From NCBI GenBank assembly GCA_011390465.1, contig JAABSH010000004.1, positions 1 through 64,000 of the forward strand: 64,000 nucleotides of DNA, written 5' to 3'. Made by a program: the position numbers and the translations under genes. Below the pieces are notes generated by a model. The model was not told the DNA's origin. It made no database searches and saw nothing but the letters and a program-made list of their open reading frames with translations. Source of the DNA: Desulfobacteraceae bacterium. Its GTDB lineage: Bacteria > Desulfobacterota > Desulfobacteria > Desulfobacterales > Desulfosalsimonadaceae. Positions 1 to 64,000 of this stretch are shown piece after piece (positions within the stretch are counted from its first letter, which is position 1; every line of letters begins with the position of its first letter).

Positions 1-1737
1 GGTGCCATGGAAAACTGGGGGGCCATTACCTTTCGGGAAAATCTGCTGCTTTTTTATCCGGACATCACATCCAAAGCAGGAGCAGAACGTATTGCGGAAG
101 TGATCTCCCATGAAATTACCCACCAGTGGTTCGGCAATCTGGTGACGCCGGCGGACTGGACGTATTTGTGGCTGAATGAGAGTTTTGCCACGTATTTCGG
201 CTTTGGCGTGGTGGATCATTATCATCCGGACTGGGAAACCTGGTCCGGTTTTCTGTTGACCCAGACCAGTCCCGCCCTTGTCCGGGATGCGTTTCTTGAA
301 ACCATTCCCATTGAAATTCCCGGGGGCGAGCATGTGGTGATCAATACCAGCACGGCCCCGATTATTTATTGCAAAGGCGGCAGCATCCTGCGCCAGATCA
401 AAGGCTATATCGGCCCGGAAGCGTTTCAAAAAGGCGTGCGCAGGTATTTGAAACGCTTTGCCTATGACTGCGCTGCCAGTGAAAACCTGTGGGCGTCCTT
501 TGAATCCGTATCCGAGGCCCCGGTATCAGAGATCATGGCTTCCTGGGTGGGGCAGCCGGGTTTTCCCGTGATCACTGCCGCGCTCCATGAAAACGGGCTG
601 GTGCTCACCCAGAAACGGTTTACGTATCTGGAAAACAATGATTCCCAAACCTGGCGGGTGCCGGTGGCCATTCGCGTGTATGGGGAGACTGGCAAGGTGC
701 AGGATATTCAGGTGCTCATGCAGAGCCCCCGTCTGGAGGTGAAACTGGACCAAGATATTTGCGGGCATATTTTGATGTATAAGGTAAATGCCGGGCAGAC
801 CGGATTTTATCGGGTGAAGTATGCGGACCGGGAAAACCTGAACAACCTGGGAGCGGCTGTCCGGAATCAGGCGCTGCCGCCGGAAGACCGGTGGGGGCTG
901 GAAAATGATTTGTTTGCCATGGTGGCGGCGGCTGACGCAGACCCGGAGCGGTATCTTAATTTTCTGGAAAATTATGAAACCGAAACCGCGTTTCTGCCGC
1001 TGATGAGCATTGCCGCCAGTCTTCGCGCTTTGTATGGATTGTCTGGCCCTGTGTTTCAGCAGAAAATAAAAGAGCGCGGCACCCGGATGGTTGAAAATCT
1101 ACTGTCTGTCATTGGGTTTGATCCGGGGGCAGATGAATCTCACACTACCGGATCGCTGCGGGATCAGTCTCTCTGGCTGGGGGTGATGCTGGGCAGCCGG
1201 CAGGCGGATGAATTTACGCGGCAGCAGTTTCAGCAATTGAAAGATGGCAAGTCGGTGCACCCGGATATCGCGAAAAGCGTTCTTCAGGCAGCGGCTTTTC
1301 ACGGAGACGGTTCTGTTTTTGAGTGGATGATCCAGCGGTTTGAAACCGTTGAAAGCGAGCATGACCGCACCAATATGTTGGCTGCCCTGGGGTGTTTTCG
1401 TGACAAAGAAGTGATCTCAAAAGTGCGTGATTTCACCCTGGCCAAGGTGCCGCCCCGGAATCAGTCTATTCCGGTAGCGGCAATGGCGGAAAACCTTACT
1501 GCAGCAGGAGAGCTGTGGCAGTGGTATACCACTGAAAAGAAGGTTTTCGCGAAATTTCATCCCCTGATCCACGAACGGGTGTTTGCGTCCATTGTGCCCG
1601 TCAGCATGGATTTAAAAGCAGATGATGTGCGCTGCTTTTTGTCGGAAAATCAGATAAAGATCAATCCGGATGTGGTGTCGTTGACCCTTGAGCGGATGGC
1701 AGTGAACCAGCGGTTGATGCAAAAAATGAATCAATAA
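1..1737 (+). CDS. M1-family zinc aminopeptidase (3' part; start lies outside window)
   Basis: The reading frame is open from base 1. Its first residues are G-A-M-E-N, the exopeptidase motif of M1 aminopeptidases, so the ATG at base 7 is internal and the true start is upstream of the window. The zinc motif HEITH is followed 18 residues later by the third ligand in LWLNESFA (HEXXH-X18-E). The remaining roughly 400 residues match the beta-sandwich and helical ERAP/tricorn-like C-terminal domain. The enzyme would remove N-terminal residues from peptides, most likely in the cytosol; the N-terminus that could show an export signal is not visible. The family is certain; the exact orthologue (PepN or other) is not. 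Confidence 0.95.
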   Translation, partial: GAMENWGAITFRENLLLFYPDITSKAGAERIAEVISHEITHQWFGNLVTPADWTYLWLNESFATYFGFGVVDHYHPDWETWSGFLLTQTSPALVRDAFLETIPIEIPGGEHVVINTSTAPIIYCKGGSILRQIKGYIGPEAFQKGVRRYLKRFAYDCAASENLWASFESVSEAPVSEIMASWVGQPGFPVITAALHENGLVLTQKRFTYLENNDSQTWRVPVAIRVYGETGKVQDIQVLMQSPRLEVKLDQDICGHILMYKVNAGQTGFYRVKYADRENLNNLGAAVRNQALPPEDRWGLENDLFAMVAAADADPERYLNFLENYETETAFLPLMSIAASLRALYGLSGPVFQQKIKERGTRMVENLLSVIGFDPGADESHTTGSLRDQSLWLGVMLGSRQADEFTRQQFQQLKDGKSVHPDIAKSVLQAAAFHGDGSVFEWMIQRFETVESEHDRTNMLAALGCFRDKEVISKVRDFTLAKVPPRNQSIPVAAMAENLTAAGELWQWYTTEKKVFAKFHPLIHERVFASIVPVSMDLKADDVRCFLSENQIKINPDVVSLTLERMAVNQRLMQKMNQ

Positions 1738-1750
1738 AAAAAGTCTTTAA

Positions 1751-1812
1751 ACCACAGAGATCACGGAGGACACGGAGAATTTTTTCTCTGTGTTTTCTGT
1801 GACCCCTGTGGT
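1751..1812. repeat. Imperfect inverted repeat, ACCACAG type, just after the aminopeptidase
   Basis: The left arm starts ACCACAGAGATCACGGAGG and the right arm ends CTGTGACCCCTGTGGT. The two arms of about 27 bases match at roughly three quarters of positions around a T-rich loop. This kind of fold-back intergenic element recurs in many environmental bacterial genomes. Its position 14 bases after the aminopeptidase stop means it could also act as a transcription terminator. Confidence 0.7.
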
Positions 1813-1928
1813 AATTTTTTAAACGATGCGTGTCTACTCGTTTCCAGGGTAAAATTGTTCTGCTGTGAAAGCCTTATTATACCGGACGTTGAATGTCATA
1901 CGGATCACTCCGTTATCGATTGAACGTC

Positions 1929-2122
1929 GAACATCGAACATTGAACATCCAACGTCGAATGTGGAACGCCTGCGGCGATCATTTTTATGGTTAGACCTGC
2001 CGAAGCCTCATCGTTCACCAAGATTTTGGCTGGTTATGGAAAGCCTCCAGGACAATAGACTGTGGAGCGTCAGCGACTTTCCTTATTTGACGTTCAAAGT
2101 TGGATGTTCGATGTTCGATGTT
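1929..2122. repeat. Fold-back repeat element of GAACATCGAACAT type
   Basis: The left arm (about 1929-1962) is built of tandem GAACATC/GAACATT-like heptads. The right arm (about 2090-2122) is its near-perfect reverse complement, made of GATGTTC units. The centre of about 125 bases is unrelated unique sequence. A 101-residue open frame through it reads SNIEHPTSNVE-like residues, a well-known spurious translation of this repeat family, so no protein is called. With the preceding inverted repeat it fills most of the 540-base gap between genes. Confidence 0.75.
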
Positions 2123-2186
2123 CATAAAAATTTTTGCGTATATCAAAATGCGAGAACAAATTCACCGTGACGCGGTTCCGAGTTTC

Positions 2187-2215
2187 TTGACACATTTTCT
2201 CAAATTTGAGATAGT
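2187..2215 (+). promoter_or_regulatory. Candidate sigma70 promoter with embedded palindrome, upstream of the AOR gene
   Basis: A consensus -35 TTGACA (2187-2192) is followed after 17 bases by GATAGT (2210-2215, four of six -10 matches). The spacer holds the perfect 12-base palindrome CTCAAATTTGAG (2199-2210), which runs into the -10 box and would suit a repressor site. The AOR start lies 65 bases downstream. Confidence 0.5.
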
Positions 2216-2279
2216 TGTCGCATGTATTTTCCTCTCTTTTTTGTTTCCGTCAACGCACCTTTCTTAAAGGAGGTTTCAA

Positions 2280-4016
2280 ATGGATAAGATTCTTCGCATT
2301 AATATGAGTGCTCCGGGTAACCCTGAAATTAAAATTGATTCCCTTGGCGATTATGCAGGCTTGGGGGGCCGGGGACTGACATCTGCCATTATTTCAAAAG
2401 AAGTGCCGCCGACCTGTCATCCCCTTGGCGCTGACAACAAACTGGTGATTGCACCGGGAATTTTAAGCGGCACGGCCGCGGCCATGTCCGGAAGGATTTC
2501 CGTGGGATGCAAAAGCCCGCTCACCGGCGGCATCAAAGAAGCCAATGCCGGCGGGCAGGGGGCTCAGGTCCTTGCCCGGCTGGGATATGCCGCCATTGTG
2601 TTGGAAGGAAAGCCGGAGAAGAAAACCCTTTATAAAATTTTCGTTAATAAAGACGGTGTTGAGATCACAAAAGACGATTCACTCAAAATGACCGGCAATT
2701 ACGATACCGTGGACCGGTTGAAATCGGAATTCGGCGATAAAATCGCCTGCATTTCCATTGGTCAGGCCGGAGAAATGATGCTCGGTGCCGCCACGGTGGC
2801 GTTTACCAATATGGAGCTTCGTCCGGCGCGCCATGCGGGTCGGGGAGGCGTCGGCGCGGTCATGGGATCCAAGGGCGTAAAAGCGATTGTACTGGATGAC
2901 GCGGGCATGAAAATGCGGTCTCCCAAAGATCCGGAAAAATTCAAGGCGGCCAACAAAACGTTCGTGGCGGGGCTGCGCAAGCATCCGGTGACCGGTGAAG
3001 GGCTTCCGGCCTATGGTACCAATGTTCTGGTGAATGTGGTGAATGAAGCCGGCGGGTTTCCCACCAACAATTTTAAAGACGGCCGATTTGACGGGGCATC
3101 GAAAATCAGCGGTGAAGCCCTGGCGGAAATGGAAAAAGAGCGGGGCGCCAATCCCACCCACGGTTGCCACCGAGGGTGTGTGATTCGATGTTCCGGTATA
3201 TTTCACGATAAACAGGGGAATTACCTGACCAAGCAGCCGGAATATGAAACCGTGTGGTCGCATGGAGCAAACTGCGGCATTGATGATCTGGATGCGATTG
3301 CCATGTTGGACCGGCTGGATGATGATTACGGGCTGGATACCATTGAAATGGGCGCCGCCATCGGTGTGGCCATGGACGCGGGCCTGGCTGCATTCGGTGA
3401 TGCAGAAGCCGCCATTGATCTGGTAAAAGAAGTGGGCAAGGGCACGCCTCTGGGCCGCATTCTCGGCAGCGGCGCCGGCATGACCGGAAAGGTTTTTGGC
3501 GTGGAACGGGTGCCGGTGGTCAAGAATCAGGCCATGCCGGCCTATGATCCCCGGGCGGTGCAGGGGATGGGGGTGACATACGCCACCAGCACCATGGGCG
3601 CGGATCATACGGCAGGCTATTGCGTCACTGCCAATCTGCTGGGAGTGGGGGGGACTGTAAATCCCCTGAGTCCAAAAGGACAGATTGAGCTGTCCCGAGA
3701 TCTGCAGATTGCCACGGCTGCCATTGATTCCACCGGCATGTGCCTGTTTATCGCGTTTGCCATTCTGGATCAGGAAGAGACGTTTAACGCAATGGTAGAG
3801 ATGATCAACGCGTTTACCGGCCTTTCCATGACTGCTGGTGATGTATCGGATCTTGGAAAGAAAATTCTCACCATGGAAAGAGATTTCAACTTTCAGGCCG
3901 GATTCACGGCAAAAGACGACCGGCTGCCGGATTATTTTCTTAAGGAAAGCCTGCCGCCCCATGATGTGACATTTTCTGTTTCAGACGCGGATCTTGACAC
4001 GGTCTTTAATTTTTAG
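2280..4016 (+). CDS. Aldehyde ferredoxin oxidoreductase family protein (AOR 1)
   Basis: This is a tungsten-bis-pterin enzyme family that interconverts aldehydes and carboxylic acids using ferredoxin. The N-terminal AOR domain (about residues 1-205) carries the family pattern of PGILSGTAAAMSGR and GRGGVGAVMGSKG. Cluster cysteines are seen at C296, C300 and C304 (C-x3-C-x3-C rather than the C-x2-C-x3-C of the classical archaeal enzyme), with a likely fourth ligand at C488. The length, 578 residues, is normal. A strong Shine-Dalgarno (AAGGAGG) precedes the ATG. The next gene starts directly after its stop codon, and MoaD- and MoeB-type genes lie just beyond, which suits cofactor supply. Substrate is unknown. 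Confidence 0.93.
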   Translation: MDKILRINMSAPGNPEIKIDSLGDYAGLGGRGLTSAIISKEVPPTCHPLGADNKLVIAPGILSGTAAAMSGRISVGCKSPLTGGIKEANAGGQGAQVLARLGYAAIVLEGKPEKKTLYKIFVNKDGVEITKDDSLKMTGNYDTVDRLKSEFGDKIACISIGQAGEMMLGAATVAFTNMELRPARHAGRGGVGAVMGSKGVKAIVLDDAGMKMRSPKDPEKFKAANKTFVAGLRKHPVTGEGLPAYGTNVLVNVVNEAGGFPTNNFKDGRFDGASKISGEALAEMEKERGANPTHGCHRGCVIRCSGIFHDKQGNYLTKQPEYETVWSHGANCGIDDLDAIAMLDRLDDDYGLDTIEMGAAIGVAMDAGLAAFGDAEAAIDLVKEVGKGTPLGRILGSGAGMTGKVFGVERVPVVKNQAMPAYDPRAVQGMGVTYATSTMGADHTAGYCVTANLLGVGGTVNPLSPKGQIELSRDLQIATAAIDSTGMCLFIAFAILDQEETFNAMVEMINAFTGLSMTAGDVSDLGKKILTMERDFNFQAGFTAKDDRLPDYFLKESLPPHDVTFSVSDADLDTVFNF

Positions 4017-4628
4017 ATGGCTGAAGACGTTGTTGATGTCCGGATTACGGGTTCTGAAAAAGGTATTTTTGTTTTTTACGGGCTTTTTGCGGACGGCGTT
4101 CTGATAAACGTGGAAACCGAAAGGCCGCTTCTGGATATCCTTTGCGGCCAGGTCGGTATTTCAAAAAATTATCTTAATGACCGGGTTCAGACCGTGTTTT
4201 TAAACGGTCGGGCCGTGGATGATCTGGCCGGAGAAATCGTTGAAAACAATGCCGTAATCGCGCTTTCTGCCGCCATGCCCGGCCTTGTTGGCGCGGTTTT
4301 CAGAAAAGGGGGAAAATTTTCTTCCCTGCGGAGTGTTCAGCAAGAGCCGTCCAAAGGCAGCACTTCTAAAGAACGGACAGGGCAGGTCACCTTAAAACTG
4401 TTTAATCTGATTGCCGCGGAACTCGGACCGGATCTTCTCAAAAACGGGATTTTGATTCATCAAGACCAATTGCTTCGTTATGTTGACTGGAAAAGGGATA
4501 TCTTAAAAAGGGCTTTCACAGAACTCACAGTAGACGGCCTCCAGGTTGAGCTTGATGATCTGGCGGCTTTTTTGGAAGAGGCGGATCGGAAGGGGCATGT
4601 CCGGCTTTTTGCAAATGTCGATCAATAA
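4017..4628 (+). CDS. AOR-linked protein with MoaD-like beta-grasp N-terminal region
   Basis: I do not recognise a named family. The gene begins at the base after the AOR stop, so the two are almost certainly co-translated. The protein has 203 residues. Residues about 25-95 (stretches PLLDILCGQVGI, VFLNGRAVDD and NNAVIALSAAMPGLVGA) have the spacing of MoaD/ThiS beta-grasp proteins; compare IFLNGRHAD in the MoaD encoded next door. The C-terminal GG needed for thiocarboxylation is absent. The C-terminal half (about 120-203) is predicted helical and charged. Inference: a non-catalytic partner or cofactor-handling protein for the AOR. Confidence 0.7.
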   Translation: MAEDVVDVRITGSEKGIFVFYGLFADGVLINVETERPLLDILCGQVGISKNYLNDRVQTVFLNGRAVDDLAGEIVENNAVIALSAAMPGLVGAVFRKGGKFSSLRSVQQEPSKGSTSKERTGQVTLKLFNLIAAELGPDLLKNGILIHQDQLLRYVDWKRDILKRAFTELTVDGLQVELDDLAAFLEEADRKGHVRLFANVDQ

Positions 4629-4629
4629 A

Positions 4630-4869
4630 TCACCCGCCGCCCACCGGGGGAAACAATCCGACCCGATCACCGTCTTTTAATCGGGTGTTGCGGTCTGCAT
4701 GGCGGCCGTTTAAAAAAATCAGTTTAACGGATGGGTCCGGTATATTCATCAGGCCAATGATATCAGAGACCTCGGCACCTTCAGGCATTTCCCGAACCCA
4801 GGTTTTATGTTCCGATTCTGCTGGCAGGTATTTTGTCAGAGACGCATACAGGTGAATTTCGATTTTCAT
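4630..4869 (-). CDS. moaD: MoaD/ThiS-family sulfur carrier protein
   Basis: A 79-residue beta-grasp protein whose C-terminus ends in PPVGGG. The terminal diglycine is the site that MoeB-type enzymes adenylate and that then carries sulfur as a thiocarboxylate for pterin dithiolene formation. IFLNGRHADRNTRL and DGDRVGLFPP are typical MoaD segments. It converges on the preceding plus-strand gene with only one base between the stop codons. The partner MoeB/ThiF-like gene lies 365 bases beyond its start, transcribed the other way. It probably serves the tungsten cofactor of the AOR enzymes. Confidence 0.88.
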   Translation of the reverse strand: MKIEIHLYASLTKYLPAESEHKTWVREMPEGAEVSDIIGLMNIPDPSVKLIFLNGRHADRNTRLKDGDRVGLFPPVGGG

Positions 4870-4946
4870 GGAAATATTTTACAGGCTCTGCAGGTTTTTT
4901 TGAAGGAAAAAGTTAAAAAGTTTTTGACGGCATTTTTGCCGCTATA

Positions 4947-5085
4947 TGCACCACAATGTCATTAACATAGGCCATATGCGTAGGGGAGGGGTTTATCCCC
5001 TCCCGGCCTGGGTCGCCTTTTTCGCGGGAGGGGGTAAACCCCTCCCCTACATTGAAACCGCTTAAGTTAACGACATTGATATGCA
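4947..5085. repeat. Nested fold-back element (25-bp near-perfect inverted repeat inside a longer one)
   Basis: The inner arms 4980-5004 and 5026-5050 (starting GTAGGGGAGGGGTTTA) are reverse complements at 24 of 25 positions. Outside them, TGCA-n3-CAATGTC-n-TTAAC (4947-4965) is mirrored by GTTAAC-n-GACATTG-n3-TGCA (5066-5085). The whole is a 139-base hairpin-forming unit with no coding capacity, of a size and form seen in non-autonomous mobile repeats. Confidence 0.75.
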
Positions 5086-5143
5086 CCAATAAGAAATTTC
5101 TGATCATAATATTTTTTTTGCATATCCAGTTCGCAAGTTCAGC

Positions 5144-5204
5144 TATCGAAATCGGGATCGGGGTCGAAATCGCTATCGAATCCGATCCCGATCCCGATCC
5201 CGAT
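5144..5204. repeat. ATCCCG tandem/inverted repeat
   Basis: Three to four copies of the hexamer GATCCC end at 5204, and inverted copies (ATCGGGATCGGG) lie at 5151-5162, so the stretch can fold back. Open frames across it read as low-complexity Ser/Gly/Asp/Ile repeats and are not genes. With the element before it, it fills the 365-base gap between moaD and moeB. A similar AATCCC repeat occurs inside the 3' end of the moeB-like gene (about 6019-6043). Confidence 0.7.
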
Positions 5205-5234
5205 AAAAACACAACAGCTTGACGGAAGCAGACG

Positions 5235-6104
5235 ATGAATTCCGGGCGCCAAAATACAATTGTTCAGGCCATCCGGCGCTGCGCCCGGGTGATGGAAAAT
5301 TCTGGAACCGATCCTGCACCCGTGATTTCGGAAGCAGATGCAGTTCAAATTTCGCTGCAAAATGGCTGTTTGCTTGGAGATGTTTACCTTGCGGCATTGG
5401 CGGAAGGGATTTGGCCCATACGGTATGTCCGCAACCGTGGATCCTTTGAAACAGGAGATCAACTGACCCTTGCAAAATCCACGGCCGCTGTTATTGGCTG
5501 CGGCGGGCTTGGCGGATATGCGGTGATGATGATGGCCCGGGCAGGCATCGGCACTGTCCGGATTGTGGATCCGGATGTTTTTGAAGAGAGCAATTTAAAC
5601 CGGCAGGCATTTGCCGCAACCGATACCCTGGGCATGCATAAAACGGTTGCGGCGGCAACGGCCCTCAATGAGGTGAATCCGGCTGTCCGGATTATTGAAT
5701 ATCGCGAGGCTTTTAATTTTGCCAATGCCTCACAGATACTGGACGGCGCGGACGTCTGCGTGGATGCACTCGACAATCTTCCGGACCGGAAAATGCTGCT
5801 TTATCATACCCGGCAGCTGAAAATACCCCTGGTGCATGGCGCCATTGCCGGTTTTGAAGGGCAGGTCATGACATTTTTTCCGGATAAGGATAGCGGACAG
5901 AGCCTGTTTGACACTGCCGAAAGCGCCAATGCGGAATCCGTATTGGGGGTTCTGCCGGTAACCCCGGTTTTTGTGGCCTCCCTCCAGGTGATGGAAGTGA
6001 TTAAAATTCTGCTAAAAAAAGGCCAATCCCAATCCCAATCCGGGCGGATGTTTTACGCGGATTTGGCGGAAGGTGAGTTTAATTATTTTGATTTTGACGG
6101 TTGA
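5235..6104 (+). CDS. moeB: MoeB/ThiF/HesA-family adenylyltransferase
   Basis: An E1-like enzyme that adenylates the C-terminal glycine of MoaD/ThiS proteins. The nucleotide-binding motif GCGGLGGY (about residues 90-97) and the following IVDPDVFEESNLNRQ segment with its conserved Asn-Leu-Asn-Arg are clear, as is CVDALDNLPDRK. About 75 residues precede the core domain. I see no CxxC zinc pairs in the C-terminal part, unlike E. coli MoeB. The repeat GQSQSQSGR near the C-terminus comes from a short AATCCC DNA repeat. Its natural partner is the MoaD encoded just upstream on the other strand. The ATG has only a weak ribosome site. Confidence 0.88.
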   Translation: MNSGRQNTIVQAIRRCARVMENSGTDPAPVISEADAVQISLQNGCLLGDVYLAALAEGIWPIRYVRNRGSFETGDQLTLAKSTAAVIGCGGLGGYAVMMMARAGIGTVRIVDPDVFEESNLNRQAFAATDTLGMHKTVAAATALNEVNPAVRIIEYREAFNFANASQILDGADVCVDALDNLPDRKMLLYHTRQLKIPLVHGAIAGFEGQVMTFFPDKDSGQSLFDTAESANAESVLGVLPVTPVFVASLQVMEVIKILLKKGQSQSQSGRMFYADLAEGEFNYFDFDG

Positions 6105-6149
6105 ACTGTTTGACCGGACGAACTGTAACCCAAAAAGGAGGAACTGACG

Positions 6150-6602
6150 ATGATGACAATGAAAAAAATGATGCTGGTTTTAACCCTTAATGCGATGGTG
6201 TTTTTTGCTGCGGCCACAGCCTTTGCCCATTGTGAAATTCCCTGCGGCATTTATGATGATCCCCTTCGCATTCAACTCCTGAGGGAGCACATTACCACCA
6301 TGGAAAAATCCATGAAAACCGTCCAGGCCCTGGAAAAGTCCGTGAGCCATCACGCCCATATGCTGATCCGGTGGGTTTCAAACAAAGAGGATCACGCCAA
6401 TAAATTCCAGGAAATTGTGACCCAGTATTTTATGACCCAGCGCATTTCAGCGGATGACAAAAATTATGACAAAAAAATTCAAACCCTTCACCAGATGCTG
6501 GTTGCTGCCATGAAATGCAAGCAGACCACGGACCTGGCCCATATTGAGACCTTGAGAAAACTGGTGGACCAGTTTGAGGCGCTTTATTTTAAAAAGAAAT
6601 AA
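6150..6602 (+). CDS. sodN: Secreted nickel superoxide dismutase
   Basis: It would dismute superoxide with a nickel ion held by the N-terminal nickel hook. A Sec signal peptide of 26 residues ends AFA, and the next residues are H-C-E-I-P-C-G-I-Y-D, matching the NiSOD hook HCxxPCGxYD (ligands His1, Cys2, Cys6 and the backbone). Signal peptidase cleavage after AFA would itself expose His1, so no dedicated maturation protease is needed, and no sodX-like gene is visible nearby. The mature length of about 124 residues and the helical remainder fit the family. AAGGAGG lies 7-8 bases before the start. The enzyme should act in the periplasm, sensible for an anaerobe meeting oxygen. Confidence 0.93.
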   Translation: MMTMKKMMLVLTLNAMVFFAAATAFAHCEIPCGIYDDPLRIQLLREHITTMEKSMKTVQALEKSVSHHAHMLIRWVSNKEDHANKFQEIVTQYFMTQRISADDKNYDKKIQTLHQMLVAAMKCKQTTDLAHIETLRKLVDQFEALYFKKK

Positions 6603-6630
6603 AACATCCAAATTGTTTAAAGAAGAAAAA

Positions 6631-6665
6631 GGGCGGAGGCGATTTTATGACGATCGCTTCCGCCC
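6631..6665 (-). terminator. Intrinsic terminator between sodN and the GDSL esterase gene
   Basis: A 13-base stem (GGGCGGAGGCGAT with ATCGCTTCCGCCC, one G-T wobble) encloses a 9-base loop. On the minus strand it is followed by TTTTTCTTC, so it best serves the esterase gene; it also lies just after sodN on the plus strand. Confidence 0.8.
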
Positions 6666-6694
6666 TTGATTGAGCATTTAAAACAATCCCGCTG

Positions 6695-7789
6695 TTAGTT
6701 TTTTTTCAGGATCAGTCCTGCAAATCCGAGTATTAAAAAAATTCCAAAAATCATAACATTTTCGGTAGTTCCGTTTCCGCTTTTACGGGATGACGAGATA
6801 AAGCAGGTGTCGTCGTCGTCGTGATCGTCATCTTTGGCAACGGGGATAATATCTGCCACTTCTGCGGCCACCAGTTCATGGGATTTTGTGGTGGGATGAA
6901 TGCAGTCGAAAAACAGAAACTGATCATGGGTGCCGTTGAAGCTGGCCAGGTCCCAGTCACAGTTGTCATCCACTTTCAGATACGTTTCCGTGGCATTGTC
7001 AAACGTATCGTCTGCGATGATGGAGTTCAGGTAGGCAAAAGCATCCACCGGATGTACAGTGGCATCCGCGTTGGCAGTGGAAAAATCCGAGAGAGCCGTT
7101 GAAAGGGCGGTATTGAATCCGGCGACAACAGCGGCAACCTGGGTCTGAATGGTGGCGTCTTTTGTGTTGAAAGCAGGTGTTTTTGTCAAATCTGGCAGAT
7201 TGATCACCAGGAAATGCCGTGCCCCTTCTGCATAAAGCATTCCCAGCTGCATGAGGATACGTCCGACAGAGTCGGCAACAAGGGTGTTCGGATCGCTGGT
7301 GTAATATTCCTGCCGGAAAAATTCCAGAAGATCATTTCCCCCGATCCAGATGGCAAACAGGGTTTTGTCCGCGTCATATTCAGCGGATTCATCAAGCCAG
7401 TCAGCTACCTGGCCGGTCAGGCCAAGATCCGGAAGCAGAGATGCGTCGATCAGAGCCTGAATTTCAGCACTTTCATGTCCTGTGGTCATGGCGCCGCCAA
7501 TGGCATTGTTGTCCAGGGTCGCATCCCACTCATCACTCAGATAATCCAGCCAGATATCTCCGCCATAAGGAATGGCGCCGTTGTTTGTCCAGGATTCCGG
7601 AACCGTGGCCGGGCCACCGTATGCGGCAATGGTGGTGCTGTGAGCAGATAAGCCGCCATGATCAGAAAGGCTGTCCCCGAACGCGACAATATGGTTGTAG
7701 TCAAAGGCCCAGGAACTTGTGCCCATGCATGTGATAAACATGATTATTAAAAATAAACAGCGTTTTTTCAGTTGAAAATTTTCTCTCAT
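6695..7789 (-). CDS. Secreted GDSL/SGNH esterase with C-terminal membrane anchor
   Basis: A lipolytic or carbohydrate-esterase fold. A signal peptide (residues 1-28) is followed by block I FGDSLSDHGG (nucleophile S40), IWIGGNDLLE (block III, oxyanion Asn) and DCIHPTTKSH near the end (catalytic Asp and His). The C-terminus has an Asp-rich run, the motif TCFISSSRKSGNG, a hydrophobic helix and a final KKN. That layout is like a bacterial C-terminal sorting signal (tripartite motif, helix, basic tail), so the enzyme is probably anchored or processed at the cell surface. A good ribosome site (AAGGAG) precedes the ATG. Substrate is unknown. Confidence 0.88.
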   Translation of the reverse strand: MRENFQLKKRCLFLIIMFITCMGTSSWAFDYNHIVAFGDSLSDHGGLSAHSTTIAAYGGPATVPESWTNNGAIPYGGDIWLDYLSDEWDATLDNNAIGGAMTTGHESAEIQALIDASLLPDLGLTGQVADWLDESAEYDADKTLFAIWIGGNDLLEFFRQEYYTSDPNTLVADSVGRILMQLGMLYAEGARHFLVINLPDLTKTPAFNTKDATIQTQVAAVVAGFNTALSTALSDFSTANADATVHPVDAFAYLNSIIADDTFDNATETYLKVDDNCDWDLASFNGTHDQFLFFDCIHPTTKSHELVAAEVADIIPVAKDDDHDDDDTCFISSSRKSGNGTTENVMIFGIFLILGFAGLILKKN

Positions 7790-7868
7790 TTTTTTCTCCT
7801 TTTTTTAAGTGATGGTTTTTTGCCTGAAAAATTTATTGTCGGTGAAAACAGTAAAACCAGATGAAAAA

Positions 7869-8948
7869 TCAGTATGAAATCGAAAAATTGATGCTGCCGA
7901 ATTTTTGGGCCTTGTTCTGGGTTTCAAATTCTTTGGATCGGAACACATAGGCAAGGCTGAGCTGGGCCTGGCCCATGCTGAAGTTGATGCCGGTCATGAA
8001 ATCCCCCACCACCGGCTTTTTGTCGACACTGTGACTGTCCGTAAAGGTATTGCCGTCCAGAAAAATATTGTGCATCACGGCCCGGCCTTCTGCGGAAAAG
8101 AACATTTGAACGCCGATTTTATTTTTGTCCCCCCGAAGATCGGCAGCATCAATGGCGCCGTTAAAGGAACTGACCGTGCGGATGGGAAACACCCCGAAAT
8201 CCGCGGGCAGGTTCCAGCCCAGACGGTAGCCGAGCCCCAGGTTGTAGTAGATCAGCGCATTGCCCAGTCCCGCGCCGGAGCTCAGAATCAAATCGTGGCC
8301 GAATCCGGACCGGGCCTTGTTTTGGATCATTTTTTTTTTGTATTCATACACCAGTTCCAGCACGGCTTCGTTATTGAGCTGGTTGTCCCATCCTTTAGGC
8401 TCGATGTCATCAAAAACCTGATGCACCGCCTTCTGGCATTCCTCCGCATAGGAGCTGGGACCCACCAGCCCCAGGGAGACCTCCACGGTATTCATTTCCC
8501 GTTCCTTACGGCTGTGAAAGCCTACGGAAAGATAGGAAATGCCGGCATAGGGGCGGTCATCTTCGAGCAAATCTTCTTCTTCAATATTTTCAGGCGTGTA
8601 AATGTTCTGGCCAAAGGCAAAGGTGACATTTTTTTTCCGGTCCGGCTGTTTTTCAAAGGGAATGCGTTTGAGCAGGGGATAGAGCCATTTGTGAGGCCAG
8701 ACATCGTCAGGATACTGGTCCTGGATGGCGGAATTCCAGGTCAGTTTGAGCCCGCTGCTGTATCCCCCGTCTTCTCCGGCAAAATAATCATTTTCCAGAT
8801 ACAGGCTGAAGGTCTGGGGATTTTTGCTTCCGGCATCTAATTTTTCCGCTGCACTGGCCGGCACCAATACCAGAAGGAAAAAAATGAATAGGCAGGAAAT
8901 GCGTAAACAGTGTCTGCTTTGATTAAAAGGCGCATTAGAAAAGATCAT
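7869..8948 (-). CDS. lpxR: LpxR-family outer-membrane lipid A 3'-O-deacylase
   Basis: LpxR removes the 3'-acyloxyacyl chain from lipid A at the outer membrane. The protein has a signal peptide (about residues 1-34) and the full family pattern: LENDYF (N53, D54), YSSGL, GQNIYTPE, DRPYAG, VGPSSYAEECQKAVH and GWDNQLNNE. The residues matching the known Salmonella active site, Asn-Asp and Gln-x3-His (Q172, H176), are present; the conserved Thr of YTSG is Ser here. The C-terminus ends in alternating residues SINFSISY, as expected of a beta-barrel. Its ATG overlaps the stop of the upstream permease gene (ATGA), so the pair is translationally coupled. Confidence 0.88.
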   Translation of the reverse strand: MIFSNAPFNQSRHCLRISCLFIFFLLVLVPASAAEKLDAGSKNPQTFSLYLENDYFAGEDGGYSSGLKLTWNSAIQDQYPDDVWPHKWLYPLLKRIPFEKQPDRKKNVTFAFGQNIYTPENIEEEDLLEDDRPYAGISYLSVGFHSRKEREMNTVEVSLGLVGPSSYAEECQKAVHQVFDDIEPKGWDNQLNNEAVLELVYEYKKKMIQNKARSGFGHDLILSSGAGLGNALIYYNLGLGYRLGWNLPADFGVFPIRTVSSFNGAIDAADLRGDKNKIGVQMFFSAEGRAVMHNIFLDGNTFTDSHSVDKKPVVGDFMTGINFSMGQAQLSLAYVFRSKEFETQNKAQKFGSINFSISY

Positions 8949-10054
8949 GACGGTTCCTTGAAAGATTCTGAGTCTGTTTTTGCATCAGCCGCATGAGCAT
9001 GACTGACTTTTTTAGCAAACCAGGTTCTGATGACGGCGTGCACCAGGGTTGCCAGGGGGATGGCGAAAAAAAGTCCCCAGATGCCCCATAATCCCCCGAA
9101 TACCAGAAGGGATACGATAATGGCCACCGGGTGAAGGTTGACCACGCCGGACAGCAGCAGCGGCACCAGGATGTTGCCGTCAATGAGCTGGATAATCGCA
9201 TAGGCGACCACCGCCTTGGTGAATTCCGGGCTGATGCCCCATTGAAAAAAGGCAATCACCACCACCGGAAGGGTCATCACAGTGGCGCCAATATAGGGAA
9301 TCAGGACAGAAAGTCCGATAAACAGGGAAATCAGCATGGCATAATCCATGCGCAGGATGGTAAACGTCACATAACTGCCGGACCACACAATCAGGATTTC
9401 CCAGATTTTTCCCCGGATATAATTGCTGATCTGCTGGTTGACCTCGTTCCATACTTCATTGGCAAGGTCCCGGTTTTCCGGCAAAAAGGATTTAAACCAG
9501 TTTATAATCAGTTCCTTGTCTTTTAAGAAAAACAAGACCAGAAAGGGCACCAGTACGAAATAGACCAGCACGGTGATCAGGTTTTTCACCGAGGCCACGG
9601 AAAAAAACAGCACGGCCTGGCCCATACGGGTCAGTTCGGATTTTAAAAATCCGATCATATTGTTGATCTGGATTTCAGAAATAAATTCCGGGTACCGCTC
9701 CGGCAAAAGGAGCAGCTGTTTCTGGATATTGGTGATCATGGACGGAAGATCGGCAAACAATTGTCCGACTTGCCGGGAAATCAGCGGCAGCAAGCCAACG
9801 AGCAGCAGCAGGGCGCAGAAAATAAACAGCAAAAAAGAGAAGATAACGGCAATTTTTCTGGGAACTTTAATTCGCTGGAGGGTAGCCACCACCCCTTCGA
9901 GAAGGTAGGCAATAATCAGTCCCGCAAAGACAGGGGTAAGCATTTCCCCCAGATAAACAATGATGAGAAATCCGGAAAGCAGCAGGACCCAGAGAATAAT
10001 GATCTGGGGATCGGAAAATCGCTGGTTGAACCAGTTGCGGAACATGTTGATCAT
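8945..10054 (-). CDS. AI-2E/PerM-family integral membrane permease
   Basis: A 369-residue protein with an N-terminal pair of transmembrane helices, a soluble loop (about 75-140) and a cluster of C-terminal helices, the layout of the AI-2E transporter (PerM/TqsA) family. Members export or import small molecules such as autoinducer-2 or sodium/proton antiport substrates; the substrate here cannot be told. The start at MINMF is used; a second ATG lies three codons in. It is the upstream partner of the lpxR gene, overlapping it by four bases. Confidence 0.88.
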   Translation of the reverse strand: MINMFRNWFNQRFSDPQIIILWVLLLSGFLIIVYLGEMLTPVFAGLIIAYLLEGVVATLQRIKVPRKIAVIFSFLLFIFCALLLLVGLLPLISRQVGQLFADLPSMITNIQKQLLLLPERYPEFISEIQINNMIGFLKSELTRMGQAVLFFSVASVKNLITVLVYFVLVPFLVLFFLKDKELIINWFKSFLPENRDLANEVWNEVNQQISNYIRGKIWEILIVWSGSYVTFTILRMDYAMLISLFIGLSVLIPYIGATVMTLPVVVIAFFQWGISPEFTKAVVAYAIIQLIDGNILVPLLLSGVVNLHPVAIIVSLLVFGGLWGIWGLFFAIPLATLVHAVIRTWFAKKVSHAHAADAKTDSESFKEPS

Positions 10055-10108
10055 GGCTGATGCTTTAATTTTCGTTGGAACAACACGCTGTCCATAAAAA
10101 AGAGTCGG

Positions 10109-10957
10109 TTAAATGCGGGTGGAGAGCCAGTTTTCAAGGTCGTTTAATACGTTTTCCCGGTCCGGTTCCGCTTCATTATAAATTTCATGATAAAGCCCGT
10201 CATAAAAACAAAGGGTTTTATCGCTGGTGGTGAGGGCATCGTAAAACTGCCGGGAGGTTTGGGCATGCACCAGCCGGTCGTCTCCTGCCACCTGCATCAG
10301 CACCGGCATCCGGATGCGGCCGGCGTCTCCGCGCGCGGCTGCCATGGCAGAGAGAAATTCCGTAAACCAGCGCGCGGTAATTTTGCGGTGAACCAGGGGG
10401 TCTGTGTTATAGGCGGTCACAACCTTGGGGTCATGACTTAAAAACGAACTGTCCAGTTCATTGTCAAAGGACAGGGCCGGTGTGATCCGGGAAAGGATTT
10501 TTGCCGCCGTGCCTTTTACCAGGGGCACTTTTATGCCCGGATTCAGGCCGGGAGAGGAGGCGATCACCCCATTGGTAAGGTCCGGCCGGGTTTGTGCCAG
10601 CCGCAATACGATCAGGCCGCCCATGCTGTGGCCGAGGAGAAAGCATTTCATGCGGCCCGGCATGCCGGTTTTGGCGATGTGCACCATTTTTTCCAGATCA
10701 TTGAGATACTGGTCAATGGTATCAATGTGTCCCGGTTTGCCGTCGCTTCTGCCGTGGCCCCGGTGATCCAAAGCCCAGACGGAAATGCCGCGGCCGGTCA
10801 ACCGGTCCATGACATGGGCGTACCTGCCGGAATGCTCGCCCAGGCCGTGAGCCAGCACCAGGCGCGCGGTTTCATCTTGCGCTGACTGGCAGCGGTAAAA
10901 AATAGACATCCCGTCCGAGGACTGAAAATGGTTTTCCGCCGCTGTGTGTGAGCTCAT
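10109..10957 (-). CDS. Alpha/beta hydrolase, monoacylglycerol lipase-like (S33 type)
   Basis: A 282-residue serine hydrolase. LVLAHGLGEHSGRY (oxyanion-hole HG), LDHRGHGRSDG and the nucleophile elbow GHSMGG are characteristic of monoacylglycerol lipase/lysophospholipase. The acid (VAGDDRLV) and the histidine (YDGLYHEIYNE) follow in order. No signal peptide is seen, so it is probably cytosolic. It lies 54 bases downstream of the permease start region on the same strand and just after a small DUF4404-like gene. Confidence 0.88.
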   Translation of the reverse strand: MSSHTAAENHFQSSDGMSIFYRCQSAQDETARLVLAHGLGEHSGRYAHVMDRLTGRGISVWALDHRGHGRSDGKPGHIDTIDQYLNDLEKMVHIAKTGMPGRMKCFLLGHSMGGLIVLRLAQTRPDLTNGVIASSPGLNPGIKVPLVKGTAAKILSRITPALSFDNELDSSFLSHDPKVVTAYNTDPLVHRKITARWFTEFLSAMAAARGDAGRIRMPVLMQVAGDDRLVHAQTSRQFYDALTTSDKTLCFYDGLYHEIYNEAEPDRENVLNDLENWLSTRI

Positions 10958-10986
10958 GATGCGTCCCTTTAAGAGAAAGGTTGGAA

Positions 10987-11319
10987 TTAAATGCCGATTT
11001 TTGAAAGAAAGGTGCAGATGGAATTTACCGTATTCACCAGTTTGGGATAGGATGCATGCAGTTCCCGAACCGAGGAGGACAGTCCGTCCAGGGAAATTTT
11101 CATAAGGTCGGGATCAATCGCATCCCGGGTGACCTCATGAGCGGTAATTTTTGTAAATCCTTTGATGCTTTCCGCCGCCTGCTTTTCGGTTTTACTGAGT
11201 TCATTGATTTCACTGTTTAATTCATGAAGCAGGGAAAAGTATTCTTCTTTTTTGTCTTCCGGAATATTGGGGGATTGTTTGACTTTGGATTCCAGTTTTT
11301 CAAGGGTATGTTTCAGCAT
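10987..11319 (-). CDS. Small DUF4404-like coiled-coil protein
   Basis: A 110-residue charged helical protein starting MLKHTLEKLESK. A longer version from a TTG at 11331 would add four residues; the ATG is preferred, although neither has a clear ribosome site. The N-terminal two thirds are heptad-like (LHELNSEINELSKTEKQAA), followed by SLDGLSSSVRELHASYPKLVNTVNSI, resembling the DUF4404 family of unknown function. It is followed after 29 bases by the hydrolase gene. Confidence 0.65.
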   Translation of the reverse strand: MLKHTLEKLESKVKQSPNIPEDKKEEYFSLLHELNSEINELSKTEKQAAESIKGFTKITAHEVTRDAIDPDLMKISLDGLSSSVRELHASYPKLVNTVNSICTFLSKIGI

Positions 11320-11408
11320 AATACACCGCAATTCAAGTTGGTTTTATTGGGGGTTGTCGGAAAAAGAGATTAAAATTTCTTTATCAGACAATTGTTGAAA
11401 GATCAATT

Positions 11409-11450
11409 AAATATCGGGTAAATATCGGGTAAATATCGGGCAAATAGCGG
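11409..11450. repeat. 11-bp tandem repeat (AAATATCGGGT x3 plus a partial copy)
   Basis: Copies are 11409-11419, 11420-11430, 11431-11441 (last base C) and a partial AAATAGCGG at 11442-11450. The period is about one helical turn, so a protein binding each unit would sit on one face of the DNA. It lies 90 bases upstream of the DUF4404-like gene and just after the TetR gene. Confidence 0.8.
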
Positions 11451-11479
11451 ATGAAGAGGCCATAATAGAACCATGGGGG

Positions 11480-12058
11480 TTATTTTTGCATGAAAATATT
11501 GAGACTGCCGACAAATTCATCCGGGGTAATGGTTTCCAGTGCCAGAAGGGACTGAATCAAAAATCCGTCCAGGGCCGCAATAATCAGTGATGAAAGCCCC
11601 CGGGGGGGCGTCATGGCCGGATCAAGCAGGGTAAATCCGTCGATGATCATCTGCTGCCATTGCTGATAGGTTTTTTTGAATCGGTTTTTCAGATCATTAT
11701 TGCCGTTTAACGCCTGCTGAACCAGATACAAATGAAGGCGGCCCCGGGTGTCGTCTCTCAGAATGCGTTCGTAAAGAATTTTGAGAAGATCCGCCCAGGT
11801 GGCGTTTCCTTTGTTTTCTTCAATAATGGCAAACAGATTTTCGGATAACTGATTAATGTGGGCATCGGTGATATCAAAGATTAACTCATTTTTTGATGCA
11901 TAGTAGTAATAGAGGCTGCCTTTGCTGATGCCGGCTTCTTCGGCAATATCCGCAAGGGATGTTTTTTCAATGCCTTTCTGGATAATCCGGCGGGTGCCGG
12001 CGTCGATAATCTGCTGCTTTTTAAAGGCCTGTTTTTTAAGTTTTTTTTCTTGTTTCAT
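11480..12058 (-). CDS. TetR-family transcriptional regulator
   Basis: 192 residues. The N-terminal helix-turn-helix is clear (SLADIAEEAGISKGSLYYYYASKNEL), and the C-terminal part is a helical ligand and dimerisation domain (LLDPAM...LALETITPDEF). It lies downstream of the AOR 2 gene on the same strand but beyond a strong terminator, so it is transcribed on its own. A likely target is the neighbouring alcohol/aldehyde oxidation operon, by position only. Confidence 0.9.
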   Translation of the reverse strand: MKQEKKLKKQAFKKQQIIDAGTRRIIQKGIEKTSLADIAEEAGISKGSLYYYYASKNELIFDITDAHINQLSENLFAIIEENKGNATWADLLKILYERILRDDTRGRLHLYLVQQALNGNNDLKNRFKKTYQQWQQMIIDGFTLLDPAMTPPRGLSSLIIAALDGFLIQSLLALETITPDEFVGSLNIFMQK

Positions 12059-12158
12059 GTTTTTATGGTGTTATTTTTTGCCTGGTTATGCTTTTCGCTT
12101 CATCCTGTTTTTTCAAAAATTGAACTTGGGGGAACTGGATAACCAAATCGCCAAAAAA

Positions 12159-12198
12159 AAAGCCACGTCCTATGTCCTATCTTTGACGACGCGGCTTT
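12159..12198 (-). terminator. Intrinsic terminator after AOR 2 operon
   Basis: AAAGCCACGTC (12159-12169) pairs with GACGCGGCTTT (12188-12198), ten of eleven positions plus one wobble. On the minus strand the stem is followed by a run of nine T, 22 bases after the AOR 2 stop. Confidence 0.85.
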
Positions 12199-12220
12199 AT
12201 TTTCATGTTAAGGCGTTTCA

Positions 12221-14125
12221 TCACCCATGGAGCAGTGCGGCAAGTTCCGGTAAACCAACGGATTCAAGTACCTGGCGGGTTGGAAGCCCCCGGACGTCAA
12301 AATCTCTTAAAGCATAAAATTCCGAAAGCATTTTATCCATATCCGGCTGGCTGCCCTGGGTGGGGCCTTCATCCAGTACTGTCATCAGGCGTTTGGGCAG
12401 TCGGTCATCTTGTGCCCGGGCACCGAAAAGATTGGTCATGCCCCGCTTGAGATACCAGATGCGCCGGCCGATGGATAAAATTTCATCCAGGCTGTAATCA
12501 AATCCAGTGACAAAATTGACCATATTAATGGCCTGGGTGGCATTGAGCGGCATGCCGCCGAGATTGCAGAAAATGGCGCAGTTGGAAAAAAACATGCCAT
12601 AATCCTGGGCCACGACATTCAGCTGGGCCCGTTCATCACTGCCTTCGGGAAGATCCGCGGACAGTTCCGGAATTTCCGGAATATAGATCATGCCGCCTTC
12701 GGCTTCAAAGGTAAGGCTGGCTTCATGACAGGCCCCGCGCGGTGAAATGGCATAAGCCAGACCGTAGCCGTGGGCGCTTCGGGGGTCATGCATGGGCGCT
12801 TCAAGCCCCTTGACGGTTGTCAGAAAATCCGCTGCATTGCCGCCGATTTTTTCTGCCGCTTTCTGGCTGCCAAGTCCCAGAATCGCGCCAAAGCCTTCCT
12901 GTTTTGCAATTTTTTCCACCATCTGGACAATGGCTTCAGCGTTTCCCCAGGTCAGGGCTATCCCTTCGGTATCTTTTTCAGAAATCAGACCGTTTTCAAA
13001 GCATTCAATGGCAAAAGCAATGGTGGAACCGCAGGTAATGGTGTCCATGCCGCAGCGGTTGCAGATTTCATTGGCCTTGGCAATGGATTCAATACTGGAA
13101 TTCAAACACATGGTGCCGAAAGTGGCAATGGTCTCATATTCCGGCCCGGGTCCTTTTTCCATTTTAAAAGGCCCGTCTTTGACTTCCGCGTTTTTTTTAC
13201 ATGCCACGCTGCATCCGTAGCAGGTTTTGTGGCCGGCAAAAATTTTTTCTTCAATCTCCGCCGGGCCGATGTCATCAATGTCATCCCATTCGGTTTGCTG
13301 CCAGTTTTTGATGGGAATGTCGCCGCTGATGATGCCCACATCCATGTGGGTGGCGGTACCGGCCGCGTGGATGGCACTGATGCCGATGCTTTCTTCATAC
13401 ACTTCCTTAAGTTCCGCCCGCAGGGCGTCCAGTTTTTCCGGGCAGGCCACGTTAATTTTGCCGGTGCCGGAAACAAAAATTGCTTTCAGGTTTTTAGATC
13501 CCCATACCGCGCCTAATCCGGTGCGGCCGGCAGCATGGCCTTTGTTGTTGATCAAAGACGCAAAGCGGATGCCGTTTTCCCCGGCCGGCCCAATGGCCAG
13601 CACCTGTCCGGCTTTTTGGGTTTCCGGTTTCAGGTCGGCTTTTAACCGGTCGGTTACGGTATACACATCCATGCCCCAGTATGGGGCTGCGCTTCTGATT
13701 TCAACCGTATCATTGTTAATAAACAGGTAGGAAGGGGCCGCAGCTTTGCCGGTGATGACAATGCCGTCATAACCGGCAAATTTCAAATATGCCCCGAAAA
13801 AACCGCCCACATTGCTGTCGCCCCAGTATCCGGTCAACGGAGACTTGGCGCAGACCGTCCACCTGGCCACCCCGTTCATTTTCAGCCCGGTCAACGGGCC
13901 GGTCATCACAATAAACGGATTTTCAGCAGATAACGGGTCAAACTGCGGGTTGTTTTTTATCAGATCCAGATAAATCCGGGTGCCAAACCCCATTCCGCCG
14001 ATATGCTTTCTGGCAAAATCCATATCCAGCGGTTTTTTTTCAATCTGGCCGGAAGTTAAGTCAACATAGAGGATTTGTCCGGCATAGCCTCCTTTGGCAT
14101 AACCGCCCCCAGCATATTCGCTCAT
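12221..14125 (-). CDS. Aldehyde ferredoxin oxidoreductase (AOR 2)
   Basis: 634 residues, the second AOR of the window and only distantly similar to the first. N-terminal pterin/tungsten domain: GGMGFGTRIYLDL, MTGPLTGLKMNGVARW and AAGRTGLGAVWGSKNLKAI. The cluster motif is canonical, C302-x2-C305-x3-C309 (TCYGCSVACKK), with a later cysteine in the SNCAIFCN region. DPRSAHGYGLAYAISPRGACH is the typical substrate-channel segment. It is the last gene of an operon with an Fe-alcohol dehydrogenase and an SCP2-like protein, so it probably oxidises the aldehyde made by that dehydrogenase to an acid, passing electrons to ferredoxin. AGGAGG stands eight bases before the ATG. Confidence 0.95.
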   Translation of the reverse strand: MSEYAGGGYAKGGYAGQILYVDLTSGQIEKKPLDMDFARKHIGGMGFGTRIYLDLIKNNPQFDPLSAENPFIVMTGPLTGLKMNGVARWTVCAKSPLTGYWGDSNVGGFFGAYLKFAGYDGIVITGKAAAPSYLFINNDTVEIRSAAPYWGMDVYTVTDRLKADLKPETQKAGQVLAIGPAGENGIRFASLINNKGHAAGRTGLGAVWGSKNLKAIFVSGTGKINVACPEKLDALRAELKEVYEESIGISAIHAAGTATHMDVGIISGDIPIKNWQQTEWDDIDDIGPAEIEEKIFAGHKTCYGCSVACKKNAEVKDGPFKMEKGPGPEYETIATFGTMCLNSSIESIAKANEICNRCGMDTITCGSTIAFAIECFENGLISEKDTEGIALTWGNAEAIVQMVEKIAKQEGFGAILGLGSQKAAEKIGGNAADFLTTVKGLEAPMHDPRSAHGYGLAYAISPRGACHEASLTFEAEGGMIYIPEIPELSADLPEGSDERAQLNVVAQDYGMFFSNCAIFCNLGGMPLNATQAINMVNFVTGFDYSLDEILSIGRRIWYLKRGMTNLFGARAQDDRLPKRLMTVLDEGPTQGSQPDMDKMLSEFYALRDFDVRGLPTRQVLESVGLPELAALLHG

Positions 14126-14236
14126 AGGTGTTTCCTCCTGATTGGGTTACCGTTTTGCATAAAATCTGCTGATCTTGCGATAAGTGCCGTGTTTCTTCCC
14201 CAATGCCCGGTTTTTAATCACAGAATCCGGGTATTA

Positions 14237-14674
14237 TCATCCTGCCGGCGGGGTATAGGATTTTGTAATGTTATACTGGCCGTATCCGTTTGCTTCGAGG
14301 TACTGAGGATACATGGCGTATGAGGGCTTGATGGCCGGCAGCAGTTTCAAAACTTTGGGAATCGGGCCTTTTGCCACCATTTCTTTGCGGGTGAGGGCTT
14401 TTGTCAGGTTTACCATGCCGAACCAGAACCGGTGAGCAACATCTGCGGACATGCTCATTTCAACAATGGCCTTGGTTTCCGTGTCATGGGCCCGGGTCTC
14501 CGCCTTGTCGCCGGAGCAGTCCACCACCACCACCAGATCCGGATCCGTGTAAATAAACCGGATAATCATTTTTGATTTTAACAGCTTGTCCGCAATAACC
14601 GGTGTTTCGCCGATCAGGTTGAAAAATCCCACAATAACCGTTTCAAATTCTTCCGCGCTTTTAAACATACCCAT
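14237..14674 (-). CDS. SCP2-like lipid-binding protein
   Basis: 145 residues. The central stretch DLVVVVDCSGDKAETR, then MSADVAHRFWFGMVNLTKALTRKEMVAKG and KLLPAIKPSYAMYPQYLEA, follows the sterol-carrier-protein-2 layout (beta sheet, then a helix-forming hydrophobic cavity). Such proteins bind fatty acyl or sterol-like molecules. It sits 18 bases after the Fe-alcohol dehydrogenase and 111 bases before AOR 2, and SCP2 domains are also fused to two enzymes 4-9 kb away. Inference: it presents a hydrophobic substrate to these enzymes. AAGGAG precedes the start. Confidence 0.75.
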   Translation of the reverse strand: MGMFKSAEEFETVIVGFFNLIGETPVIADKLLKSKMIIRFIYTDPDLVVVVDCSGDKAETRAHDTETKAIVEMSMSADVAHRFWFGMVNLTKALTRKEMVAKGPIPKVLKLLPAIKPSYAMYPQYLEANGYGQYNITKSYTPPAG

Positions 14675-14692
14675 GGTTTTTCTCCTTTTTAA

Positions 14693-15868
14693 TTAATAGG
14701 CATTTTTGATATAAGGTAACAATTCACATTCATCCATCTCCCGGGGATTGTAAAAGGAAGAGCCGTCATTTAAAGCGCCTTCGGCAATGGCTTCCAGGCC
14801 GTCTTCAGGGACTCCCACATCCCGGAGCCGGATGGGCAGGGCATCTAAGGCATTTAATTGCGCCGTAAGGCCGCGGACGGCGGCAATGGCGCTTCGGGCC
14901 GCGTCTTCAGTGGACAGGCCGGTGGTGTCTTCTCCCATAAACCGGGCCAGACGCGCCAGTTTTTCCGTGATTTCCTCAAAATTGTATTCCATGCCAAAGG
15001 GCAGGAATATGGCGTTTGCAACGCCGTGGGGCACGCGATAGAGGGCGCCGGTGGCATGGGCCATGCTGTGAATGCAACCGACCATGGAATGGGTGAAGGC
15101 AATACCGGCCATGGTGGAGGCAATCTGCATGCCGCCGCGGGCTTCCACATCGTCACCGTTTCGGGTGGCGGTTACAAGGTGCTTAAAAATGAGTTCAATC
15201 GCCCCGGTGGCAAATGCGTCGGAAATGGGAGATGCATCAATGTCCACATACGCTTCAATGGCATGGGTGAGAGCGTCCATGCCGGTGGCGGCGGTCATTT
15301 TTGGCGGAAGGGACAGGGTCATTTGGGGATCCAGCACTGCCAGGGTGGGCAGCAGGAATTTGTCCGGAAATGCCAGTTTTTCTTTATTTTCTTCATCATA
15401 AATCACCGCGATCATGGTGACTTCACTGCCGGTGCCGGCGGTGGTGGGAATAACCACATGGGGTTTCAGGGGGCGGGTCAGGGTCTGGGCGCCGGAATAA
15501 TCCTCCACCAGATCCCCGCCTTCGGAGAATAAAATATTGGCTGCTTTGGCCGTGTCAATCACGCTGCCGCCGCCAATGGAAACAATGCCTTCCGCACCGG
15601 AAGCCTTGATCTGATCCGCGCAGAACTGAACATCTTTCAGCCGGGCGTCCTGGGCCACATCCAGATAGGTTCCGGTGACTTCAACACCTGCTTCCGCCAG
15701 TCCGTCCGCCACTTTCTGGACAAGGCCCAGATCATGGATGACATGATCGGAGACAATAAAATATTTTTTGATGCCGATAATATCCAGCTCAGGCTTTAAA
15801 TCCGTGGCAACACCGTCTTCATAAACCACCTTGGTGGGATTATAAAATTCAAAAAATTCAGGCAGCAT
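14693..15868 (-). CDS. Iron-containing (group III) alcohol dehydrogenase
   Basis: 391 residues of the Fe-ADH family, oxidising a primary alcohol with NAD(P)+. The nucleotide motif GGGSVIDTAKA and TTAGTGSEVTMIAVI are standard. Metal ligands appear as Asp/His in GMDALTHAIEAY and the two histidines in HSMAHATGALYRVPHG. It is the first gene of a three-gene operon with an SCP2-like protein and AOR 2, giving a chemically coherent alcohol to aldehyde to acid route. AAGGAG lies eight bases before the ATG. Physiological alcohol unknown. Confidence 0.94.
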   Translation of the reverse strand: MLPEFFEFYNPTKVVYEDGVATDLKPELDIIGIKKYFIVSDHVIHDLGLVQKVADGLAEAGVEVTGTYLDVAQDARLKDVQFCADQIKASGAEGIVSIGGGSVIDTAKAANILFSEGGDLVEDYSGAQTLTRPLKPHVVIPTTAGTGSEVTMIAVIYDEENKEKLAFPDKFLLPTLAVLDPQMTLSLPPKMTAATGMDALTHAIEAYVDIDASPISDAFATGAIELIFKHLVTATRNGDDVEARGGMQIASTMAGIAFTHSMVGCIHSMAHATGALYRVPHGVANAIFLPFGMEYNFEEITEKLARLARFMGEDTTGLSTEDAARSAIAAVRGLTAQLNALDALPIRLRDVGVPEDGLEAIAEGALNDGSSFYNPREMDECELLPYIKNAY

Positions 15869-15960
15869 GGGAAACTCCTTCTTGCGGGTTAAAAATTAAG
15901 TCGGCCAACCAGTTTAGTTTTTGATTAACACAGCATCTTAATTTCGTCAATTAAATTATT

Positions 15961-16000
15961 AACATAAAATTAATCAGTTATAGCTATTTAATTTTATGTT
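15961..16000. promoter_or_regulatory. Perfect 13-bp inverted repeat upstream of the alcohol-oxidation operon
   Basis: AACATAAAATTAA (15961-15973) and TTAATTTTATGTT (15988-16000) are exact reverse complements separated by 14 bases. It lies 93 bases before the Fe-ADH start and 165 bases before the divergent barrel gene, in a 296-base AT-rich gap, and so could serve both directions. It has no T-run and is not placed as a terminator. Candidate binding site for the nearby TetR or another regulator. Confidence 0.6.
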
Positions 16001-16164
16001 GAATTTTATTCGACTGAGTTATAAATCCAATAAACATGGTTTTTTACTACGATTTATGTTTGTAAGGCCATTAAAAGCTTGAAAAAACCATCCGTCTCCG
16101 ATAAAAAATCAACCTGTATATTTGATGCTTTGGCAATATTAAAATTATCAAAAAGGAGTCTGTC

Positions 16165-17067
16165 GTGAACTTTCGATTATACATTTCCGTGTTGATGGCT
16201 TTTGTAATGGTTACCATTACCGCCGAAACCTGGGCTGCCGGGTGAGGGTGCTCTGCTCCGTCACGGAGCACTTCTCCGGTGGGGAAGGGCGGCATTGAAA
16301 ACCGCGTAGAGCAGATGAAAACAGATGCAAAATCGTATTATGCCGGTTTACGGGTGGGCGGCGTGTATGATTCCCGGGTGGGGGCGGCGTCCGGCGGGGG
16401 GGATGAAGACAGTGACACGGCTGTGGCGGCGACTCTCACGGCCGGGTGGCAGGCACCCCTGAAAGGAGATTTCGGCTTCCGCGTGGATTACAGCGGATAT
16501 GCGGATTTTCATCAGGATTTTGATGAATATGACATCATTGATCAGAGCATCTCCCTGGAAACCCAGTATTCTGTGGGGCAGATGACCTTCAGCCTTCCGG
16601 TGGCCTTTAATTATGCCATGGAAGACGGAGATACGGACTACAATAAATATACCGTATCGCCCACGCTGACCTATCTTATTCCGGAAACAAAACAGGCGGT
16701 GGCGGTTTATGCCATTGGTTCGTTGATTGATGACCGGGATGATGACCTGGAATTTGATGAAGATGCCGAAGCACTGGGAGTGGGATGCGCGTATCTTTGG
16801 TTTTTCAACGGCGGCAGCCGCGTGCGGCTTTCACTGGATTACCAGAATTCTGTCTATGATGCGCTGGTGATTGATTATGACACGGCCTCGGTTTCAACAG
16901 ATGAGCGGGAAGACGATATTATCGTGGCCGGGCTGGACGCCCAGTACCAGTTGACGGATATTTTTGGGATTTATGTCAATTATTCCTATATCCATTCCAA
17001 TTCCAATGTCAGTCTGTATGAATATGACCAGAACATTGTGGAGGCCGGCGTGGCGCTGAAATTTTAA
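16165..17067 (+). CDS. Outer-membrane beta-barrel protein with in-frame UGA after the signal peptide
   Basis: A GTG at 16165 with a good ribosome site (AAGGAG, six-base spacing) opens a 26-residue signal peptide ending ETWAAG. It is followed by TGA (16243-16245), after which the same frame stays open for 273 residues to 17067. The downstream part has barrel strands rich in alternating aromatic residues and ends in Phe (EAGVALKF), as outer-membrane proteins do; acidic loops such as DDRDDDLEFDEDAE are evident. Without the signal peptide the barrel could not be exported. The UGA is therefore recoded (selenocysteine or readthrough), a real inactivating mutation, or a sequence error. A small hairpin follows the UGA. 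Function inferred: uptake porin for the adjoining catabolic cluster. Confidence 0.6.
16254..16270 (+). other. Hairpin just downstream of the in-frame UGA
   Basis: TGCTCCG (16254-16260) and CGGAGCA (16264-16270) pair perfectly around a TCA loop, starting eight bases after the UGA. A bacterial selenocysteine insertion element would sit here, but the apical loop lacks the usual G in its first two positions, so the match is weak. The surrounding GGGTGAGGG...GGTGGGG stretch reads more like an inserted intergenic repeat than conserved protein. Confidence 0.45.
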
Positions 17068-17143
17068 GGATGACCTTATTTTAAAAGAATCCAAGCCGGA
17101 TCTGGCAGGGAGTTGTCAGGTTCAGGGAAATGTAACATAAAAA

Positions 17144-17172
17144 GGGCGCCGCAGACAGAATCTGCGGCGCCC
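17144..17172. terminator. Bidirectional intrinsic terminator
   Basis: GGGCGCCGCAGA and TCTGCGGCGCCC form a perfect 12-base stem with a five-base loop. T-runs follow on both strands, fitting its place between the convergent barrel and thiolase genes. Confidence 0.92.
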
Positions 17173-17178
17173 TTTTTG

Positions 17179-18384
17179 TTATTCATACTTTCCGATAATG
17201 GAAACACTGCAGATGTTCTGGAACGGAAAGCCGCCGAGATTGTGGGTCAGCCCGAGTTTAGGGTGTTCAAGCTGGCGCTGGTCCGCCCGGCCGTGGAGCT
17301 GGAGATACATTTCATAGAGCATGCGCAGGCCGGATGCGCCAATGGGATGGCCGAAACATTTCAGCCCCCCGTCTACCTGGCAGGGAACCCCGCCGTCAAG
17401 ATCATAGAATCCGTCCATCACGTCTTTAAGGGCCTTGCCCCGCTGTGAGATGTGCAGGTCTTCATAGGTGACAAATTCCGTGATGGAAAAACAGTCATGA
17501 ACTTCCATCATGCTGATTTCTTCTCTCGGGTTGGTGACCCCGGCTTCTTTGTAAGCCTGGGTGCTGCATTTGTCCGTGGTCATGAAATGATCCCCGTCCC
17601 AGTCATTAAACCCGGTTTCCTCGCCGCTGGAAAGGGCTATCTGCAGGGCTTTGACCGATACAAAATCCTTTTTTCCCATTTTTCTGGCAATTTCCGGGGT
17701 GGTGACAATGGCGCAGGCAGAACCGTCGCTCACGCCGCAGCAGTCAAAAAGTCCCAGCGGATGCGCGATAATGGGGGCCGCCATGATCTGGTCTTCAGTG
17801 ACTTTTTTCTGAAGATGGGCTTTGGGATTTAACATTCCGTTGGCATGGCTTTTGGCGGATACATGGGCGATGGCCCGTTTCAAATCTGCGTCTTTTATCT
17901 TGTATTTGGCGCAATAGGCGGATGCCAGCTGGGCAAAGGATCCGGGTGCGGTAAGATTGGGCCACCACTGCCAGAGAAGGGTGCCGGTGCTGGAGCCGCC
18001 CCCGGGGAGCCCGCCGTAGCCCGTGTCTTTGAGTTTTTCAACGCCGAGTGCCAGGCAGATGTCATAGGCTCCCGAGGCCACTGCGTAGCAGGCCCCCCGG
18101 AACGCTTCCGTGCCCGTAGCGCAGTAATTTTCCACCCGGGTCACCGGAATCTTGGGCAGCCGCAGGGTGACGGACAGCGGCATGGCGGTTTTCCCCACAT
18201 TCACCTCATCCATGCAGGTGCCGAACCAGGCCGCCTGGATATCATTTTGTTCAACGCCCGCGTCTTTCAGGCATTCTTCATATGCTTCCAGCATGAGTTC
18301 TTCCGCGCCCACATCCCAGCGCTCACCGAATTTGGTGCATCCCATGCCGATAATGGCAACTTTGTCTTTTATTCCTGTAGCCAT
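17179..18384 (-). CDS. SCPx-type thiolase
   Basis: 401 residues of the thiolase family closest to the SCP-x/nondecarboxylating branch. The nucleophile is C88 (ENYCATGTEAF). The SCPx-type HDCF motif has H296 (EVHDCFSITE), and the C-terminal GHP motif has H346 (KCFGHPIGASG), so all thiolase catalytic residues are present. It should cleave a 3-ketoacyl-CoA, releasing acetyl- or propionyl-CoA. It is the third gene of an operon after the two large SCP2-tailed fusion enzymes, 30 bases downstream of the second. AAGGAGG precedes the ATG. Confidence 0.92.
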   Translation of the reverse strand: MATGIKDKVAIIGMGCTKFGERWDVGAEELMLEAYEECLKDAGVEQNDIQAAWFGTCMDEVNVGKTAMPLSVTLRLPKIPVTRVENYCATGTEAFRGACYAVASGAYDICLALGVEKLKDTGYGGLPGGGSSTGTLLWQWWPNLTAPGSFAQLASAYCAKYKIKDADLKRAIAHVSAKSHANGMLNPKAHLQKKVTEDQIMAAPIIAHPLGLFDCCGVSDGSACAIVTTPEIARKMGKKDFVSVKALQIALSSGEETGFNDWDGDHFMTTDKCSTQAYKEAGVTNPREEISMMEVHDCFSITEFVTYEDLHISQRGKALKDVMDGFYDLDGGVPCQVDGGLKCFGHPIGASGLRMLYEMYLQLHGRADQRQLEHPKLGLTHNLGGFPFQNICSVSIIGKYE

Positions 18385-18414
18385 GAGGGGTCCTCCTTAT
18401 AAATGGCGATTCAT

Positions 18415-21150
18415 TTATTTAAGTTTAAAAAGTTTTCCAATCAGCTGGGATTTCATGACATCACCGTCAATGGTGAGTTTTCCCGAGGTAAATGCCTGCA
18501 TGGGATCCAATTTGCCGGATATCATGTTCACAAAATCCGTATCGCCAATGGTTAACGTGCAGGTGGGGGTGTCCGCCGTGCCGGTGGTAATGGCACAGGT
18601 GCCGTCTTTTACGCTCACGGTCCACTTGCCCCCGGATTTTCCGGAGATATTGTACTGAAATACCGCCTCCACGCCTTTGGCCGCCTCCGGCTGGAACGCG
18701 TCCGGCATTTTTTCGAAAATGTCACTGACAGATAATCCGCCGGAAGATGCTTCAGCATCGCCTGCTTTTTGGGTGTCCTCTTGGGGCGGGGTCATCAGGT
18801 CAAACAGGGCCGCATTCAGGTCATCAAATTCTTTGGCCCCTTGCATATTGTTGATCTGGTCCATGGATTCAAGGATCTGTTCCGGGGTGGGCGGGTTTTC
18901 CGCGTCTCCCAGCTGAATTCCCTGGCTGGTGAGGATGGCGGCCCGGTTGAAATAGCCCATGCCGGCATTGAAAATTTTGCCGGATTCAGTGCAATCCTCA
19001 CTGCACAGGTAAAGCACAATGGGGGAGACAAACTCCGGCTTCATTTTTTCAAATATTTCCGGGGGCATAATGTCTTCGGTGAGGCGGGAGCCGGCCAGGG
19101 GCGCGACAGTATTGACATGAATGTTATATTTGGCGCCCTCCAGCTTCAACGTATTCATCATGCCCACAAGGGCCATTTTTGCAGATGAATAATTGGTCTG
19201 GCCGAAATTGCCGTAAAGCCCGGCAGCCGAGGTGGTCATGATAATCCGGCCGAACCCGTTTTCCCGCATGAACTTGAAGGCCGGCCGGGTAACGTTGTAG
19301 GCCCCGTTCAAATGCACCGCCTGGACCGCGGCCCAGTTTTCCGGATCCATTTTAACAAAACTCTTGTCCCGGAGAATGCCGGCATTGTTGATGACAATGT
19401 CCACCCGGCCGAATGTGTCCACCGCGGTGTTCACAACGTTTTCGCCGCCCTCGGGCGTGGCCACATTGTCATAGTTGGCCACTGCCCTGCCGCCGGATTC
19501 CTGGATTTCTTTTACCACCAGGTCCGCGGGCGCGCTGGACCCCTGTCCGGAGCCGTCCCGGGCGCTGCCTAGGTCGTTGACCACCACTGCCGCGCCCCGG
19601 CGGGCCAGTTCGAGAGCATAGACTCTGCCCAATCCGCCGCCGGCGCCGGTAATAATGGCCACCCGGTCGTTAAAATTAATTTTGTTCATTTCCTCGAGCG
19701 CGCCCGGCACGGGTGCGGCTTTCCAGAAATAATTCACAAACCCGCGGCCTTCGTCTTCCGTGCGTTTCCGGAATTCCATGCGCACCGGAAGGCCGACTTT
19801 GATTTCTTCGAGTTTGCAGTCCGTAAAATCCGCCATAAACCGGCCCCCGCCCTCGAACTGGATCATGCCGTATTTCTGGGGCGGATCCACGGACACGGCC
19901 AGGAGATCCCCGGTGAAGGTTTTGATTTTGGCGGGAATGTCCGCAAATTCATAGTCGTCCTGGCTGTGCCGGGCCACACATTCCGGATTGACGCAGACCT
20001 GGGTTTTGGGAAACTGGGGCGTGCCGCATTCCCGGCATTTGCCGCCCACCAGTCCCAGAATCATTTTCCGCCGCCGCCACAGGGTGGTCACCGCCGTCTG
20101 GGTGGGGGCTTCGGCCCGGATGCCCATTTCCGGATGGATGAGGCCCCGGAATTTTAAAAATTTTAGATAGTTGTCCGTGGTCTCTTTGTTTTCAAGGGTT
20201 TGGGTGAATTTCTGTTTTTCAGCGATTTTTTTGATATTGTCCGTTACTTCAAACAAAAGCGCGCTGCATCCCTGGCCGAAACTGGCCATCAGAATTTTGT
20301 CCCCGGGTTTTGCGTCATCTAATGCCGCGGTCATCATTAAAAACGGATGGGCCGTGCCGGTTTCGCCGCAGACCTCATGCAGGTTGTCGACGACTTTTTC
20401 AGGGGCCGCGCCCAGTTTTTTGGCGATTTTTTTATGTTCCGCCTTGAAAAAACAGGGATAAACCAGTTTGTCCACATCATCCATGGTGAGGTTTAATTTT
20501 TTCAGCAGGCCGGTTACGGCTTCCGGAATAATTTTGGAGTATCCTTCATCCCGGATCCAGCGTTCTTCCCAGGTGTAGTCAAATTTTTTCATGGCCCCCC
20601 GGTAGTGGTCCACAAAATCATAGGACACGGAATAAGAGCCTTTGTACTCGGCAATAACGTCTGTGTCGCCCACGGTGAACGCGGCCGCCCCGTCGCCGAA
20701 CCACATTTCATAGAAATAGGCGGGCTTGGTTTCCCGCTTGTCCGAAGCTGCCACGAGAATGTTTTTCCGGTCCCCGCCTTTGACCGATTCAACCGCGGCC
20801 AGCAGCGCGTTGGTGGAGGCTTTCTGGGAAGCGGTAAAATCCGATGTCATAATGGCATCCGGCAGGTTGAGGGCCGTGGAAACGATGCCCGCGTTCTGGC
20901 GGTCGGCAAAGGGCAGGGTGGTGGAGGCCAGAAACAGGGCTTCCAGTTTTTGTTTGTCAATGTCTTCTATGCAGTTCCGGGCCGCGGCCACGGCCATGGT
21001 GATGGCGTCTTCATCCCAGTAGCACATGGAACGCTCCCCCTGGGCCACCATGACGATGGCCGGGGCAAACCATCCCATGCTCTGGAAAATGGCCATCCGG
21101 TTTAATCTCAAACGGGGAATGTAGGCGCCGTAAGATGTGATCCCAATCAT
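18415..21150 (-). CDS. Four-domain fusion: HMG-CoA synthase-like + DUF35 zinc-ribbon/OB + short-chain dehydrogenase + SCP2
   Basis: 911 residues. Domains: HMG-CoA synthase/thiolase fold (about 1-310); DUF35 with zinc cysteines C372, C375, C386 and C391 and an OB fold to about 478; short-chain dehydrogenase (490-745; TGAGGGLG at 501-508, NNAG at 588-591, S641, Y654, K658); SCP2 (805-911). By eye, the position of the synthase catalytic Cys (ACKAGT in archaeal enzymes) is Gln/Ser (ASQKAST, 107-113), and the His of the FHxP motif is not seen (VYPCFF, 230-235). The first domain therefore probably does not make HMG-CoA. The dehydrogenase-SCP2 half is a close paralogue of the next gene's. Operon position: second, with 24- and 30-base spacers. 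Confidence 0.9.
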   Translation of the reverse strand: MIGITSYGAYIPRLRLNRMAIFQSMGWFAPAIVMVAQGERSMCYWDEDAITMAVAAARNCIEDIDKQKLEALFLASTTLPFADRQNAGIVSTALNLPDAIMTSDFTASQKASTNALLAAVESVKGGDRKNILVAASDKRETKPAYFYEMWFGDGAAAFTVGDTDVIAEYKGSYSVSYDFVDHYRGAMKKFDYTWEERWIRDEGYSKIIPEAVTGLLKKLNLTMDDVDKLVYPCFFKAEHKKIAKKLGAAPEKVVDNLHEVCGETGTAHPFLMMTAALDDAKPGDKILMASFGQGCSALLFEVTDNIKKIAEKQKFTQTLENKETTDNYLKFLKFRGLIHPEMGIRAEAPTQTAVTTLWRRRKMILGLVGGKCRECGTPQFPKTQVCVNPECVARHSQDDYEFADIPAKIKTFTGDLLAVSVDPPQKYGMIQFEGGGRFMADFTDCKLEEIKVGLPVRMEFRKRTEDEGRGFVNYFWKAAPVPGALEEMNKINFNDRVAIITGAGGGLGRVYALELARRGAAVVVNDLGSARDGSGQGSSAPADLVVKEIQESGGRAVANYDNVATPEGGENVVNTAVDTFGRVDIVINNAGILRDKSFVKMDPENWAAVQAVHLNGAYNVTRPAFKFMRENGFGRIIMTTSAAGLYGNFGQTNYSSAKMALVGMMNTLKLEGAKYNIHVNTVAPLAGSRLTEDIMPPEIFEKMKPEFVSPIVLYLCSEDCTESGKIFNAGMGYFNRAAILTSQGIQLGDAENPPTPEQILESMDQINNMQGAKEFDDLNAALFDLMTPPQEDTQKAGDAEASSGGLSVSDIFEKMPDAFQPEAAKGVEAVFQYNISGKSGGKWTVSVKDGTCAITTGTADTPTCTLTIGDTDFVNMISGKLDPMQAFTSGKLTIDGDVMKSQLIGKLFKLK

Positions 21151-21174
21151 TTTTATTCTCCTCTATGGTTAAAA

Positions 21175-23289
21175 TCAGGTTAATTTAAAGAGTTTTTCAA
21201 TGAGCTGTGATTTCATGATATCGCCTTCTATTTTGAGCTTGCCCGATGTATAGGCCTGCATGGCCGGCAATACGCCGCTGATCATGTCGATAAAGTCAGT
21301 GTCGGCCATTTTAAGGGTGCAGGTGGGATTTTCATGGGTGCCTTTTGAAATCGCGCAGGCCCCGTCTTTGATCGCACAGCTCCAGTCTCCGCCGCCCGGG
21401 CCGGAAATGTGGTACTGAAATACCACGTCCACGCCGCCGGCCGCGTCCGGGTTAAACGCATCCGGCATGGCGGCAAATATTTCCGCCGCTGATGAGATTT
21501 TTTTACTGCTGGTATCTTGCTCCGACGCAGCCGGCGCATTAAAGGCGTTCATGGCATCGCCTACCTGTTCGTTCAGCTCAAAATAGACTTTCCCGTTTTC
21601 AAGGGATTGGATGGTATCAAACTTGTCCACCACGGTTTCAATGTCCGGCGGATTTTCACCATCGCCCACGGTGGTGCCGGGACCGGTCACCACTGCGGCC
21701 CGGTTGAAAAATCCCATGCCCGCATTGTAGATATTGCCGTTTTCTTCACATTCTTCCGAGCAGAGGAAAAGGACCAGCGGGGAGACGAATTCCGGCTTCA
21801 TTTTTTCAAACAGCTCCGGCGGCATGATATCTTCGGTCAGCCGGGAGGCGGCAATGGGAGCCACGGTATTAACCTTGATATTGTATTTTTTCCCTTCCAG
21901 TTTAAGGGTGTTCATCAGCCCCACCAGTCCCATTTTGGCGGCCGAATAATTGGTCTGGCCAAAGTTGCCGTAGAGGCCGGCGGCCGAAGTGGTCATGACA
22001 ATACGGCCAAAGCCGTTTTTCCGCATAAGGGTAAATGCCGGCCGGGTAACGTGGTATGCCCCGTTCAAATGCACATCCAGCACCGCTTTCCAGTTTTCCG
22101 GTTCCATTTTAACAAAGCTTTTGTCCCTTAAGATGCCGGCATTGTTGATCAGAATATCCACCTTGCCAAAGGCATCCACAGCGGCTTGAATGATGTTTTC
22201 CCCGCCTTCAGCAGTGGCCACATTATCGTAATTGGCCACTGCTTCTCCGCCCAGGGCCGCAATTTCTTCCACCACTTTCTGGGCCGGGGTGGCAGACCCT
22301 CCGCCGGAACCGTCTCTTGCGCCGCCCAGGTCATTGACCACCACTTTTGCCCCGCGTTTTGCCAGTTCAAGGGCATACACCCGGCCCAGGCCGCCGCCGG
22401 CGCCGGTAATCACCGCTACCTGACCGTCAAACCGGATTTCTTTTTTGGGAATCTCCCCGAATTCAAAAATACCGTTGGTGATGACGTCTTCCCCGGTTTT
22501 TGCATTAACGGTTTTCCAGACAGCTTTGTTGTCACTGGTTTTCCAGATCTGGATTTTGATGGGATCGCCGGGATAGAGAGGCCGGGAGAACCGGCATTTG
22601 AGGCGCCGGACTTTTTCCGGTGCGCCGGGCGTAAGGGAATTCATCAGCGCCCGGCAGGAATAGCCATAGGTGCACAGTCCGTGCATAATGGGTTTTTCAA
22701 ATCCTGCCATTTTGGCAAATTCCTGATCCACATGAAGCGCGAATACATCGCCGGACAGCCGGTACAGCAGCGGCTGATCCAGGGAAGGGATTTCTTGGAT
22801 TTCAAAATCCGGTGTTCGGTCCGGAAACGCGAACGTTTCCTTTGGTGCCGCTTCTCCCCCAAAACCGCCGTCAAGCCGGGAGAAAAGGGAGATGATGCTG
22901 GTAAAGAGTTTTTTGCCGTTGGCGTGCCAGGTGTCGCTTTCCCCTACAATCAGGGCGCCTTTTTTTTCACCTTTGTCATACATATGGGTGATTTTGCCCT
23001 GGGTGGTCAGTGTCCCTTCCGTGGGAATGGGCTGATGGAAGATGAGGTCCTGTTCTCCGTGGAGAATGCCGGCCAGATTGATATTGGCGTTGGAAGCGTA
23101 ATGGGACAGAAAATCAAAGATCGCTGCAATGGAAAATGTGGGGATGACTTTTAAATTTTTTTCATAACAATAATCGAGATCTGAAAACCCGGCGCCGACG
23201 CCCAAAGCATACAACACCACATCTTTCCATGTGTATTCTTTGGAAACCGGTCCAAGGTTTTTCCCGATGGCATCCAGGTTAAGCGCCAT
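21175..23289 (-). CDS. MFE-2-like multifunctional beta-oxidation enzyme: hydratase 2 (MaoC) + short-chain dehydrogenase + SCP2
   Basis: 704 residues. Residues 1-280 are a double-hotdog enoyl-CoA hydratase 2 region; the motif is LSGDVFALHVDQEFAKMAGF, retaining the catalytic Asp (D181) and His (H186) but with Phe-Ala in place of the usual Asn-Pro. Residues 287-535 are a 3-hydroxyacyl-CoA dehydrogenase of the SDR type (TGAGGGLG 295-302, NNAG 382-385, S435, Y448, K452). Residues 600-704 are SCP2. Eukaryotic peroxisomal MFE-2 has the same three domains in the order dehydrogenase-hydratase-SCP2; here the hydratase is first. It should hydrate a 2-enoyl-CoA and oxidise the product to 3-ketoacyl-CoA. 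First gene of its operon; AAAGGAGG before the ATG. Confidence 0.93.
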   Translation of the reverse strand: MALNLDAIGKNLGPVSKEYTWKDVVLYALGVGAGFSDLDYCYEKNLKVIPTFSIAAIFDFLSHYASNANINLAGILHGEQDLIFHQPIPTEGTLTTQGKITHMYDKGEKKGALIVGESDTWHANGKKLFTSIISLFSRLDGGFGGEAAPKETFAFPDRTPDFEIQEIPSLDQPLLYRLSGDVFALHVDQEFAKMAGFEKPIMHGLCTYGYSCRALMNSLTPGAPEKVRRLKCRFSRPLYPGDPIKIQIWKTSDNKAVWKTVNAKTGEDVITNGIFEFGEIPKKEIRFDGQVAVITGAGGGLGRVYALELAKRGAKVVVNDLGGARDGSGGGSATPAQKVVEEIAALGGEAVANYDNVATAEGGENIIQAAVDAFGKVDILINNAGILRDKSFVKMEPENWKAVLDVHLNGAYHVTRPAFTLMRKNGFGRIVMTTSAAGLYGNFGQTNYSAAKMGLVGLMNTLKLEGKKYNIKVNTVAPIAASRLTEDIMPPELFEKMKPEFVSPLVLFLCSEECEENGNIYNAGMGFFNRAAVVTGPGTTVGDGENPPDIETVVDKFDTIQSLENGKVYFELNEQVGDAMNAFNAPAASEQDTSSKKISSAAEIFAAMPDAFNPDAAGGVDVVFQYHISGPGGGDWSCAIKDGACAISKGTHENPTCTLKMADTDFIDMISGVLPAMQAYTSGKLKIEGDIMKSQLIEKLFKLT

Positions 23290-23334
23290 TGCTGTTCCTC
23301 CTTTTTTTAAAATTAGAGATGGGTAGAGATATAA

Positions 23335-23349
23335 TTATCATATTGATAA
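23335..23349. promoter_or_regulatory. Palindrome TTATCA-TAT-TGATAA upstream of the MFE-2-like operon
   Basis: A perfect 6-3-6 inverted repeat 46 bases before the start of the minus-strand operon and about 330 bases before the divergent racemase gene. Its position fits an operator for the operon, with the local TetR or MerR as candidate binders. The remainder of this 389-base gap is AT-rich, with no open frame I would call a gene. Confidence 0.5.
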
Positions 23350-23578
23350 AATTAAATATTTTATTCATCCAAGTTTTTAACATTGTTTTTAAACATTGTT
23401 TTAAATCATTTTATTCCAACAAATGATGGGGAAAATAATAGGCCCTTTTTTTATGCCTGTCAAAAGATTTTTGAGCTGTGAACGCTGGTTTGTTTCTATG
23501 TAGCGAAAGTCTTTAGACCACCACCATTAATATGCCTGTGAAAAATGCCATAAAAAAATACAGCGTAAAAAAACACGG

Positions 23579-23644
23579 TTGACTTGTTTTTTCTGAAAAT
23601 ATACCCTTGTTTCAAGCAATTGATGGAATCATTTGTTTGAAACA
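23579..23644 (+). promoter_or_regulatory. Weak promoter-like and inverted-repeat signals before the racemase gene
   Basis: TTGACT (23579-23584) and TATACC (23600-23605) are spaced by only 15 bases, so the promoter call is tentative. Downstream, TGTTTCAA (23608-23615) is mirrored by TTGAAACA (23637-23644), an exact 8-base inverted repeat with a 21-base spacer, ending 34 bases before the ATG. Confidence 0.3.
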
Positions 23645-23678
23645 TAACTTTTCGATACTGGTGGGTGCGGGAGGAACA

Positions 23679-24827
23679 ATGGCTGAAAAAGGTGCGTTAA
23701 AGGGATTAACTGTTCTTGATTTGTCCCGGCTGCTGCCGGGGCCGTTCTGCTCTATGATTCTGGCGGACCACGGGGCCCGGGTCATTGCTATTGAGGACAG
23801 ACGCTATGCAGCTGAAGCCGGCATCAACAGCAGTGTGATGCGGAATAAAGCCCATATCACCCTGAATCTCAAATCAGAGCAAGGCCGGGAGATTTTTTTG
23901 AAAATGGCACAAACCGCTGACATTGTGCTTGAAGGATTCAGGCCCGGTGTTACCCGGCGGCTGGGGGTGGATTATGAATCCGTAAAAAAAGTAAATCCGA
24001 AAATTATTTACTGTTCTATTTCCGGATATGGCCAGACCGGGCCGTATCAGAATACGGCCGGCCATGATGTGAATTATCTGAGTGTGGCCGGGGTGCTGGA
24101 CGTGATCGGGCCGAAAGACGGGGCCCCGTCTATTCCCGGCATTCAGATTGCGGATATGGCCGGGGGCGGCATGTATGGGGTGATCGGCATTTTAATGGCC
24201 CTGCACAGCCGGCATGAGACCGGCAAAGGCCAGTATATTGATATCTCCATGACCGACGGGGCCTTAAGTCTCATGTCTCTGGTGTTAAGTCTCGGCCAGC
24301 TGACGGGCGGGGCGGTAAAACGCTCTGATTCCATTCTGTCCCACCGGTATGCCTGCTACAATACCTATGAAACCGCAGATCACCGGTATTTATCCATTGG
24401 TGCGGTGGAAAACCGGTTCTGGAAAAATCTGTGCGTCTATTTTGACCGGCCGGAATATATCCCCCTGCAGTATGATGATGCCCATCGGGAGGCCATTATT
24501 GAATTTTTCCGGAAAAAATTCATGGAAAAGACCCTTGGGCAATGGTATGACGCTTTTTCCGATCTGGATATCTGCTGGGGGCCGGTGCAAACCCTGGCGG
24601 AAGCATTAGATGATCCATTGTTCAGGCATCGGGAAATGGTGGTGGCATTAACCGGCAGCAACGGCAAGACAAACCGGTTTCTGGGAACCCCGGTAAAAAT
24701 GAGCCGTACCCCGGGTGCCGTAACCACCCTGCCGCCGGAATATGGCGAAAATACCATCAGCGTTCTCAAGGCATACGGCTATTCTGATGCTGACATTGAA
24801 AGATTCGAAACTCAGGACGTCATTTAA
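23679..24827 (+). CDS. amacr: Alpha-methylacyl-CoA racemase (CaiB/BaiF family III)
   Basis: 382 residues from the ATG at 23679, chosen because GGGAGGA stands just before it; an upstream extension is not conserved-looking. The family includes CoA-transferases and racemases. Here the racemase catalytic pair is visible: H129 in AGHDVNYLSVAG and D159 in IADMAGGG, aligned with His126/Asp156 of the mycobacterial racemase, together with SGYGQTGPY. It should epimerise (2R)/(2S)-methylacyl-CoA so that the 2S form enters beta-oxidation. It is divergent from the MFE-2-like operon and followed after 33 bases by a TetR gene. A CoA-transferase role is less likely but not excluded. Confidence 0.87.
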   Translation: MAEKGALKGLTVLDLSRLLPGPFCSMILADHGARVIAIEDRRYAAEAGINSSVMRNKAHITLNLKSEQGREIFLKMAQTADIVLEGFRPGVTRRLGVDYESVKKVNPKIIYCSISGYGQTGPYQNTAGHDVNYLSVAGVLDVIGPKDGAPSIPGIQIADMAGGGMYGVIGILMALHSRHETGKGQYIDISMTDGALSLMSLVLSLGQLTGGAVKRSDSILSHRYACYNTYETADHRYLSIGAVENRFWKNLCVYFDRPEYIPLQYDDAHREAIIEFFRKKFMEKTLGQWYDAFSDLDICWGPVQTLAEALDDPLFRHREMVVALTGSNGKTNRFLGTPVKMSRTPGAVTTLPPEYGENTISVLKAYGYSDADIERFETQDVI

Positions 24828-24860
24828 TTCTGATACAAGCATATAAAAAAGGTCAACAGC

Positions 24861-25478
24861 ATGCCATCTTCTCTTGAAAAAGCAAAACAAAATCCGGATT
24901 CCATGAAGGCGAAAATTCTCGGGGCGGCCCGGAAGATATTCGGGGAATACGGGTTTCACGGCACCACCACCCGGATGATTGCCAAAGCGGTGAACATTGA
25001 TATCTCCACCCTGTATTACCACTGGGGGGAAAAGGGCGACCTCTATGAGGCCGTGATCATGGATGTCACCGAAGGAATGCGTCAGAAGCTGATTGAGGTG
25101 GAAAAAATCATCAAAGGACGGCCCCTGGAAGAAAGGATCCGGATCGCTTTAGATGAAATGGCGGATTATCTGTTTGAAAATCCGGAAATATCCAATCTCA
25201 CCCTGTTCCGGTATTTCACCAAAATGCGGCACGGCAGTGTGCTGGATTTCAAGGTGCCGGAATATATATCCGATATCGCCTATTCCATGGGACTTTCCAG
25301 GGACCGAAACAATGTTCCCTTTGATGCGAGAATGAAGGTGCTGTCCATCATGAACGCCATTCATAATTTTGTGTCCGGTGAAAATTTTTTCCGGCCCATG
25401 ATGCAGGTCACCCGCGAAGAATATATCCGCGAGGCCAAAAATACCCTGAAATTTTTTAATGTGTCGGCTTTTTCTTAG
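24861..25478 (+). CDS. TetR-family regulator
   Basis: 205 residues; the helix-turn-helix TTTRMIAKAVNIDISTLYYHWGEKGDLYEAV follows a helix KILGAARKIFGEYGFHG. The C-terminal domain is helical with no recognised ligand signature. It is probably co-transcribed with the racemase 33 bases upstream and converges on the isomerase gene, 11 bases away. Acyl-CoA-responsive TetR proteins commonly sit in such catabolic clusters, so control of the racemase and MFE-2-like operons is a reasonable inference. Confidence 0.9.
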   Translation: MPSSLEKAKQNPDSMKAKILGAARKIFGEYGFHGTTTRMIAKAVNIDISTLYYHWGEKGDLYEAVIMDVTEGMRQKLIEVEKIIKGRPLEERIRIALDEMADYLFENPEISNLTLFRYFTKMRHGSVLDFKVPEYISDIAYSMGLSRDRNNVPFDARMKVLSIMNAIHNFVSGENFFRPMMQVTREEYIREAKNTLKFFNVSAFS

Positions 25479-25489
25479 GTTTTGTCTGC

Positions 25490-26212
25490 CTAATCCTGGA
25501 CCATCAGAAATAACGGCTCAATATATTCCGGATCTTCAGTTTCCATTACCTGGACGATCTGTTTGTGCATGCGTTTTTTGTGCTCGCCGAAAATCCCGCG
25601 TTTTTTGGTAAAGGTATTGGCAAAAGCCAGGGCTTCCGCCATCAGTTCTTCCGCATTGGCGCAGGCTTTTAAAAGAACGTGGCTCTCCGCCAGTTCGGCC
25701 GCGCCGGCCCGTTTTCCCGTGAGTTTCATTTCATTGAATTTATATTCAGGCACGGCTTTTCGCACAAACGCCACCATTCCCGGCAGAAAGGGGATGCCCA
25801 GGTCCACTTCCGGAAAGCAGAAATAGCCGCGGTCGGATTTCATCAGCCGGAAATCACAGGCGCAGGCCAAAATAGCGCCGTTGCCGAATGCGTGCCCGTT
25901 AATGGCCGCAATGACCGGCATGGGCAGCAACAGCAGCCGCTGAAAAACCCGGTTCATGCCGTACATGAAATTTTTGATATCATTGAAATTTTTTTCCATA
26001 AACTGTTTGCCCAGCCAGTCCACATCCACGCCCAAAGACCAGCATTTCTGATCTGCGGAAGTAATAATCACCGCAATAACAGCGGTGTCTTCCACGATTT
26101 CATCCAGCACCGCAGTAAAGCGTTGTGCAAATGCCAGATTCTGCCGGTTTTCTTTGTTATTGAGACGGATGACGGCAACCGTGTCTTTTTTTTCCCATTC
26201 AATAATCGCCAT
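25490..26212 (-). CDS. Crotonase-family protein, probably delta3,delta2-enoyl-CoA isomerase
   Basis: 240 residues of the enoyl-CoA hydratase/isomerase superfamily. The oxyanion segment is NGHAFGNGAILACACDFRLM. The glutamate of FPEVDLGIPF is kept, but the other hydratase glutamate (GGGCELA in hydratases) is replaced within GNGAILA. One catalytic Glu and the SDRGYFCFPEVDLGIP pattern are features of enoyl-CoA isomerases rather than hydratases. It would move double bonds of unsaturated acyl-CoAs into the 2-position for the MFE-2-like enzyme. The MerR gene lies 35 bases upstream on the same strand. Confidence 0.85.
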   Translation of the reverse strand: MAIIEWEKKDTVAVIRLNNKENRQNLAFAQRFTAVLDEIVEDTAVIAVIITSADQKCWSLGVDVDWLGKQFMEKNFNDIKNFMYGMNRVFQRLLLLPMPVIAAINGHAFGNGAILACACDFRLMKSDRGYFCFPEVDLGIPFLPGMVAFVRKAVPEYKFNEMKLTGKRAGAAELAESHVLLKACANAEELMAEALAFANTFTKKRGIFGEHKKRMHKQIVQVMETEDPEYIEPLFLMVQD

Positions 26213-26247
26213 ACTTTTTTTCTCCTCACTGCATATTGAATTTTGCG

Positions 26248-26661
26248 TTATTTGATATTGAGTTCTTCCATGCGTTTTGATATTTTTTGCTGAATTGCCA
26301 GCAGATCTTCTCTCAGGATCTGCAATTCCTGCATGCGTTCATTGATTTCAACCAGTTTGCGTTTGCCATAGCTAAAGGTTTTTTTCAGCTGCTGCTCCTC
26401 TTCCATGTTAAAATTGGCCAGACCAATCATTTCTGAAATGTCTTCCAGAGAATATCCCAGCCGTTTGCCCCGGAGAATCAGTTTGAGCCTGGCCCGGTCC
26501 CGTTTGCTGTAAATCCGGTGATTGCCTTTGGTCCGTTCCGGCAGAATCAGCCCTTTTTCTTCATAGAACCGGATGGCCCGGGTGCTGATATCCAGCTGAT
26601 CCGCCAGCTCAGAAATCGTAAACAATGTTTCGGTATTTTCGTTTTCTTGATTTTGCGTCAT
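26248..26661 (-). CDS. MerR-family regulator
   Basis: 137 residues from the ATG at 26661 (GAGG six bases before it); a GTG four codons upstream is also possible. The winged helix LFTISELADQLDISTRAIRFYEEKGLILPERTKGNHRIYSKRD is classic MerR, followed by a dimerisation coiled coil of Glu/Lys/Leu heptads. No metal-binding cysteines are present, so it is not a metal sensor; the form recalls MerR regulators of acyl-CoA catabolism. It is first in a two-gene unit with the isomerase. Confidence 0.9.
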   Translation of the reverse strand: MTQNQENENTETLFTISELADQLDISTRAIRFYEEKGLILPERTKGNHRIYSKRDRARLKLILRGKRLGYSLEDISEMIGLANFNMEEEQQLKKTFSYGKRKLVEINERMQELQILREDLLAIQQKISKRMEELNIK

Positions 26662-26756
26662 TGAAAACCTCACAGGGGTTGTCGTTAAAAGGGTTGTGCC
26701 GGTTTAACCGTATATCCGTAACCAAAGGAGCACAAGAGATCATTTTCTTTCCGCGA

Positions 26757-28094
26757 TCACAAACAGGGCTCCCCGGAAACCGCATCCTGCCGCAGGATGC
26801 CGGTGATTCGACAGGGAACAAGGGTGTTTTTCAGCCGGTCATCTCCGTCCGCCAGCACGCGTACATAGTTGGCACTGACACCGGAGAGTTTTCCGGTGTT
26901 GAGATCCCGCCGGTTTTCAATCAGCACGTCCAGGATGCGGCCGGTCATTTTTGTATAAAAAGCGGTTTTTTTCTGCCGGCTCAAGTTTAAAAGGGTATTG
27001 CGTCTTTTTTTAACCGTGTCCGCGGCCACGGGATGGGGAAAATGAAACGCCGGTGTTCCGGGCCGGGGAGAAAAAGGGAATACATGCAGGTAGGTGATCG
27101 GCAACCCTGCCAGCAACCTGAAGGTGTTTGTAAAGGCGGTTTCGGTTTCACCGGGAAATCCTGCCAGAATATCTACGCCAATGGCGGCATCCGGAAAACG
27201 GGTGTGGATTTTTTGGACCAGTGTTTCAACATATTTTGTATCATAGGGCCGGTGCATGGCTTTTAAAATGCCGTCATCGCCACTTTGCAGGGGAATATGA
27301 AAATGCGGGCAGATCAAACCGGATGCATCGGCAAAATCCAGAAGGTCGTCTGTCAGCTCAAGGGGTTCAACAGATGAGAGGCGGACCCGGTTGACCACCG
27401 CTGCATGGTGGATCTGCTGCAGCAGATTTTTAAGAGAAGTTTCCGGGGTGAGATCAAGGCCGTATTTGCCGAGATGAATACCGGTCAGCACGATTTCCTG
27501 CCGTTTTTGCAGCGGCAGGCTGCGGATCATTTTCAGCACTTCCGCCGGCGGAGTGCTGCGGCTGGGTCCCCGGGTATAGGGAACAATGCAGTAAGTGCAG
27601 AAATGATCACATCCATCCTGGATTTTGATAAACGGCCGGGTGCGATTTTCCATCACCGGCATGAGGGTGGGGTGGAGGTATTTTTCGCGGCGGATGTCAT
27701 GGTGAAGCATCACCGGTGTTGGATTTTTTTGAAGGGGCCGGGCCGCGGCCAGAATCTCAATGATCCGGTGTTTGTCCGCATTGCTGATAATATAATCAAG
27801 ACCTGCAATTTTTTTTAAGGCTTCGGGCTCGGACTGGGCATAACAACCGGTGGCCACAATAATATCATCCGGATGTTCGCGAATGGTTTTCCGGATTGCC
27901 TGCCGGGACTGCATGGAAGCCTTTTGGGTCACGGTGCAGGTGTTGATCAGACAGATGCCGGCCGTTGCGTCGGTACTGGCCAGCCGCACAGTTTCCAGGG
28001 CCATGGCAATGGCTTCGGATTCAAACTGATTGACTTTGCAGCCAAGGGTGATCACATTCACCGGCAGCAGCCGGGGAGCAGATCCGTCAGGCAT
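26757..28094 (-). CDS. mtaB: tRNA threonylcarbamoyladenosine methylthiotransferase MtaB
   Basis: Radical-SAM enzyme that adds a methylthio group to t6A37 of tRNAs. An N-terminal MTTase domain carries cysteines C19 (TLGCKVNQFE), C53 (NTCTVT) and one in TGCYAQSEPE. The radical-SAM cluster motif is CDHFCTYCIVPYTRG; a C-terminal TRAM domain follows. The ATG at 28094 (MPDGSAPR) is chosen; it overlaps the mnmA stop by eight bases, so an upstream extension is unlikely. 445 residues. Confidence 0.93.
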   Translation of the reverse strand: MPDGSAPRLLPVNVITLGCKVNQFESEAIAMALETVRLASTDATAGICLINTCTVTQKASMQSRQAIRKTIREHPDDIIVATGCYAQSEPEALKKIAGLDYIISNADKHRIIEILAAARPLQKNPTPVMLHHDIRREKYLHPTLMPVMENRTRPFIKIQDGCDHFCTYCIVPYTRGPSRSTPPAEVLKMIRSLPLQKRQEIVLTGIHLGKYGLDLTPETSLKNLLQQIHHAAVVNRVRLSSVEPLELTDDLLDFADASGLICPHFHIPLQSGDDGILKAMHRPYDTKYVETLVQKIHTRFPDAAIGVDILAGFPGETETAFTNTFRLLAGLPITYLHVFPFSPRPGTPAFHFPHPVAADTVKKRRNTLLNLSRQKKTAFYTKMTGRILDVLIENRRDLNTGKLSGVSANYVRVLADGDDRLKNTLVPCRITGILRQDAVSGEPCL

Positions 28095-29211
28095 GATCCA
28101 TCCTTCCAATCCACCCAGCGGCAATAATTTTGTCATCAATATAGCAGACCGCCCCCTGGCCCGGGGTAATGGCCTGTTGCGGAGTTTCAAAGGTTATCAC
28201 GGCAGTATTGTCTTTTTTTGGAAACAGTGTGGCGGCAGCCGCCGGATGCCGGTATCGGATTTTTACGGAAACTGAGAGCGCTTGATCAAAAGGATGCGAC
28301 GGGGGCGGGATAAACCAGTTGATATCCCGCAGGGTCAGTGAAGATTTGTAAAGGTCTTTTTTCTCGCCCACCATCAGCTGGTTCCGGCGGATATCAATAC
28401 CCACTACATAATAAGGATGTTTGGCCGGACAGTTGATGCCCCGACGCTGGCCAATGGTAAAATGATGCAGTCCGGGATGCGTGCCGATGCGGGTGCCGTC
28501 CGGTGTTGTAATATCGCCTGGTGATCCGGCGGCCTGCTGGCGGCTGGAAATAAACCGGGCGTAATTGTTGTCCCGGATAAAACACACATCCTGGCTTTCT
28601 TTCTGAGTGAGAGGCACAAGATGGTTTTCTGCCGCCAGTTGCGTCACTTCTTTTTTGGTCATGGCGCCTAAGGGAAAACGAACCAACGGCAGGATATTTT
28701 GATTCACAAACGCCAGAAAATAGGATTGGTCTTTGGACTTATCCCTGCCTTTTTGCAGAAAATACCGGCCGTTGATGTTTATTGTCCGGGCATAATGACC
28801 CGTGGCCAGGCAGTCAGCTCCCATTTTTTCGGCCACCTCGGCAAGAATTCCGAATTTGATCCGGGCATTGCACCAGAGGCAGGGATTGGGGGTCAACCCC
28901 TGTTTGTAGGAATTCATAAAATAATCAACAATGGTATGTTCAAAATACTGTCGCACGTCCACCAGAAAAATGGGAATATCCAGCTGCTGCTGCATCCCAT
29001 AGAGGGGATGGGGTTTTGGCAGTTTAAAAACGGATACGGGTAAATCGGGTTTTTTAAACCGGCCTGAATTTTCCGTGATCGTATACGGCGGTGGTTCATA
29101 CCCGTTGATAAAATAGAGCCCCACGACATCCTGAACCTGTTTTTTCAGAATAAAAGCAGCGGCAAGGGAGTCAATACCACCGCTGATGGCAATGGCGGCG
29201 TTAACCTTCAT
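28087..29211 (-). CDS. mnmA: tRNA-specific 2-thiouridylase MnmA
   Basis: It makes 2-thiouridine at position 34 of Lys/Glu/Gln tRNAs. The PP-loop SGGIDS lies at the N-terminus; the catalytic cysteines are in NPCLWCNARIKFG and SQDVCFI. The ATG at 29211 (MKVNAAIAISGGIDS) is preferred, giving 374 residues; a TTG at 29232 overlaps the upstream ferredoxin stop. An insertion of about 35 residues rich in Pro/Tyr/Lys follows the first strand (YFINGYEPPPYT), longer than in E. coli. It sits between the NIL ferredoxin and mtaB, all sulfur-insertion related. Confidence 0.93.
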   Translation of the reverse strand: MKVNAAIAISGGIDSLAAAFILKKQVQDVVGLYFINGYEPPPYTITENSGRFKKPDLPVSVFKLPKPHPLYGMQQQLDIPIFLVDVRQYFEHTIVDYFMNSYKQGLTPNPCLWCNARIKFGILAEVAEKMGADCLATGHYARTININGRYFLQKGRDKSKDQSYFLAFVNQNILPLVRFPLGAMTKKEVTQLAAENHLVPLTQKESQDVCFIRDNNYARFISSRQQAAGSPGDITTPDGTRIGTHPGLHHFTIGQRRGINCPAKHPYYVVGIDIRRNQLMVGEKKDLYKSSLTLRDINWFIPPPSHPFDQALSVSVKIRYRHPAAAATLFPKKDNTAVITFETPQQAITPGQGAVCYIDDKIIAAGWIGRMDHA

Positions 29212-29224
29212 GTCGGCAAACCGG

Positions 29225-29653
29225 TTAGTCAAACACAGATTCAGTGGTGGGGGTAATTTTCATTGCCCGGGTCAGGCATGTGGAAATGCATAATTCACAG
29301 ACACTGCATTTTTGTTTGTCAAATTTGACATACATATCCGGCCGGCTCACATACAGGGCCTGGGTGGGGCATACAGCGGTGCAGGCGCCGCAATGGATGC
29401 ACCGGCTTTCATCCCGGTTGATTTCCTGGGAGGCATTTTTGACGATAACGCCCTGTTCCTTTAAGTATTCAACCGCATTTTTCAGGTTTTTTCTGGACCC
29501 GGAAAGTTCCAGCACCATAATGCCTTCTTTCCGGGGAAGAATGGTGGCTTTTAAAATGTTAAAGGTCAGGTCGTAATACCTGGTGAGATTGCAGACCACG
29601 GGTTTTTCAACTTCACGGGTGGGAAAGTGAAGCATGAGTATTTTGGAATACAA
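29225..29653 (-). CDS. NIL-domain 4Fe-4S ferredoxin
   Basis: 142 residues from a TTG at 29653, chosen because AGGAGG (29659-29664) stands five bases away; no ATG fits as well (the next in-frame ATG is six codons on). The N-terminal NIL domain (about 1-80) is followed by two clusters: CIHCGACTAVCP and CSVCELCISTCLT. In methanogens and sulfate reducers, NIL ferredoxins work with DUF39 proteins in homocysteine synthesis by sulfide incorporation; a DUF39 gene is at 51.8 kb. Here it leads an operon with mnmA and mtaB, suggesting a shared sulfur or electron supply. Confidence 0.88.
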   Translation of the reverse strand: MYSKILMLHFPTREVEKPVVCNLTRYYDLTFNILKATILPRKEGIMVLELSGSRKNLKNAVEYLKEQGVIVKNASQEINRDESRCIHCGACTAVCPTQALYVSRPDMYVKFDKQKCSVCELCISTCLTRAMKITPTTESVFD

Positions 29654-29793
29654 ATTAACCTCCTGTGTCACATCAGCATAAATGAGGGTGCGTGTTTTCA
29701 AGACAAAAAAAATTTGTATTAAATTACCGGAAATAAGTCAAACAAATGGTTGTCCGCTTGCGTGATCCTGAGAAATTTTCTGCAAATCCATAA

Positions 29794-29830
29794 AAAACGC
29801 GGCTGCCGGTTTTCCGGACATCCGCGTTTT
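29794..29830 (-). terminator. Intrinsic terminator after the CsgG-like/barrel gene
   Basis: AAAACGCGG (29794-29802) pairs with CCGCGTTTT (29822-29830), with a second internal CCGG stem. The minus strand continues as TTTTTTA, 53 bases after the stop codon. Confidence 0.8.
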
Positions 29831-29882
29831 ATAAAATTTTATATGAATACAGACAGTTGTGTAGCTCGGACAAAATCCTGAA

Positions 29883-30977
29883 TCAGAACATATATCCCAT
29901 GGTAAATTCAAAAATAGGAATATATTCTTCATCTTTGTCCTGTTCTCCGTCTCCGGGATCTATTTCCGTCTGGTCCCAGTTGACATAACCGGCCCCCAAT
30001 CCTGCGCGGATATCAAGATTTTTGGCGAAATCTTTGTCCATAAATTTATCAAATGTCAGGCGGTATCCCACCAGCAGGCCGTAAATTCGGCCGATTTCAT
30101 CCACCCCGTGATGTTTCGAATCATAATAAGATCCCACAAGAGAAAGATAAGGAGAACTGCCCCGGGGATGAAGATAATAGGACAGGGCGCCGGCACCGCC
30201 TTCGTCGTTTAATAAAACCATAAGCGAAAGGCTGTTGTACTGAATTTCTAATCCGCCGCCGACTTCCACACCATCATCACTTGCGCCAATACCGATGCGC
30301 GGGCCGATGCGGAGATTTTTGGGGGCGTTGTCAGTGGATTCGGCTGTGGATTCCGCCGGAACAAAGGCGTCTTCATCAGCAGGGGGTGCGGCGGATGCTG
30401 TTTGTGAATCCAGTCCGGCAGTCGCTGTTTCCTGAGCAGAAACTTCGGGTGCCGGCGGAATTTCATAGAGCCCAAACAGGGATTTAATGTTTTCCGCTGG
30501 CGCGGTTTTCATGAATTCCGCGGCTTCGCCTTCAAAGTCATATACAGCATGCTGGGTTTCATTGCCGCCGGCGACGTTTACCAGGGTGGTGTCTAAAGAA
30601 AACAGCCGGCCCACATTTCCGGCAATGCCGTAAATGATAAAATCAACTCCCAGTTTATTGCCCGCCCTGAGAGCGCATCCCAGATCCGTACAGGTTTTTT
30701 TGAGGTCGCCCGCGTTTTTGCTTTCCAGAACGGCATCCATTTCTTTGTAATCCATGACCTCAAACATATCCAGACGGTCCAGCATCGCTGCATATTTTTC
30801 AGATAAGATCCGGCTGTTATAGCTGTCAGAAGCGGTCGTGTCCGGGTGAAATAACATTACCGCGCAAGACGGTTTTTCGCTGCAGAAACCCGGGGATAAA
30901 AACGGAGATAAAAAAAATGGTAAACATAACAAAAACAGTATTGATGTCAGGGTAAACAATAATTTTTTACGGCGCAT
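29883..30977 (-). CDS. Secreted protein with CsgG/TolB-like N-domain and C-terminal outer-membrane barrel
   Basis: 364 residues. A signal peptide (1-33) is followed by a domain (about 37-165) with AVMLFHP, ILSEKYAAMLDRLDMFEVMDYKEMDAVL and GVDFIIYGIAGNVG, the alternating pattern of CsgG/TolB-N-like domains. A Pro/Ala/Ser/Glu linker (about 180-225) leads to a beta-rich region ending in FEFTMGYMF, the terminal Phe typical of outer-membrane barrels. The two cysteines in KKTCTDLGCAL could form a disulfide. Exact role unknown; it may anchor a periplasmic regulator-type domain to the outer membrane. Confidence 0.7.
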   Translation of the reverse strand: MRRKKLLFTLTSILFLLCLPFFLSPFLSPGFCSEKPSCAVMLFHPDTTASDSYNSRILSEKYAAMLDRLDMFEVMDYKEMDAVLESKNAGDLKKTCTDLGCALRAGNKLGVDFIIYGIAGNVGRLFSLDTTLVNVAGGNETQHAVYDFEGEAAEFMKTAPAENIKSLFGLYEIPPAPEVSAQETATAGLDSQTASAAPPADEDAFVPAESTAESTDNAPKNLRIGPRIGIGASDDGVEVGGGLEIQYNSLSLMVLLNDEGGAGALSYYLHPRGSSPYLSLVGSYYDSKHHGVDEIGRIYGLLVGYRLTFDKFMDKDFAKNLDIRAGLGAGYVNWDQTEIDPGDGEQDKDEEYIPIFEFTMGYMF

Positions 30978-31182
30978 TTTTTAATCCCCTCCCCTTTTTG
31001 AAAATTGTAGAAAATTATGAAAATTAGTGGATACTTTCCTTTAGACGTCTGAATTTTCGGGTAAGATTTTTTTAGAAATTTTTTTTCACTTATAACATCG
31101 CTTAAACGATATTACAATAAATTAAATTCAAAAATCGGGGCAGGGGGGGTGACGGGCCTGGAGGATTCGGCTTGGAAGGAAA

Positions 31183-31224
31183 AAAACGGCCGCAGTCAAA
31201 ATTAAGGTTGTTTGCGGCCGTTTT
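31183..31224 (-). terminator. Intrinsic terminator after the RecA-fold ATPase gene
   Basis: AAAACGGCCGCA (31183-31194) and TGCGGCCGTTTT (31213-31224) form a perfect 12-base stem; the minus strand continues with T residues. Confidence 0.85.
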
Positions 31225-31250
31225 GGGAAAGCATTGGAAAATTTTTAAAA

Positions 31251-31967
31251 TCAGTTTCCCGTGTTTTCTTTGATCATCATGGTTGCGGGATCAAAAAGCA
31301 GGGGGGGCTGGCTGGCACCGGCTGGCTGATCTTCGGAAATGCGGTTTACATGGATGCCGTCTTTGGCGGGCATCAGCTGGATGACCATATCGAAAAGGTC
31401 ATTTTCGCCGTCGGCATACAGTTCTCTGAGCAGCCGGGCCGGATTTTCCGTCTGGTGGCGATGGGTGCGAATGGAAAACCAGAGCGTCAGCTGATTTTCC
31501 ACGGCAAATGTTTTCAGGGCATGAAGGCCGGTGCCCACGGGCGCGTCAATGTCCAGGCCATCTAAAATGATCATTTGGGGCATAAAAATATTCTGTTCTT
31601 TTAATTCCCTGATTCGGGAGATCAGCCGGTCAAAATCAAAACTTTCCGTTTCAAATGTCATGATGAACCGCCGGGTGAGCAGCGAATCCCACAATTGGCC
31701 GGATGCTTTTTTGTCTGAAGCAGCGGTGAGGTTCAGGAACAGTTCTGAGTACCATAAATTGACTTTGTCAACGGGGTCCTGAACACTGACATGCAGTACA
31801 TTTTTGTCTTTCAGCAGACTGCTCAGGGCAATCTGCACCAGAAAAGCGGTTTTGCCCACTCCGGCCCGGGAGGTCACGGCGCCAAAACTGCCTTTTTTTT
31901 CGGTTTCTTCGCTGTTATATCCCAGAAAACCCAACGGGTCTCTCAGAATAAGCTGATTTTTCAACAT
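31251..31967 (-). CDS. RecA/KaiC-fold P-loop ATPase of unknown role
   Basis: 238 residues. The Walker A is SRAGVGKTAF (about 33-42) and a Walker B is MIILDGLDID (about 140). The layout of an early P-loop, VLHVSVQDPVDKV and a strand with Asp resembles RecA/DnaB/KaiC cores without extra domains. No signal or membrane segment. It lies 63 bases downstream of the EF-G gene on the same strand and may be co-transcribed. I do not recognise a specific named family. Confidence 0.7.
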   Translation of the reverse strand: MLKNQLILRDPLGFLGYNSEETEKKGSFGAVTSRAGVGKTAFLVQIALSSLLKDKNVLHVSVQDPVDKVNLWYSELFLNLTAASDKKASGQLWDSLLTRRFIMTFETESFDFDRLISRIRELKEQNIFMPQMIILDGLDIDAPVGTGLHALKTFAVENQLTLWFSIRTHRHQTENPARLLRELYADGENDLFDMVIQLMPAKDGIHVNRISEDQPAGASQPPLLFDPATMMIKENTGN

Positions 31968-32030
31968 ATATCAGTCCTTTATCAATGCTTGTGGGTTGAA
32001 TTTTATCGTGCATGGGAATGTATTCAGGTA

Positions 32031-34106
32031 TCAGGTACCGGTTTTAGTTTTTTTTTCAAGGGTTTCCAAAATGCTTTGGGGGACCTGGCGGTAAGTGGAA
32101 AATTCCATGGTAAACTGGGCCTTGCCCTGGGTCATGGACCGCAGAATGGTTGAATAACCGAACATTTCGGAAAGCGGCACCTGGGCTTCAATGGATGTCA
32201 TCTGGCCCACATCATGGGAACCGATAATAATACCGCGCCGCTGGTTGATGGAGCCCATGACAGATCCCTGAAATTCCGCCGGTGATTCGATAACCACTTT
32301 CATGATGGGTTCATGCAGCACGGGCCGGGCTTTGAAATAGGCCTGATGAAACGCTCCCCGGGCCGCCGCCTGAAATGCCATTTCCGAAGAGTCCACGGAA
32401 TGGGAGGCCCCGTCATTGATGGTAATTTTAATGCCGGTAACCGGATATTCCATCCACGGGCCTTTTGCCAGGCAGGCGGTAAATCCTTTTTCACAAGCCG
32501 GAATATACTGGGTGGGAATGGACCCGCCGGTGATTTTGTTTTCAAAAATAAATTCCCCTTCGGACAGGGGTTCCATAATCCCGGCAATCCGGCCGTACTG
32601 GCCTGCGCCGCCGGTTTGTTTTTTGTGCGTATAGTCAAAGGGCGTGACAGCGGTAATGGTTTCCCGGTAGGCGACGCTGGGTTCGCCGGTAATGATTTCC
32701 GCCTTGTATTCCCGCCTCATACGTTCGATATAGACTTCCAGATGCAGCTCGCCCATACCGCTGATAATGGTCTCGCCGGTTTCCTCGCTGATATAGGTCT
32801 GAAAGGTCGGGTCTTCCTTGGTGAACCGGTTCAGGGCTTTGGCCATGCGGGTTTCAGCGGCATTGTCCTTGGCTTTGATGGCAAGAGAGATCACGGGTTC
32901 CGGAATATGCATGGAGGTCATGGAAACATTCAGGCCGGCAGCCGTAAAGGTGTCTCCGGAAACGCAGTCCACACCGAACAGGGCCCCGATATAACCGGCT
33001 TCAATTTTTTCCACTTCTTCCATCTGGTCCGCGTGCATCCGGACAATCCGGCCGATTTTGATTTTTTTGCCGGTCCTGACGTTAATGCAGGTGTCGCCTT
33101 TTTTTAATTCCCCCTGATACACCCGGATGTAGGTCAGCTGGCCGAACTGGCCGTCTTCCAGTTTAAAGGCAAGGGCCACAAGGGGATCCTTTGTTTTCCC
33201 GGTGAGACGGAAAGCGGTTTCATCTTCGTCCAGATTCAATGCTTCGTTTTCGACTTCCACAGGGGAGGGCAGAAAATGATTCACCGCATCCAGCACAAGC
33301 TGGATGCCCTTGTTTTTATATGCTGATCCCATTACCACTGGTGTGATTTCACGCTGAAGGGTGCCGGTGCGGATCGCATCAATGAGCAGATCCTCCGGGA
33401 TGTCGGTTTCTTCAATGACCCGTTCGGTGAGTTCGTCGGAAAATATGGAGGCGGCATCCACCAGGACTTCGCGTTTTTCCAGGGCGGTTTCCAGAAATGC
33501 TTCAGGAATTTCTTCAATACGGATATCATCGCCAAATTCCCCGTCAAAATAGACGGCTTTCATGGCGATAAGATCAATAATGCCTTCCAGGTCCGCTTCA
33601 AGGCCCATGGGAATCTGAACGGCCACGGCATTGTGGTTTAATTTTTCCCGCAACTGTCCGATGACCCGGAACGGGTCTGCGCCGCTGCGATCGCATTTGT
33701 TGATAAACGCGACACACGGCACTTTGTAGCGTTTCATCTGCTGGTCCACTGTAATGGACTGGGACTGGACCCCGCCCACGGAACAGAGTACCAGAATGGC
33801 GCCGTCCAGCACCCGGAGGGCCCGTTCCACCTCTATGGTGAAATCCACATGCCCGGGAGTGTCAATGATGTTGATTTCATGGTTTTTCCACTGGCAGTAG
33901 GTGGCAGCGGAAGCAATGGTGATCCCGCGTTCTTTTTCAAGTTCCATGGAATCCATGGTGGCGCCGACCCCGTCTTTACCGCGCACTTCGTGAATGCGGT
34001 GAATTTTTTTCGTGAGATACAGAATTCGTTCGGTCAGGGTGGTTTTTCCTGAATCGATATGCGCGCTGATACCGATGTTTCTTACTTTTTGCATGGTTTG
34101 TGTCAT
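32031..34106 (-). CDS. fusA: Elongation factor G (mitochondrial EFG1-like class)
   Basis: 691 residues from the ATG at 34106 ([18 protein letters not shown]); the upstream open frame is AT-rich and unlikely to be coding. G motifs are [18 protein letters not shown] and NKCD; domains II-V follow. The switch I region, [31 protein letters not shown], matches mitochondrial EFG1 and the spdEFG1 class of spirochaetes, planctomycetes and deltaproteobacteria. It drives ribosomal translocation. No ribosomal-protein or EF-Tu genes adjoin it. Confidence 0.95.
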
Positions 34107-34312
34107 GGTTAATCCAAAAATATCAAAGAGATAAAAAGGGGTAATGTTTGCCAAAAATAAATCTAATAAAAATATATTTTTTTTATGCAAAAGTCAAGAA
34201 AATTTTAAAAATATAAAAATTGAAAAATCAGCAGGGAGATTTTTAAAGCGGAATTTTTCTGGAAGATGAACCGCGTCCTTTGGATGGGTCCTGATGTCAT
34301 CCTGCTGAAACG

Positions 34313-35245
34313 CTATCGGGTCAGATCAGAAGCCGGGGTGGTGTTTCGAAGATTGTAATTATAGCTCCAGTTTGTAGCCGCCGGGGTGGTTCTTTCTTCC
34401 GGCAGGGGATAATAGCAGTTGCTGCGGGGCGGCACCGGCATAAAGGGTTCGCCGATGCAGGGATTCTGGGAAGACAACCGAATCAGGCGCACCGGTTCCG
34501 GTTCCGGCCGGATATCAGAAGGGTGAAGGCAGGTGGTATAGGTTTTTGGCGGATTGCATCTTTTTATCAGGGGGGTGTCAGTGTGGCGAATCCAGACAGC
34601 TATCTGGGCACTGTCTACCCGGACGTAGGTATTGCCGACATATCCCCGCACATACAGTTCCCCTTCAATGCCATTTGTGCCAAGATAATTGGTTTTTGGA
34701 GATTTTTGAAAAATTTCATTTACATGATTTTCATAGTTGTTCACTTCCAGATGCATCGCGGTTACTTTTTCACCGGTGTAAGGGTCAATGCCCTTGATGG
34801 TGTTTATTGAATACACCGGCGGCATACGGGTGTCTGTGTAGTCGGTGATGGAGATATCATGGCGGCTCAGATAGGCCACCCGGGGAAATGCGCTGCATAA
34901 AATGCTGTTATACTGATATTTGATTTCCAGGTCGGAATCCAGAATGTAGTGATCCACCAGTGTAAAAGGATAATTCCCGTCTGCCGGCGTGTTGGGTTCA
35001 GGGCGTGAAATTTCACTGAAATACCGGGCCTGATCCTCATCAATATATTTGTCCGTGAGAAAGGTTTCAGCGGTGATGTTCATGTTTTTGTGGGAAAGGA
35101 AAAAAATGCCGTTTTGAATTTCCGTGAGTTCCGCCATCTGGGCAGAACAGGTGACGGGAGCGGCAAGGACAAGACCGGAGAATAAAAACCCATAAATAAA
35201 CACGGTTATTAATTGAATTGATAGACCGGTCAGCCTGTAAAACAT
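34313..35245 (-). CDS. Secreted protein of unknown function
   Basis: 310 residues; I recognise no family. A hydrophobic N-terminus (residues 7-30, ending LVLAAPVTCSA) looks like a signal peptide. The rest is polar, beta-prone and rich in Tyr, Asn and Pro, with about six cysteines, several near the C-terminus (CNPPKTYTTC, NPCIGE, SNCYYP), suggesting disulfides in the periplasm or outside. It is preceded by a 200-base AT-rich gap and stands alone. Confidence 0.7.
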   Translation of the reverse strand: MFYRLTGLSIQLITVFIYGFLFSGLVLAAPVTCSAQMAELTEIQNGIFFLSHKNMNITAETFLTDKYIDEDQARYFSEISRPEPNTPADGNYPFTLVDHYILDSDLEIKYQYNSILCSAFPRVAYLSRHDISITDYTDTRMPPVYSINTIKGIDPYTGEKVTAMHLEVNNYENHVNEIFQKSPKTNYLGTNGIEGELYVRGYVGNTYVRVDSAQIAVWIRHTDTPLIKRCNPPKTYTTCLHPSDIRPEPEPVRLIRLSSQNPCIGEPFMPVPPRSNCYYPLPEERTTPAATNWSYNYNLRNTTPASDLTR

Positions 35246-35432
35246 ATTTTCCTCATTTCATGAAGGGTTTTCATCATGCACAATGTTTATGTTTTTTGAA
35301 AAACAAATGAATGAATGATGAGATCGGCTGAAAATTAAATAATAGCTGTTATTTTCTTATAATAAGAAGGCGGGATTTGTCAATAAATAGTTTTTTGAAA
35401 TACCTTTGGAAATACCCATCCTGCGGATCGGG

Positions 35433-35927
35433 TTACGCATTTGTCAGCCGGTCCAGAATCAGGCCGAAAAAAGAGTGGCCGGTGCCGGCAAACATCCATC
35501 CGATATGGATGTGACAGGATGCACAGATGGCGATACGCCACTGATACCCCCTGAACCACGAAAATTCAGCGGTCAACGGACCGGTGGTCATGCACCCGGG
35601 GGCGGTCCGGAAACATCCGATGGTGAATACCAGTCCGCCGGGATTGGCGAATATATGCTGATGGGAATTGGAAACAGCCACGATTTCGCCGGTGGTTGTT
35701 ATGGGGTGGCCGCAGGCTTTGCACAGAACCGGCTGTTTTTGGCGGCGATGCAGGTTAAGGCGGGTGGCTTCCTGGTCCACGATGGAATTGTCCGGCGTAT
35801 TGCCCGGGAATTTTTCCGGGGTTCTGCCGGGGGGCTGCCGGAATCCTCTTCGTAACTGTCTGGTTTCCCGGACGTGCCGGTTGGGTGTTCTGGTGAAATT
35901 GTATGGTTTGTCTAAAACATTGTTCAT
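35433..35927 (-). CDS. Bacterial cereblon-type CULT-domain protein
   Basis: 164 residues; a basic N-terminal tail (about 1-60), then a CULT domain. Zinc ligands C69/C72 and C135/C138 (CKAC, CASC) and the three tryptophans W124, W130 and W144 have the same spacing as C391/C394 and W380, W386, W400 of human cereblon, where the tryptophans form the cage that holds thalidomide-like and cyclic-imide ligands; compare WFRGYQW and CHIHIGWMF. Function of free-standing bacterial CULT proteins is unknown; sensing of imide or damaged-protein ends is proposed. Neighbours give no clear link. Confidence 0.88.
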   Translation of the reverse strand: MNNVLDKPYNFTRTPNRHVRETRQLRRGFRQPPGRTPEKFPGNTPDNSIVDQEATRLNLHRRQKQPVLCKACGHPITTTGEIVAVSNSHQHIFANPGGLVFTIGCFRTAPGCMTTGPLTAEFSWFRGYQWRIAICASCHIHIGWMFAGTGHSFFGLILDRLTNA

Positions 35928-36085
35928 AAGTGATAAAAAAATGGCAGCCCAAAAATAGGTAAAAACATGGGATGTTAAGTGGTAAAAAGTAAAAAGACGG
36001 CCCGGCTTATTGAGTATAACATATCATAAGTCTTATTTCATTTTTTTTGTTTGCAGACGTTTCTTTTTTTGCAATTTATCAGTCC

Positions 36086-36125
36086 GACCGGTATTGTGTT
36101 CAGACGCGTTGGCAGACCGGTATTG
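36086..36125. repeat. Direct repeat GACCGGTATTG upstream of asnB
   Basis: Two exact 11-base copies (36086-36096 and 36115-36125) are 29 bases apart, about 90-130 bases before the asnB start. The near three-turn spacing would suit a protein binding twice on one face. The rest of the 289-base gap is AT-rich, with no gene called. Confidence 0.5.
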
Positions 36126-36216
36126 ATTCGAAGCTGAACCGCTGCGGATTCGATAGGGATTCGGGCATTCAAAGGGTTGCCCTCAAAAGATCAATATGAA
36201 CAAAAGGATGCTGTGA

Positions 36217-38130
36217 ATGTGCGGTATTAACGGGATTGTTGTGCAGGAACCGTCCCCGAATAAAATAAACCGGGTTCTGGACCAGATGAATACACTGCTT
36301 TCTCACCGGGGGCCGGATAACAGCCGCCAGAGGGTTTACAGGGTTGGCGGCCGTACCGTGGGCATGGGGTTTGTGCGGCTGTCCATTCTGGATCTGGAAA
36401 CCGGGATGCAGCCCATTGAGAGCCAGGCTGACAACAGTGTGATCATGTGCAACGGCCAGATTTACAATTATATTGAATTGAAGCGCCAGGTGGCGGATGC
36501 GCCGTTTGTTTCCAGGGGGGATATGGAAGTGGCCCTGCACCTGTACCGCCGGCGCGGGCTTGATTTTTTGGCGCTTTTAAACGGCATGTACGCCGGCGTC
36601 ATTCTGGATCCGGCAAAAAATCGGCTGATATTGTTCCGGGATCGGTTTGGCATCAAGCCCCTTTACTACATGAGTGCAAGAGACAGATTTCTTTTTTCAT
36701 CGGAAATCAAGCCGCTGTTTTCCGGCAGCCATACCCGGCCGGAAATGAATCCTGATCGGGTGGCAGCCTATTTTACGTACCGTTATGTCCCGGGCAGCCA
36801 TACCCTGTTTCGGAACATTTTCCGGGTGCCGCCCGGGGCATATCTGGAGTATGATCTTGATTCGGGCGGATTTAAGATCAAACGGTACTGGGATTACCGG
36901 CTGGATCGGCTGAATCCGGATATCACGGAACATGAGGCGCTGGAACGGTTTTATGAACTGTTTTTCGATGCCGTGAAAATTCGGCTGCGATCGGATGTGG
37001 AAGTGGGATCCCTTATCAGCGGCGGCATTGATTCATCTGCTGTATCCGCCCTGGCCGCGGCCCGGCAGCCGGCAATCCGCCTGTTTTCTATTGGCTTTGA
37101 TGAAGCAAAATACAATGAGCTGCCAGGCGTAAACCAGTTTCTGGCGCAAAACCCGGAAAAATTTCATGCGGCCCGGTTGATCACCCGGCAGTGCGGCAAA
37201 AAAGACCTGCACCGGCTGCCGGCACTGGCGGCAGCCCTGGAAGAACCGATATCCCTGGGAACGCTGCTGCCCACGGACATGGTTTGTGAAATGGCGGCAA
37301 AACAGGTAAAGACAGTGCTCACCGGAGAAGGCGCGGATGAAATTTTCGGCGGATACCGCAAGTTCATGATTGAGCAGGCAGCCTTCCGGTTTGAGAGCCT
37401 ATCTCAGAAACAGCAGCAGCAACTGATGCTTGCCTTTCCTGAATTGAAGCATTATCTTGTCTGTCGCAGCCACAATGCCGGAGAACGCTACATTCAAAAT
37501 GAAATGCTTTTTGACAGGGAAACAATTTTCCGGCTGACCGGCAGTCGTCCGGAAGCAGCTGTTTATGAAGCGGATGCAGTGCCCTGGCTTGACAATGTGG
37601 GTGAGCCAGTGAATCAGGCCATTGCCTATGAGACCCGTTTCCGATTGCCGGATTATGTTATTTTGCGTCTGGATCGGCTGTCCATGCGTCATTCCCTTGA
37701 AGCCCGGACCCCTTTTCTGGATTACCGGCTGGCTGAATTCGCGGCCGGCCTGCCGGTGCAGTTCAAAGTGAATCTTGACAGCATCAGGGAAAAATATATT
37801 TGCAGCAACGCCTATGTAAAATTTAACATACTGGATTCGCAGACTGCGTATCGCCGGAAGCAGCCGTTTACGATTCCCATGGCGGACTGGCTTTCCGCGC
37901 CTGAAACCCTGCCGGATTTTCTTCAGGATATTCTTTTGGGAAATGCGGTGCGCCGACAGGGGATTCTTGATCCGGATTATGTGCGGACGCTCTCCGGCCA
38001 GGTTTCTTCCCGGGACATCGGCCCGGAAACGCTGGTATCCACGGCGGACCAGGTATTTGCGGTCATTATGTTTACCCTGTGGTATGAGGCTTTTTTTACA
38101 AATACCCTTGCTGATGCTTTTTTAAAATGA
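36217..38130 (+). CDS. asnB: Glutamine-hydrolysing asparagine synthetase
   Basis: 637 residues. The N-terminal class II amidotransferase begins MCGINGI (Cys2, N-terminal after Met removal) with HRGPD and CNGQIYNY. The synthetase domain has the PP-loop SLISGGIDSSA (about 268-278) and LTGEGADEIFGGY. A six-codon open frame (36196-36216, MNKRML) ends exactly one base before the ATG and contains the ribosome-site-like AAAGG; it may be chance. The next gene overlaps by four bases (ATGA), so AsnB and the GCS2-type ligase are coupled. It may make asparagine or amidate another acid within this small pathway. Confidence 0.92.
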   Translation: MCGINGIVVQEPSPNKINRVLDQMNTLLSHRGPDNSRQRVYRVGGRTVGMGFVRLSILDLETGMQPIESQADNSVIMCNGQIYNYIELKRQVADAPFVSRGDMEVALHLYRRRGLDFLALLNGMYAGVILDPAKNRLILFRDRFGIKPLYYMSARDRFLFSSEIKPLFSGSHTRPEMNPDRVAAYFTYRYVPGSHTLFRNIFRVPPGAYLEYDLDSGGFKIKRYWDYRLDRLNPDITEHEALERFYELFFDAVKIRLRSDVEVGSLISGGIDSSAVSALAAARQPAIRLFSIGFDEAKYNELPGVNQFLAQNPEKFHAARLITRQCGKKDLHRLPALAAALEEPISLGTLLPTDMVCEMAAKQVKTVLTGEGADEIFGGYRKFMIEQAAFRFESLSQKQQQQLMLAFPELKHYLVCRSHNAGERYIQNEMLFDRETIFRLTGSRPEAAVYEADAVPWLDNVGEPVNQAIAYETRFRLPDYVILRLDRLSMRHSLEARTPFLDYRLAEFAAGLPVQFKVNLDSIREKYICSNAYVKFNILDSQTAYRRKQPFTIPMADWLSAPETLPDFLQDILLGNAVRRQGILDPDYVRTLSGQVSSRDIGPETLVSTADQVFAVIMFTLWYEAFFTNTLADAFLK

Positions 38131-39044
38131 CGCCTTTATTTGATCACCTGCTTCGTTTGTATACGGAAAAATACCTGGAGGTGCTTTCGCGGCTCAAGAA
38201 CACGGGAAGACGGAGTTACGGGTTTGAGTACGAATTTTTGCCCACCCGGATACTGACCCCGGCCGATGTGTCGGCGGTGTCCCGTTTGCTGGCTTCTGAA
38301 GGGTTCCTGAAGGATAAAGACGTTTTATATGCAGATAATGGCCTGGGGGTGGCCTTTGAGCCGGGGGGGCAGATAGAATACGCCAGCCCGCCATTGTTTG
38401 CCGATGACATGCAAAGATTTGATGATCTTCTTGTGGCGGTTCAAACTACCAATGCCCTGATTCGCCGGCATCTGGGCATTGATTTTATTGCGGTAGATTT
38501 TATGCCCCATCGAAAGGACGCCCCCCTTTGCCTGACATCCGAGCGATATGTGAAATTGCATCAGCGTCTGTCAACAGTGGATCGCCGGGGGCTGGAAATG
38601 ATGAAAGGAACTGCCTCCATTCATCTGCATGTGGTGATTTCCGGCATAGATGAGATTCTGCCTTTGTTCAGAGTGTTGTGCCGCCTTTCCCGGACGGATG
38701 GGTTTAAAATGTCGCCCATGCGCAGAGATATCTGGATGCAGACCGATTCCTGCCGATGCGGCCTGCCCCCCTGTTGTTCCGAAATTCTGCCGTCTTCTGA
38801 AATTCTTATCCGGCGGCTGGTTAATTTTGCCCTGCATGCGGATGTGCTGGGTGAAGATGTGCCGTTTGCGGTTAGTTCGGATGTGTCTTTTGACGCGTTC
38901 CTGCGCCATATGACCACTTTGTTTACGGATGTGCGGTTTAATCTTAAAGGACCCACCCTTGAATTAAGAACCATGGACAGCATGCCGGTTGAATGGTTTT
39001 GTCATCGCTGGCATGATTTTGTTTTACGGCTTGAAGCTGTCTGA
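38127..39044 (+). CDS. Glutamate-cysteine ligase family (GCS2-like) protein
   Basis: 305 residues. YGFEYEFLP near the start, GGQIEYASPP, then MKGTASIHLHVVIS and LKGPTLELRTMDSMP follow the ATP-binding pattern of the plant-type glutamate-cysteine ligase/EgtA/carboxylate-amine ligase family, which joins an amino group to a glutamate-like side chain. It is shorter than plant GshA (about 450). A cysteine-rich segment (DSCRCGLPPCC) is unusual for the family. Coupled to asnB upstream and followed after 16 bases by glutaredoxin, so a thiol-related product is plausible. Confidence 0.78.
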   Translation: MTPLFDHLLRLYTEKYLEVLSRLKNTGRRSYGFEYEFLPTRILTPADVSAVSRLLASEGFLKDKDVLYADNGLGVAFEPGGQIEYASPPLFADDMQRFDDLLVAVQTTNALIRRHLGIDFIAVDFMPHRKDAPLCLTSERYVKLHQRLSTVDRRGLEMMKGTASIHLHVVISGIDEILPLFRVLCRLSRTDGFKMSPMRRDIWMQTDSCRCGLPPCCSEILPSSEILIRRLVNFALHADVLGEDVPFAVSSDVSFDAFLRHMTTLFTDVRFNLKGPTLELRTMDSMPVEWFCHRWHDFVLRLEAV

Positions 39045-39060
39045 AAAAAAGGAGACGCAA

Positions 39061-39366
39061 ATGATCCAAATTGATATTTATACCTCCCGAACCTGCCCTT
39101 ACTGTATTAACGCCAAATCGCTTTTGAGAAGCAAAGGGGTCCGGTTTAATGAACTTGAAGTTGACGGCCATCCGGAGCGGATTGCCGCGGCCGTGACACG
39201 CAGCGGCGGCATGCGGACGGTTCCCCAGATTTTTATTGAGGAATATCATGTTGGCGGATATGATGAATTATCTGAACTCGACCAGACCGGTGAGCTGGAT
39301 AAGCTTTTGAAACTGAATGATAACGGTTTTACCGATAAAGGAGGCCCAGAAGATGTCAGTCAATAA
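39061..39366 (+). CDS. grxC: Glutaredoxin (GrxC type)
   Basis: 101 residues; a thioredoxin fold with the dithiol active site CPYC near residue 13 (TSRTCPYCINAK), the cis-Pro segment TVPQIFI and the glutathione-site GGYDEL. It reduces disulfides with a low-molecular-weight thiol. A clean AAAGGAG precedes the ATG. It follows the GCS2-like ligase, supporting a link with thiol chemistry. Its last 14 bases overlap the next gene. Confidence 0.93.
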   Translation: MIQIDIYTSRTCPYCINAKSLLRSKGVRFNELEVDGHPERIAAAVTRSGGMRTVPQIFIEEYHVGGYDELSELDQTGELDKLLKLNDNGFTDKGGPEDVSQ

Positions 39367-39733
39367 GCGAAGGTATACCAGAAGTCAGACATGGTCGGAT
39401 ACCACTGCACATTTAAAGGTGACCGAAGAATATGGCGAAGGGTCCCGGTCCAGCATCCGGCTGTCAGGACCGGTTGAAAATCTGGGTGCCAATGGGTTTT
39501 TTCTGAAAACCGATGAAATTGTCTCTGTTCCTGCGAAAACAGATATTGAGATTGATTTTGATCCCCATTCGGATTCTCCGGCCCTTAAAATTCAGGCCAT
39601 CGGGCAGACCGTTCATTTGTCGAAAGGGGGGATTGGCATCCGGTTTACGTCTATTGATTTGAATAAACTTCAAAAATGTATTATCGGCAAGATGAATCGA
39701 CTGGAAGCCCAATCTTCCGCGCAAAAGCAATAA
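39353..39733 (+). CDS. PilZ-domain protein
   Basis: 126 residues from the ATG at 39353, preceded by AAAGGAGG; it starts inside the end of the glutaredoxin gene. KRRYTRSQ at the N-terminus resembles the RxxxR of PilZ proteins, followed by VENLGANGFFLKTDE (compare the D/NxSxxG motif) and GIGIRFTSID. It may bind cyclic di-GMP, but the D/NxSxxG motif is altered to NLGANG, so binding is uncertain. Downstream is a gap of about 200 bases before the tRNA terminator, in which I see no gene. Confidence 0.72.
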   Translation: MSVNKRRYTRSQTWSDTTAHLKVTEEYGEGSRSSIRLSGPVENLGANGFFLKTDEIVSVPAKTDIEIDFDPHSDSPALKIQAIGQTVHLSKGGIGIRFTSIDLNKLQKCIIGKMNRLEAQSSAQKQ

Positions 39734-39934
39734 TGACAACGCCTTATGATTTTTGTTTTGGTTTTCCGCGGACGGACAGGGCGTCTATGGAACAAAGAAT
39801 GATAAAGGGGAATGTGATGATAAATTCCAGCAAAAATCCTGCCGGTATGGTGATCAGTATCAGGGGCAGGTTAATGGTATAGAATTTTATTTTTTTCAGA
39901 ATAGTGAATATATCAGGCATTTTTTTGTCAAAAA

Positions 39935-39990
39935 AAAACCGCAGTCATTCATATCGGGGGAGAAAATTCTTTTTTGATGACTGCGGTTTT
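39935..39990 (-). terminator. Intrinsic terminator of the secG/tRNA-Leu unit
   Basis: AAAACCGCAGTCAT (39935-39948) pairs perfectly with ATGACTGCGGTTTT (39977-39990). On the minus strand a run of T follows, starting right after the tRNA 3' end at 39998. Confidence 0.9.
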
Positions 39991-39997
39991 ATGATTG

Positions 39998-40083
39998 TGG
40001 TGCCGAAGGCCGGATTTGAACCGGCACGGGCGTAACCCACTACCCCCTCAAGATAGCGTGTCTACCAATTCCACCACTTCGGC
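39998..40083 (-). tRNA. tRNA-Leu (anticodon GAG)
   Basis: A class II tRNA with a long variable arm. The acceptor stem GCCGAAG/CTTCGGC, the T-arm with GGTTCAAATCC, and an encoded CCA end (39998-40000 as TGG on the plus strand) are all visible. The anticodon stem CTATC/GGTAG encloses the loop TTGAGGG, giving GAG at positions 34-36. It lies 17 bases after secG on the same strand, so it may be cut from the same transcript. Confidence 0.95.
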
Positions 40084-40100
40084 AATGTTTTTGATGGGGT

Positions 40101-40625
40101 TTATTCCGTAACCGGCGGTGCAGCATCCTCTTTTTCAGGTGTTTCAGAAACCGGCATATCCGGAATTGAAAGGTCTGTCACGTCATCCTGCGGAGCGGCC
40201 TCTGATGCGGGAGCAACCGCCGGTGATGATGTTTCGGTTTCAGACGGCACCGCACTTTGCGGTTTTGTGTCTCCCGATACCGGAGAATCAGCAGGTAAAG
40301 CCGTTTCCTCCGCTGGTTCCGCCGGTTTCACCGGTGCGGAGGGTGCCGCCTGCTCTGTTGCGGCCGGCTTAATACCGGTGACAACGGAATCTCCGCCACT
40401 TTTGGAAAGATACGCCAGGGACAGGGAGGTGATCATAAACACCACAGCAGCCACGGTGGTCATTTTACCGAGAAAGGTGGCGGCCCCGGTGGTGCCGAAA
40501 AGGGCCTGGCTGCCGGCGCCACCGAAAACAGCTCCCATATCCGCGCCTTTGCCGGTTTGCAGCAGTACAATAAGAATAAGGGCGATGCTGACAATAACAT
40601 GTATGGTTACGATGAATGCGGTCAT
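40101..40625 (-). CDS. secG: Preprotein translocase subunit SecG, with long C-terminal tail
   Basis: The first 75 residues are typical SecG: two hydrophobic helices joined by LLQTGKGADMGAVFGG and a segment ALFGTTGAATFLGKMT. The remaining roughly 100 residues are a low-complexity Pro/Ala/Glu/Ser/Thr tail with no recognised fold; extended tails are common in deltaproteobacterial SecG, though this one is long (174 residues in all). It helps the SecYEG channel. Follows tpiA after 29 bases. Confidence 0.92.
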   Translation of the reverse strand: MTAFIVTIHVIVSIALILIVLLQTGKGADMGAVFGGAGSQALFGTTGAATFLGKMTTVAAVVFMITSLSLAYLSKSGGDSVVTGIKPAATEQAAPSAPVKPAEPAEETALPADSPVSGDTKPQSAVPSETETSSPAVAPASEAAPQDDVTDLSIPDMPVSETPEKEDAAPPVTE

Positions 40626-40654
40626 TGTGTTTTTAATTACATCTTTTTGAAAAT

Positions 40655-41413
40655 TTAAAAATGAATGATCTGGCTGAAGGTTTCCGGCTGCAGGCTGGCG
40701 CCTCCGACGAGCGCGCCGTCCACATCCGGAAGGGCCATCAGGCCGGATACATTATCCGGTTTGACGCTCCCTCCATACAGAACCCGGATGGCATTTGCAA
40801 GCATATTTCCAAAGTTTTTCGCTATCTGTTTCCTGATGTAAGCATGAACTTCCTGAACCTGATCCGGGGAGGCGGTCTTTCCGGTGCCAATGGCCCAGAC
40901 AGGTTCATACGCAATCACCAGAGGATGATGCTCGTCAAGAATCAGACCATTTAACCCATCCTTAATCTGTTTGTCAAGCACAGAAAAAGTTTTCTTTGCT
41001 TCCCGCTGCGTTTCGGTTTCCCCCACGCAGAGGATCGGGATCAGTCCGGCATTCGCTGCGGCCTTTAGTCTGCGGTTGACCGTCTCGTCGGTTTCTCCAA
41101 AATACTGCCGCCGTTCTGAATGACCGATAATCACATACTGACATCCGGCGGAAATCAGCATGGGGGCGGAAATTTCACCGGTAAAGGCGCCTTCCTTTTC
41201 CCAGAAGATATTCTGGGCCCCGAGGCCGATCCGGGTGTCCCGCAATATCTCAGATACCGCTGAAAGAGCGGTAAACGGCGGTGCAATCATAATGTCGGTG
41301 TTTTCAACATCTGCTACCTGTTTTTTCAGCGCTTTAGCGTATTGAACCGCTTCTGCGCCGGTTTTAAACATTTTCCAGTTTCCCGCAATCAACGGGGTGC
41401 GATAGTCTGTCAT
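40655..41413 (-). CDS. tpiA: Triose-phosphate isomerase
   Basis: 252 residues. AGNWKMFKT (Lys13-type), IIGHSERRQYFGE (catalytic His), VIAYEPVWAIGTGKTA (catalytic Glu and loop 6) and the phosphate-binding LYGGSVKPDN are all present. Interconverts dihydroxyacetone phosphate and glyceraldehyde 3-phosphate. It is downstream of gapA by 44 bases and upstream of secG, a common order. Confidence 0.97.
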   Translation of the reverse strand: MTDYRTPLIAGNWKMFKTGAEAVQYAKALKKQVADVENTDIMIAPPFTALSAVSEILRDTRIGLGAQNIFWEKEGAFTGEISAPMLISAGCQYVIIGHSERRQYFGETDETVNRRLKAAANAGLIPILCVGETETQREAKKTFSVLDKQIKDGLNGLILDEHHPLVIAYEPVWAIGTGKTASPDQVQEVHAYIRKQIAKNFGNMLANAIRVLYGGSVKPDNVSGLMALPDVDGALVGGASLQPETFSQIIHF

Positions 41414-41457
41414 ACCCCCTCCTTTCCAGCTGAGAAAAGCATTTCGTGGATTGCCGA

Positions 41458-42462
41458 CTACAGACGGTTGCCGATCATTTCCGCAAGATCCGCCATACGC
41501 GTGGAATAGCCGGCTTCATTGTCGTACCAGGACAATACTTTTACCATATTGTCAATTGCATAGGTGGTAGGCGCATCCACAACAGAAGAAAGGGTGCAGC
41601 CATTGAAATCCGTGGAAACCAGGGGCAGCTCGCTGTATCCGAGAATACCGGCAAGGGCATTTTCCGAGGCGTTTTTCAGGGCGCCGTTGATATCATCGAC
41701 ACTGATGCCGGTTTTTTTCAGGGTCGCCACCAGATCCACCACAGAGACATTGGGCGTAGGAACCCGGATGGACAGACCGTTCAGTTTGCCGTTTAATGCC
41801 GGCAGCACCAGGCCGACGGCTTTGGCAGCCCCGGTGGTGGTCGGAATCATGGACAATGCCGCGGACCGGGCCCGGCGAAGATCCTTGTGCGGGGCATCCA
41901 GGAGGCGCTGATCCCCTGTATAGGAATGGATGGTGGTCATAAGCCCGGCAACAATGCCGAATTCATCATTCAGCACTTTGGCCACGGGCGCCAGGCAGTT
42001 GGTGGTGCAGGAGGCATTGGAAATGATATGATGGCTGGCGGCATCATAGATGTCTGAATTCACCCCCATGACAATGGTGACATCCGGGTCCTGGGCGGGC
42101 GCGGAAATAATCACTTTTTTGGCGCCCGCGGCCAGATGTTTGCCTGCCTTTTCCCGGTCCCGGAAGAGGCCGGTGCATTCCGCGGCAATATCCACATGGT
42201 ATTTTTTCCACGGAAGGTTGGCCGGATCCCTCTCCGAAAACACGGCAATGGTTTTGCCTTCTATTTCAATGGCCCCTTCTTTGGCAGTGATCTGGACATC
42301 GAGTTTTTCATGCACGGAATCATAGGTCAGCAAATGCGCAATGGATGCAGGATCCATTAAGTCGTTAACTGCCACAATTTCCAGTTCCGGCCGTTTCAAC
42401 GCAGCACGGAAAACCAGTCGGCCGATGCGTCCCAATCCATTGATTGCAAGTTTTGTTGTCAT
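41458..42462 (-). CDS. gapA: Glyceraldehyde-3-phosphate dehydrogenase
   Basis: 334 residues. The N-terminal NAD-binding motif AINGLGRIGRLVFRA, the catalytic cysteine in SNASCTTNCLAP, and HSYTGDQRLLDAPHKDLRRARSAAL and WYDNEAGYS at the C-terminus give a clear type I enzyme. It follows rimI directly (one base between) and leads into tpiA. Confidence 0.97.
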   Translation of the reverse strand: MTTKLAINGLGRIGRLVFRAALKRPELEIVAVNDLMDPASIAHLLTYDSVHEKLDVQITAKEGAIEIEGKTIAVFSERDPANLPWKKYHVDIAAECTGLFRDREKAGKHLAAGAKKVIISAPAQDPDVTIVMGVNSDIYDAASHHIISNASCTTNCLAPVAKVLNDEFGIVAGLMTTIHSYTGDQRLLDAPHKDLRRARSAALSMIPTTTGAAKAVGLVLPALNGKLNGLSIRVPTPNVSVVDLVATLKKTGISVDDINGALKNASENALAGILGYSELPLVSTDFNGCTLSSVVDAPTTYAIDNMVKVLSWYDNEAGYSTRMADLAEMIGNRL

Positions 42463-42936
42463 TTAGCGTTCCTCCTTGAACATGTTTTTCCGCATGAGAA
42501 TGACGTCCTCATGCGTATCAGAATAATAATTTGAAAGCTGTGCTTCTTTATAAAAACCGGCTTTCCGGTAAAACCGGAGGGCGTCGGCATTTGTTTGTCT
42601 TACTTCAAGGTAACAGGTGCGAACCGCTTCCTTTTCGGCCTGTTCCAAACCGTGCTGCAGCAGGCGCCTGCCGCAGCCTCTGCCGCGCCAGGCGTCGGCA
42701 ACGGCAATTTTTAAAATATGCAGTTCATCTGCCACTACCCGGGAACAGAGATAAGCAAGTATCGGGTGGCGGCAGCCAATGCTGTTATGACGTAAAATCA
42801 GCCCCCGGGCGTCCCGGCAGGTGATTTCTCCCTCAAACGACACCCGTCCCCAGGGCTGTTGAAAAGAGGCCTCTTCAATGACAAGCACCTCATCAATATC
42901 GGTTTTTGTCATGGCGGTGAAGGCTAAATCCGGCAT
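42463..42936 (-). CDS. rimI: Ribosomal-protein-alanine N-acetyltransferase (RimI-like GNAT)
   Basis: 157 residues; a GNAT fold. The N-terminus MTKTDIDEVLVIEEASFQQPW is RimI-like, the acetyl-CoA motif is AVADAWRGRGCGRRLLQHGL, and ALRFYRKAGF completes the core. It would acetylate the N-terminal alanine of a ribosomal or other protein. Just three bases separate it from the upstream PTS gene. Confidence 0.9.
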   Translation of the reverse strand: MPDLAFTAMTKTDIDEVLVIEEASFQQPWGRVSFEGEITCRDARGLILRHNSIGCRHPILAYLCSRVVADELHILKIAVADAWRGRGCGRRLLQHGLEQAEKEAVRTCYLEVRQTNADALRFYRKAGFYKEAQLSNYYSDTHEDVILMRKNMFKEER

Positions 42937-42939
42937 CTG

Positions 42940-43356
42940 TCAGCTGCGCTTTTCCCCTTTCAGAATGCTGCTGGCCAGAGAAATGCTTTTCTTCCCATTG
43001 GCCTCAATGGCCTTTGCCATCTGATGGAGATCCATGTCTTTGCCCCGGATGTTGATGGCTTTGAGCAGCACCGGCAGATTCACGCCGGTAATCACCTCAA
43101 TACGCCCTTCCTCAAGAAAGGTATAGCTTAAATTGGATGGTGTGCCGCCGAACATATCCGTCAGAATCAGAATCCCCCTGTTGGCGTCCACGGATTTAAT
43201 GGCAGTGGTAATTTTTTTTTTTAATTTTTCCACCGGTTCCGCAAGATTCAGGGATACGGCAACAACCGCATCCGGCTTTTTGCCGAAAATGAGTTCAGCG
43301 GTTTCCAGAAGTACATCCGCAAGCTGACCATGGGCAACAATAACAATGCCGATCAT
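42940..43356 (-). CDS. PTS EIIA component, mannose family
   Basis: 138 residues. The phosphorylatable His is H9 (VIVAHGQLA), with DMFGGTPSNLSY and NLPVLL typical of EIIA-Man. No EIIB/C/D sugar permease genes are present in the window, so in this operon with rapZ, ptsN and rpoN it is probably regulatory, as in other deltaproteobacteria. Confidence 0.92.
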   Translation of the reverse strand: MIGIVIVAHGQLADVLLETAELIFGKKPDAVVAVSLNLAEPVEKLKKKITTAIKSVDANRGILILTDMFGGTPSNLSYTFLEEGRIEVITGVNLPVLLKAINIRGKDMDLHQMAKAIEANGKKSISLASSILKGEKRS

Positions 43357-43377
43357 AAAAAATTTATTATCCTGTGA

Positions 43378-44247
43378 TTAGGTTTTAATATCAAGATCCC
43401 GGTGGCGGATGTCCGCGGGCCGGCCGGGTTTGTTGATATAGCTGTAGATTTCTTCGGCAATCATCACGGAGCGGTGCTGACCGCCTGTGCAACCGATTGC
43501 AATCGTTAAATAAGATTTGCCCTCTTTTTCGTACAGCGGGATTAAAAAATCAATAATATCTTTGAATTTTGTTAAAAAAGTATGCGTGGTGGCGTGGCTC
43601 AGGATATAGGTTCTGACGTTTTCATCTTTTCCGGAAAAATCTTTTAAATCAGGTATAAAATAGGGATTGGCAAGAAACCGGACGTCCATCACCAGGTCCG
43701 TGTCATGGGGAATCCCGTGTTTGAAGCCGAAGGACATGACTTTGATGCGCATGGATACCGTATCCACCATGCCCTGGGCAAAGTTGAAAATAATGGATTT
43801 CAGCGCATGAAGGTTGCAGTCCGACGTATCAATGATCCTGGAAGCCGCTTTTTTCAGGGGCTCCAGCAGCATTTTTTCTTCACGGATACCTTCTATAAGG
43901 GATTTGTCCCGTACCAGGGGATGTTGCCGCCGGGTCTGGCTGAACCGTTTCAGAAGTACGGTTTCCTCTGCCTCAAGAAACAGAATTTCAAACTGATGTC
44001 CTTTGTTCTGCAGATTTTCAAAAACCAGGGGCCAGGCATCCAGAAATCCTTTTTCCCGGATATCCATGACAAAGGCAAGCCCTTTGATTTCCGTATCCCG
44101 ATGAATGGGAATTTCAAGAAACTTGGGCAGCAGTTCCACCGGCATGTTGTCCACGCAGTAAAAACCGGAATCTTCAAGGGCCGCAATGGCGGTACTTTTG
44201 CCGGAACCGGACAGGCCGGTGATAATAATGATTTTATAGTTTATCAT
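43378..44247 (-). CDS. rapZ: RNase adapter protein RapZ (nucleotide-binding)
   Basis: 289 residues. The Walker A is GLSGSGKST near residue 15; DNMPVELLP, a Walker B-like strand and the C-terminal GCTGGQHRSVMIAEEI are RapZ signatures. In enteric bacteria it controls amino-sugar synthesis via small RNAs; its role in this phylum is not proved. It is nested in the rpoN-hpf-ptsN operon. Confidence 0.95.
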   Translation of the reverse strand: MINYKIIIITGLSGSGKSTAIAALEDSGFYCVDNMPVELLPKFLEIPIHRDTEIKGLAFVMDIREKGFLDAWPLVFENLQNKGHQFEILFLEAEETVLLKRFSQTRRQHPLVRDKSLIEGIREEKMLLEPLKKAASRIIDTSDCNLHALKSIIFNFAQGMVDTVSMRIKVMSFGFKHGIPHDTDLVMDVRFLANPYFIPDLKDFSGKDENVRTYILSHATTHTFLTKFKDIIDFLIPLYEKEGKSYLTIAIGCTGGQHRSVMIAEEIYSYINKPGRPADIRHRDLDIKT

Positions 44248-44283
44248 CAGATGACAATACCACCCGGGGGCGAGATGTGTTTG

Positions 44284-44742
44284 TTAGAAATCATTATCAA
44301 TATTTTTTATCAGATCAATCACTTCCTGCCTGTCCCCGGCTGCCCTTAATTTTTCCCGGAACACCGGTTCTTTCAGAACTTTGGAAATCCGGGCCAGCAG
44401 TTTTAAGTGCAGGTCAGTGGAGTTGTCCGGTGTCAGCAGCAGAAAGAAAATATGGGTGGGCTTTTTGTCAATGGCGTCAAAATCCACCCCTTTCCGGCTG
44501 AGCCCCACCCCCAGGATGAGCGACGGCAGCCCTTTGAGTTTTCCGTGGGGAATGCCGATGCCGTTTCCAATGCCGGTGCTGCCCAGGTGCTCCCGCTCCA
44601 TCAGTACCCGCACAAGCTCCTTGTGTCCAATTTTTGTAATGGCCGCCACCGGAAGGGTCAGTTCTTCAAGCACCCCTTTTTTATCCGTGGCTTTAAGATC
44701 GGTTTTAATGTTTTCCGGATCAAGAAAATCAAGAATTTTCAT
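44284..44742 (-). CDS. ptsN: PTS-Ntr EIIA protein
   Basis: 152 residues, EIIA-Fru/Ntr type; the active histidine is H66 in GIGIPHGK after MEREHLGSTGIGNG. It links nitrogen/potassium control with the rpoN operon. Directly between hpf (38 bases upstream) and rapZ. Confidence 0.95.
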   Translation of the reverse strand: MKILDFLDPENIKTDLKATDKKGVLEELTLPVAAITKIGHKELVRVLMEREHLGSTGIGNGIGIPHGKLKGLPSLILGVGLSRKGVDFDAIDKKPTHIFFLLLTPDNSTDLHLKLLARISKVLKEPVFREKLRAAGDRQEVIDLIKNIDNDF

Positions 44743-44780
44743 TTTGTCATGGTTTGGAAATAAAAGTTAATAAAAGCCAA

Positions 44781-45326
44781 TCAGGTAATGGGCTGAATCA
44801 GGCCGAGACTGCCGTCATTTTTTTTGTACAGGACATTTACCTGGTTGGTGACGGAATTGGTGAATACGATAAAATTATCAGGAATCAGGGCAATTTGCAA
44901 ACTGGCTTCCTCCACGTCCATGGGCTTGAATTCAATGTTTTGAATTTTGATCTCCGGCGCGGCGGTTTCATCGGCCGGCACTGCCTCGGGAAGGCCGGTG
45001 ATGTCCTCCCGGTCCCGGATTTCATTGCGGGATCCCTGGCGGTGGTTTCGGATTTTCTGTTTATTTTTTTTTATCTGTTTTTCCAGTTTATCCAGGGCCA
45101 GATCAATGGAAGAATACATGTCCCCGGTTTTTTCCCGGCAGTTGATATTCAAACGGTCACCGATGATTTTGATTTCAGCGATGTGGCGGATTTTTTCCAC
45201 GGAAAGCACCACATGGGCCTCGGCCGGATTTTCAAGCAGTTTGTCCAGCTTGGTGAGTTTGTTCTGGACATAAGATTTCAGGTTCTCGGAGGGATCAAGG
45301 TTTTTAAAGGTTACCGATATCTGCAT
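44781..45326 (-). CDS. hpf: Hibernation promoting factor, long form
   Basis: 181 residues. The N-terminal ribosome-binding domain (MQISVTFKNLDPSENLKSYV, then HVVLSVEKIRHIAEIKI) is joined by an acidic linker to a C-terminal dimerisation domain with FKPMDVEEASLQIALIPDNFIVFTN and ending in KKNDGSLGLIQP. The long form promotes 100S ribosome dimers. AAGGAGG stands before the ATG. Confidence 0.95.
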   Translation of the reverse strand: MQISVTFKNLDPSENLKSYVQNKLTKLDKLLENPAEAHVVLSVEKIRHIAEIKIIGDRLNINCREKTGDMYSSIDLALDKLEKQIKKNKQKIRNHRQGSRNEIRDREDITGLPEAVPADETAAPEIKIQNIEFKPMDVEEASLQIALIPDNFIVFTNSVTNQVNVLYKKNDGSLGLIQPIT

Positions 45327-45340
45327 AAATGGTGTCCTCC

Positions 45341-46762
45341 TTAATATTGTTTACGTTTGCTTGAAGGGAGAATTCCCATCATTTCCCTGTATTTTGCCAC
45401 AGTGCGTCTGGCGATGTGAACATCGTCGGCTTCCAGGATTTCCGTAATTTTTTTGTCGCTAAAGGGCTTTTTGTGATTTTCCGATTCAATGAGTTTCCGG
45501 ATTTTATCCTGAACACTGGCTGAGGCAATGGTCCCGCCATGGGAGCGGTTGATGGAGCTGTTAAAAAAGAATTTAAGCTCAAATAGGCCCTGGGGGGTAT
45601 AAGCGTATTTATTGTTGGTGACACGGCTGATGGTGGATTCATGCATTTCAATGTCATCGGCCACATCCCGGAGAACCATGGGCTTGAGATGGCTGATGCC
45701 ATGGTCGAAAAAATCCCGCTGAAATTTTATAATGCTTTCCATGACATTGTAAATGGTTTTACGGCGGTGGTGAATGCTTTTGATCAGCCATTCCGCAGAC
45801 CGGAGGCGGTCTTTGAGATAGGTTCTGGTTTCTTCGGCTATTTTTTCCCCCCGCTGCACGGCTTTTTTGTAGTAGGAATTGATCTGGAGTCTGGGAATAT
45901 CATCGTCATTGAGCAGGATCAGATAATCATCGCCTTCTTTGTATACATAAACATCCGGTGTGATGTAAATCTGCTGGTCATCATTAAATTTATCCCCGGG
46001 TTTGGGATCCAGCCGCTGGATAACCTTGACGGCGGCGATAATGCTGCTGATATCGCATTTTAAGGACCGGGCAATAATTTTATACTGTTTTGTTTCAAGT
46101 TCTTTTAAGTGGTTCCGGATAATTTTATCCACAAGCGGGCTGTCAATGCCCAGGTGGGCGGTCTGGAGCAGCAGACATTCCCGAAGATCGGCTGCCCCGA
46201 CGCCGGGCGGATCAAAAGACTGTATCCGGGTGATCATCTGCCGGATCATTTCTTCTGAATGATGATCAGCAGAGGCGATTTCTGCCACCGTAGCGTCCAG
46301 GTAACCGTCTTTATTGATATTGCCGATGATGAGGCTGCCGATATCCTCTTCTTCGGTGGTGGGCTGGGTCATGAGAAGCTGCCACCGGAGATGATCCGCA
46401 AGAGACGTTCGGGCAGTGGTAAACGCTTCCAGGTCCGGTGCGTCTTTTTGTTCGCTTTCAAAATGAATTTTTCCGGTGGAGCTGAATTCATCCAGATACT
46501 GCTGCCAGTCCAGGTAATTGTCAAAGCGTTCTTCAACAGACACTTCAGGGGTGGTGGAGGGTTCTGCTTCAGGATTTTCAGCTTCTTCGTCCGTGGTCAG
46601 GGTCCGGGCGTCTTCCAGTGTGGGATTGGTTTCAATCTCCTGCTGAATCATTTCCACCATCTCCAGCCGGGAAAGCTGCAGGAGTTTAATCGCCATCTGC
46701 AGTTGCGGTGTCATAATCAGCTGTTGCTGAAGTCGGAGGTTTTGTTGAAGTTCGATAGCCAT
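45341..46762 (-). CDS. rpoN: RNA polymerase sigma-54 factor
   Basis: 473 residues. The Gln/Leu-rich N-terminal activator region (ELQQNLRLQQQLIMTPQLQ), an acidic linker (about 55-80), the core-binding region and the C-terminal RpoN box ARRTVAKYRE are all present. It directs -24/-12 promoters activated by AAA+ proteins such as the NtrC-type protein at 55.9 kb. Starts three bases after the lptB stop. Confidence 0.97.
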   Translation of the reverse strand: MAIELQQNLRLQQQLIMTPQLQMAIKLLQLSRLEMVEMIQQEIETNPTLEDARTLTTDEEAENPEAEPSTTPEVSVEERFDNYLDWQQYLDEFSSTGKIHFESEQKDAPDLEAFTTARTSLADHLRWQLLMTQPTTEEEDIGSLIIGNINKDGYLDATVAEIASADHHSEEMIRQMITRIQSFDPPGVGAADLRECLLLQTAHLGIDSPLVDKIIRNHLKELETKQYKIIARSLKCDISSIIAAVKVIQRLDPKPGDKFNDDQQIYITPDVYVYKEGDDYLILLNDDDIPRLQINSYYKKAVQRGEKIAEETRTYLKDRLRSAEWLIKSIHHRRKTIYNVMESIIKFQRDFFDHGISHLKPMVLRDVADDIEMHESTISRVTNNKYAYTPQGLFELKFFFNSSINRSHGGTIASASVQDKIRKLIESENHKKPFSDKKITEILEADDVHIARRTVAKYREMMGILPSSKRKQY

Positions 46763-46765
46763 AAG

Positions 46766-47488
46766 TTAGAGTTTGAATTCCTGACCCAGATAAATTTCTT
46801 TTGCCAGCGGGCTGGTGGCGATTTTTTCCGGTGATCCGGATTCCACAATCTGACCCTGGCTTAAAATATACGCCCGGTCGCATACACCCAATGTTTCCCG
46901 GACGTTGTGGTCGGATATCACCACTCCGATGCGCCGTTGGGCAAGATGCTTGATAATTTTCTGAATATCAATCACGGCCAGGGGATCCACCCCTGCAAAC
47001 GGTTCGTCCAGCAGAATAAACGCCGGGTCCGTGGCCAGCGCACGGGTGATTTCCAGCCGCCGTCGCTCGCCCCCGGACAAAACAGCGGCTTTCTGATCGG
47101 TCAGGCGGCTGATGCCCAGTTCCACCAGCAGCTGGTCTGCTTTGTGAAGCTGTTCATGCCGGGAAATGGGCAGGGATTCCAGGATTGCCATCAGGTTTTC
47201 TTTTACGGTCAGTTTTTTAAAAATGGACGGTTCCTGAGGCAGGTAACCGACCCCTTTTCTGGCGCGTCTGTACATGGGATCCTGGGTAATGGCCTGAGCG
47301 TCAAGATACACGTCTCCGCCATCGGGTTTGATCAGGCCCACGGCCATATAAAAGGTCGTGGTTTTGCCGGCGCCGTTGGGACCGAGCAGTCCCACAACTT
47401 CGCCGCTGCTGATCTCCAGACTGACATCATTGACCACGCGGTGGTGGTTATAAATTTTAATCAAATGATTTAAGGACAGGGTTGTCAT
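46766..47488 (-). CDS. lptB: LPS export ABC transporter ATP-binding protein LptB
   Basis: 240 residues from the ATG at 47488 (MTTLSLNHL). Walker A GPNGAGKTTTF, signature LSGGERRRLEI and Walker B ILLDEPFAGVDP are standard for LptB. It powers lipopolysaccharide extraction with LptFG. A longer frame to 47548 would overlap lptA and is not used. Confidence 0.96.
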   Translation of the reverse strand: MTTLSLNHLIKIYNHHRVVNDVSLEISSGEVVGLLGPNGAGKTTTFYMAVGLIKPDGGDVYLDAQAITQDPMYRRARKGVGYLPQEPSIFKKLTVKENLMAILESLPISRHEQLHKADQLLVELGISRLTDQKAAVLSGGERRRLEITRALATDPAFILLDEPFAGVDPLAVIDIQKIIKHLAQRRIGVVISDHNVRETLGVCDRAYILSQGQIVESGSPEKIATSPLAKEIYLGQEFKL

Positions 47489-47504
47489 TTCAGATCCGTG
47501 CGGT

Positions 47505-48137
47505 CTATTCAGAAATTGAATCGTTCTTATCCGGATGAAACACCGCATTTACCCTTTTGCCATTGTCGCCGTCAACCAGGATCTGGCCGCTGTCCTGATA
47601 AATCGTAATTTTGCTTCCGGTGATAAAGTTTTTTTTGTTTTGCAGTTTAACCGCCTGACCGGTTAAAACCATGGTGTTTGTGGCAGCTGTATATACCGCC
47701 TGGTCGCAGGTGGCGGTATTTTCTTCGAACGTAATGCGCACCTGTCCGGATGCAATGATTTTATTTACGCCGGCGGCGGAAGCAACGGCATCATCCTGCT
47801 GCTTTTCCGCCTGTTTATCGTAAAATACACGGAGTTCATCAGATAGTATTTCTTTGGCATCATACAGCGCCGTCACGTTACCGGTAAAAACAACCTGCTG
47901 GCTGTTCTGATTTGCCACCATGCTGTCAGCGGTAATATGCAGTTTTGGATTGCCGGGCGGCGTTGCCGCTGGTGCCGCAGATGATGCTGCGGGTTCCGCA
48001 TCTGTTGCCGCTGCCGCTGGATCTGCCGGCACCTCCGCAAAAACCGGTGCCGTCACTATCATACCGGCAAGGATCAGGCAGATGGCCGCAAAAAGGGAAA
48101 AATGATTTTTAATTAAGGATGTTGTCCGGTGCTTCAC
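47505..48137 (-). CDS. lptA: LPS transport periplasmic protein LptA
   Basis: 210 residues. Signal peptide (about 1-34, ending VFAEVP), an Ala/Pro-rich linker, then the OstA beta-jellyroll (KLHITADSMVANQNSQQVVFTGNVTALYDAK) and NKIIASGQVRITFEENTATCDQAVY. It bridges the periplasm for LPS. The start overlaps lptC by 29 bases. Confidence 0.93.
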   Translation of the reverse strand: MKHRTTSLIKNHFSLFAAICLILAGMIVTAPVFAEVPADPAAAATDAEPAASSAAPAATPPGNPKLHITADSMVANQNSQQVVFTGNVTALYDAKEILSDELRVFYDKQAEKQQDDAVASAAGVNKIIASGQVRITFEENTATCDQAVYTAATNTMVLTGQAVKLQNKKNFITGSKITIYQDSGQILVDGDNGKRVNAVFHPDKNDSISE

Positions 48138-48702
48138 TGAATACCCCTGTCACATTGCCGGTACCGGTAATAATTTCTGAATCAATGCCATAACTCATGG
48201 TATCTGCTGAAATTTCTTGGGTTTTGCCGGTAATCGTCACCGGCGTCACAATTTGCAGTATACGTGACTGATGATCATATTTCAAGCGCTCCGTCACCAG
48301 TCGCCAGGCTGGCATAATGGCCACAATATTTTCTGAGAGCACCATGTCCCGGGTGGTGGTGTCCAATTCGCCGTTTTTGGCGGTTATGGTAAGGTGCTGA
48401 TGGTTTTCTTTAAAAAACACAAGCGTGATGTTTTCCAGTTTTGCTTTATTTTTGTCTGAATACAGTCGGGCGGATGCCGCGTCAAGGGACCAGGTCCGAA
48501 TGCCGTCTTCCGTGGCCACATGATGAAAATTTTTAATGGAAAGATCGGCTTCCGTTTGTTCCGGCGCCGGGGGCAATTCCATATCCCGGATGGAAATACG
48601 GTGCCGGATGAAAATTGTCACAAGGCCGCTGACAATAATCACGAGACATCCCATGACAATATAATTGATGCTGCGGGAACGGGTTTTTGACGTTAGTGGC
48701 AA
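48109..48702 (-). CDS. lptC: LPS export protein LptC
   Basis: 197 residues from a TTG within the end of kdsC. One membrane anchor (about 12-30) is followed by the LptC jellyroll (FHHVATEDGIRTWSLDAASARLYSDKNKAKLENITLVFF). Position between kdsC and lptA supports the call. The TTG start is the best available in this frame. Confidence 0.9.
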   Translation of the reverse strand: MPLTSKTRSRSINYIVMGCLVIIVSGLVTIFIRHRISIRDMELPPAPEQTEADLSIKNFHHVATEDGIRTWSLDAASARLYSDKNKAKLENITLVFFKENHQHLTITAKNGELDTTTRDMVLSENIVAIMPAWRLVTERLKYDHQSRILQIVTPVTITGKTQEISADTMSYGIDSEIITGTGNVTGVFSEAPDNILN

Positions 48703-49208
48703 TTTTTAATTGCCTTTTGAAGCAGATGTTTTGCATCCAGTATCATTTCACATACTTCCCGGACAGCACCCTTGCCGCCGGGCAGTCGGGTCACAATACC
48801 GGCTGCTGATTTAACCGCATCATGGGCATCGTTCACCGCGATACCGATGCCAACTTTTTTCATCAGGGAAATATCCGGCAGATCGTCTCCCATAAATGCG
48901 ATTTCTTCTGCGGAGAAGCCGGTTACCTCTAAAATTTCGTCGAGCACATCAGCTTTTGCCTTGACCCCGTCATAAACAAGGGTAATGCCAAGATCCCGGC
49001 ACCGAACCAGAAGGGCTTCGGATCGCCGGCCCGTGACAATGCCCACGTCAATACCGGCATCCCGGAGCAGCCGGATGCCGAGGCCGTCTTTGACGCTAAA
49101 TGCTTTGGTCTCCACACCCCCGGTGGAATAGATAATCTGCCCGGTGGTCAGGACACCGTCCACATCCAGAAGGAGCAGTTTGATATTTTTAAGGGGAGAC
49201 AGATTCAT
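48693..49208 (-). CDS. kdsC: 3-deoxy-D-manno-octulosonate 8-phosphate phosphatase KdsC
   Basis: 171 residues; small HAD phosphatase. The nucleophile and acid lie in LLLDVDGVLT, with KDGLGIRLLRDAGI, VTGRRSEAL and FMGDDLPDISLM. It releases phosphate from Kdo-8-P made by KdsA, whose gene ends eight bases upstream. Confidence 0.95.
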   Translation of the reverse strand: MNLSPLKNIKLLLLDVDGVLTTGQIIYSTGGVETKAFSVKDGLGIRLLRDAGIDVGIVTGRRSEALLVRCRDLGITLVYDGVKAKADVLDEILEVTGFSAEEIAFMGDDLPDISLMKKVGIGIAVNDAHDAVKSAAGIVTRLPGGKGAVREVCEMILDAKHLLQKAIKNCH

Positions 49209-49216
49209 TTTTCAGA

Positions 49217-50083
49217 TTATCGATTTTCAGATTTTACCTGGTCCAGGGTGATGGCGCCGGTGGCCGCCATGGCGGATTCAATGGCCTTGAGCTGCGGCAG
49301 CAGCAATTCAAGATCTTCCAGCCGCATGGAGTTGGGACCGTCTGAAAGGGCCTGATCGGGATTTTTGTGGGCTTCAATAAACAGCGCATCTGCGCCGGCG
49401 GCAATGGCGGCCCGGGCCAGAAACGGAACAAATTCCCGCTGTCCGGCGGACGACGTGCCTGCTCCGCCGGGAAGCTGAACACTGTGAGTGGCATCATACA
49501 CCACCGGGTATCCGGTTTCATGCATAATGGGAATGCACCGGAAATCGGTGACCAGATTGTTGTACCCAAAGCAGGCCCCCCGGTCTGTTAACATAATATG
49601 GTTGTTTCCGGTGGACGCAAGTTTATTCACGACATTTTTCATATCCCAGGGCGCCATAAACTGGCCTTTTTTGACATTTACCGGCTTGCCGGTGCGGGCC
49701 GCGGCCACCACCAGGTCGGTCTGGCGGCACAAAAACGCGGGAATCTGGAGAATGTCAAGATGCCTTGCCGCTGTTTCCACTTCGCTGACCTGGTGCACAT
49801 CGGAAATAACAGGCACTTTCAGTTCATTGCGGATGGCGGAAAGCACTTCCAGGCCATTTTCAAGGCCAGGGCCGCGGAAGGAATCAATGGCCGTTCGGTT
49901 GGCTTTGTCATAGGAGGCTTTGAAAATAAACGGAATTTCCAGTCGCCGGGTCATTTCCGAAAGCGCTCTGGCGATATCAAAAGTGATATCAGGGTCTTCA
50001 ATCACGCAGGGACCGGAAATCAGGGCAAAGGGTGCCGGCCGGCCGATGCGCAGGGTGGTGTTAATATGAACCGGATGAATCAT
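49217..50083 (-). CDS. kdsA: 2-dehydro-3-deoxyphosphooctonate aldolase KdsA
   Basis: 288 residues from the ATG at 50083 (MIHPVHINTTLRIG), preceded by AGGAGA. FALISGPCVIED, FKASYDKANRT, GQFMAPWDM and DATHSVQLPGG identify Kdo-8-P synthase. It condenses PEP with arabinose 5-phosphate for LPS inner core. First of the long minus-strand run. Confidence 0.96.
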   Translation of the reverse strand: MIHPVHINTTLRIGRPAPFALISGPCVIEDPDITFDIARALSEMTRRLEIPFIFKASYDKANRTAIDSFRGPGLENGLEVLSAIRNELKVPVISDVHQVSEVETAARHLDILQIPAFLCRQTDLVVAAARTGKPVNVKKGQFMAPWDMKNVVNKLASTGNNHIMLTDRGACFGYNNLVTDFRCIPIMHETGYPVVYDATHSVQLPGGAGTSSAGQREFVPFLARAAIAAGADALFIEAHKNPDQALSDGPNSMRLEDLELLLPQLKAIESAMAATGAITLDQVKSENR

Positions 50084-50248
50084 TGTCTCTCCTGATGAAA
50101 TAGTTTGAAACTTTCTGCACCTGTTACCCTGCGGCTGATCAAAAGTCAAGCCGGTAAAATTTTGCGAAATAAGGCCTTGCCAAGCGTTGGTATACCTGTT
50201 AATAATTTCAATTTATATCCACAGGCCAAGGTCAGGAGCGGAAGTTTC

Positions 50249-51697
50249 ATGTTCAAAAAACGGGAAAAAGGAAAACGTCTGAAAAAATGGCTGCTTGGCA
50301 TCCTTGTTATCGCGGTGGCAGGTCTGCTGATCTGGATCGGACTGACAAAGCTGGAAGGCCGTCCGCCCGAGGTTCTGCTGTCTCTCGAATCAGCGGCAGT
50401 GCCCGCGGATTTTACCGTTACCGGGGTTGCAAAAGATCTTAAAAGCGGTATCCGGCAGATACGCATCGTTATTTCTCAACAGGGGGGCAGCCCGCCGGAC
50501 ATAAATCCGCCGGAGAAAAATCAGCGGGATACAGATCTTCAAAACCTGGAAATCGTGCTGATGGATGACGTATTTCCGGCCACCGGGTTTGCCGGCAAGG
50601 GAAAAGTGCGGCAAATGCCTTTTGAAGTTAATATTCACGCGGGGAAAATGGGACTTTCAGACGGAGCGGCCCTGCTGAAGATTTCAGTGCGGGATTATTC
50701 CTGGCGGCACTGGTTTCGCGGCAATGCCGCATACCTGGAAAAAAAGATTCAGTTTGACACCCGTCCGCCCATGGTATCCGTGCTGACAAACCAGCACAAT
50801 GTGTCCCCCGGCGGTGCCGGGCTGGTGATTTACAAATTATCCGAGCCCTGCCGCGAAAGCGGGGTCGTGGTGGGCGAAGAATTTTTTCCGGGACACGCCG
50901 GATACTTTACCGCAGATGATATTTATCTCGCCTTTTTTGCGGTGCCCGTGGATTATGATAAAACTGCCGGTATGAAGGTCAAGGCGGTTGATCCGGCGGG
51001 AAATGAATCGGTCCGGGGATTTTATCATTATGTTAAAAAGCGCCGGTTTGTGACGGATACCCTTCGTCTTTCCGAAAATTTTCTGCAGATGAAGCTGCCG
51101 GAATTCTCCGGTGAAAAGGGATTTCCCGTGGATGCCGGCCTTGCGGATCAGTTCGTTTTTGTCAACACCGTGCTTCGCCGGCAGAATAATAATACCATTT
51201 TGGCCAATGGCGCTAAAACCGACAGCGGTATTTTGTGGGAGGGCCCTTTCATCCGCATGCCCAATTCCGCCCGCCGGGCCAATTTCGGCGATCAGCGAGT
51301 GTATCAATTCAATAACCAGACCCTGAGCAACGCGGTTCATATGGGGATTGATCTGGCATCAGTTCAGCATGACCGTGTTCCCGCTGCCAACCGGGGCAGG
51401 GTATGTTTTACCGGTGAGGCTGGAATTTACGGAAATCTGGTCTGCCTGGATCATGGCTGCGGGCTTATGAGCCTTTACGCCCATCTCAGCCGCATTGCCG
51501 TTCAGGAAGGGCAGTTGGTGGAAAAAGGCGAGATTATTGGAAACACCGGCGCCACCGGGCTTGCCGGGGGTGATCACCTGCATTTCGGCATGTTCGTGGA
51601 TCATGTGTTTGTAGATCCCGTGGAATGGTGGGATGCATCCTGGATTGCCAATAATATTACCGGAAAGATTCAGTCTGTTCAGGCCCTGGCGCCATAG
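50249..51697 (+). CDS. M23 peptidoglycan DD-metallopeptidase
   Basis: 482 residues from the ATG at 50249 (CAGGAG upstream). An N-terminal basic segment and one transmembrane helix (about 15-35) place it in the periplasm. A beta-rich region of about 290 residues precedes the C-terminal LytM/M23 domain: HMGIDLASV (zinc His and Asp), LYAHLS and HLHFGMF (HxH). All zinc ligands are present, so it should be active. Divergent from kdsA. Confidence 0.93.
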   Translation: MFKKREKGKRLKKWLLGILVIAVAGLLIWIGLTKLEGRPPEVLLSLESAAVPADFTVTGVAKDLKSGIRQIRIVISQQGGSPPDINPPEKNQRDTDLQNLEIVLMDDVFPATGFAGKGKVRQMPFEVNIHAGKMGLSDGAALLKISVRDYSWRHWFRGNAAYLEKKIQFDTRPPMVSVLTNQHNVSPGGAGLVIYKLSEPCRESGVVVGEEFFPGHAGYFTADDIYLAFFAVPVDYDKTAGMKVKAVDPAGNESVRGFYHYVKKRRFVTDTLRLSENFLQMKLPEFSGEKGFPVDAGLADQFVFVNTVLRRQNNNTILANGAKTDSGILWEGPFIRMPNSARRANFGDQRVYQFNNQTLSNAVHMGIDLASVQHDRVPAANRGRVCFTGEAGIYGNLVCLDHGCGLMSLYAHLSRIAVQEGQLVEKGEIIGNTGATGLAGGDHLHFGMFVDHVFVDPVEWWDASWIANNITGKIQSVQALAP

Positions 51698-51763
51698 GCC
51701 AGTGCCGCCTTGATGTATTGACGCTTTAACAGATATTTTGGGTTATCATAAAGGTATTGTTCA

Positions 51764-52933
51764 ATGTCAAAATTCAAAGTCAATAAAACCTACCAGGAAA
51801 TCAACGATAAAATCCGGGCCGGCCAGGTGGTGGTGGTCAGTGCCGATGAAATGACCGACATCGTGGCGGAAAAAGGCGCGGAAGAAGCGGCCCGGACCGT
51901 GGATGTCGTCACTACCGGAACTTTTGCCCCCATGTGTTCATCCGGTGCATTTATCAATTTTGGACAGTTTGTGCCGACCATCAAAGCGTCCAAAGTATGG
52001 CTGAACAATGTCCCCGCATACGGCGGCCTGGCCGCTGTGGACTGTTTTCTCGGGGCCACCGAGCCATGTCTTGAAGATCCCTTGAACAAGGTCTGGCCCG
52101 GGGAGTTCAACTATGGGGGCGGCCATGTGATTCAGGATCTGGTGGCCGGTAAGGGCGTTTATCTGAGAGCGGAAGGTTATGGCACCTCCTGTTATCCGAA
52201 CCGGGAGGTCAAGAAAAAAGTCCGCCTGGCGGATCTTCGTCAGGCCACCCTGTGCAATCCGCGCAACGGGTATCAGAACTATAATTGTGCCGTGAACCTG
52301 ACGAATAAAACCATTTACACTTATATGGGAACCTTGAAACCCAGGGCCGGGAATGCCAATTATTCCACCTCGGGCCAGCTCAGTCCGCTTTTCAACGACC
52401 CGTATTATAAAACCATCGGCCTGGGCACCCGGATTTTTCTTGGCGGCGGAGAAGGGTATGTCACCTGGCACGGTACCCAGCACAATCCCGGGGCGGAGCG
52501 GAACTCCAGGGGGATTCCCCGGACGCCGGCCGGCACGCTCTGGGTCATGGGGGATTTAAAGCAGATGACACCGGACTGGATTGTGGGGGTCAGCATCCGC
52601 GGATACGGTGTATCCCTGGCTGTGGGCCTGGGCGTGCCGATTCCGGTGCTCAATGAGGAAATGGCCCGTTTTACTGGGGTGGCGGACCGGGATATCGACA
52701 TGCAGGTCGTGGATTATGGAAAAGATTATCCCAATGGCATCAGCAAAAACCAGGGTTTTGTCACCTATGAACAGCTCAAATCCGGATCTATCCATTTCAG
52801 GGACAGGGATGTGCCCACGGTTCCCCTGTCCAGTGTGGCCAAGGCCCGGGAGATCGCGGCGGTTCTGAAAGACTGGATTCAGTCGGGCCGGTTTTTGCTG
52901 GGAGAACCCCAGTTTACCCTTCCGGCGTCCTGA
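51764..52933 (+). CDS. Homocysteine biosynthesis protein (DUF39/COG1900)
   Basis: 389 residues. SKFKVNKTYQEINDKIR at the start, TGTFAPMCSSGAFINFG and the central EGYGTSCYPNREVKK and GTQHNPGAERNSRG are DUF39 hallmarks, with conserved cysteines. In methanogens and sulfate-reducing bacteria DUF39 proteins act with a NIL ferredoxin to make homocysteine from aspartate semialdehyde and sulfide. No C-terminal CBS domains are present, unlike some archaeal forms. The NIL ferredoxin is 22 kb away in this window. Confidence 0.9.
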   Translation: MSKFKVNKTYQEINDKIRAGQVVVVSADEMTDIVAEKGAEEAARTVDVVTTGTFAPMCSSGAFINFGQFVPTIKASKVWLNNVPAYGGLAAVDCFLGATEPCLEDPLNKVWPGEFNYGGGHVIQDLVAGKGVYLRAEGYGTSCYPNREVKKKVRLADLRQATLCNPRNGYQNYNCAVNLTNKTIYTYMGTLKPRAGNANYSTSGQLSPLFNDPYYKTIGLGTRIFLGGGEGYVTWHGTQHNPGAERNSRGIPRTPAGTLWVMGDLKQMTPDWIVGVSIRGYGVSLAVGLGVPIPVLNEEMARFTGVADRDIDMQVVDYGKDYPNGISKNQGFVTYEQLKSGSIHFRDRDVPTVPLSSVAKAREIAAVLKDWIQSGRFLLGEPQFTLPAS

Positions 52934-52973
52934 TTTTCCGCCATTGTAAATTTTAGAGTGAGGCATACACGGA

Positions 52974-53627
52974 TTGAGTGCAAAAAAAGATACCCGTTCG
53001 GCAGCGGCCGAAAAAGCGAAAAAGCCCAAAAGCCGGCTCAGGGAAAACATTGAAGCAATTCTTATTGCCGTTGTCCTGGCCCTTTTTATCCGCACTTTTG
53101 TGGTTCAGGCCTTTAAGATTCCGTCCGGTTCCATGGAACCGACGCTCCAGATCGGGGATCACATTCTGGTCAACAAATTTATTTACGGTGTGAAAATCCC
53201 CTATGCCGGAACCACCCTTATCCCGGTGGCACACCCGGAGCAGGGAGATATTATTGTGTTCCGGTATCCGGAAGATCCGGACAAGGATTTTATCAAGCGG
53301 GTCATCGGCGTTCCCGGAGATATTGTTGAAATCAGGGATAAAACAGTCTATGTAAACAAAGTGGCGGTAAAAAATGATATCGGCGTGCACACGGATGCCC
53401 GGGTGCTGTCCGGCACCATCAATCCCCGGGACAACCTGACACCCGTCACTGTGCCGGCGGATGCCTATTTTGTCATGGGGGACAACCGGGACAACAGCTA
53501 CGACAGCCGGTTCTGGGGATTTGTGGAAGCATCTGCCATCAAAGGCAAGGCTTTTATTATCTACTGGTCCTGGGACAGCCATAATTTCGGGGTCCGCTGG
53601 GGAAGAATCGGGGATTTGCTAAAATAG
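52974..53627 (+). CDS. lepB: Signal peptidase I
   Basis: 217 residues from a TTG. One membrane helix (about 25-45) precedes the catalytic Ser53 (IPSGSMEPTL) and Lys108 (FIKRVIGVPGD), and GDNRDNSYDSRFWG is the conserved box. It cleaves Sec signal peptides at the membrane. A single N-terminal helix makes it a short form. Confidence 0.95.
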   Translation: MSAKKDTRSAAAEKAKKPKSRLRENIEAILIAVVLALFIRTFVVQAFKIPSGSMEPTLQIGDHILVNKFIYGVKIPYAGTTLIPVAHPEQGDIIVFRYPEDPDKDFIKRVIGVPGDIVEIRDKTVYVNKVAVKNDIGVHTDARVLSGTINPRDNLTPVTVPADAYFVMGDNRDNSYDSRFWGFVEASAIKGKAFIIYWSWDSHNFGVRWGRIGDLLK

Positions 53628-53639
53628 GACGACAGCAGC

Positions 53640-54578
53640 ATGGCGTGGAACAGAAAAGATATTCTGGATATTGACTCTCTGTCTGTCAGTGAAATTACAT
53701 CCATATTGGATACGGCGGACGGGCTTAAGGAAATTTCACAGCGGTCAATCAAAAAAGTCCCGACCCTGCGCGGCAAAACCGTTATTCTTTTTTTTTATGA
53801 ACCCAGCACCCGTACCCGGGTGTCCTTTGACATCGCGGCCAAACGCCTGTCCGCGGATTCCATTTCCATTTCTGCCGCCACCAGCAGTGTGGTAAAAGGC
53901 GAAACCCTGATTGATACCGCAAGAAATCTGGAATCCATGAATCCGGATGTGATTGTCATGCGGCATTCCAGTTCCGGTGCGCCTTATCTGCTGTCCCGCC
54001 ACATCACAACACCCATTATCAATGCAGGGGACGGCGCCCACGCCCATCCCACCCAGGCCCTTCTGGATATGATGACGGTACGGGAATACAAGAAAGATCT
54101 GACAGGACTTGAGATTGCCATTGTCGGCGATATTGCCCACAGCCGGGTGGCCCGTTCCGACATTGCCGGATTTACCAAGATGGGGGCCCGGGTAAGAATT
54201 TCCGGTCCACCCACCATGATTCCCGCGGGCATTGAATCCCTGGGTGCGGATGTGGTGCACGATTTTGATGAAGCCGTTACTGAAGCAGATGTCATTATGA
54301 TGCTCCGGATTCAAAAGGAGCGCCAGCAGCAGTATCTGTTTCCCAGTGAACGGGAATATGCGGGCCGTTACGGGCTTAACATGCAGCGGCTTGCAAAAGC
54401 AAAGCCGGATGCGTTAATTATGCACCCCGGTCCCCTGAACCGGGGGGTGGAGATTTCCCCGGCAGTGGCGGATCATGTCAACTCCGTGATTCTCACTCAG
54501 GTGACCAATGGTGTTGCCCTGCGTATGGCGCTTTTATATCTGGTGGCAGGAGGGATGCGCAATGCAGTTGATTATTAA
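53640..54578 (+). CDS. pyrB: Aspartate carbamoyltransferase catalytic subunit
   Basis: 312 residues. The carbamoyl-phosphate motif [25 protein letters not shown] and [11 protein letters not shown] are standard. Catalyses the first committed pyrimidine step. It overlaps pyrC by 17 bases. No pyrI regulatory subunit is seen. Confidence 0.97.
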
Positions 54579-55848
54579 AAACGGACATATTCTGGATCCG
54601 GGTAACATCGACGGAACAGGGGATATCATTGTCGATGACGGCGTGATTTCCGCTGTAAAACGCAACGCCGCCCCCGGCGCACAGGCAGAGAAAAAGAGCG
54701 ATGTGCGTGTCATTGATGCCACGGGATGGGTGGTTGTTCCCGGACTGATTGACATGCATGTGCATTTGCGGGATCCGGGGCAGGAATATAAGGAATCTAT
54801 TGAGACCGGGCTTCGGGCCGCGGTGGCCGGCGGATTTACCGCAGTCTGCTGCATGCCCAATACCTGTCCGGTAAATGACAATCGCCAGATTACCGAATAT
54901 ATCATTCACACCGCGGAAAAATGCCACCTTGCCAGAGTTTATCCGGTGGGGACCATCAGCCGCGGGCTTGCGGGAAAAGAGCTCAGTGATTACGGGGAAT
55001 TAAAAGCCGCCGGCGCCATTGCGGTATCTGACGACGGCATGCCCGTGGCAGACTCCCAGCTCATGCGCCGGGCCTTGGAATATGCCGGCGGAGTCGGACT
55101 GAAGGTCATTTCCCATTGTGAGGACCCGTATCTTTCAGACGGTGCCATGAACGAAGGCGCCATGGCCACCCGCATGGGCCTGGCAGGCATTCCCAATGCC
55201 GCGGAAAGCATTATCGTCATGCGGGAACTGGCCCTGGCCGAACTTACCGGCATACCGGTGCACATTGCCCATGTCAGCACCCGGCAGTCCGTTCATGCCA
55301 TCCGGGATGCCAAGCAAAGAGGCGTGCCAGCCACCGCGGAAACCGCCCCCCATTATTTTACCCTTACCGAGCAGGCGGTGGGAGAATATGATACCCGGGC
55401 CAAAATGAACCCGCCCCTGCGGTCGGAAAAGGATCGGGCCGCAGTCCGCCGGGGACTTTCAGACGGCGTTCTGGACGTGATTGCAACGGATCATGCCCCC
55501 CATTCCATCCTGGAGAAAGAAGTCGAATTTGACCGGGCCGCCAACGGTATTATCGGTCTGGAAACCGCGCTTTCCCTGGGGCTTCGCCTGGTGACGGAAA
55601 AAGTGCTGTCCCTTGAGGGCTTGATAGAAAAAATGGCCAAAAATCCGGCCCGCATTCTGGGGCTCACAAGAGAGATCACCCCTGGCGCGCCCGCCAACCT
55701 GACCCTCATCGATCCGGATGCGCTATACACCTATGATGCGGAAAAAGGATTCTCCAAAAGCAGCAATTCTCCGTTTCACGGATGGGAAATGAAAGGCCGG
55801 GCAGCCATGACGGTGGTGGACGGCTGTGTTGTTTATGAGCAAAACTAA
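54562..55848 (+). CDS. pyrC: Dihydroorotase (class I)
   Basis: 428 residues from the ATG at 54562, inside the end of pyrB, with CAGGAGGG before it. [10 protein letters not shown] (metal histidines), [16 protein letters not shown] and ATDHAPH define the class I enzyme. It cyclises carbamoyl aspartate in the pyrimidine pathway. Confidence 0.96.
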
Positions 55849-55863
55849 GGTTTTGAAAAGACC

Positions 55864-57264
55864 GTGACCCAGAACCCCGCCCATATCCTTGTTGTTGATG
55901 ATGAAATCAGTATGCGGGAGTTTCTCGATTTGATGCTTTCCAAGGCAGGATATCAGGTGACGTGCGCGGAAAACGGCCGCACGGCCCTGGGAAAAATCGA
56001 AAAACAGGCCTTTGACCTGATTTTATGCGATATTCGGTTGGGGGATATATCCGGTCTGGAGGTTTTGCGCAAGGCCAAGGCCGTAAATTCCACCACCATT
56101 GTGATCATGATTTCGGCTTATGCCACAGCGGAAAACGCAGTGGAAGCCATGAATGACGGGGCATATGATTACCTGCCCAAACCCTTTGACAACAATGAGC
56201 TCAAGCACACCATTGCCAAGGCCCTGACCCTGCGGACCCTGAGCGATGAAAAGAAAAGTATTGACAGTGAGCTCAAGGAAAATATGCATTTTGGCCTGCT
56301 CGTGGGCAACAGCCCCCGGATGCAGCATATTTATGAGATCATTCAGCAGATTGCGCCCACCCGGACAAATGTATTGATCACCGGCGAATCCGGCACCGGC
56401 AAGGAGCTCATCGCCCGGGCCATCCATGAGAAAAGCAACCGCCATGACCAGCCCTTTGTGGTGATCAACTGCAGCAGCATTCCGGAAACCCTGATTGAAA
56501 GTGAAATTTTCGGTTATAAAAAAGGGGCGTTCACCGGCGCTTCCCAGGACAAAAAAGGCCTTTTTGAAGCTGCCAACAAAGGCACGGTGTTTCTGGATGA
56601 AATCGGCGAACTGAGCCTGACCATGCAGGTGAAACTGCTCCGGGTGCTTCAGGAACGGGCGTTCAAGCCGGTGGGCACCAGTGAAGACGTGTCCGTGGAC
56701 ATCCGCATTGTATCCGCCACCAATAAAAAACTGGAAGATGAAGTTATTAGCGGTAATTTCCGGGAGGATCTTTTTTACCGGATCAATGTGGTAGAGATAA
56801 AGGTGCCGCCCCTGCGTGATCGGAAAGGCGATATCCGACCCCTGGCCCAGCATTTTCTGGACAGATATTCCCGGGAGTCTGGAAAGGCAATTACCAAAAT
56901 TTCCTCCTATGCCGTGGACCTGCTGCAGAAATACAATTTCCCCGGCAATATCCGGGAACTTGAAAACCTGATTGAGCGGAGCGTGGCCCTGTCCAGCACC
57001 AATATTATTCTGCCGGACAGTTTATCCCTGTCGATTCATAAGCGGCGGTGGATAGAAGGGGTGAAGGACCGGCGCTACGATATTGATGATGTGGAAAAAG
57101 GAGTGGTCCTGGATACGATTCTGGAAGAAATAGAACGTGCCTATATTGAAAAAGCCCTGAAATTCAGCATGGGCAATAAAAATACCGCCGCCGATCTGCT
57201 GGGCATCAGCCTGCGGTCGCTCCGCTACCGTTGCAGCAAACTCAACATTGACAAGTCTCCCTAA
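55864..57264 (+). CDS. NtrC-family sigma-54-dependent response regulator
   Basis: 466 residues from a GTG. Receiver domain: acidic pair VVDDE and phospho-acceptor D56 (ILCDIRLGD). AAA+ domain: Walker A GESGTGKE, the sigma54 contact GAFTGA and the arginine-finger region. A Fis-type helix-turn-helix at the end has [20 protein letters not shown]. The form is PilR/NtrC-like. I see no histidine kinase beside it. With rpoN in the window and a PilB-type ATPase 3 kb on, control of pili is a possible role. Confidence 0.94.
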
Positions 57265-57310
57265 GCTATCCGCGATTTATTTTTTCTGAGAGTTTTTATT
57301 TTTTTTTGCC

Positions 57311-59257
57311 ATGATCAGTGTTGACAATTTATCCAAAAGTTTCGGTGCCAGTGTTCTGTTTCAGAACGTGAGCTTTAAGATCAACCGGCGGGAGCGGGTG
57401 GGACTGGTGGGCCGGAACGGGCACGGAAAAACCACTCTTTTCAGGATTCTGGCGGGCCTGGAAGAAGCGGATTCCGGGCATATTGCGGTTCCTAAAAATT
57501 ATCGCATCGGGTATGTCAAACAGACCATTGATTTTACCGGGGAGACGGTTTTTCAGGAAGGTATCCGCGGCCTGCCGGAAAACGAAGCTTCCCATCACTG
57601 GAAAGTGGAAAAGATTCTGGCGGGACTCGGCTTTGCCCCCGCGGATCTGAAGCGTTCCCCCCTGGACCTGTCCGGCGGATTCCAGGTTCGCCTGAACCTG
57701 GCCAAAGAACTCCTGGCCGAACCGGACATGCTGCTCCTGGACGAACCCACCAACTATCTGGATATTACCTCTATTCGCTGGATCCGGCAGTTTCTTTCCC
57801 AATGGCCCCGGGAAGTGCTGCTCATCACCCATGACCGCGGGTTCATGGATTCTGTAGTGACCCATGTGCTGGGCATTCACCGCCGTAAAATCCGTAAAAT
57901 CCCCGGCAATACGGAAAAATATTACATGCAGCTGGCAACGGAAGAGGAAATCCATGAAAAGACCCGCATAAATGATGACAAACGCCGCCGGGAAATAACG
58001 GAATTCATTACCCGTTTCCGGGCAAAAGCCAGATTGGCAGGTCTTGTGCAGTCCCGGGTAAAGACCCTGAACAAACTGACCCGCCAGGAAAAACTGGAAA
58101 AGTTCAAAAGTCTTGATTTTTCATTCCGCGTCAAACCCTTTAACGGTAAAATTCTTGCCCGGATCAGCAATCTGAGCTTCGGCTATTCTCCAGACCGGCG
58201 TCTGATTGATGATTTTGATCTCGTGATCGGTCCCAAAGACCGGATTTGCGTGGTGGGTAAAAATGGCGCCGGCAAGACCACGTTTTTAAAACTGCTGGGG
58301 AGCCTGCTTCAGCCGGACAGTGGCCAGGTTGAATATCACCCGGAAGTGTCGGCAGGCTATTTTGAACAGACAAACGTAAAAAGCCTGGATGATGAAAAGA
58401 CCATAGAAGAAGAAATTTTATACACCAGTCCGGATATTGACCGGCAGTTTGCCCGCAACATCTGCGGCGCCATGCTGTTTGAAGGCGACCAGGCCCTGAA
58501 AAAAATAGATGTGTTGTCCGGCGGCGAGAAAAGCCGGGTTATGCTGGGCAAAGTGCTGTGTACCCCCATCAATCTGCTCCTGCTGGACGAACCGTCCAAC
58601 CATTTTGACATGGAATCCTGCGATGCCCTGCTTGCCGCCATTGACGCGTTTGACGGGGCTGTTGTCATGGTGACCCATAATGAAATGTTTCTGCATGCCG
58701 TTGCCGAACGGCTGATTGTGTTTAACAGCAGCGGGGTGTCTGTTTTTGACGGGGATTACCAGCAGTTTCTGGATAATGACGGCTGGGATGATGCAGGAGA
58801 AACACATCCCAGGGTATCCTCTGAAGCAGCAGCCGGTGAACCGGCAAAATCGGATAAGTTTAGTAAACCGGAAAATAAACCGGAAAAGCTTAACAAAAAA
58901 GAGATCCGCCAGCTCCGGTCGGCCATTATCGCGGAGCGGGGCAGGGTGCTCAAGCCCGTTGAAACCCGAATCCGCCAATTGGAAAAAACCATTGATGCTG
59001 CGGAAAATAAGTTAACCTCTTTTGAACAGAAGATGCAGCAGGCCTCTGAAAATGGCGATGGCGCGGTGATCGCCGAGTTGTCCCAGAAAATTCACCAGTG
59101 TCAGCAGGATATTGACCGGGATTTTGCGGAATTTGAAAAACTCTCGGAATCCGCTGACACCCGTCGGAAAAATTATGATGATCAGCTGTCGGCCCTGGAT
59201 GAAACCGAAATAACGGCCCCGGAATCTGATCACCAATCTGATCAACATGCAAGTTGA
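57311..59257 (+). CDS. ABC-F family ATPase
   Basis: 648 residues; two ABC domains on one chain and no membrane segments. Walker A motifs are GRNGHGKTTLF and GKNGAGKTTFL; signatures LSGGFQVRL and LSGGEKSRV; Walker B LLLDEPTNYLD and LLLDEPSNHFD. A linker of about 80 residues is basic (RRREITEFITRFRAKARLAGLVQSR), as in ribosome-binding ABC-F proteins. The C-terminal 100 residues are coiled coil, as in Uup-type members. No clear ribosome site precedes the ATG. Confidence 0.94.
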   Translation: MISVDNLSKSFGASVLFQNVSFKINRRERVGLVGRNGHGKTTLFRILAGLEEADSGHIAVPKNYRIGYVKQTIDFTGETVFQEGIRGLPENEASHHWKVEKILAGLGFAPADLKRSPLDLSGGFQVRLNLAKELLAEPDMLLLDEPTNYLDITSIRWIRQFLSQWPREVLLITHDRGFMDSVVTHVLGIHRRKIRKIPGNTEKYYMQLATEEEIHEKTRINDDKRRREITEFITRFRAKARLAGLVQSRVKTLNKLTRQEKLEKFKSLDFSFRVKPFNGKILARISNLSFGYSPDRRLIDDFDLVIGPKDRICVVGKNGAGKTTFLKLLGSLLQPDSGQVEYHPEVSAGYFEQTNVKSLDDEKTIEEEILYTSPDIDRQFARNICGAMLFEGDQALKKIDVLSGGEKSRVMLGKVLCTPINLLLLDEPSNHFDMESCDALLAAIDAFDGAVVMVTHNEMFLHAVAERLIVFNSSGVSVFDGDYQQFLDNDGWDDAGETHPRVSSEAAAGEPAKSDKFSKPENKPEKLNKKEIRQLRSAIIAERGRVLKPVETRIRQLEKTIDAAENKLTSFEQKMQQASENGDGAVIAELSQKIHQCQQDIDRDFAEFEKLSESADTRRKNYDDQLSALDETEITAPESDHQSDQHAS

Positions 59258-59282
59258 CACTTTTTTTGAATCAAGCTATAGA
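59254..59282 (+). promoter_or_regulatory. Sigma70 promoter downstream of the ABC-F gene
   Basis: TTGACA (59254-59259) and TATAGA (59277-59282) are spaced by exactly 17 bases, the best promoter match I see in the window. It starts in the last codons of the ABC-F gene and points at the small membrane protein and PilB-type genes. Confidence 0.7.
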
Positions 59283-59285
59283 TTA

Positions 59286-59429
59286 AGCTTGAACCGGATC
59301 GCAGTTCCGGTGAAAAACATCTGTTATTTCAGAAATAACTATTTTGTCAGTGCCTTTGGAACCGTCAGCGGCGGTTGGGGCAACTTATGATATATTGTAG
59401 CATAAAAAAAGTGATTTAAAAAACAACCA
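59286..59429 (+). other. Structured 5' leader of the small membrane protein gene
   Basis: About 140 bases after the promoter without coding frame but with several hairpins: ACCGGA/TCCGGT (59293-59311), GTTATTT/AAATAAC (59323-59339, perfect 7-base stem, three-base loop) and AACCG/CGGTT (about 59359-59375). I match it to no known riboswitch. It may be a regulatory leader or a small RNA. Confidence 0.45.
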
Positions 59430-59654
59430 ATGGATAATAAAAAAAACATTCAACTGATCTGGGCGGCGGCGCTTATTTTAATGGGCGTGGCTGTTTTTTT
59501 TCGTGTTCCCGCAGTAGCGGAACAGGTGGCAGCCGCCTTTGAGACGGAAAAAGGGCTTTATTTTTTTCGTTTCAGTTTTTATCTGATTGCCGTTATTCTG
59601 ATTGGTGGCGGGATCAGAAAAATACAAAAATTCTGGCCCCTGGAAAAAAAATAA
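59430..59654 (+). CDS. Small two-helix membrane protein
   Basis: 74 residues, function unknown. Two hydrophobic helices (about 8-28 and 48-66) are joined by a short charged loop (AFETEKGLYFF). The C-terminus is basic (RKIQKFWPLEKK), so both ends are predicted cytosolic. Placed 58 bases before the PilB-type gene and likely co-transcribed. Its composition matches the surrounding genes. Confidence 0.7.
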   Translation: MDNKKNIQLIWAAALILMGVAVFFRVPAVAEQVAAAFETEKGLYFFRFSFYLIAVILIGGGIRKIQKFWPLEKK

Positions 59655-59712
59655 GCACAGGTTTCAGGATGCTTTCAATTTTTTGGTGTAACGCTTACCG
59701 GAGGATGACAAA

Positions 59713-62034
59713 ATGCCCTCAAGTACCAGTTTAAAAACATCCAGATCAAAAACCAACGGAATAAATGATATCCAGCATCTGAAATCCGAGGTGGAATACC
59801 GCACAAAACTTCAGGAGATATCCAATTCCATTTATGCGGCAGCCAATCTGGATGTCATCCTGATTGATTTAAAAGATGATATCCTGGAACTGGTCAATGC
59901 GGAGCGGATCACCATTTATTATGTGGATGGTGTCAAACGGGAACTGGTGTCCCGGTTCAAATCCGGCAACGAGGTTTCAGAAATCCGGGTGCCCATTTCA
60001 AATGCCAGTATTGCCGGTTATGCGGCGGCCCATCAGAAAACCATTAACATCAAAAATGTCTATGATGAATCCGAGCTTGCCAATATTGACGAAGAACTGA
60101 ATTTTAACAAGAGCTGGGATAAAAAAACCGGGTTCCATACCAAACAGGTGATGGTGGCGCCCATTGTATTTAAATCTTTTGTTCTGGGCGTAATCCAGCT
60201 GATTAATCGAAATGACGGGCTTCCGTTTGCCAAAGAAGACGAAGACAATGTTTCTGAATTATCCAATATTATCGGTATTGCCCTTTATCAGCAGAAAAAG
60301 ATGGCCACCGGCCGGAAAAGCAAATTTGATTATCTGCTGCAGAATCATATTCTGACCCAGAAGGAACTCAATCAGGCCATTGCCGCGTCCCGGGAAAAAC
60401 GGATTCCCATTCAGAAAATCCTGACGGATGAATTCAAAATTGCTCCCAAAGATATTGCTGAAGCCCTGAGCCGGTATTACGATCTGCCCCTGGTGCGATA
60501 CAGTGAAACCCTTCCCATTCCCGGAGAACTGCTTCGGGGGCTTAAGGTGGGGTTTATGAAAAACAATGCATGGGTGCCCATCCGGTCGGAAAAAGAAGAG
60601 GTTTTGATTGCCATTGACAACCCGGAGGACATGCAGCGGGTGGATGAAATCCGGACCCTTTTCCCCGGCCGCAAGATCAAGCTGGCCTTTGCCCTGAGAG
60701 ACGATATTCTCCGCATTATCAGTTTGTTTACCACGGATGAAAAAGAAACTTCTTCCATTGACGATATTCTCTCTCAGCTTCAGACCGAAGAAGATGAAAT
60801 CGAAGAGGAAACCTCCGGGGTTTCCGAGGAAAGCAGTGCCGTGGTTCAACTGGTCAACAAAATTATCCTGGACGCTTATGCCCGGGGGGCCTCAGATATT
60901 CATCTGGAGCCGTATCCGGGAAAACAAAACACCCATGTTCGTATCCGGGTGGACGGGGCCTGCAACCTGTATCAGACCATACCTTACAGTTACCGAAACG
61001 CGGTGGTTTCCCGGATCAAAATCATGTCGGATCTGGATATTGCCGAACGACGAAAACCCCAGGACGGAAAAATTTCGTTCAAGAAATACGGGGGCAAGGA
61101 TATTGAGCTCCGGGTGGCCACTGTGCCCACCCAGGGCGGTGCCGAAGATGTCGTCATGCGTATTCTGGCGGCCGGCGAGCCCCTTCCCTTGAGCAAAATG
61201 GGATTTTCCGAGCGCAATTATGAAAATTTTATCAGCGCCATTACCAAACCTTACGGCCTGATTTTTGTCTGCGGTCCCACCGGTTCCGGTAAAACCACCA
61301 CCCTTCATTCCGCTCTGTCCTATATCAATAAAGTTGAAACCAAAATCTGGACCGCGGAAGATCCCGTGGAAATTACCCAAAAGGGCCTGCGCCAGGTTCA
61401 GGTGCAGCCAAAGATCGGGTTTGATTTTGCAACCGCCATGCGCGCGTTTTTGCGTGCTGACCCGGATGTCATTATGGTGGGTGAGATGCGGGACCATGAA
61501 ACCACTCAGATGGGAATTGAGGCGTCGCTCACCGGGCATCTGGTGTTTTCCACCCTGCATACCAACAGCGCGCCGGAAAGTATTACCCGGCTGCTGGACA
61601 TGGGCATGGATCCGTTTAACTTTGCGGATGCCCTCCTGGCCATTATGGCCCAGCGCCTGGTGCGGACCCTGTGCAAAAACTGCAAAAAATCCTTTAATCC
61701 GTCCAAAAGCGAATATGACGAACTGGTCCGGGAATATGACCCGGAACTCTTTAAAAAGAACGTCAATATTCCCTTTACCAGCGATCTTACCCTTTACAAG
61801 GCGGAAGGCTGTGAGATGTGCAACGGTACCGGGTATCGCGGACGAATGGGAATTCATGAACTTCTGATGGGGACGGACCGGATCAAGGAAATGATCCAGA
61901 ACCGGTCCACCATGGCGGAAATCCGGGATCAGGCCATCGAAGAAGGCATGACCACGCTGAAACAGGACGGTATTGAAAAAGTGTTTGCCGGGCATACGGA
62001 TCTTATGGAAGTGCGCAAGGTTTGCATTAAATAG
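59713..62034 (+). CDS. GAF-domain type IV pilus/type II secretion ATPase (PilB/GspE-like)
   Basis: 773 residues. Residues about 30-195 are a GAF domain (ISNSIYAAANLDVIL..., HTKQVMVAPI, GVIQLINR). A MshEN-like region (about 205-270, LLQNHILTQKELNQAI) follows. The GspE core has Walker A CGPTGSGKTTT, Asp box TAEDPVE, Walker B LRADPDVIMVGEMRD and the zinc cysteines CKNC ... CEMC. A sensory GAF fused to a secretion ATPase is uncommon. Type IV pilus or secretion partner genes are not in the window. Confidence 0.9.
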   Translation: MPSSTSLKTSRSKTNGINDIQHLKSEVEYRTKLQEISNSIYAAANLDVILIDLKDDILELVNAERITIYYVDGVKRELVSRFKSGNEVSEIRVPISNASIAGYAAAHQKTINIKNVYDESELANIDEELNFNKSWDKKTGFHTKQVMVAPIVFKSFVLGVIQLINRNDGLPFAKEDEDNVSELSNIIGIALYQQKKMATGRKSKFDYLLQNHILTQKELNQAIAASREKRIPIQKILTDEFKIAPKDIAEALSRYYDLPLVRYSETLPIPGELLRGLKVGFMKNNAWVPIRSEKEEVLIAIDNPEDMQRVDEIRTLFPGRKIKLAFALRDDILRIISLFTTDEKETSSIDDILSQLQTEEDEIEEETSGVSEESSAVVQLVNKIILDAYARGASDIHLEPYPGKQNTHVRIRVDGACNLYQTIPYSYRNAVVSRIKIMSDLDIAERRKPQDGKISFKKYGGKDIELRVATVPTQGGAEDVVMRILAAGEPLPLSKMGFSERNYENFISAITKPYGLIFVCGPTGSGKTTTLHSALSYINKVETKIWTAEDPVEITQKGLRQVQVQPKIGFDFATAMRAFLRADPDVIMVGEMRDHETTQMGIEASLTGHLVFSTLHTNSAPESITRLLDMGMDPFNFADALLAIMAQRLVRTLCKNCKKSFNPSKSEYDELVREYDPELFKKNVNIPFTSDLTLYKAEGCEMCNGTGYRGRMGIHELLMGTDRIKEMIQNRSTMAEIRDQAIEEGMTTLKQDGIEKVFAGHTDLMEVRKVCIK

Positions 62035-62120
62035 AATAGTAAGGATGCCAAAACGGTACCGGACCGACGGCACCAGACCACGGGCACGGAACTGATTTTT
62101 TCCTGTTTTTTTTACCTAAA

Positions 62121-62135
62121 GTAAGCATAGCTTAC
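62121..62135. promoter_or_regulatory. Palindrome GTAAGC-ATA-GCTTAC upstream of tetR
   Basis: A perfect 6-3-6 palindrome, 160 bases before the TetR gene at 62298. Its core (TAAG...CTTA) resembles that of the second palindrome near 62225, so both may be operators of the same repressor. Confidence 0.55.
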
Positions 62136-62206
62136 ATTGCATTTCATTCCTTTTTTAAAAAATAATAATAAAAATCAATATGTTAATTATAGTTTAAAAA
62201 ATTATA

Positions 62207-62245
62207 TTGACATTGCCTGTAATATAAGTAATACATACTTACAGG
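62207..62245 (+). promoter_or_regulatory. Promoter with overlapping palindromes before tetR
   Basis: TTGACA (62207-62212) marks a -35 box; the matching -10 is indistinct (TAATAC after 16 bases). Two nested inverted repeats cover the -10 side: CCTGTAA (62216-62222) with TTACAGG (62239-62245), and TAAGTA (62225-62230) with TACTTA (62236-62241). This would fit self-repression by the TetR protein. Confidence 0.55.
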
Positions 62246-62297
62246 ATTTATTGCAAAAAACAGCAAGCGTTTATTCAAAGCAGAACATGAGCCTATT

Positions 62298-62927
62298 GTG
62301 GAAAAAAAATTACCCATTGCCCCGTCATCTAAATCCGTAAGGCTGACAGCACCGCCCAGCCGTGTAAAAATCGCCAGGGCATTGAAGGTATTGTTGCAGA
62401 ATAAGGATTTTAATTCCATTACCACGGCGGAAATATCCCGGGTGGCCGGCGTGAATGAAGCCCTTATCTATCGTCATTTTACAGATAAACGGGGGCTTTT
62501 GCATGCGGTGCTGGCAGATTACCTCAATGATTTTGTCTCCAGCCTCAAATTTGATCTCAAAGGAATTAAAGGGGCGGTCAACAAAATCCGGAAATTTGTC
62601 TGGGCATCCATTCATTATTATAATGATGACCGGGTATTTTCCAAGATTCAGCTTCTGGAGGTCCGCAATTTTCCGGGTTATTTTGAAAGTGAAACCTATC
62701 AGATCGTGCGCCAGTATGCCGGGCTGCTGCTGGACATCATCAGCGAAGGCATTGAAGAAGGCTGCCTTCGCGCAGATATTGAAGCAGTCAATATCCGGCA
62801 GTTCATCTTAGGGGCAATTGAACATTACTGCCTCCCGGCCATTATTTTCGGATATGATATTGATAATGACCGGGTGGCGGACAGTCTGTGCGAAGTGCTT
62901 TTTGACGGTATTATCCTTAAAAATTGA
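62298..62927 (+). CDS. TetR-family regulator beside methylmalonyl-CoA genes
   Basis: 209 residues from a GTG; the helix-turn-helix is TTAEISRVAGVNEALIYRHFTDKRGLL, and the C-terminal ligand domain is helical. No better in-frame start is seen nearby. It lies 49 bases before the methylmalonyl-CoA epimerase gene on the same strand and downstream of two similar palindromes. Likely controls itself and perhaps the epimerase/mutase genes in response to an acyl-CoA, by position. Confidence 0.9.
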   Translation: MEKKLPIAPSSKSVRLTAPPSRVKIARALKVLLQNKDFNSITTAEISRVAGVNEALIYRHFTDKRGLLHAVLADYLNDFVSSLKFDLKGIKGAVNKIRKFVWASIHYYNDDRVFSKIQLLEVRNFPGYFESETYQIVRQYAGLLLDIISEGIEEGCLRADIEAVNIRQFILGAIEHYCLPAIIFGYDIDNDRVADSLCEVLFDGIILKN

Positions 62928-62976
62928 ATTGAATTTTTAAAAAATAAAACAGCGTTTCCAGGCAAAGGAGCAAATC

Positions 62977-63378
62977 ATGAAAATATTGAAAATCGACCAT
63001 CTCGGCATTGCGGTAAACAGCACGGAAGACGGGAAAAATTTTTGGTCCGGTATTCTGGGGCTGGAGTTTGAAGGAGATGAAACCGTGGAAACCCAGAAAG
63101 TCAAAACCGCTTTTTTCCCGGTAGGGGAAAGTGAAATTGAGCTTCTGGAATCCACCGCACCGGACGGCCCCATTGCCAGGTTTATTGAAAAAAAAGGAGA
63201 AGGCATTCAGCATGTGGCCTTCCGCGTGGACAACATCGAGGCCGCCCTTGCGGAACTCAAAGAAAAAGGGGTAAAACTCATTGATGAAACCCCCCGCATG
63301 GGCGCGGGCGGCGCGAAAATTGCGTTTCTGCATCCCAAGGCCACGGCCGGGGTGCTGGTTGAATTGTGTGAAAGATAA
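62977..63378 (+). CDS. mce: Methylmalonyl-CoA epimerase
   Basis: 133 residues; glyoxalase/VOC fold. [11 protein letters not shown] carries a metal His, [10 protein letters not shown] the second, and VLVELCE the metal Glu. [16 protein letters not shown] is typical. It interconverts the methylmalonyl-CoA epimers between propionyl-CoA carboxylation and the mutase. GCAAAGGAG precedes the ATG; the mutase starts 10 bases after it. Confidence 0.96.
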
Positions 63379-63388
63379 GGAGGCCCAG

Positions 63389-64000
63389 ATGAAACACCAT
63401 CCGGATATGGAAAAATGGCATAAACTGGCGGAAAAGGAACTCCGGGGCACGTCCGTGGCGTCGCTTACCCGGACCACGCCTGAAGAAATCGACGTTAAAC
63501 CCTTATATACCGCTGAAGATTTAGAAAATCTGGAGTTTGTCAACGTGCTTCCGGGATTCGACCCTTTTGTGCGGGGAGTGCGGGCCACCATGTACGCGAA
63601 CCGGCCCTGGACCATCCGCCAGTACGCGGGGTTTTCAACGGCCAAAGAATCCAATGAATTTTACCGCAGGAACCTGGCGGCCGGCCAGAAAGGGCTTTCC
63701 GTGGCCTTTGATCTGCCCACCCACCGGGGCTATGATTCCGACCATCCCCGGGTTGTCGGCGATGTGGGCAAGGCCGGCGTGCCTGTGGATTCGGTCGAAG
63801 ACATGAAAATCCTGTTTGACGGCATCCCCTTGGACAAGATGTCGGTCTCCATGACCATGAACGGCGCGGTGCTGCCGGTGCTGGCCGGTTATATCGTGGC
63901 GGCCGAGGAGCAGGGCGTGTCCCAGGAAAAACTCATGGGCACCATTCAGAATGATATTTTAAAAGAATATTTGACCCGCAATACCTATATTTATCCGCCG
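63389..64000 (+). CDS. scpA: Methylmalonyl-CoA mutase large subunit (3' end outside window)
   Basis: The ATG at 63389 has AAGGAGG before it and opens a frame that runs to the window end (204 codons). Residues such as [57 protein letters not shown] and [14 protein letters not shown] match the substrate-barrel domain of B12-dependent methylmalonyl-CoA mutase, which interconverts methylmalonyl- and succinyl-CoA. The cobalamin domain would be downstream. Pairs with the epimerase gene. Confidence 0.95.

Follow-up and report, generated by a model that had tools for sequence, protein, structure and literature searches.

Does a sulfate-reducer-type bacterium encode its own route for breaking down a branched, oily molecule in the absence of oxygen? 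This question is raised by a locus within the window, i.e., the whole 64,000 nt stretch of Desulfobacteraceae DNA analyzed here, whose gene content had been likened in an initial annotation to the peroxisomal set for beta-oxidation of branched-chain fatty acids and sterol side chains. We conclude that the host, with two neighboring operon-like gene runs, probably possesses a set for the anaerobic oxidation of an oily, probably methyl-branched molecule. If true, this provides enzymes by which branched lipids could be oxidized in anoxic sediment, without oxygen, and makes the process directly testable in cultured strains. Further, the fusion of a non-catalytic HMG-CoA-synthase (HMGCS) domain with oxidoreductase and lipid-carrier domains would represent a new design of beta-oxidation machine, and selenoproteins would gain a new class if an outer-membrane barrel carried selenocysteine at its periplasmic start.

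Gene content of the locus

The cluster is composed of two gene runs and satellite genes, with the barrel gene sitting between both runs:

11480..12058, minus strand: TetR-type regulator 1, adjoining the Fe-ADH-SCP2-AOR run
12221..14125, minus strand: AOR, aldehyde ferredoxin oxidoreductase (Pfam AFOR_N/AFOR_C; PDB AOR match, 3.6e-122)
14237..14674, minus strand: stand-alone SCP2 protein, 145 aa (Pfam SCP2, 25.6 bits, cut-off 21.3)
14693..15868, minus strand: Fe-ADH, Fe-dependent alcohol dehydrogenase (Pfam; SCP2-fused in some relatives)
16165..17067, plus strand: outer-membrane barrel with predicted selenocysteine (GTG start, signal peptide)
16243..16245, plus strand: in-frame TGA, predicted selenocysteine codon, directly 3' of the signal peptide part
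16271..16287, plus strand: SECIS-like hairpin (apical loop GGU, 7 pairs)
17179..18384, minus strand: SCPx-type thiolase, 401 aa, without SCP2 tail (NCBIfam PRK06157, 707 bits, cut-off 403)
18415..21150, minus strand: 911-aa fusion of an HMGCS-like domain (no catalytic Cys), DUF35 (zinc ribbon/OB), an MFE-2-type SDR and SCP2 (Pfam)
21175..23289, minus strand: 704-aa fusion of an MFE-2-type hydratase (MaoC), SDR and SCP2 (Pfam)
23290..23678, no strand: A/T-rich divergent intergenic region; best promoter-like match TTGACA-17-TATTAT at 23463-23435, minus strand
23679..24827, plus strand: AMACR, alpha-methylacyl-CoA racemase (CoA-transferase III; CoA_transf_3)
24861..25478, plus strand: TetR-family regulator 2 (Pfam)
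25490..26212, minus strand: crotonase with a single Glu, delta3,delta2-enoyl-CoA isomerase-like (Pfam)
26248..26673, minus strand: MerR-family regulator (Pfam)

All genes of the initial annotation were found in place as open frames with the domains it had named (Pfam), and the catalytic residues it had reported are intact in AMACR, thiolase and crotonase; residue counts given here and below refer to distinct homologues, the window's own sequence included. Relatives have shorter frames, which suggests ATG 23679 as the most likely start of AMACR. Three of the four SCP2 domains of the genome fall inside the cluster. The number of promoter-like matches in the divergent region 23290..23678 is not above chance.

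A conserved three-gene core

In the window, the genes for the 704-aa MFE-like protein, the 911-aa fusion and the thiolase follow each other on one strand. This order and strand recurs in relatives, with the MFE gene upstream in 29 of 30 loci and the thiolase downstream in 29 of 30 (the window's own locus included), both misses being contig ends. At least 52 of 146 genomes carry the fusion gene, which recurs in the window's own family plus 20 further families of the same order; among cultured strains, Desulfosarcina alkanivorans PL12 and D. widdelii PP31 have the core. Among 80 named core loci, counting in each case those with room, the thiolase lies downstream of HMGCS-like-DUF35 in 53/54, the hydratase upstream in 50/58, and the SDR is fused in 61/72. 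Hence, the co-location in other genomes that had been proposed as a check was indeed observed for the core genes in many genomes. No description of the core gene set was found in the literature searched.

Conservation of the surrounding genes is more variable. A homologue of TetR regulator 2 occurs in 44 of the 80 named loci, mostly directly before the core. Crotonase and MerR genes are restricted to the window's family among 41 loci, except for one distant crotonase (46%, locus L054). The view of the 14 kb as one pathway set thus holds for the co-located core, but not for the cluster as one unit, as the Fe-ADH-SCP2-AOR run is found apart from the core elsewhere and forms a separable module. 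In relatives, Fe-ADH-SCP2 fusion proteins exist as well.

Enzymes encoded by the cluster

The 911-aa protein had been described as a second SCP2-tailed fusion. The SCP2 tail is present, but the HMGCS-like/DUF35 half had been overlooked. With the catalytic Cys as reference (Cys114 in the archaeal enzyme), no Cys was detected at the aligned position in 112 distinct homologues, where Gln (75), Leu (26), Met (4), Ile (4), Glu (1) or Val (1) is found and one sequence is unreadable. A Cys stands one residue before this place in 5 of the 112 domains; therefore, an off-register Cys may exist there. PhlA also has no catalytic Cys and is taken as structural (PMC6392133). Since the HMGCS-like domain resembles PhlA in this respect, it is probably a non-catalytic scaffold for the thiolase. 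Both in PhlABC or the archaeal thiolase-HMGCS-DUF35 complex and in the window, a thiolase goes together with an HMGCS-like protein and DUF35. Unlike in these systems, one polypeptide here joins the HMGCS-like and DUF35 parts with SDR-SCP2, the gene set is one of beta-oxidation, and the complex is a predicted one. AlphaFold, run on the single chain, gave a poor model of the 911-aa protein (pLDDT 59.5).

The best solved-structure matches of the SDR domain in this protein are the (3R)-hydroxyacyl-CoA dehydrogenase 2et6 and HSD17B4, both eukaryotic MFE-2 enzymes, with 320 bits to eukaryotic MFE-2 versus 165/162 bits to 3qlj/7ulh, which we take to be of mycobacterial origin. The 704-aa protein carries an SDR 67% identical to it, and Ser-Tyr-Lys is kept in 172/172 distinct SDR domains. 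The hydratase of the 704-aa protein matches 3khp (MaoC family) and MFE-2 1s9c (E 3.2e-49) about equally and retains the hydratase-2 catalytic Asp and His in 79/79 distinct homologues. However, the hydratase-2 motif is GDxNPLH, in which the Asn has a role, and its place is taken by Phe in 76 of the 79 (Asn in 2, Leu in 1); hydratase activity is, therefore, not certain. Domain order differs as well: animal MFE-2 (HSD17B4; Fox2 in yeast) is arranged SDR-hydratase-SCP2, whereas the window has hydratase-SDR-SCP2. Consequently, the MFE-2-like reading is borne out by the HSD17B4-type SDR and the hydratase-2 fold, but not by domain order or the motif Asn. Similarly, the thiolase deserves its SCPx-type label for the nucleophile Cys, HDCF and GHP (91/91 distinct homologues), but is not, like SCPx, fused to SCP2.

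Catalysis by AMACR depends on Arg, His, Asp and Glu, and all four, aligned to M. tuberculosis MCR, occur in 27/27 distinct homologues. MCR is among the best PDB matches of the window's predicted AMACR; unlike MCR, the latter is encoded beside an anaerobic-type gene set. The crotonase keeps only the second catalytic Glu, as in ECI (10/10 distinct homologues).

Proposed pathway and its alternatives

Taking the evidence together, we lean toward reading the two adjacent operon-like runs as a system for anaerobic catabolism of an aliphatic substrate that is hydrophobic and most likely methyl-branched, via an alcohol-to-acid module and beta-oxidation. The selenocysteine barrel would pass the hydrophobic compound across the outer membrane. 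Fe-ADH would convert the alcohol to the aldehyde and AOR the aldehyde to the acid, while the small SCP2 protein would hold the lipid. After activation of the acid by a CoA ligase encoded elsewhere, AMACR would set the C2-methyl stereochemistry, and acyl-CoA dehydrogenases (ACADs; encoded next to the core in relatives and on a different contig in this genome) would form the enoyl-CoA. Misplaced double bonds would be moved by the crotonase-type isomerase. The 704-aa protein may perform hydration and oxidation by the (R)-hydroxyacyl route, and thiolase cleavage would yield acetyl- or propionyl-CoA. The 911-aa protein would contribute another SDR, an SCP2 for lipid binding and the non-catalytic HMGCS-like/DUF35 scaffold, which may bind the thiolase in the manner of PhlABC and of the archaeal thiolase/HMGCS complex.

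Alternatively, the core might be a metabolon for general long-chain or odd-substrate beta-oxidation, with AMACR and the alcohol module as opportunistic neighbors and a substrate not necessarily branched; this appears rather unlikely. SCP2 and MFE-2-type enzymes also process straight very-long chains, the alcohol module is separable, and AMACR is encoded at 13 of 44 named core loci with room. At E <= 1e-100, 13 of the 52 genomes with the core yielded no AMACR, and in 17 more it is on a different contig from the core; many assemblies are fragmented. On the other hand, 39 of 146 genomes have both AMACR and core (same threshold; Fisher p 1.5e-7, phylogeny not corrected for), and in 22 of these 39 they lie within 13 kb on one contig, six times outside the window's family; AMACR adjoins the core in several families. 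Moreover, the window's AMACR is the sole CoA_transf_3 gene found in its genome, and other beta-oxidation dehydrogenases are few (3HCDH_N: two strong matches and one weak).

A reductive, biosynthetic direction, in which AOR and Fe-ADH would serve fatty-alcohol synthesis (wax esters, ether lipids) and the core the condensation of acyl-CoAs, is improbable. Reactions of AOR and Fe-ADH are reversible, and the Fe-ADH-SCP2 fusions of relatives adjoin genes whose motifs suggest them to be PhaR-like (four loci) and patatin-like (three of those). However, the condensing Cys is absent from the HMGCS-like domain, AMACR fits catabolism, and of the 44 named loci with room, 29 encode an ACAD (>40% identity) within 6 kb of the core and 15 do not. 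Relatives sometimes have CoA ligase genes beside the core, too; both families were assigned by Pfam. As initially noted, the window has neither: 18 ACAD and 26 CoA ligase matches exist in its genome, none on the window's contig. They include a dehydrogenase pair (C59:1230-3482) with 65% and 51% identity to core-adjacent ACADs of relatives and a ligase (C51:7510-9186) with 57% identity to core-adjacent ligases. With ACADs beside the core in relatives and the core genes co-located, the originally suggested AMACR, MFE-2-like and SCPx-type logic and the beta-oxidation direction are upheld.

Degradation of sterol or isoprenoid side chains (phytol-like alcohols) is less probable still. The AMACR/MFE-2/SCPx logic operates in peroxisomes and, similarly, in the actinobacterial sterol side-chain route, whose logic of AMACR, ACAD, MaoC hydratase, SDR and thiolase with DUF35 is shared by the system proposed here; genes for alcohol and aldehyde oxidation are adjacent. 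Nevertheless, the window's SDR is closer to eukaryotic MFE-2 by the bit scores above, no sterol-specific enzyme is among the genes examined, and nothing relevant on the gene combination was found in the literature searched. SCP2 is a general lipid-binding domain, and nothing seen points to sterols, which leaves the sterol arm of the initial annotation unsupported. Steroid side-chain aldolases carry YDCY/YDHF (PMC12329534), whereas the window encodes a thiolase with HDCF.

A predicted selenocysteine in the outer-membrane barrel

The barrel gene was present in the initial annotation, but listed only from 16279, whereas its true run of 16165-17067 contains the in-frame TGA. Exactly one TGA and no other stop was found in 15/15 full-length copies, down to 36% identity, and in the copies read it stands at the same place directly after the signal peptide. 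Codons between the TGA and a downstream GTG are 70% synonymous versus 29% expected, and this GTG is replaced by GTC, GTT or GCG in some relatives.

A bacterial SECIS is a stem-loop just downstream of the UGA with a G in the apical loop. RNAalifold recovers the hairpin after the UGA unprompted; it is 95.9% paired, and its covariation score was reached by 0/500 shuffles. Its count of pair types is ordinary (reached by 125/500 shuffles), Rfam gave no match at the hairpin, five single-sequence folds have z-scores of only −0.4 to −2.5, and the minimum-energy fold of the window's own stretch, folded alone, is a different pairing. The genome encodes SelB (TIGR00475, 367 bits, cut-off 242) and two tRNA-Sec genes with anticodon tca above the Rfam cut-off, which 5 of 14 control genomes also reach. 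No homologue with Cys at the Sec place was detected in 146 genomes, nor in 395 of the phylum (E <= 1e-15); such a homologue would favor a selenoprotein, although none is required for one. That the TGA is a true stop, leaving a pseudogene or a restart at the downstream GTG, would agree with the lack of a catalogued SECIS and the weak single-sequence folds, but is very unlikely given the single conserved TGA, the synonymous codons behind it, the variable GTG and the signal peptide that precedes it. We, thus, predict a selenocysteine-containing outer-membrane protein. To our knowledge, as checked in one paper, no selenoprotein in print belongs to the outer-membrane barrel class.

On this basis, one may tentatively go further: possibly, the Sec channel feeds anaerobic branched-lipid oxidation, with an exposed Sec-Gly-Cys near the N-terminus, on the periplasmic segment of a presumed 12-stranded barrel, serving as a gate that responds to redox state or metals, and methyl-branched acyl chains pass unreleased through a complex of thiolase, pseudo-HMG-CoA-synthase and DUF35 that is tethered to SDR and SCP2. 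The barrel has 13 strand elements, read as 12 strands with one broken. Pfam gave weak matches to other barrel families for the frame from 16279, none to the COG4313 family. Structural matches at Z about 18 include the COG4313 channel 4rl8 (Z 18.3, rmsd 3.4, 241 aligned), with which autotransporter barrels tie. COG4313 proteins are described as outer-membrane channels for hydrophobic uptake (PMC4493636). Read in this way, the window's barrel would resemble them in its approximately 12 strands and its N-terminal segment; it also lies near catabolic genes, and differs in the predicted selenocysteine near the mature N-terminus.

Gene order and conservation of the core

The genome comprises 3.93 Mb in 119 contigs, and the cluster is located on contig C64. 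Every gene listed in the initial annotation was present with the expected Pfam domains. Its core is a minus-strand run encoding a 704-aa hydratase-SDR-SCP2 fusion, a 911-aa fusion and an SCPx-type thiolase, with gaps of 24 and 30 bases. A second minus-strand run, with spacings of 18 and 111 bases, encodes an Fe-alcohol dehydrogenase (Fe-ADH), an SCP2 protein and an AOR; it is separated from the core by a plus-strand gene for an outer-membrane barrel. The genes for an alpha-methylacyl-CoA racemase (AMACR) and a TetR protein are divergent from the core run, and crotonase and MerR genes come next. Three of the four SCP2 domains and the sole CoA_transf_3 gene of the genome are found in the cluster.

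A match that extends over both the HMGCS-like part and the SDR of the 911-aa protein was detected in at least 52 of the 146 genomes searched (own genome included); 29 of these belong to the same family, Desulfosalsimonadaceae, and the remaining 23 to 20 further families. The best 911-aa matches yielded 30 loci; the 704-aa gene lies directly upstream in 29 of them and the thiolase gene directly downstream in 29, the single miss being a contig end in both cases. A scan of named genomes confirmed at least 586 relatives. The best 80 of these, which we examined, are mostly MAGs of Desulfobacteraceae, Desulfobacterales or Deltaproteobacteria, but include Desulfosarcina alkanivorans PL12, D. widdelii PP31, Syntrophus, Desulfomonile, Chloroflexi and one Phycisphaerales MAG. 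Counting only loci with room among these best 80 of at least 586, the SDR is fused in 61 of 72, 50 of 58 have a hydratase upstream, 29 of 44 have an acyl-CoA dehydrogenase no more than 6 kb from the core, and 13 of 44 include AMACR. The co-location expected in the initial annotation holds for the core, whose order is kept in relatives, while the Fe-ADH-SCP2-AOR run also occurs apart and the link to AMACR is looser.

Among the 146 genomes (E ≤ 1e-100), 39 have both AMACR and the core, 13 the core only and 28 AMACR only (Fisher p = 1.5e-7, phylogeny ignored). Both are found on one contig, at most 13 kb apart, in 22 genomes, six of them outside the family. The association of AMACR with the core is real, although looser than that within the core.

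The acyl-CoA dehydrogenase and CoA ligase steps had been noted as missing. They are indeed absent from contig C64, which carries none of the genome's 18 dehydrogenase and none of its 26 ligase matches, but in many relatives they are encoded beside the core, where Pfam identified examples of both. The corresponding genes in the own genome are a dehydrogenase pair at C59:1230-3482 (65% and 51%) and a ligase at C51:7510-9186 (57%). In a fetched locus of the own genome (L166:1227-4791), the dehydrogenase pair adjoins a 360-aa protein that weakly matches cyclic-nucleotide-binding and family 2B encapsulin models, in every case below the cut-off.

Catalytic residues and the 911-aa fusion

Residues were counted in distinct homologues among the fetched loci, window included. 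AMACR aligns best with M. tuberculosis MCR, and the catalytic Arg, His, Asp and Glu of that enzyme are kept in 27/27. The crotonase was correctly read as a single-Glu type, since the second Glu alone is kept (10/10). The hydratase of the 704-aa protein has Asp and His in 79/79; the motif Asn, however, is Phe in 76 of these and corresponds to Phe183 of the 704-aa protein itself, so that it is not a textbook hydratase 2. In the thiolase, the nucleophilic Cys, HDCF and GHP are present in 91/91. Steroid aldolases of the thiolase fold carry YDCY or YDHF (PMC12329534), and an aldolase identity (Sal/Ltp2) is ruled out by HDCF and the intact Cys.

The 911-aa protein had been described as a second SCP2-tailed fusion. 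The tail is there, following an MFE-2-type SDR, but the first 480 residues were overlooked: they comprise an archaeal-type HMG-CoA-synthase-like domain and a zinc-ribbon/OB domain (DUF35, ChsH2-type). Gln is aligned to the catalytic Cys of HMGCS. Cys occurs at this position in none of 112 distinct homologues (one unreadable), 75 of which have Gln and 26 Leu; in five, the preceding residue is Cys. A KSQ-like decarboxylase was considered, as Gln was invariant in the first 18 sequences, but wider sampling yielded Gln, Leu, Met, Ile, Val and Glu. A Gln-based mechanism was therefore dropped, and a non-catalytic scaffold is preferred.

The closest solved relatives of the domain are PhlA-type proteins. 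PhlA likewise has no catalytic Cys and is considered necessary for assembly, the chemistry being performed by PhlC, a thiolase-like subunit; the archaeal thiolase/HMGCS/DUF35 complex has the same arrangement as PhlABC (PMC6392133). Since the thiolase gene follows the 911-aa gene in 53 of 54 of the best-listed named loci with room, we infer that the two proteins may form a PhlABC-like complex. This reading draws on sequence and gene order, because AlphaFold modeled the 911-aa chain poorly (mean pLDDT 59.5), too poorly for a structure search. The SDR-SCP2 tails of the two fusions (window 18415-23289) are 67% identical. A tree of the SDR domains (172 distinct) groups 69 of 86 domains of the 911 type in one clade and places the rest among the MFE-type tails, which suggests one old duplication and later, recurrent copying in some lineages.

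A predicted selenocysteine barrel

The listed frame of the barrel gene (16279-17067, plus strand) lacks a signal peptide. Read upstream, the gene starts with GTG at 16165 behind AAGGAG and continues through a signal-peptide-like stretch and an in-frame TGA at 16243 into GCSAPSRS. The same TGA is found in the homologues read. Across the 146 genomes, a search recovered 15 full-length copies from 14 genomes, with identities down to 36%, each with exactly one TGA and no other stop; readthrough would give Sec-Gly-Cys in 14 and Sec-Pro-Cys in one. Eleven weaker matches, ten longer frames (442–529 aa) and one contig-end fragment, contain no stops. Thirteen of the 15 copies share a contig with cluster genes; those of genomes G144 and G012 are elsewhere. 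One locus, L058, holds tandem copies of the predicted Sec barrel (12356-13144 and 11342-12163), one of which has Sec-Pro-Cys in place of Sec-Gly-Cys.

Between the TGA and the listed GTG, 70% of single-base codon differences are synonymous compared to 29% expected, over all, non-independent, pairs of 13 sequences. The listed GTG is GTC, GTT or GCG in some relatives and, consequently, not a conserved start. Given 14 of the 15 copies, RNAalifold, unprompted, predicted one hairpin with loop GGU that begins 25 bases past the TGA. In it, 95.9% of cells pair, and four of seven pairs have two-sided changes, a number reached by 11 of 500 shuffles; the covariation score was reached by none of 500, whereas 125 of the shuffles reached the number of pair types, which is unremarkable. 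Against this reading, five stretches folded singly had modest z-scores (−0.4 to −2.5), the window's own preferring another pairing, and no Rfam match was found at the hairpin. The genome encodes SelB and two tRNA-Sec genes (loci L220 and L221), the latter being unusual for one genome.

Also against selenocysteine, no Cys homologue of the barrel was found among the 146 genomes or 395 genomes of the phylum. The family is narrow: in the latter set, full-length copies occur in G000 and G004 only, besides two weak matches with longer frames and no stops. The structural model (pLDDT 75.3) has 13 strand elements, which we read as 12 strands with one of them broken. At Z of about 18 it matches both autotransporter barrels and a channel of COG4313, a family whose 12-stranded members are linked to the uptake of hydrophobic compounds and have an N-terminal segment within the lumen (PMC4493636). 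The stretch predicted to carry Sec is modeled with low confidence, so that its placement is tentative.

Proposed pathway and the Fe-ADH module

The cluster best fits an oxidative route that acts on a hydrophobic aliphatic compound with methyl branches, since no other role for AMACR is obvious in the company of beta-oxidation enzymes. It is this racemase that speaks for branched substrates over the main rival, a general lipid metabolon. Sterol side chains, another rival and part of the initial annotation, gain no support from the Fe-ADH module. Among nine loci fetched because the small SCP2 gene was off the core's contig or no core match existed, five (G145, G096, G079, G018 and G024, three of them from other families) have the entire Fe-ADH-SCP2-AOR run away from the core; in G108, no AOR adjoins Fe-ADH and SCP2, G125 and G005 have SCP2 and AOR with a contig end at the expected place of Fe-ADH, and in G006 the run adjoins the thiolase, which is also the window's arrangement. 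Four loci encode an Fe-ADH fused to SCP2, three of the proteins being complete (611–614 aa) and one truncated where the locus ends:

L190:5329-7173, Fe-ADH-SCP2 fusion protein
L191:6208-8052, Fe-ADH-SCP2 fusion protein
L192:5084-6919, Fe-ADH-SCP2 fusion protein
L181:18484-19998, Fe-ADH-SCP2 fusion protein

These fusions mark SCP2 as a partner of Fe-ADH, and the pairing points to lipid alcohols generally as the substrate rather than to sterols. Judged by motifs, their neighbors are PhaR-like in all four loci and patatin-like in three (not L192); possibly, these are storage-lipid loci. A biosynthetic direction, a further rival, is opposed by the acyl-CoA dehydrogenases, which indicate oxidation.

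Candidate substrates for the methyl-branched route include isoprenoid acids, branched (methyl) fatty acids from bacterial necromass, and the 4- and 2-methyl acyl-CoAs that arise in alkane degradation. For the last, an epimerization step has been proposed (PMC3653055, PMC6776118); in the fumarate-addition context, PMC6776118 names the racemase as a proposed step, missing in some degraders. The own genome has three glycyl radical enzyme frames longer than 800 aa and one fragment. No NCBIfam model exceeded its cut-off on the three frames, in a collection from which the alkylsuccinate synthase model may be absent.

Most of the families are known part by part. The literature searched yielded nothing relevant on the operon, and we found no description of these variants, namely the combination, its order, the pseudo-HMGCS fusion and the predicted Sec barrel. 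For the barrel, the check covered PMC5029168, whose main text contains neither "outer membrane" nor "porin."

Other genes in the window

At 2280-6104, a second, shorter AOR (578 aa, approx. 27% identical to the first) is accompanied by a ThiF-family gene and a gene for a 203-aa protein that Pfam does not match. This may be another tungsten-enzyme set, and a relative (locus L038) has similar genes. Pfam further identified a nickel superoxide dismutase gene (6150-6602), in an apparently anaerobic genome, and an LpxR-type outer-membrane protein (7869-8948, 337.7 bits).
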